This document shows, one piece after another, positions 1 through 24,439 of a stretch of 24,439 nt of DNA. The DNA comes from Neolecta irregularis DAH-3 (Eukaryota > Ascomycota > Neolectomycetes > Neolectales > Neolectaceae). A program made the translations under genes and the position numbers. A model generated the notes under the pieces. That model saw only the letters and a list, made by a program, of their open reading frames with translations. It was not told the DNA's origin and made no database searches. The DNA lies in contig LXFE01000214.1 in NCBI GenBank assembly GCA_001929475.1, positions 1 to 24,439 of the forward strand, read 5' to 3'. How positions within the stretch are numbered: the stretch's first letter is position 1; each line of letters opens with the position of its first letter.

Positions 1-1132
1 ATATATATATATATATGTTCAAAAGGAATAGTGGAATAGAGGATTACAAAAATATAAAGAATTGCATTATTCTCATCAACATCCCTCAAATCAGTTTGTC
101 TATTGGATTTCTCTCTCTGCAGAGCAATAAAGAAAATGCCTTCATAAAATATGAAATGGTCGTAATTCTTGTTTTTTTATTTTTATATTTATGTTGGACA
201 TGGATATAGGTGTGTCTAATTTACGGCCTTTCCAGATGCCCTTTAACTTGAAAAAAGTTTGACTTTTGTCTTTCACCTTTCTCCATAACTAGTCGAATTC
301 ACTATATCAGGTTCGTATATTTCACTTCTCCCAATCAATGCATGATGATTGTTCTTTCCCGAATGTCTAGGACTTGCGGACCAACTAATAAACTGGAATT
401 CTTCGTTTCTGATCTTTGCATGGATATCATTTATCCTTTATTTCTTTGACCAGAACAAGACTAATTGTATACAGGTATGTCAATCTTTTACTTCTCATAT
501 ATGATGATCAAAACTTCCACATTGTCACAGGCGAATCCTGAGCCACGATAACATGCACTACCAGCTGACTTCTCTATCGCTTTCCTATACTCTACAGCCA
601 AATACTGACAATCTCAAGGTATGCAGTCGCTTCGACGTCCATTTGGCTTAAGATGGTGTGTTCATTTTCATTTATCTTTTGCAAACACAGTATTTGATGA
701 TAAACCCTTTTCAGTTCTGCTTCTGAACCAAAATCTTCATGAAGTTAACAAAAATACCAAAACAATAACTGACACTTGTTCCATTTTTTTATTTACTTTC
801 TCCATTGCGACGGATGCTAATTAGCAGGTACGTTGCAGAAACCTTTTCTTTAAAGGCATCGTAATGATGACACCCTCAAGTTGAATCCATTCTACGACCA
901 TGTAGATCCCGACGAGTGCTCCATTCCTCTACTCTTTAACCTACCTCCGTCGGTTTTCGTCCGGTAACCGGGTGGGGGTTCAGGATGGAGTGTTGGGTGA
1001 ACTGGGTATACTTTGCTTGTCTGATCTATTTTCATTTTTCATATGTTCCGCCGTTGATACAGATTATGCTTACAAAGAGTGTTAGGTATTGGTCAGGTAT
1101 ATAAAACCCGTTTCCCTCTTTGAACTTTCAGT
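1..1132. other. Intergenic region, no gene supported
   Basis: The window opens with a short (AT)n microsatellite (1-16). Both strands were scanned. The only open frames are short, lack homology I can recognise and are interrupted by stops. Several AG/GTATG-like sequences occur on the plus strand (around 476, 604, 827 and 1095), but no consistent exon chain could be built from them. A G-rich patch lies near 966-1005. The right part is probably the 3' flank of the minus-strand glutathione transferase gene. Confidence 0.5.
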
Positions 1133-2249
1133 TTACTTATCCCTGGGTTCTATATCAGGTATGGGACCAACGGGTGTGATTGAATGTGGATTGATCTGTG
1201 TATGACTTTTTGTGTAATGTTTCTACCAAATCAGAACACGGCCTGCTCGTGCATACCTTTATATGTTTGAAATTTGTTGTCTCTTTGAATCCAGGTATGT
1301 CATAATAGAGATGCTTCATCCACCGGTTAATATTCGGATAACTACCATTATCAGCGATCCGAATAAAGTCGAGAATTCATACTTATAACGGATCATCCCA
1401 ATGTTACATTTAAAATGTTGAACGTAAACCGGATCGAATCGGATAATTGTAGGGAACAATCGTATATCCGCCTCTGTCAGTTGATCACCAAGTAGATATT
1501 TTCCGCTTCCAAGGATCTTTTCAATCCTATCGAGACTTTTGAAGAGAAAGAGGACTTCTTTTTCATAAACCTCTTGCATAGTCGCGAATCCGGCTTTGTA
1601 TACTCCGTTGTTGACTGTGTCGTAGATCCAATCATTCATCTCATCGATTTGCGAGCGCAGGGCTATTGGGTAATAGTCCTTTTCCGTGTATTTTTTAGCT
1701 ACAAGACAGTCGAATTCCGTATACATCATTCGAATAATCTCGCTAACCCATTAATTAGAGTAGAACCCCAACGTACGAGGATTCATTGCTAACGATCGTT
1801 TCCGTTCTCTTGTCCCAAAGTGTCGGGACTGTATAACGGCCAACGTAATCCGCGTTGGCTTTGAAATATAAATCTTTAAGGTATGTAAATCCATATAGTG
1901 AATCTCCCGTAGCGCCGTCTTCTTTTCGGAATTCCCAGCCTATCAAGTCGGAATGTGATCGTAAGCAACGGTGATTACCGTTTTCCTTGATATGCCAATG
2001 AACGATATCGACGCTAATAATATCTTTCAATCCCTTGAGTTCTCTCACGATCAAGGTTCTTGTCGCCCTATATATCAGTGCAAAGACACCGACTGAATAC
2101 CAAGGACACGCGTAAGAAATGTACAAGTGATACCGATTGTGCTCTGCAGGAAACTTGCTTTTCGGATCACTTGAAATCCAGTCTCGAAACCGCGAGACCT
2201 GACGATGAAATGAACCGTCTTTGCTTGCCCAATCAGTTATTTTAGACAT
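1133..2249 (-). CDS. ECM4: Xi-class glutathione transferase / S-glutathionyl-hydroquinone reductase
   Basis: The protein is predicted to reduce glutathionyl-hydroquinones or related glutathione conjugates in the cytosol, the known activity of the ECM4/YqjG (GST xi) family. Five introns on the minus strand (2068-2100, 1940-1978, 1743-1776, 1342-1382, 1223-1256; 33-41 nt) join six exons into 311 aa, close to the usual family length. The N-terminus begins MSKITDWASKDG. The thioredoxin-fold active site is YACPWATRTL, with the catalytic Cys at about residue 48, followed by VHWH. The GST C-terminal domain carries DPVYVQHFKCN and ends KSHTQINPHSITPVGP, a typical family tail. Splicing is decided by family conservation: CPW|ATRTL, KEN|GWEF and NES|SEIIR are only contiguous after intron removal. 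The chosen ATG matches the family start; an upstream in-frame ATG at 2330 would add a hydrophobic leader that looks like read-through of the 5' UTR. Confidence 0.93.
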
Positions 2250-2342
2250 GTTTGAGGAAGATAATAATCGGAGAACGATAGAGGTTGTGATGATTATATT
2301 GTAGAGAATGAGGGGGATTACAAATCCCATCGCGTCAGCCGA

Positions 2343-2352
2343 ATGACGTCAT
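2343..2352. promoter_or_regulatory. Palindromic CRE-like site (ATGACGTCAT)
   Basis: A perfect 10-bp palindrome containing TGACGTCA lies about 95 bp upstream of the glutathione transferase start. This sequence is the classical binding site of ATF/CREB-type bZIP factors, which in fungi control stress responses. Its place in front of a detoxification gene suggests stress control. That role is inferred from position and sequence only; a chance occurrence is possible. Confidence 0.45.
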
Positions 2353-3075
2353 GAATGAATAGCACTACACGAGAAGAGAATACGAACGACACTAAAGATT
2401 GGAGTATGAATATTAAAATTTCTAGTATGTGGTCAGATAGTCCATCTAATATATAATTATATGCATAGAAACAGATATTTCTAGACAGAAATGTGTATAT
2501 TTATAATGTATACAACAGACAAGGGGATGTAGCATACTACATGCTCTCAATTGGCCTCTGCAAAAGGCTAATTACTCCACATGATACTCCAAAAACTAGC
2601 ATGATCCATTTCCTCAGGCACCAACACAAAAGAGACGATGGCGATTCCGTTATTCTCAAATTGCTTTTGACTTGACATTCCTATTGAAAATGTGACATAT
2701 GTGCTTTGGGAAGGAAGTCGTCCGGTCCCATCTAACAGGCCCTGGATGTTTGGCGGCCCAGACCAAAAGTCTGGAAAAAGATGGTTTGTTGGATGTAACA
2801 AAGACAAGAGAACAGGGTGAGTCAATGGTAAAAGACTTAGTGCGGCGCTAATCTGTGTTTCCCCAGTCGCAGTGAAGCAACGAACCATAAACATAGCCTG
2901 CGCCTGCATAAAACATCGCTGCCTCGCTCAACTCACCGCCAGAACACAGTTTACGCTTTCTGCAACATCCACCATCATCCACCATCATGGTTTTGTGCAT
3001 GCCAGTGTTTTTAGTCCACCAGCTGCTCCTCCCGGTATAGTCAAGTACCTGGTTCTTCGACCGGAAAAACCTTCC
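2353..3075. other. Intergenic region between divergent genes
   Basis: This stretch lies between the minus-strand glutathione transferase and the plus-strand 210-aa gene, so it should hold the promoter of the latter. A minus-strand frame of 113 codons (2568-2909) and an upstream in-frame ATG at 2872 on the plus strand were examined. Neither looks like a conserved protein. No RNA gene or repeat was recognised. Confidence 0.5.
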
Positions 3076-3745
3076 ATGGCCTACCAAAGCACCCATTTTG
3101 ATACAGTGTCGTCGTTTGTCCAGACTTGCACTTTGCTGCATGGCCTCGTCACCAAGTTTGAGTCATGTCTACAAACTCCATGTCTCGACTTGCTGCGTCT
3201 TGCTCAAGAGCTGGTCGAGTTGCTGGACTGCTCTGCCGTCTTGGACCGCGATGACGAGATGCTCGCTCTTGCTCAGGCGGCCCAAGAATGCATGGAAGAA
3301 AGCGACGACATTCTTGATCGAATGTCTGAGACGCTGAAGACGAATATAAACACCAATGTTCAAATAGTAGGTGTTGAGTACTGCGAAATGGCCGAACGTG
3401 CTCTGGTCGACTTGATGTATGCTTGCTATCCTCCTGTAAAACTCAAACTCTAGGTGTTTGCATCGTCAAGGCAGTCTTTTGGCTTACTGGGCCGAACGAG
3501 CCATAGTCGAGGTCAATTCTTCCTCAATGCCCATGTATATGCTTCTATTCCACAATCCTCAAAACATCAGGAAAAGAAGTTTCACATCAGACTCTGGCTG
3601 CTCAATGGGAACGGACTACGATGCTTCAGATACCTCAAGCTGTAGACGATCCTTCAGCCTACACGGACCGGCCTTGAGCCATCAAGAGGCTTCTATAATC
3701 TCATCCCCCGGTCTCCCTCTTGGTATTTGTTTCCTTGCGGCTTAA
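3076..3745 (+). CDS. Hypothetical protein, 210 aa
   Basis: I do not recognise this protein. Exon 1 (3076-3416) and exon 2 (3454-3745) are joined by removing a 37-nt GT-AG intron (3417-3453), which moves the reading frame exactly into the second open frame and gives 210 aa. Residues about 5-110 are predicted mostly helical, with heptad-like leucines (LLRLAQELVELLD, LALAQAAQECMEE, DDILDRMSETLK), so a helical bundle or short coiled coil is likely. The C-terminal part is Ser-rich and less ordered. The start is the ATG in front of AYQSTHF. An upstream in-frame ATG at 2872 would add 68 low-complexity residues and is less likely. No signal peptide or membrane segment is visible. Confidence 0.6.
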
Positions 3746-3997
3746 GCCTAACTAGTGCAAGTAATTAAATGGCGCAAACGGTTTGTCAAAGCGCTGAATT
3801 TTGCCAAAACAATGTAAAGTCCGATTGCTGCGTGTTGTTGGTGTCATCTTGTACAATAAAAGTTATGTTTGTTTACGGTTTGGAATAGTTTTGTACATAG
3901 GGAGTACCGTTATTTTTGAATGCGTAGTCATTCGCACGTGACTGGTAGTAAGAACTCGGGATTTTTTACTGTCCATCAGTCGCATTGGCTTATTTAA

Positions 3998-6953
3998 ATG
4001 GAGACGCCGGTCCACATAAATCCTCCTCCACGACACAAACTACAAGTAGCAGTATATTCAAATTCGACTGTTCCCTTCAGAAGATTTCTGCATCTTACAG
4101 ATCCATCGAATTCTGTTGATACTTTGACCTCCCAAATCCAGGAACGCTTTCACAAGATATATCCTCTTGCACCGTAAGTCTCAGATTAACGAACAAGCAT
4201 GCTGATATTTAGTCCGCTAGCGATTGATCGGGTTCAAGATGGAAATGATTGTGATTTGGATCCCAGTTATATCGTCGACGATGTATTTACCAATGGATCA
4301 CAAGTTAAAATTTTTGTAAACGGAGAATACGAAGTGTCCATGAATGTATACTCCTGCCTCTGGATGCGTCTCTAATAATTGATAGAGGTCTCCACAAACT
4401 ATTGCGACAGCTGCCGGCCCACAATTATTTCAAACCCATGGTTACCGAACATCGCCTTCGGGAGGTCTGGTCACCCCTACTGAATCCGAATCTCGCAGGC
4501 GACAGAAAAGTTTGTCGTTGGGAGTTTCGCCCGGGACGTTGAAATCTGCTCATCCGCTCTTTCGAAAGAATGAATCAAACGTAAAGGGGTTGTACGACCA
4601 AAAGAAAAAGAAAAAAGGGATCAACGCGGATTCCATTAGGGTTGCATCAGAATCAAGATATGATACCGCTCGGCCGGTTAATATCTCTACAAAAGATCCG
4701 ATTCAAACTCGAACGAATAATATTCCAAACAAAGTAGATTCTCAAGCAAAGCAAAGCCAGTCTGTAGAACCTCAAGCTACGCAACAAGTATTAAATACTC
4801 CAATAATAACCAACAAGTCTCAAACTATTTTATCAACAGTCAAAACCAAACCTATCAACGATGCTCCAATCTCGAAAAAGCGCAAACTGAACAATATGAA
4901 AGAAACTCTCGTCGTACTTGAGACTTCGCCTCCCCGCCCCGAATCACATCGATCAATTTTAAACGCCAGCGAATCGCATCCTCAGGAATCCAATAATGCT
5001 CAACCTCTGGCAGGAACAATTCCAAAATTCAATGCAAGAAAGGTGTCTGGAAAATCTGGACTACCCAATAAGCCAATTTTTCAAAATCTAGTCAACTCGG
5101 GACAAGTCCAAGATATATCATCTACACTCCAAAAATATTCCCTGTTATCGACATCACATAACCCAACTGAAGATATCGACCCTCCAGTTTCAAAAAAACG
5201 CAAAAAGACTAAAAAAGCGAAGAAAGAATCGCTTACTGTCCGTGAAACGTCTCCAGGAGAAGCCAAACAACATAAAACGACGGTTAACTCTCATCCTTCG
5301 AGTGTGCCATCAGCTCATGAGGCCGCTAAACTTGCTGCAAAAGAATTATCAGCAGCCAGCGAGGCCGCTCTTGATGCTTTTAGGGCTTTCGATATGTCCT
5401 GTATACCTTCCCAACCAGCCAGGCCTCTCGTTAAACAGATTTCCGCTTCCACTGAGCGGAGAAATGTTTATTCAAAAGTTTCAGAGATGAAGAAAAGTAC
5501 CAGGAAAAATTCAAATATTAAAAATAGCTGTACGATCAAAGGAAGTGATCATTTAAAGAATGTTGGGAATGGAACTGAATTGCGAGCTGTTGAGGAACCG
5601 CCAACACGTCATTTCGAGACTTCGCGTAATCCTTTTCTTTCTTCACAGACGGATCAACTTCATGTTCATAACAGCGAGACGCAACTTACTGAAGATTCGA
5701 GTAGACCTGCTCTCAAGAATAAGAGACCGGCAAAGAGAAAAGCACCAGATCAATGTGAAACCCAAGGGCTTTCAGCAAATACAGAGACAGGATCGGAATT
5801 AAACATGAACCCTGAAAAGGGGAAGCAAGTTGAAAATGAAAATGAACTGATTGTTCCTATGGTGAACCAGTCGGAATTGATTACTGAGTCTGTGATGGTC
5901 GCAACTCTGACAACGGGGAAAAAGCCTAAAAAGAACCGTGCCGCAACCAAAAAGGATGGCAAAGAAGTGTTGAATGGTCTTGAAGATCCATCACATCATG
6001 AATCTCCCTTGCCAGAAATTGAAAAGACAGTAGGTCAAGCCAAGAAACAAAGATCAATGTCATCTTCGAAAGAGTTCGTTGTGCGTTCAGCAACACGATC
6101 ATCTCGTTCTTCAAAAAGAAGAGACATTAAAGAAGTTGAAGTTCCACCGACTCCAGAAGCCCATGATGAGGAAATGGAAGACGCAGTTCCTTTGACTCAA
6201 ATTGTTCTTCTTTCCCCAACTCAGCCTTCGTTCGATATTGACCAAATGATCGATAGCCAGCCACAAAACGTGTTTCCGTCTATGAGAATCTTGGAGCAAG
6301 ATCAAAGGCAATATTCTCCCTCCAGCTCCTCTTTTTCTGACGAACACTGTAACTCTGTTCATATCGTCGAACAAAGGGAGGAAGAAGGAAATGTCGAAAT
6401 GCAGCAAATTTTGAAATCGCCACCTAGAACGAATAACTCCTCAGACAGTCAAGATGAGACGGTTTCTCCTGCCCCAAGTTCAAGAAACAGTTCGATTAGC
6501 GAGGACAACAGTGGAAGCGAGTCTCTCATTGATGATGATAATGACAGTACGGCAAGCGAGGATGAAGACGTCGAACCACTCGAAACAGATGTTGTGAATG
6601 GAATCATCGGTACACAAGAAATTCCCATCGACAAGGACGAAAACTTGCAAGAAGAACAAAATGAACTAAAATCATTGTCTGCGGAAGCCGAAATTCTTCA
6701 GAGCTCTCAACCACGATCACAGTTCTACAAGTCTCTTTCAGAAATATCAAGAGCATTCACTCCAACGGTTCGAGACTCGCGAATCCCGTCACAGAAAATC
6801 ATAAACAGAGAGGAAGAAGCTGAGAGTAGTGAGAATACTTCTTCATCCTCAGATTCAGATGATGAAAGCTCTAGTCCGAAAAAGAATAAACGGCACCCGT
6901 TACTGAGTTTATTCAAGGGAAGTAAGTTGTTTGGATGGCTTCGCAAGGGCTGA
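3998..6953 (+). CDS. Dnt1/Net1-like nucleolar protein, 958 aa
   Basis: The likely role is a nucleolar scaffold related to fission yeast Dnt1 and budding yeast Net1, which link rDNA chromatin and Cdc14-type phosphatase control. Exons 3998-4173, 4213-4345 and 4386-6953 are joined by introns of 39 and 40 nt. Residues 1 to about 103 form the recognisable Dnt1-like N-terminal domain: a short ubiquitin-like segment with LQVAVYSN, FLHLTDPS, IYPLAPPLAIDRVQDGNDCDLDPSYIVDDVF and VKIFVNG (shown as pieces). The remaining 850 residues are predicted disordered, with Lys-rich nuclear/nucleolar signals (KKKKK near residue 138, KKRKKTKKAKK near 343), many Ser/Pro and acidic Ser-Asp-Glu stretches near the C-terminus, and a short basic hydrophobic end (LLSLFKGSKLFGWLRKG). 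The assignment rests on the N-terminal domain and architecture; the precise function is inference. Confidence 0.85.
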
Positions 6954-7431
6954 TTGGATGGTAGAATTTTGAAATGGCGTTTATGGATTAAGAGATCGTG
7001 TGGTTCTTCGTTCTTTTGATGTGTAAATATGTCGGGCACGCATCAAATCCATTATGATTATAACTCGTAAGTATGCCTCACACGTTGGGTACCTCTTCAA
7101 TCTCAGAGCCATTCCCGCTGTTCCACTTTAAAAGCAAAGAGCAGGGAAGAGTGCTCGAAAGGAGAGCAAAAGCTGGAAAGCGATGAACAGAGGGGTTAGC
7201 GAAAAAGAAGAGCTAGCGAGAAATTTGAAAGGAAATAGACTAATACTGTGAAAGTATAGATTTTATTTCGTGCTGCAAGTCGCCCGTAGTTATGATTTAA
7301 GAGTTTGTATTACGAGCGGGAATGCCTTACACGCGATATCACCAGTTGATAAATTACAGGATTCTCTTTCAATTCTTCAATGCTAATATCCTACATTTCC
7401 ATCCACCTCTTGTCCATGAAGTAAATCATTA
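6954..7431. other. Intergenic region with purine-rich tract
   Basis: This is 3' flank of the Dnt1-like gene. A strongly purine-rich stretch on the plus strand (about 7130-7245) keeps several frames open by composition alone. A consensus donor GTAAGT at 7068, with acceptors about 40-70 nt downstream, could splice short exons starting at ATGs near 7029 or 7056. The products would be only 20-45 aa and none is recognisable, so no gene is called. Confidence 0.4.
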
Positions 7432-7845
7432 TCAGTTTGGAAGACCTAGACCGTTTTCATACAGAGCTATAATCGCTCGATTGTAAAAGATAGCACAGTC
7501 ACTGATGTCGTGGGATTGTAGAATCTGTGGATATACTTGTGGATCTGTGTCGACTGTGATAACGATATGGAATGCTTCGTTTGGTACCCTTGGATAGCCA
7601 CAGGCTACAAGCCCATATTGTATGGATATGAATCATTGCTTGCTGTAGGTTCCCTCTAGGTTGATAACTAATGTTATGTGTACTATATTTCACAGGGTGC
7701 AAGTATGGAAGAAAGTACAAGGACTCCTTGTATCTTTAATAGCCCGGAACCTTTCTTTGAGGTTCGTTCTGTATCGAGGAGATGTATATTGGAAGAGAAT
7801 GCAAAGAGCTATCCAAAATAAGTGAGAACCCGACGAAAAGAACAT
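7432..7845 (-). pseudogene. Candidate small secreted protein gene with internal stop
   Basis: A probable signal peptide (start at 7845, hydrophobic core LFWIALCILF) is followed by a 42-nt GT-AG intron (7683-7724) and a second exon ending at 7432. The exon sum is 372 nt, a multiple of three, giving a 123-residue product apart from one in-frame TGA at 7633-7635. After the stop the frame stays open to its end and looks protein-like (YGLVACGYPRVPNEAF, then FYNRAIIALYENG). Length, signal peptide and layout recall small secreted ribonuclease-like effector candidates of plant-associated ascomycetes, but that likeness is weak. The ATG sits only 38 bp beyond the PP4 stop on the same strand. Alternatives are an unrecognised intron that skips the TGA, a sequencing error, or a chance open frame. 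Confidence 0.4.
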
Positions 7846-7883
7846 CCAATTAACAGAAATGCTTTACTTTCTTGTTAGCAGTT

Positions 7884-9000
7884 CTAATTGATCCTTTTTA
7901 CCAAGAAGTATTCAGCAGCCGGTTTCTTCGCAGGCATTCCCCTGGAATCCTGAGGTGCAGCATCGAAAATCTTGAAATTTTCGTTCAAATTTCCATCTAA
8001 TTCCAGGATCGCTGCAACATTCCCACAACTACAATCAGACGATGGAAAATGACAGTTTGTATACCGATAGCAATAGTTCGGTGCGCTCCACACTGTGACT
8101 ATTGCTCCATTAAACATTTCTTTGTATCCCTCCATTACAAGTTGATGAGCTCGAGCTATTAAAGTAATGTCGTTATGATGATTAAAGCTAGAAACCACAT
8201 CCGAACCGAAGAGAAATCCAGCTCCTCGAGGTGAAAGTCCCCATCCATCAATATCTGCATGTTAGCCGAATTTTGAGAATTTTTGCACCATCTGGATCTG
8301 ACCATAACAGATCGCACATGGCACCTTCATGAGGAACTTCTTGTTTCCGATAAATCATCCTAATCTTCAAAGTCAATAATAAATCCATGTGCCTTTAAAA
8401 CCTGATCCAAATCTGTAATACTAGGCGATAACCCTCCATGAACGCAAAACACCTTTCCGTCTACTAACGCCCCTAAACTAAAATAATCGAAAATCTCACA
8501 GCAATATCTCCAGACGTTTGCACTCCCATATTTTCGGACACATTCGTCATAAAATCCATAGACTTGGGTTATTTGGCGCGATTCGTGGTTTCCGCGGATT
8601 AGAGTTATACGATCTGGATATCGGACTTTGTAAGCAAGTAATAGTAAAAATGTTTCGACGCTGTAGAACCCCCGATCCACAAAGTCACCTAGAGGTTCAG
8701 TATACAACTAGAAAATGCTGTATACCCAGAAACAGATAATTTGTATCGGGACATAATCCACCTACTTTGAAAAGCTCCATCAAATCATGAAACTGGCCGT
8801 GAATATCCCCGCATATCTAAGTAACGTCAACACAAAATATAATATCCCGAGGTTGATACTGTCACAGGTGAGTCGACAAATTGAACGTTACTCTCTTCAA
8901 TGAGAATTTCTCTGGCTTTGTGGCATAATTCGCGGACCTCGTGTTCCGAGACAATATTACAATCTCGCAATTGTTCGATTTGGCGATCTAAGTCGCTCAT
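7884..9000 (-). CDS. PPH3: Serine/threonine protein phosphatase 4 catalytic subunit
   Basis: This is a metal-dependent phosphoprotein phosphatase of the PP4/PP2A group. In the PP4 complex it dephosphorylates DNA-damage checkpoint and histone targets. Five introns (8817-8859, 8689-8725, 8365-8401, 8255-8288, 8029-8064; 34-43 nt) join six exons into 309 aa. Signatures are GDIHGQ (residues 50-55), GDFVDRG (78-84), RGNHE (109-113), HGGLSPS and SAPNYCYR. The N-terminus [13 protein letters not shown] and the phrase [15 protein letters not shown] point to PP4 rather than PP2A or PP6. The C-terminus reads AAEYFL followed by five extra residues (VKRIN) before the stop, whereas the family normally ends at the Leu that is carboxymethylated. 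GID8 starts 195 bp away in the opposite direction, so the two share a promoter region. Confidence 0.96.
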
Positions 9001-9195
9001 TCGCGATGACTTGCCGAAAAATTCGAGTGTTCTCCTTCTTTTGCTTGCGAGTATTTCTGGATACTTAAGAAAGATTTTGGTGGTGAATGTATTACCACGA
9101 GTCTACAGAAAGCGGAGTTTTGAATTTCATATCAATTTACAGTTGGACGGACCATTATTGGGACGTTTTATGCAATCTTCCAGCATGGTAAATAA
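9001..9195. promoter_or_regulatory. Divergent promoter region of PP4 and GID8
   Basis: The 195 bp between the two start codons must carry both 5' UTRs and core promoters. No clear TATA box or known operator was recognised. Shared control of the two genes is possible but not shown. Confidence 0.5.
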
Positions 9196-10016
9196 ATGAT
9201 TTACGGCAAGATTAAAATCAAGTCATCGTCATCGTCATCGAACAAGAAACCTGCCTATTCTATTTCGGAATGGGAAGCTAAATTGGACCAGATCTGCGTG
9301 TCAAAACAGTGTGTCGTCGTTATGTCATTATCCTGTTTGACCTTTTAGAGACTTGAACACAATGATAATGAACTATCTCGTTGTCGAGGGATACCAGGAA
9401 GCGGCATCGAAATTTGTACAGGAAGCTAATATCGAACTTCCCGTAGACCACTCACATATATACGAACGAGCACAAATCCGCAATTCAATATACCAGGGAA
9501 AGATTCAAGAAGCAATCGAACGGATAAACGAACTTGAGCCACAGGTATGGGTATCCAAGAATGAAAAAAAATTGTTCACTCGAAAAGCTACTGGATACAA
9601 ATTCGGCCTTACATTTCACACTTCTTCGATTACATCTAATTGAATTAATTCGACAATCCGCGACTTCCTCTTCGAAAGATATTTTCACGGCGCTCACATT
9701 TGCTACCAGTCAACTCGCCCCGCGTGCTTCTGAAAATCCAAAATTTGTTGCCGATTTAGAACGAACGATGGCATTGATTTGTTTTCCTTTGAATAATCTT
9801 CCATCTCAACTCAAGGATCTGATAGACCTCGATTTTCGAAAGGAGGTAGCTACGCAGGTCAATCAAGCGTTATTGGAGACTCAAGAGTGTATCAAGGAGG
9901 CTAAAATTAGGACTTTGGTGAAGCTCTGGAGCTGGGGTGAAAATAAGTTGAAGCAAAACAAGATTGGATTCCCTGGACTGAACATTCTAACGGGCGACTT
10001 TGTCAAGTCTGAATAA
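9196..10016 (+). CDS. GID8: GID complex subunit 8 (LisH-CTLH-CRA protein)
   Basis: This is a core scaffold subunit of the GID/CTLH E3 ubiquitin ligase, which in yeast drives degradation of gluconeogenic enzymes. Exons 9196-9308, 9349-9544 and 9588-10016 are joined by introns of 40 and 43 nt to give 245 aa, the usual family size. A Ser repeat encoded by TCA-TCG triplets (residues 10-15) follows the start. Then come a LisH motif (about 39-68, NYLVVEGYQEAASKF), a CTLH region (IYERAQIRNSIYQGKIQEAI) and a CRA-type helical C-terminus (RLHLIELIRQ, TFATSQLAPRA, EKLK-type end). The second splice restores ELEPQLLDTNSALHF, the conserved CTLH/CRA junction. The start ATG is the only in-frame one before the Ser repeat. 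The gene is convergent with ARC1, 144 bp between stops. Confidence 0.95.
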
Positions 10017-10160
10017 TTGCTTTCTGCTTTGGCACTGGTATCGATTGGCATTGTAGAGAAACATAAAGTTTGACGAGATAGATGAAATCCTTGATAATTT
10101 CTCTTCTTCTCGATTATGACGAAGTCCATATTTCCAGAATGCAAGGAACTATATTTTTAA

Positions 10161-11577
10161 CTACTTTATATCGGCACCAACAAGGCTCTGTGCATGACAT
10201 CTCTCACCATTAACTAGAAGCAATTTCATTTTCCCTTCGCTATCTTTCCACGCTACAGCCCTAGAGTCGGTCGATGTGAAATCAGGTTGAATTGTCTCCC
10301 AAATCTTCTTTTTAGGGTTGAGCACAGGTTCTGGGATTTCATCTTCAAAACCTTCAAACACCGCTCGGTCGCCTAGCTTTGAAGATGCAGGAGGATCGAT
10401 GACTTCGACTTTTCCATCAGAATTGGAGGCGCAGAGTACCATTGCATAGGATTTTACTCCTCTCATTGCTGCGGGTTTCAGGTTACATACTAAAACGACC
10501 TAAGTGATTAGCGATGTATACAAATAGATTTACTTTTCGGCCTTGCATTTGTTCGATTGGAATATGTTTGACAAGCCCAGAGACTACGGTCCGTAGTTCT
10601 GCTTCGCCTACGTCGATTGTTTCGACATATAACGAATCGGCATCGGGATGTTTTTCGACCTTGACGATATGACCAACTCGGAGATCAATCATTCCAGGGG
10701 TAATTATTAATTCTCAAATGTTAATGAATATCTGAACGTGCGTACCTTGAGTCTTTGCTGGCTCTTTCGATTTCTTTTCTTTCTGCTTCTTTTCTTTCTT
10801 CGCACCACCACTTTTTCCCACATCAGCTTGTTGTTCTGTAGCTTCCATCTTGGAAGGTTGAAGCTCTTGGTTGTTTACAGTAGAGCGAACTTTGGTTTTT
10901 TGCAAATCTTGTTTCTTTTTGCCCTTGCGTTGATTCATCTTTTACAAGAATAGAGAAATACCTTTGCCGCATTCAGATCAATTTGTATTTTTTCCAGTTG
11001 TTTAGCAAGGTCATTCTCGCATATTTCAGCCTGATGCTGAATGAAATCGAACCATCGAACAATGTGATTGTTGTTCAATCGATCTTCTCCTCTCCACGAT
11101 TTCTATCGTCAACATGACCTTGATGAGATAGAATACGACGATAGGAATCATTCTCACATATACAGTAACATCCGTCAAAGACATTTTATTTCCAATCATC
11201 CATGTCCGGGTTTCCAAATGAGACTGCAACAACTAGTTCTTAGCACCTCGCCCAAGGTAACTCTACTTTCAAACCCTCTGGATCGGACTCAAATCGATTT
11301 GAAAGGGTTAGCCATTGTTGTACTTCGGCTTTTTCCAGATCTGTGTCTCCGCAGTCTGAGGAGGCGATATAAGTGCAGATTGTGTTTTGACCAGTTAAGG
11401 TTGAGTTGTCGGCAAAAGTTAAATTGGATATCTTAAAGTCAGCAGGATATGAGAATATGTGTCTACCCGAGTCTCTGGAGATGAGATTATTTCAATAGAT
11501 GGATTGGGAAAAATCTTTGCGACCAAAGAGGTTGTAATGTCGTTTCCTGCAATATTAAGTTTGGTAAGTTTGGTCAT
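10161..11577 (-). CDS. ARC1: Arc1-type tRNA-binding cofactor of aminoacyl-tRNA synthetases
   Basis: The protein binds tRNA and, by analogy with yeast Arc1p and animal AIMP1, docks methionyl- and glutamyl-tRNA synthetases to help aminoacylation in the cytosol. Six introns (11432-11466, 11233-11266, 11103-11136, 10924-10961, 10713-10745, 10500-10533; 33-38 nt) join seven exons into 402 aa. Residues 1 to about 165 resemble the GST-C-like docking domain ([21 protein letters not shown], broken into pieces by exon ends; [11 protein letters not shown]). Residues about 172-230 are a Lys-rich linker. From about 238 follows the EMAPII-like OB-fold: [40 protein letters not shown], ending [17 protein letters not shown]. 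For the intron at 11233-11266 an alternative acceptor 9 nt further downstream is also in frame. Confidence 0.95.
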
Positions 11578-12234
11578 GGTGTTGAATCGCTTGATCACAA
11601 GATTCCGACCATGGGAATAATAATAGGTGAAAAGATTATATTAGTTCAGCACTGCTTTTTATCATAATAGAAAGCATTAGACGATCTAATTATTTCAGTG
11701 ATTCTTTTAGCGATATAATCAGGTCCTGAATGGCAGCTTTGAGTACGATTGCTCTACGATGAGTTGGTTTCATGAAATCTTTTAAAAAGAATTTTTTCTA
11801 TTTTCATAGTAGTTCAAATCAAATGATAGCTCGGTTGGGAAGTAATTTCCCTTTATTCAAACCAAAGGTTTCTGGTTCTATTCATTGCACAAGTTAGAAG
11901 AAGATGAGTAATTAGTTTCTGTGGCGTGTCTCTTGGCTAATGAAACCTACAAGAATTTGAAAAACAAGAAATAAATTAGAAGACAAGAATATATAACAAG
12001 AGCAATTCTCGGTCAGATCACGTCCCTGGAACCGGCTAGATAGCGTTAATGACACTTTGGACAAACTCTGTGTCCTCGACAAACGGAAACTGCTCAAGTG
12101 CGTCAATGTTTCTCAAAGCGGTAATATATATGAAACATCCCAGTTCTTGCAGTATATGAACGGCCTGGATCCATGAGAAACAGACTTTATAGCAATACTA
12201 GTCTTCTCATACGCTAGCCAAGTTATCCTCCATT
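11578..12234. other. Intergenic region between ARC1 and secreted paralogue A
   Basis: No complete gene is seen. Two items were noted: a tRNA-like A-box/B-box pair at 11827-11883, and a minus-strand open stretch ending with a stop at 12036-12038 that reads like a protein C-terminus (TALRNIDALEQFPFVED). The second has no room for upstream exons unless it overlaps gene A on the opposite strand. It is best treated as a chance frame or a relic. The last 100 bp should be the promoter of gene A. Confidence 0.4.
11820..11895 (+). other. Possible tRNA-derived relic (tRNA pseudogene or SINE head)
   Basis: TAGCTCGGTTGG (11827-11838) differs by one base from a standard tRNA A box (consensus TRGCNNAGYNGG). 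GGTTCTATTC (11874-11883) is a degenerate B box at about the right distance. Between them CCTTT and AAAGG can pair like an anticodon stem, but the loop is 9 nt and neither a T stem nor an acceptor stem closes. It is therefore not a functional tRNA. It may be a tRNA pseudogene, the head of a decayed SINE, or chance. Confidence 0.25.
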
Positions 12235-13600
12235 ATGCTGCCAAAGCTCTTATTTTGGATGCCGCTTTATGCGCATTTTTCCGCTGCTTCGTCTCTCGAT
12301 AAATTTACAGATGTATCAAATTCTTTGCCTTCTAAGCCCAACGTTCGCATCATTGGTAAACTGAGCTCAGTTACTCAGTTCAAAATGAGGTTGAATGACA
12401 ACGAAGTACTAGAGGAGTGTGCACAGCAATGCCTCGATGCGGAGTATGTCTGCCGTTCGATTGTGATTATCAAGGTATCCGATTTTCAACTATGTGTAAA
12501 AGCCAGCACCCTTTCATCGGAATTGACAATTGAACCATCAGAACATAGTCATAACGAAGTGACCGCAAATTATGAGTACGCTTTTATGACTGAATGGAAA
12601 ATTCTGATATTTTAGTATCACTAAGCAACCAAGATTCGACTTCAGAACAGAATTTTCTCAGAATATTCGAAAGATATCAGGGGAAAAGTGGGCCAGTCAA
12701 ATTTTGCGAGGATATGAGGTACCATCACCACCCGATCAACGTCAAGGACTATCTTTCTACTTGCCATTTTTACTTCGTTGCAAGGAGATTATGATGCATG
12801 GCCAACCACCAGAAGGAGTCGATTTTATGAAATTAGGTGATGAGGGAGTTTCTCTGGAGAAAGATATTTCTCGTGGCTCGGAAGCACGAATAGCCCAATA
12901 CCGCAAAATATCTCGGGAAGCAGTCCCAAAACATACGACATTTATCTTAGAATCTGACAGGGGCCTGGACTCTGGCAGGTACCTCGAGCCATTGAAAGAT
13001 CCTTTTAATGGAGGTTCTTCGGAGATCCTTGACACCTTCATGTTGGATTTTCTTGATATATTCAGCAGAAATATTCGTCAAGGCATTACAACTATTTTCG
13101 ATCCAAAGAGGAAATTGTTATATATTGAAGGAGAGGACCTGCACATGCTCGTTGCTTTATTTAGCTCTGGCGAGTATATTATAATACGGGACCATTCTAA
13201 ACTAGCCGATACACATCACCCGTTGGCTAGCTCGACGGAGAAACGCTATCAGAAAACATTATCTGCCTTGGAAATGTTTGAAAGAGCTAGGAGGCATTTC
13301 GGCGGTACAGTTAATTTCTCGCGGCTTCAAGTTCTATATACCGCCTTTGAGGATGCGAAACAGGCAGCGATAAACCTTGTGATTGATGTGGCAAGCTTTG
13401 TCATGTCTCCTACTATAACCAGCGGCCGTAGCGATTCACAACTGTCGACTTCTATGCAATTAATTGGTGATCTCGCGGAGTTTGTCCTCTGGAAAGTATA
13501 TGGCCGGCAATTTCAATCCCAACTTTCTGCTAGCCGCCATCGAAACGATTTCATCAAATCAAGTATAATTACAGTCTTTACAATCCCTAAGAAAATTTGA
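12235..13600 (+). CDS. Secreted apple/PAN-like protein, paralogue A (441 aa)
   Basis: Function unknown. Exon 1 (12235-12575) and exon 2 (12616-13600) flank a 40-nt intron. Residues 1 to about 19 form a signal peptide (hydrophobic LLFWMPLYAHFSA). Residues about 40-100 hold an apple/PAN-like module with Cys62, Cys66, Cys73 and Cys87 (spacing 3, 6, 13). After the intron come FRTEFSQNIRKISG, the phrase MHGQPPEGV, a conserved segment LDFLDIFSRNIRQGIT, and a helical C-terminal region with SSGEYIIIRD. No transmembrane anchor or GPI signal is visible. Paralogue B shares every one of these landmarks and the intron position. A small shadow frame across the intron (12594-12794) should be ignored. A role at the cell surface or in interaction with another organism is plausible from secretion and duplication, but unproven. 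The C-terminal domain matches no family I know. Confidence 0.85.
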
Positions 13601-13838
13601 GAATATGTAATGGCAGCTAGATGAAGTTTGCGCTTTGTATACCCATTGAGAGTGTTCTATCAGTGGGGTATTCGGAACACTGCTCGCCCATTATCACCTG
13701 CCCACCTCCCCCGTTACTGCTCACCTCCTCGCCCTTTACCACTCCGCCCTCTCACCTGCTATCGCCTGCCGTCCTCGCCTGCCCTCCGTGCCTGCTATCA
13801 CCCCGCCCAACTCGCCCGTTACTGCTCCCCTTCCTCGT
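13601..13838. repeat. C-rich, strand-asymmetric imperfect repeat tract
   Basis: From about 13680 to 13838 the plus strand is dominated by C and T, with recurring CGCC, CACCTCC and CCGTTACTGCTC words at irregular spacing. It looks like a degenerate minisatellite. It abuts the Gypsy LTR directly, so it was the insertion site or a product of repeated insertion. Open frames here follow from base composition and are not genes. Confidence 0.55.
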
Positions 13839-14150
13839 TGTGAGCGTTGGGTGTCCTGCAGCTCAGGAGGCTTCCCTGAGAATACAAGATCGCGATTCGG
13901 GAAAGAAAGGCAACTTCATATATTATTGCTCCGGTTTGGCCTGTCTTGCTAATCAAGCCAGGGCCTACTTATAGAAGAACTGGCACATGCGCTGTTGTCT
14001 CCCTGCCTACCTCTCGGGTGGCAAGGCTTGTGATCGTCCTGACTTGGCTCGGTGGTACTGTCTGCCGATCGGCGGCGCCTTCTGTGGCTCCTGAACCGTT
14101 GGGTGTCATGGTAGCTTGCGATGTAGGGCGCCGGTACTGTCGTCCCTACA
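13839..14150 (-). repeat. 3' LTR of a Ty3/Gypsy retrotransposon (312 bp)
   Basis: Read on the minus strand the block begins TGTAGGGACGAC and ends CAACGCTCACA, so it has TG...CA termini. A TATA-like CTATAAGTAGG lies in the middle. Directly before its TG is a purine-rich tract (GAGACAGGGAGGG on the minus strand; 14151-14163), the expected polypurine primer of a 3' LTR. The integrase/chromodomain fragment lies just upstream on the same strand, as in chromoviruses. No target-site duplicate could be matched at the far end. Confidence 0.75.
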
Positions 14151-14627
14151 CCCTCCCTGTCTCAAAATTCTCATGTTCGCTGGCTCCCCCTGCGTTACCT
14201 GCTCCTGTAACTCATAGAATCGTTGAATGGCTTCCTGAGCATTTGTCATATGCTCTGCTGGCTCCCAAGATGTTTCGTCCCCAGGGAAACCTCTCCACTT
14301 AACCAGATAATAATCTTGTTCTTCCCTCTGTTCGTGATCACGAATTTCTTCCACTTCTTGTTCTGGGAATCCATCCTTGAAATGTATTGGGGGCAGGTAA
14401 TATGGTGTGCAGTTTGGAGAGAGTTGATAATTATTTCCAGGGTATTTCTTGAGTAACAATATTTGGAACTGGTTGAAATTCCTCATGCCTTCTGGCAGCT
14501 TGAGCTTGTAGTTCTTGCTGCTGCCAATTTGGGTGATTGGGAATGGCCCAATCTGTCTAGGCATAAATTTCTTTGTTCCATCTTTTGGTATGAGATTCTT
14601 TGTTGATAGGAGCACCAAGTCTCCCAA
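14106..14627 (-). pseudogene. Gypsy (chromovirus) pol fragment: integrase C-terminus and chromodomain
   Basis: A 173-codon remnant carries the integrase GPF/Y-type end (GDLVLLSTKNL, IGPFPITQIG, LKLPEGMRNFNQFQILLLKK) followed by a chromodomain (EVEEIRDHE, YYLVKWRGFPGDETSWEPAEH). The frame then runs into the LTR before it stops. Reverse transcriptase, RNase H and the integrase core are missing. Upstream of the fragment the frame meets a stop, and only about 200 bp remain before the second LTR-like block. The element is therefore internally deleted and cannot move by itself. Confidence 0.9.
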
Positions 14628-14831
14628 CTTGAATTTTTGGCTCTCTCATCTTCATTTGTTAGCTTGTAATGAATGGTTAATTTTACCCCTAAAGGCTGCA
14701 TCTTCTGTGCGATTCTAATCGATTAGGAACACTGATAAGCTGGTAGCAAGGTAACTTGTGCCCTCCAATTACCTGTAGCAAGAGTAGATGCTGCACTGTT
14801 CTGGTGGGGTTTAACGTTGGATAGTCTTTGT

Positions 14832-15423
14832 GTGAGCGTTCAGGTGTTCCTTTTGTCGCTCGTGGACTTGGGTTGGTTTGTTGATAGTGCGGCAGCTACT
14901 TTGAATGAAGGTAACTACGTTTATAATCAACTTACACGATTAAAGTCTCTCTGCTAGCCAGACGTGGACCTACTTATATAGCAATTCCTTGAGGCGCGCT
15001 TCGCTGCTGCCTATTCGCTCTTTCCTCTACGGAGCCTCTAACATCTCCCCATTGAGCTCACTAGCTCTTCTTGCGGAGTATTCGATCGATCGCGCCGTGA
15101 GGATATTGCTGCTCTGTTTGTCAATGACGAGATTGACTTCCTCTTTGAGCAGCCGCGCTCCTCTTGCGGACATTGCGCTCGATCGCGGGCCAACTATTGC
15201 CACTCCCTTTGATAAGGAAGCGGCTAATTTCCCTATTGAGCTTCCTAGCTCTACTTGCGGATGGAGAGGTCGGTCGCGCTTTGAGGTTTGTTGCCGTGGC
15301 GGCGGCTATCCGGTGGCTGTGGCGGTTCCGGGAATCCCCTCACTGAGCTTTCTGTTTCCGTCCATAACCTCAAATTCGGTATTGCCGCACCAGCGCCACC
15401 TGCTGTCTTTGTTCTGTCCCACA
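14832..15423 (-). repeat. Second, diverged Gypsy LTR-like block with internal repeats
   Basis: Its plus-strand left edge TGTGAGCGTTCAGGTGTTCC resembles the edge of the first LTR (TGTGAGCGTTGGGTGTCCTG). A similar phrase GGACCTACTTATATAGC matches GGGCCTACTTATAGAAG, the TATA region of the first LTR. It therefore looks like an LTR of a related but different family, in the 5' position of the deleted element or from another insertion. The right edge (…GTCCCACA, 15423) is a guess. Inside, three imperfect copies of a unit with CTTGCGGA...GATCGCG...ATTG lie at about 15049, 15146 and 15230. Confidence 0.45.
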
Positions 15424-15649
15424 TCTCTATGATTGAAAAGAGACAATGAAATGAAACACCACCGATCTTGTGACATACTCACCTGACTTGACGTTAATAA
15501 AGGCAAGTTCCAAGCAACCATCCTATCACAATAGTTAGCGGTCCTGAAGCATCGCCTGCAAGCAGATCCAACCTAAATTCAAAACGCTTATACGACAGCC
15601 AGTGTTGTATTACACGTTCCTCTAGTCAGTCATTCTACCCTCTATTATA
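15424..15649. promoter_or_regulatory. Upstream region of paralogue B
   Basis: This 226-bp stretch separates the LTR-like block from the start of paralogue B and must hold its promoter. It shows no clear similarity by eye to the upstream region of paralogue A. No TATA box stands out. The nearby LTR could influence expression. Confidence 0.4.
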
Positions 15650-17027
15650 ATGCCAAAACCCTTCTGGCTGATCTTACTCTATTTGAATGTTACTTGCACT
15701 GCACTTTATCTCGAGAATTTCGCAGATTCATCGAATGATTGGCTCAAAGTCAATGTTGTTGCTCAGGGTGACATAAGCTCATATAGACGTCTGTATGGGC
15801 TCAACAACGAAGAAGCAGTAGAGAAGTGTGCGGGCGAATGCTTCTTAGCGCAGTATGTCTGCAATTCATTCGCCGTAATCCAGGAGTACAACTATAGAAC
15901 ATGTGTGAAAGTTAGCACCTCTTTATCAGGATTGAGGCTTATACCCTCAACGATGAGTAATGTGGTGGTAGGGGTATATAAGTAAACACCTTTGAGCTAT
16001 TGGCAAGCTCTGATATTCTAGTATCCACAAACTACGAAAATTTAATGTTGGAACAGAATTTTCCAGTGATATTGGGAAGAAATCAGGGAGACAGTGGGTA
16101 GATGGTATTTTACAAGGATATGGGTTACCTTCATCAGACGCACTTGGTCGAAGCAACTCTTTTTTCGTGCCTTTTTTGCTCGGCTGCAGGAGCTCTGTAA
16201 TGTATGGTCAACCCCCGAAAGGAGTTGCCAAGATGGCTACTTTAGAGAATGACATTCTCTCTGTCCATGGTCCGGAAGGGCAAATACGCAAACATCGCAA
16301 AATATCTCAGGAATCAACCTTAGAAAGGACGACTCTTTCTACCGGAGGAATTATTACAAGCCTCGATTCATGGACAGATCCCTCAAAAATAAACCCCTCT
16401 TCAGACCCCTCTTCAGAGCATTTTGATACTATTGTGTTGGAGTTTCTCGATATATTCAGTCGGAATATTCGTCAAGGCATTACCACCACTTACGATCCAG
16501 CGAAGAAGTGTCTATTCGTTGAAGGAATGGACCTGCACCTACTCATTGTTTCACTCGGCTCCGGAGAATATATTATAGTACGGGACGGTCCTGCTAAAAA
16601 TGGGATCGAACATGTGCCATACATATATTCCATATATGATCCGAAAATTTCCACTTTGGGCCAACACTTTCCCGAGGAGTTATCTATCTTCAAAGGAGCT
16701 CTACGTAGTTCCGGCCACACAACTGACTATTTGAACCCTCGGGTTTTCCATATAGAGATTCAGGATGTGAAAATGTCAGCGATAGACCTCGTTTTCAAGG
16801 TTGCAATGATCGTCATGACGCCTACCGACTACACCATTCCAAATTTTCTACCAGCTTCTAGACCATTAATCCGCGATCTCGTGGCATTCGTGCTTCTTGC
16901 CGTGTATGGGGAGAACCGTCAATCCAATCCATTTCAAACTCGATTATCCATAGCCAGATCTCAAAGACAGTTCAAAACGGATATGGTTACAATCATTACA
17001 ACCCCAAGTATTGTTGAGGATGTATAA
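15650..17027 (+). CDS. Secreted apple/PAN-like protein, paralogue B (445 aa)
   Basis: This is the second member of the pair and of unknown function. Exons 15650-15981 and 16022-17027 flank a 40-nt intron at the same place as in A. The signal peptide is about residues 1-18 (FWLILLYLNVTCTA). The apple/PAN-like module has Cys60, Cys64, Cys71 and Cys85, the same 3-6-13 spacing as A. Shared landmarks are FNVGTEFSSDIGKKSG, VMYGQPPKGV, HRKISQES, LEFLDIFSRNIRQGIT and LGSGEYIIVRD. The best-conserved segment is identical over 13 residues (FLDIFSRNIRQGIT against A, with one flanking change), while the last 150 residues differ more. The pair arose by duplication before or independently of the retroelement insertion between them. 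The reading frame is intact, so B may be functional. Confidence 0.85.
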
Positions 17028-17823
17028 TAGAGAAAGATGAGCTATGTTTTGGTAGAAAGGGTAAACTGGGTGAGTTCTCCTTTACGAAGTTTTTTGACAA
17101 GTTAGACACTCCCCCCTTTCTTATAATTTCCAAATTCTGAGAACCCTCTTTGCTCATTGTTTTATAATAGCTATTGTTCCCTTTTAGAAAACAATCTTAT
17201 TCTCACTTGTGTAAGCATTCATTTTTCTGACCAGCACTGTCGAAATTCGCTGTTTATTTATTCGTGTCTTTCTCCATTTTCAATGATATTCACGGAATCA
17301 AAACCATCTGCCTTCACGATTGCAACAGAAACTTGGGTCAAATGAGATCTTGCTTCCAGAGAATGAAAATGAAAGAAATGCATGCTTGCAAGACAGCTAG
17401 ACTCAGAAAAGAAGATTATTTCCCATGATCTTTCAATACAGCCACCAAAAATGTATCTCGTGCTGAAAGTGTGCTTCCTGTTACAACATTTTGATGACGG
17501 TTAGCTTACTGGTAGCTAGCGTCGTCTCAATCCAAACATTATAGAAGCAATGTCATTTCATTCAATACCCTTACATTATTTTTCGGCAAGGAAAAATACT
17601 TTATTACTTGAGATGCCAGAACAGGCTACCATGACTTTTCTCAATATTTCACTAATTACTCAATTGTAAGACGGCACGTACTGTCGAAATTGTTCAGGTA
17701 AACTTTCTGTTTACATAGAGCAATTACAATGGCTAATCATATGCAAAAGTTTGCAAAATTTCTATGCAAGTCTGAATAGAACACCCAAATGCATTTAAAC
17801 TGGGAAGAAAAACATCTTTATAT
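17028..17823. other. Intergenic region, nothing recognised
   Basis: This 796-bp AT-rich stretch separates paralogue B from the PNPOx-like gene. Short open frames exist, the largest being 62 codons at 17157-17345, but their composition is Ser/Phe/Cys-rich and not protein-like. No tRNA, repeat or LTR edge was found. Confidence 0.5.
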
Positions 17824-18569
17824 TCAAGGCATACAAGCTATTTCCTCCCAGTCCTTGCCCTCAGTAATAAACCATTTCCGTCTTCTTCCAGGAGCAGGCT
17901 GTGAATGGAGCTCATCAACTTTTTCAATCTCCATTACAACCAAGTGGAATCGATTCAACCCTTCCTCCTCCAATAACTTTTCAGATGGTGCTTTAGCTTC
18001 ACTGTCCTTCAATTCAATTAGGTCCGGTGTTCGACCGTTTGCTTTTTCACCAGGGATCCAAGGGACCGCCATAGAGCCACGAATCCACGCAGGTAATTTA
18101 TTCCATTGACGAAGTCGTTCTTCTTTCCATGACCACTTTTTCCCATCCTCGACATGAAAATGAGCCAGCAAATCTTCCGTATCTTCTTTGATCAAATGTG
18201 CCTTTCCATAAAACCGGTACTGCACAGCTGATTTGGAAAACCAGAAAACTGCTGTGAAATTTGGATTTTGTTTGATCTCTTCATATTTCGGCATTTTAGA
18301 ATCAGTTGTGAAGACCAGAAGATCTGATTTGGCGGGAGGGTTCGAGGAATGATCACCTTTTGAGCGTATTTCTCCTGCAAACCCCCTAAAGACGCAGATT
18401 CGTGATTCCGGGTACTTTTTTCCAAAAGTAGAGAAGGTGAAATTCACTAGGGTTGTGTATCAGTGCCAGTTTATATTTCTGACTGTTTACAAGCATCCTC
18501 GTTCTTGCTCTTTAGATCATGCTCTAGATTTTGGGAGAATCTGGGCTTCCAGGAAGGAAAGTTGGTCAT
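17824..18569 (-). CDS. PNPOx-like FMN-binding split-barrel protein (Alr4036 family)
   Basis: Predicted flavin-binding protein related to pyridoxamine 5'-phosphate oxidase. Its substrate is unknown, since the Alr4036 branch is not proven to make pyridoxal phosphate. Exon 1 (18491-18569) and exon 2 (17824-18446) are joined over a 44-nt intron to give 233 aa. The N-terminus has the family pattern (SWKPRFSQNLEHDL), followed by FTFSTFG and SRICVFRGF, then DLLVFTTDSKMPKYEEI, QNPNFTAVFWF and QYRFYGKAHLI, which form the split barrel. The C-terminal RFHLVVMEIEKVDEL and GRRRKWF are usual for the family. An upstream in-frame ATG at about 18624 would add a basic Ser/Arg-rich leader that could be a mitochondrial signal; I prefer the shorter start, which fits the family. 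Only about 130 bp separate it from the SDR stop. Confidence 0.9.
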
Positions 18570-18701
18570 ATTTGGCGAATATCGGATGAGAGAAGACAAT
18601 CGAGTGTAAGAGTGCGATCTCAACATTTTGATAACACTATTGTTGGAATATACATAATCTACACTATGCTTGTTTTCTTTCACTGTTGATCCAAGTTGCT
18701 G

Positions 18702-19621
18702 TTATAATACCGTAGATGCAACGTTGAAGTTTTCGCTGTAAAATTAACAATATCGTTATAAAGTCTTATACCCAGTAATACTCTCATTCGCTGCCAGCAT
18801 CGTATAAAGAGCTGCGACATCATCCAGATCAGTCATCTTTTGCAAAGCATTGCTTGCAACATGTTTTTTTAATTTTTCTTCGCCAAATCGTGCAGACCAA
18901 TCGGTGAGAATCATACTCGGCGAAACACTGTTTACTCGAATCTTGGGCGCCGAAGCTCTTGCTAAACAGCGAACTAGATGGTTCGCAGAGGCTTTAGTAA
19001 CTGAATAAGCCTGTTTTGGTTAATTTATACTTGGAATCAAAAATACCATTGATGATCCACTTGGCTTGACACCAGCTACAGAAGAAGTAACTATGAATGA
19101 TCCGCCATGTTCATTCACTTCCAAATATGGTTTTGCTGCTTGAAGTAACCAGAGATGCGCTTTTACATTGTAAATCCAAGTCTTGTCCCAGTCTTCATCT
19201 GCAAGTGCGTCTGCAAGTTAATTCGTTTGTTGTGCAATGAAGGCGTACAGATATCGTTAAACTGTGCTGGTTTTGTCCAACCTACATTCGAAACTAGAAT
19301 GTCTAGGCCGCCGAGCTTTGCAACAGCAGTCTAATATCAGCAAGCGGGTTGAAATTGAGGAAATAACCTTTACCAACGCTTCACAACCACCCTTTGTTCC
19401 AACATCTCCTTGGACTGCATAATTCCCTTCTCCCAGTGACTTTGCCAGCTCTTCCGCTCTGGGTGTATTCGAAGAATAATTTATAACACACTTGATCCCC
19501 TTTTCCACGAATTGCCGTGCAATTGTTGCACCTAGACCGGCGGATCCGCCTATAGATCAAAATTTAGTGCGGCGAACCAACTACCGGTAATTAAAGCTCG
19601 CTTTGCTGTTAGTGGCTGCAT
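18702..19621 (-). CDS. Classical short-chain dehydrogenase/reductase
   Basis: NAD(P)-dependent oxidoreductase of about 245 aa; the substrate is unknown. Five introns (19550-19584, 19331-19367, 19211-19248, 19011-19046, 18736-18771; 35-38 nt) join six exons. The cofactor motif TGGSAGLG is at residues 12-20. SNVG (87-90) takes the place of the usual NNAG. The catalytic set is Asn115, Ser143/144, Tyr157 and Lys161 (AYSVTKAS). The C-terminal RVNSVSPSMILTDW and SITGENFNV are typical. Resembles fungal 3-oxoacyl-ACP-reductase-like SDRs. It diverges from the P450 gene over 169 bp and may be co-expressed with it. Confidence 0.92.
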
Positions 19622-19790
19622 TTCTTGTGAATCTTTTGTCCTCAAAATGATATCGCGTTTAGCAATCAACTTAATGGCGCTTATGAGTATGATCCGGAAA
19701 GCTCACATGATACTTGAACTGTTTAAGACCAACCCCACTCTCTGTTGGTCGACCCAAACGTTTTATAATTCTATTCTTATTCGGTAAAAT
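19622..19790. promoter_or_regulatory. Bidirectional promoter region of SDR and P450
   Basis: The 169 bp between the two start codons must serve both genes. TTTTATAATTC about 30 bp upstream of the P450 ATG could be a core promoter element. Shared regulation is inferred from the head-to-head arrangement. Confidence 0.5.
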
Positions 19791-21504
19791 ATGGCAGTTC
19801 TTGCTCTTTTAGGCACCATCTTGGTTGCTGTATTTGTTGGATATTTGCTACTGAATGAAGTTTGGAGAACAAATGTTCGAGTTAAAGGCATCCCGGGTCC
19901 TCAAGGTTTGCCATTGGTAGGAAATCTCCACCAGGTATACATCTTTTTAGTTAGCTCTATTTATAGTCTGAAGATTCGGGGAAGAAATGCCGCTGAAGTT
20001 TATCGCAAATGGGCAAAGAAATTTGGTTCAGGTTGTCATTACCACCTGTAAAGTCGTATTAATCTTCAGTTTATCAAATTCAACTTGGCAATGTCCCGGT
20101 CATCATCGTCTCTTCTGTCAAGGCTGCTCGAGAAATATTCATTGGACAAGGCAGTGCCCTGATTTCCCGTCCAATGTTTTATACTTTCCACAAGGTACGT
20201 CTATTACAGTTGATCTAACTGATGATGGGTTGTTTCTTCCACATCAGCATTCAGTATTGGTACTTCTCCGTGGGATGAGTCGGCCAAACGACGAAGAAAG
20301 GCGGCATCGACAGCTCTTAATCGTCCTGCAGTGCAATCTTATATTCCGTTCCTTGATCTCGAAACAAAAGACTTTATCACAGATCTTTATGAACGAGGAT
20401 TTAAAGGTGAGAGAGCAGTGGACTGCATGCCCATGGTTCAACGATTGTCTCTCAACATGAGCCTTACTCTCAATTATGGTACTCGAATCTCATCTATCGA
20501 TGATGCTCTTTTTGAAGAGATCACAGAAGTCGAAGAATGGATTTCCAAGTTTAGAAGTACCACGGGAAACCTTCAAGATTACATTCCTCTTGTCCGCTTG
20601 AATCCATTAAATGCACATTCAAAATTGGCCTCTGAAATGAGGGACCGCCGAGATATTTATCTTACTAGACTTAATCGAGAGCTCCAGGAACGTATTGGGA
20701 ACGGCACGGACAAACCCTGTATTCAGGGCAATGTTCTCAAGGACCCTGAAGCACAGTTGGACGAAAAGGAACTAATGAGTATCAGTATTACAATGATTTC
20801 AGGAGGCCTCGATACCATTACCACCACTCTCGGGTGGATTGTTGGATTCCTTGCTCGACACCCAGAGGTCCAAGAAAAAGCTTTTCAAGAAATAATCAGT
20901 GCCTATGATACCGACTTCTGGGGCGACGAAACCGAGGAGAAGATCCCGTACATCACGGCTTTCGTCAAAGAAACTTTACGATATTTTACAGTTTTGAGAT
21001 TAGCTTTGCCTAGAGAATCCTTCAAGGATATTGAATATGAAGGAATGAAAATTCCCAAAGGGACCTGTGTATTCCTAAACGCTTGGGGATGTAATCGAGG
21101 TAAGCAACAAATTTGCAGAGGTACTGATTTCACATTAGATGATGAAGCATTCGAAGATCCATTTGAATTCCGACCTGAACGATTCTTGACAGAATCTTCT
21201 GGGACGGCACATTTCGCTTATGGAGCGGGCACAAGAATGTGTGCTGGATCATTACTCGCAAACAGAGAGTTGTATATTGTATTCAGTAAGTTGAATAATT
21301 ACTGACCGTGGCTAATTTTAAGTGCGAATGTTATGGGCTTTCAAGATTGAGCTATCAGAAGATCCGAAAGAACGCGATTTCAATATTGATCCTGTCGAGG
21401 GTTCAGTTGATCCCACTAGTCTTGTCACTCTCCCACCGAGGTTCAAAGTTCGGTTTGTACCAAGAAATGAGCATTATTTGTTGAAATTGATTAAAAAAGG
21501 ATAG
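19791..21504 (+). CDS. Cytochrome P450, CYP504-like (phenylacetate hydroxylase type)
   Basis: Membrane-anchored microsomal haem monooxygenase. The nearest group I recognise is CYP504, which hydroxylates phenylacetate or 3-hydroxyphenylacetate in fungi; the real substrate may differ. Six exons (19791-19934, 19974-20031, 20070-20194, 20229-21099, 21139-21285, 21323-21504) give 508 aa. Residues about 3-23 form the N-terminal anchor, followed by PGPQGLPLVGNLHQ. Also seen are GTSPWDESAKRRRKAA (C-helix region), SGGLDTITTT (I helix), KETLR (ExxR), FRPERF, and the haem signature FAYGAGTRMCAG with Cys at about 434. Introns are 34-39 nt. Intron 3 (20195-20228) starts GTACGT and has a CTAAC branch site but ends in GG instead of AG. 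A canonical alternative (20199-20247) stays in frame but replaces the conserved VVSST segment. The gene may be impaired, or the base may be an error. Confidence 0.92.
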
Positions 21505-22099
21505 TACAAGAGGACAGTTAAATACAGATAAAAGACATGCGTGGAAACTATAATCCTGGTCCTTCTCCAAAATTCTCACCAACTTGTCAGCTTTGGGTTA
21601 GACCTTGGAACCATTCTTAGGATTGCAGCCGATCATATTCGGCACCCGGTCAATCGCAGGTTTGTTCTCCAGTCATATCTGAGATTGTTAAAAATTCAAA
21701 CTAATTAAATCAGTCCTCAATCCCATCAGTCAAAGTTTGGGTTACCGGATTTGTGCAGGATAGATTAATGTGCTAACCTTTGATCTAGGGAACCCAAGGG
21801 TAAGTGGTTAGATCATCTTACCATATATGATTAGATCTGTTTCCTTACTTTTCTCCGGCCTTGCGCACTACTCAATACTTGCTTTGGCACTGTGAGACTA
21901 GAATAAGATAAGATGTTCGTATCATTATATTGTAATATATATACGCCTCCTATCCTTGATGAATAAGTGGTTAAGTGAAGAATCTGGCAACACTAGGTAT
22001 CAATTAATTACAGCAGAACTTCTATTGCCTACCATAAACTCCTTCGAATAGAAAAACACTAAACGCAAAGCCAGGGAAATTGCATGAAAAATAATCTAC
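21505..22099. other. Intergenic region between convergent genes
   Basis: This stretch holds the 3' flanks of the P450 and the 2OG-Fe(II)-like gene and, in its right half, a possible solo LTR (21738-21992, listed separately). No coding sequence is supported. Confidence 0.5.
21738..21992 (+). repeat. Possible solo LTR (Copia-like) relic
   Basis: The stretch starts TGGGTTACCGG and ends CTGGCAACA, so it has TG...CA edges. It has an internal TATATATACGCC followed by CTTGATGAATAAG, a layout common in fungal Copia LTRs (TATA, then a short R/U5 region). No internal element and no clear target-site duplication are seen. The call rests on layout only. Confidence 0.3.
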
Positions 22100-23020
22100 T
22101 CAACGAATTTCATTGTATGTAGCTGTCAAATAACCCTTGATTCGATCACACGCTGCTCGAAACTTTTCTTTATCGATTCTACCACTCTCTTGGATCTCGG
22201 AAGATAGCGAATGCAGAAGCCTTTCAATTTTTCCGAACCGATAGAATACCCACTGAGTGTAAAGTTCGTTGGGATTGCTGAGTGGTCGAGCTAGATTTAA
22301 GGAAGAGTCGTCGAAAATCCTTGGATCAGATAGTGTGAATGCAGTAGACATAGTTATTCGCTCAGCCCCATTTTTTGATGCGACAGACATCATTTGGAGG
22401 AGTCGGCTTTGAATGAGGATTGCATAACCCTAAACTATCAACTCCTCAACACGGAGGGGTATTTACTTGTTTTGGAGGCTCTAGCGTGTATAACCTTCCG
22501 CGATTGTCCTGGATCAGAATTTCTCCGCCAATTTCAATATTCGGCGAAAGCATAATGATACAGAGAAAAGGGTATGGTTTACGATGCCACCCTTGGACAA
22601 TGGAAGCATTAGGTTGCTGGATATGTGTTTCGCCAATTTCGTAATCGATAATCGGCTCCAAACCAATACCTGCAACAGACGAGAGGGCTTCAAGGACCAA
22701 GGGGTGTTTCCAGGCGGCAGTGATAAAAGGCGCAAGGTTTGGACACATTCCTCGAAGGTGCATTTGGGTTTTATCAGCATTATACTTTTTGCAATGTTGC
22801 CAAACACCGGGACTCATTACTTCTCGTCTCCTGGATGCAGTCAACAATCAAGTCAAATATTGGGTGAATCATACATCTCTTCGAGTGCCTTGAGGGTGAA
22901 CAGTGGAAAAGCCGATGAGTAGGCTATTGGTGACAATTCAGACGACATGCCGAAACTGCTTATAGGCGTCTTCGATTCTGGCGGCGAGAAACACAAGTGG
23001 GTATCGGGATTAAAAGACAT
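22100..23020 (-). CDS. 2OG-Fe(II)-dioxygenase-like protein with degenerate metal site
   Basis: The 279-aa product resembles a widespread fungal family of double-stranded beta-helix, 2OG-Fe(II) oxygenase-like proteins often found beside metabolic genes. Exons 22875-23020, 22467-22830 and 22100-22429 are joined over introns of 44 and 37 nt. Family landmarks: PIAYSSAFPLFTL near residue 33, LRGMCPNLAPF, AGIGLEPIIDYEIGETHIQ, WHRKPYPFLCIIML, GGEILI and ERITMSTAF. The family iron motif normally reads WHxDSYPF; here it is His131-Arg-Lys133, so the acidic ligand is missing. The distal His expected after the last splice (Y-I-x-H-x-A-L type) is replaced by LLQMMSV. The frame is open throughout, so the protein may be made, but it should not bind iron in the usual way. 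It is convergent with the P450. Confidence 0.87.
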
Positions 23021-23540
23021 GTTGGAAATTCAATGCAGTCAGTCCTCGTGAACGATAAGGCCACTACGGTATGCAATTGATGGCGAATTTAAACTGCAAG
23101 GGTCTTATGGCAGATTTTGCTACTGCCAGCGATGACCAAATAAATTGGTCTAGAGTGTCTGTAAGTGGCAGCAGGTTTAATTTGAAAAAACCGGCCCGAG
23201 CTTCAGATGGGCCAAGCAAATTCTTAGAAGACAGGCAATTTCGCGAATCAGGGGAAGAAATATGGTCCTACTACGTAATCTAGTGCGCTACTCTGTTGGG
23301 AGTAAGTACAGGGTTGATGACTATGACTTATACAAGAGTCATGCAGGTTGGTGCAGATTGAAGATTGGTAAAGTTGGCATATTTTTCTAGTTTTGAATAG
23401 AGAGCGTGATCTCGGAAGAGTTCTCGACCAACCATTGCGTGATGACTTGTCGGTGATTCGATAAAGCCCAGAATTCAAGCCTGAGTAATTAAGATTCTAG
23501 AAACACCTGAACTCGGAGAGCTTCTAGATCCTTAATTGGC
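23021..23540. other. Intergenic region with possible decayed minus-strand coding remnant
   Basis: On the minus strand around 23480-23330 a stretch reads like protein (LEFWALSNHRQVITQWL, then KYANFTNLQSAPT after a change of frame). An acceptor-like CTCAG precedes it and stops follow. It could be a frameshifted relic, an unsolved spliced exon or chance. The plus-strand 70-codon frame at 23071-23283 is not recognised either. Confidence 0.3.
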
Positions 23541-23870
23541 TTGCTGGTAGTATTTCGCCGGTGGAAAAGAAGGGGGCGGGCACAAGCGATTATAGATACG
23601 GCTAAAGAGTGCCAAGTTTGCGCTAGATTTCAACGGGTTAATGTGTGGGCGCAACTTTACCCCACCGTCGCAACTATCGCCTCCCAGCAAAGCAATAGGA
23701 TATGGCGGCAGCAGCCCATGTAGCGAGTCTGTATATAAGTAGTGCCCAGCCAGACTAGCTGGCTAGGCTTTCACCTGATATTCTACATACGTAGTTACTC
23801 TTACTCATACTATCTACATCGGCATATCCAATCTAAGTCCACATCAGCACCCAACCTCAGGTCGTATGCT
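23541..23870 (+). mobile_element. Possible LTR-retroelement relic
   Basis: The frame at 23541-23723 contains AIIDTAKECQVCARFQ, which recalls the CxxC half of an integrase zinc-binding motif, but the His pair is not seen. It is followed by an LTR-like promoter layout: GTCTGTATATAAGTAG (TATA at about 23731-23739), an inverted repeat AGCCAG/CTGGCT at 23748-23764, and a pyrimidine-rich stretch. Both signals are weak. Confidence 0.3.
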
Positions 23871-24439
23871 GACAGTTAAACGAGTCTCGAGTTGGATCTA
23901 CTACAGTTTCACTACATATTGCATCCGAGTCGAGACCGAACTGGTACCAGATAATAACCAAATGGAACTTAACACTGAAAAGCTACTACCGATCGGGTTA
24001 TGGCATTTATATATTAGCGCCAGAATGGCACTAGACGAGATCTTGATCATCCTCAGACGGAACAAGATTGAAAGATCTTTGCAACCACTTTTATGGTCAG
24101 AAGCACTGTTGAAGGTGAGATAAAGTTGGTAAAACCTTGTCTACTGAGCGACGCACAAATTCAATTCTCAAAGTCTTTGATTACCTACCTTTTACCTAGC
24201 ATACAGTGGATGTTCAAGATAATTTCTATAGAACCACCAACTAACCCGATGCTGCAAGGCTTTTTAAATTGTTCTCAGAAGCATGATGTGGCAGTCTAGC
24301 CCAGGAATATCCACCTATATATAGTCTGAAACTCAAAAAGTTAATCCTGAAACACATACTAAGGCAATATACTTGTCGCGCAGATTCCGGTTGTAGAGGT
24401 TTTCGGGGGAATTCCGATATATATCAGAATTGATTCTTA
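23871..24439. other. Unassigned end region
   Basis: Two overlapping plus-strand frames (23866-24123, 85 codons; 24093-24299, 68 codons) lie where a retroelement gag would start if the preceding block is an LTR. Their sequences show no gag or zinc-knuckle motif that I recognise. No gene is called; the window ends here. Confidence 0.35.

Follow-up and report, generated by a model that had tools for sequence, protein, structure and literature searches.

Are the introns of Neolecta irregularis DAH-3 really as short as they appear on contig LXFE01000214.1, and if so, what kind of introns are they? A preliminary description of this contig, whose 24,439 nt are here called the window, had proposed introns of 33–44 nt throughout its genes. 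The short-intron pattern is real and genome-wide, and we judge it very probable (roughly 93%) that it represents ordinary U2-type spliceosomal introns, shortened across the genome of N. irregularis to about 31–47 nt.

Introns located by homologous proteins

We aligned proteins to DNA with a single fixed penalty for any intron of 18–1000 nt, which made the procedure neutral as to length, and permitted only GT or GC donors and AG acceptors. The resulting set comprised 54 introns in 12 genes picked in part for having introns, with 40 introns located by homologues and 14 taken from one public gene model (BLM10). Their lengths had a median of 37 nt, a mean of 37.96 nt and a minimum of 33 nt; 52 of the 54 fell within the proposed 33–44 nt, the remaining two being 45 and 55 nt, and 40 were shorter than 40 nt.

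Within the window, homology fixed 12 introns of 33–43 nt in three genes. The xi-class glutathione transferase gene, on the reverse strand, has introns of 33, 39, 34, 41 and 34 nt (2068..2100, 1940..1978, 1743..1776, 1342..1382 and 1223..1256), all placed by spliced alignment against the 3ppu sequence. The PP2A-type phosphatase gene, on the same strand and aligned likewise, has introns of 43, 37, 37, 34 and 36 nt (8817..8859, 8689..8725, 8365..8401, 8255..8288 and 8029..8064). The Gid8/CTLH gene, on the forward strand, has introns of 40 and 43 nt (9309..9348 and 9545..9587), both missing from P0001, a 91% identical uninterrupted frame on a 1227-nt contig. As the preliminary description had pointed out, some introns are multiples of three within open frames, which is the case for three of these 12 (1940..1978, 2068..2100 and 8029..8064). 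Multiples of three account for 15 of the 54 introns against 18 expected, which leaves selection against stop-free multiples of three unsupported.

Such short gaps could be artefacts of gene modelling, frame joins picked by eye in place of longer introns or of none at all. False joins are indeed made by gene finders (a decoy run yielded 201 'introns'), and several of our gene-finder introns disagreed with homology, two of them, for instance, measuring 61 and 66 nt where homology gives 34 and 33 nt. However, the length-neutral alignment gave 33–45 nt in 53 of 54 introns, and GT–AG outscored all six decoy splice-dinucleotide pairs in four of four genes, namely the three window genes and CCT-gamma. 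With the decoy pairs the gaps in the three window genes still measured 22–68 nt, and approximate intron length is therefore fixed by the protein. In addition, the uninterrupted frames of approximately 91% identical relatives, carried on contigs of 1227 and 1931 nt, lack both introns of Gid8 and six of CCT-gamma. These contigs are most simply taken as cDNA, which would mean that the introns are removed from mRNA. On these results the artefact explanation is largely refuted, and we consider it extremely improbable.

Public gene models can nonetheless err at such introns, as had been anticipated: of the two that we checked, the CCT-gamma model gets the splicing of a 35-nt GC–AG intron wrong and the BLM10 model, with 14 introns, agrees with the DNA throughout. 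For gene prediction in Neolecta, the prior on intron length should lie near 37 nt and GC donors should be allowed. According to the paper on the annotation from which the BLM10 model comes, 99.4% of genes are backed by RNA-seq (PMC5309816). We found no stated figure for Neolecta intron length in the accessible parts of the literature, and the supplements of PMC5309816 and PMC8476143 may contain one.

Length estimates by other routes

Exon spacing in three Pfam family searches, whose families partly cover the same genes as the spliced alignments, gave a median intron length of 38 nt over 73 exon pairs. Estimates of 25–50 nt were obtained for 63 of the 73, and eight exceeded 60 nt, among them three kinase pairs in which the open frame is equally long on either side, the pattern of an insertion in the protein. 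The preliminary description had named a genome-wide median above about 50 nt as incompatible with its proposal; the medians found by the two routes are 37 and 38 nt.

We also ran a two-strand gene finder that treated all lengths alike, beside a decoy; its splice signals had been learned from introns no longer than 60 nt. It placed 143 of 278 introns at 30–49 nt, compared with 27 of 201 in the decoy, and 113 at 60 nt or more, compared with 149. The gene finder surpassed the decoy at 30–49 nt only, and its longer introns were discarded because the decoy produced as many. The first gene finders had fused neighbouring genes through long false introns, and the two-strand version with its decoy did better; an earlier run, for which introns of every length were used in training and no decoy was made, had placed 106 of 272 introns at 30–49 nt with a median of 67 nt. 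Runs with restricted lengths (in one of them, 258 of 349 introns at 30–49 nt; decoy, 87 of 230) served for gene boundaries and protein drafts only and carry no claim about length.

Further window introns were predicted by gene finding. On the forward strand these are introns of 39 and 40 nt in a gene for a large protein (4174..4212 and 4346..4385), predicted in both flat-length and restricted-length runs, and, in the same runs, one of 39 nt (21100..21138) in a cytochrome P450 gene with a P450 domain match. Two others on this strand came from a single restricted-length run: a 40-nt intron (12576..12615) in the gene at 12259–13600, for which the flat-length and another restricted run gave 70 nt, and a 37-nt intron (21286..21322) in the P450 gene, for which they gave 67 nt. 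On the reverse strand, introns predicted in flat-length and restricted-length runs alike measure 34 and 33 nt in a gene with a tRNA-binding domain match (10500..10533 and 10713..10745), 36 nt in an SDR-like gene (19011..19046), and 37 and 44 nt in the gene at 22100–22948 (22430..22466 and 22831..22874). The limits first given for the introns hold: position 1223 is the start of the lowest intron placed by homology, and 22874 the end of the highest one placed by gene finding. Since 12 introns in three genes are fixed by homology and the further window introns come from gene finding only, not all of the 36 originally counted are independently confirmed.

Splice signals, spacing and spliceosome components

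With an aligner limited to GT or GC and AG, introns began with GT in 53 of 54 cases and with GC in one, and all 54 ended in AG. In line with what had been noted first, donors were mostly GTAT (26) or GTAA (7), followed by GTAC (6) and others (15, including the GC donor). A branch-like motif close to the AG, also part of the original claim, was borne out: YTRAY occurred in 42 of 54 introns and was absent from 12, against a shuffle mean of 16.1 and a maximum of 26 in 200 shuffles, and CTRAY occurred in 22 against an interior-shuffle mean of 5.6. With branch sites assigned by motif, the A of YTRAY lay a median of 8 nt from the intron end, and 36 of 54 introns had it 5–13 nt from the end, compared with 6.1 in shuffles. 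The same peak of branch position was seen in 119 further gene-finder introns (motif in 89). In their ends and branch motif, the 54 introns are of the standard U2-type spliceosomal class.

Among 37 introns selected for a motif 4–14 nt from the end, a choice that in part imposes their narrow spread, the donor lay 24–41 nt (about 29 nt) from the branch A, and the first AG past the motif was the acceptor in 32. The 162 nt between motif and AG had a composition of T 0.37, C 0.14, A 0.22 and G 0.265, with no pyrimidine tract or pyrimidine enrichment. If these are ordinary U2-type introns, each would be recognised whole, by intron definition, with U1 binding the weak GTATGN donor, SF1 and then U2 the branch motif, and U2AF35 the AG a few bases past it, with the first AG after the motif usually chosen. 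Deletion bias or selection for compactness may have stripped other sequence, sparing introns with cargo such as a snoRNA.

The very narrow length distribution and the 24–41 nt from donor to branch A in the motif-selected introns would also fit a physical ceiling or ruler, by which the spliceosome handles only introns near 37 nt. Against this, the spliced alignment gave a 55-nt intron in the actin gene, where the upstream anchor is just five residues, and longer introns are predicted at a snoRNA cluster on the forward strand of the window (311–827), from site scores paired by eye. One of 143 nt (311..453) lies upstream of an snR55-like RNA and has no snoRNA family match inside; a second, of 123 nt (475..597), would host that RNA (497–570; Rfam score 36.9 bits, under the gathering value of 50); and a third, of 209 nt (619..827), would host snR61 (689–775; 59.1 bits). 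Because snoRNA-bearing introns are predicted to be longer, no hard length ceiling is implied, and we regard a ruler as quite improbable. The original wording 'in every gene' goes too far, as two proteasome-family matches, C60 and C202, exemplify: they are uninterrupted across nearly the whole domain. The predicted introns of 123–209 nt would be exceptions too.

Genome searches, which covered 8.96 of 14.5 Mb, identified U2 snRNA (RF00004; 132.8 bits) and U2AF35 (E of 8.6e-93 to S. pombe U2AF23). In the same 8.96 Mb U6 (RF00026) was not found, from which we claim no absence, and U2AF65 was unrecognised, with four weak RRM matches in the protein search and 17 matches to TIGR01642, none above cut-off. 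An RBM39/CAPER-like protein is also present. The low-GC sequence L025 (23% GC) was at first considered mitochondrial DNA; it contains 5202 N, and this reading was dropped.

The missing pyrimidine tract, and an unrecognised U2AF65 alongside U2AF35 and an RBM39/CAPER-like protein, could point to altered splicing machinery, in which U2AF65-dependent recognition of the tract has been lost or changed, permitting or forcing short 3′ ends. However, a human SF1 query also returned no match in the 8.96 Mb searched, although a KH exon of BBP/KHDC4 type was found there, so that such searches can miss genes; the absence of SF1 was dropped once this exon turned up. Similarly, 12 proteasome loci were counted in this portion against 14 expected, and a single missing gene such as U2AF65 therefore means little. 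(A draft alpha-type proteasome protein had no match in the PDB at a cut-off of 1e-100.) Altered machinery is in our view unlikely. We would give no better odds to a fuller version, in which Neolecta, with its fully intron-rich genome, is without U2AF65-dependent tract recognition and sets the 3′ splice site by branch spacing only, with the aid of U2AF35 and possibly a further UHM protein, so that introns across the genome could shrink to the smallest size on which U1 and U2 still fit.

Comparison with known systems

S. pombe, of the same subphylum, resembles Neolecta in its U2-type introns, its U2AF35-type subunit U2AF23 and its GTATGT-like donors. The two also share the CTRAY branch motif (PMC2483917). 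They differ in intron number, with 4202 introns in Neolecta and 862 in S. pombe across 1211 orthologues (PMC7940399), and in size: the S. pombe median length is 56 nt (PMC2483917), compared with 37 nt, and its median distance from branch to intron end is 12 nt (PMC4079972, in which introns under about 75 nt are poorly sampled), compared with 8 nt. This intermediate position of S. pombe between other fungi and Neolecta, and the high intron density reported as common to Pneumocystis and Neolecta (PMC7940399), would suit a trait shared by Taphrinomycotina, with short introns and a short branch-to-AG distance ancestral and Neolecta merely at the short end. The reported median of 261 nt in Novakomyces olei (PMC7912804; annotation quality unchecked) speaks against it, and we consider a shared trait a serious possibility that falls somewhat short of an even chance. 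Neolecta itself, a member of the Taphrinomycotina, has a small gene set and yet makes fruit bodies (PMC5309816).

The compaction originally proposed, which may be lineage-specific, is genome-wide and agrees with the wider comparison. The Neolecta medians of 37 and 38 nt lie below those published for S. pombe, C. neoformans (55 nt), G. zeae (56 nt), A. fumigatus (61 nt) and N. crassa (83 nt) (PMC2483917). C. neoformans is likewise an intron-rich fungus with many introns under 60 nt, but those under 40 nt are reported as a small, poorly spliced group (PMC11913375), whereas they make up 40 of 54 in Neolecta. Paramecium and the Bigelowiella nucleomorph also have numerous, uniformly short introns, with medians of 25 and 19 nt and very little branch motif (PMC2483917). 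Against these values 'near the lower limit' was an overstatement, and Neolecta, with a median of 37 nt, a minimum of 33 nt and YTRAY in 42 of 54 introns, is not of this mini-intron type.

In Yarrowia, Debaryomyces and Eremothecium, as in Neolecta, the branch site is held a few nucleotides from the AG; these yeasts have few introns and a strong ACTAAC motif (PMC2483917), whereas Neolecta combines its constrained, motif-based median of 8 nt with an intron-rich genome and a degenerate motif, CTRAY being present in just 22 of 54 introns. Neolecta offers a natural test of spliceosome assembly where donor and branch A stand about 29 nt apart and a pyrimidine tract is lacking, and of whether the 3′ splice site is chosen by spacing or by factors. 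A comparison of 50 eukaryotes distinguishes two opposite classes: genomes poor in introns, whose 3′ signals are strong and spaced, and genomes with short introns, whose signals are very weak (PMC2483917). Neolecta seems to mix both, being intron-rich with short introns, a degenerate motif and fixed branch-to-AG spacing. It is unusual for uniform shortness and a fixed distance between branch and acceptor to occur together where introns are abundant, a mix not described in the accessible part of that comparison.

Intron lengths from spliced protein alignments

Proteins were aligned with a purpose-written protein-to-genome spliced aligner that charges a single fixed penalty for any intron of 18–1,000 nt and accepts GT or GC to AG. 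In the window, 12 introns of 33–43 nt emerged from alignment to a glutathione transferase (3ppu), to PP2A and to a Gid8 relative of 91% identity; the lowest (1223–1256) begins at the first coordinate of the preliminary description. Outside the window, 42 further introns were obtained. The public BLM10 model (P0241) supplied 14 of these; the others rest on PDB-derived sequences (five proteasome subunits, U2AF23 and actin) and on a CCT-gamma relative (P0123), so that homologues account for 40 of the 54 introns in total. The claim of uniform 33–44-nt lengths holds for all 12 aligned window introns and for 52 of the 54, with one intron each at 45 and 55 nt (median 37 nt, mean 37.96 nt). The longest, the 5′-proximal actin intron (stretch L001, 1449–1503), has an upstream anchor of only five residues, and one intron boundary in alpha-7 is ambiguous (36 or 39 nt). 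Replacing the splice dinucleotides with six decoy pairs lowered the alignment score in all four genes tested.

The Gid8 relative's protein (P0001, from a 1,227-base contig) reads uninterrupted through both window introns, and P0123 (1,931-base contig) through six; the simplest reading is that both contigs are cDNA. Spliced onto the DNA, the public CCT-gamma model (P0121) matches at 525 of 528 residues and P0241 at 1877 of 1884, with no mismatches or gaps and split codons uncounted. P0121 diverges from P0123 at about residues 294–313, where the best fit of P0123 to the DNA includes a 35-nt GC-AG intron (stretch L024, 7677–7711; alignment score 2567 with GC permitted versus 2468 with GT only), and the public model is mis-spliced there. 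The earlier concern about gene models therefore applies to one of the two public models checked; the BLM10 model fits the DNA throughout.

Further estimates of length

The sequence analysed, from Neolecta irregularis DAH-3, comprised 8.96 Mb in 363 contigs, about 62% of the 14.5-Mb assembly by length, and contained 12 proteasome subunit loci, the weakest uncertain, against 14 expected. For L025, another stretch, 5202 of 10,000 bases are N, chiefly in the first 5 kb; its low GC is an artefact. The genome paper reports 14.5 Mb and 5,546 genes, with RNA-seq support for 99.4% (PMC5309816).

Across the whole 8.96 Mb, 183 exon matches from three Pfam families gave 100 ordered neighbour pairs within 2,500 nt, of which the 73 with a sufficiently small profile gap were used and 27 dropped; the genes overlap in part with the 12 aligned. 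The implied intron length had a median of 38 nt, with 63 of 73 at 25–50 nt and 8 above 60 nt. Two-strand gene finding with a flat prior on intron lengths of 18–400 nt, applied to the window together with 23 further stretches, called 278 introns versus 201 in a complement-letter decoy. Real and decoy counts were 143 versus 27 at 30–49 nt, 12 versus 15 at 50–59 nt and 113 versus 149 at 60 nt or more, an excess confined to the 30–49-nt class, although the splice signals, learned from introns no longer than 60 nt, could favour short ones. An earlier run with all-length training and no decoy placed 106 of 272 introns at 30–49 nt, the others widely scattered. Both tests agree with the spliced-alignment lengths.

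Splice signals and machinery

Donors carry A at +3 (76%), T at +4 (63%) and G at +5 in only 46%, with nearly no preference at +6; acceptors are TAG (32), CAG (12), AAG (9) and GAG (1). The branch-like motif described as lying close to the AG is borne out: YTRAY occurs in 42 of 54 introns, versus 16.1 with shuffled interiors, its A a median of 8 nt from the intron end, leaving about 5 nt between motif and AG. In the 37 introns chosen for a motif 4–14 nt from the end, 24–41 nt (median 29) precede the branch A, and 32 of them end at the first AG that follows the motif. Base composition between motif and acceptor (T 0.37, C 0.14, A 0.22, G 0.265) revealed no pyrimidine tract. The motif-position peak was the same in 119 additional gene-finder introns, although the finder had been supplied with a branch motif at flat position.

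U2 snRNA is present, as is a U2AF35 that is a close relative of U2AF23 from S. pombe. A human SF1 search of the 8.96-Mb partial assembly gave no match, although a BBP/KHDC4-type KH exon exists (contig C5, 13001–13129). Neither U2AF65 nor U6 was recognised in the 8.96 Mb, which is only a lead because the assembly is partial and exon-wise searches miss genes.

Predicted longer introns and comparison with other genomes

Upstream of the described introns, window 311–827 resembles fungal snoRNA cluster II, given as snR57-snR55-snR61 (PMC3596301), and is probably that cluster, with snR61 (689–775, 59.1 bits) inside a predicted 209-nt intron and a weak, below-threshold snR55 (497–570) inside a predicted 123-nt intron; no snR57 match was obtained. 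A third predicted intron (143 nt) precedes these hosts. Splice sites of all three were scored, then paired by eye. If these long predicted introns are real, length would be bounded by content, not by the spliceosome.

Elsewhere in the window, frame continuity suggests by eye a 34-nt intron in a P450 gene (20195–20228) with a GT donor and CTAAC, yet ending in GG instead of AG: an odd acceptor, a pseudogene or a sequence error. Between two genes that look alike by eye (12235–13600 and 15650–17027) lie a GC-rich stretch of low complexity and what by eye is a chromodomain/integrase-like retroelement piece (14106–14645).

Neolecta belongs to Taphrinomycotina, class Neolectomycetes. Medians listed in one survey (PMC2483917) are 56 nt for S. 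pombe, 55 for C. neoformans, 56 for G. zeae, 61 for A. fumigatus, 63 for A. nidulans and 83 for N. crassa, with 32 for Encephalitozoon (13 introns), 25 for Paramecium and 19 for the Bigelowiella nucleomorph. For S. pombe a branch-to-end median of 12 has been reported, from data that sampled introns shorter than about 75 nt poorly (PMC4079972). The survey of medians (PMC2483917) associates a fixed distance between branch site and AG with intron-poor genomes, and weak signals with genomes whose introns are short. Neolecta is intron-rich (PMC7940399). Neolecta unites features of intron-poor, fixed-spacing genomes and of short-intron genomes.
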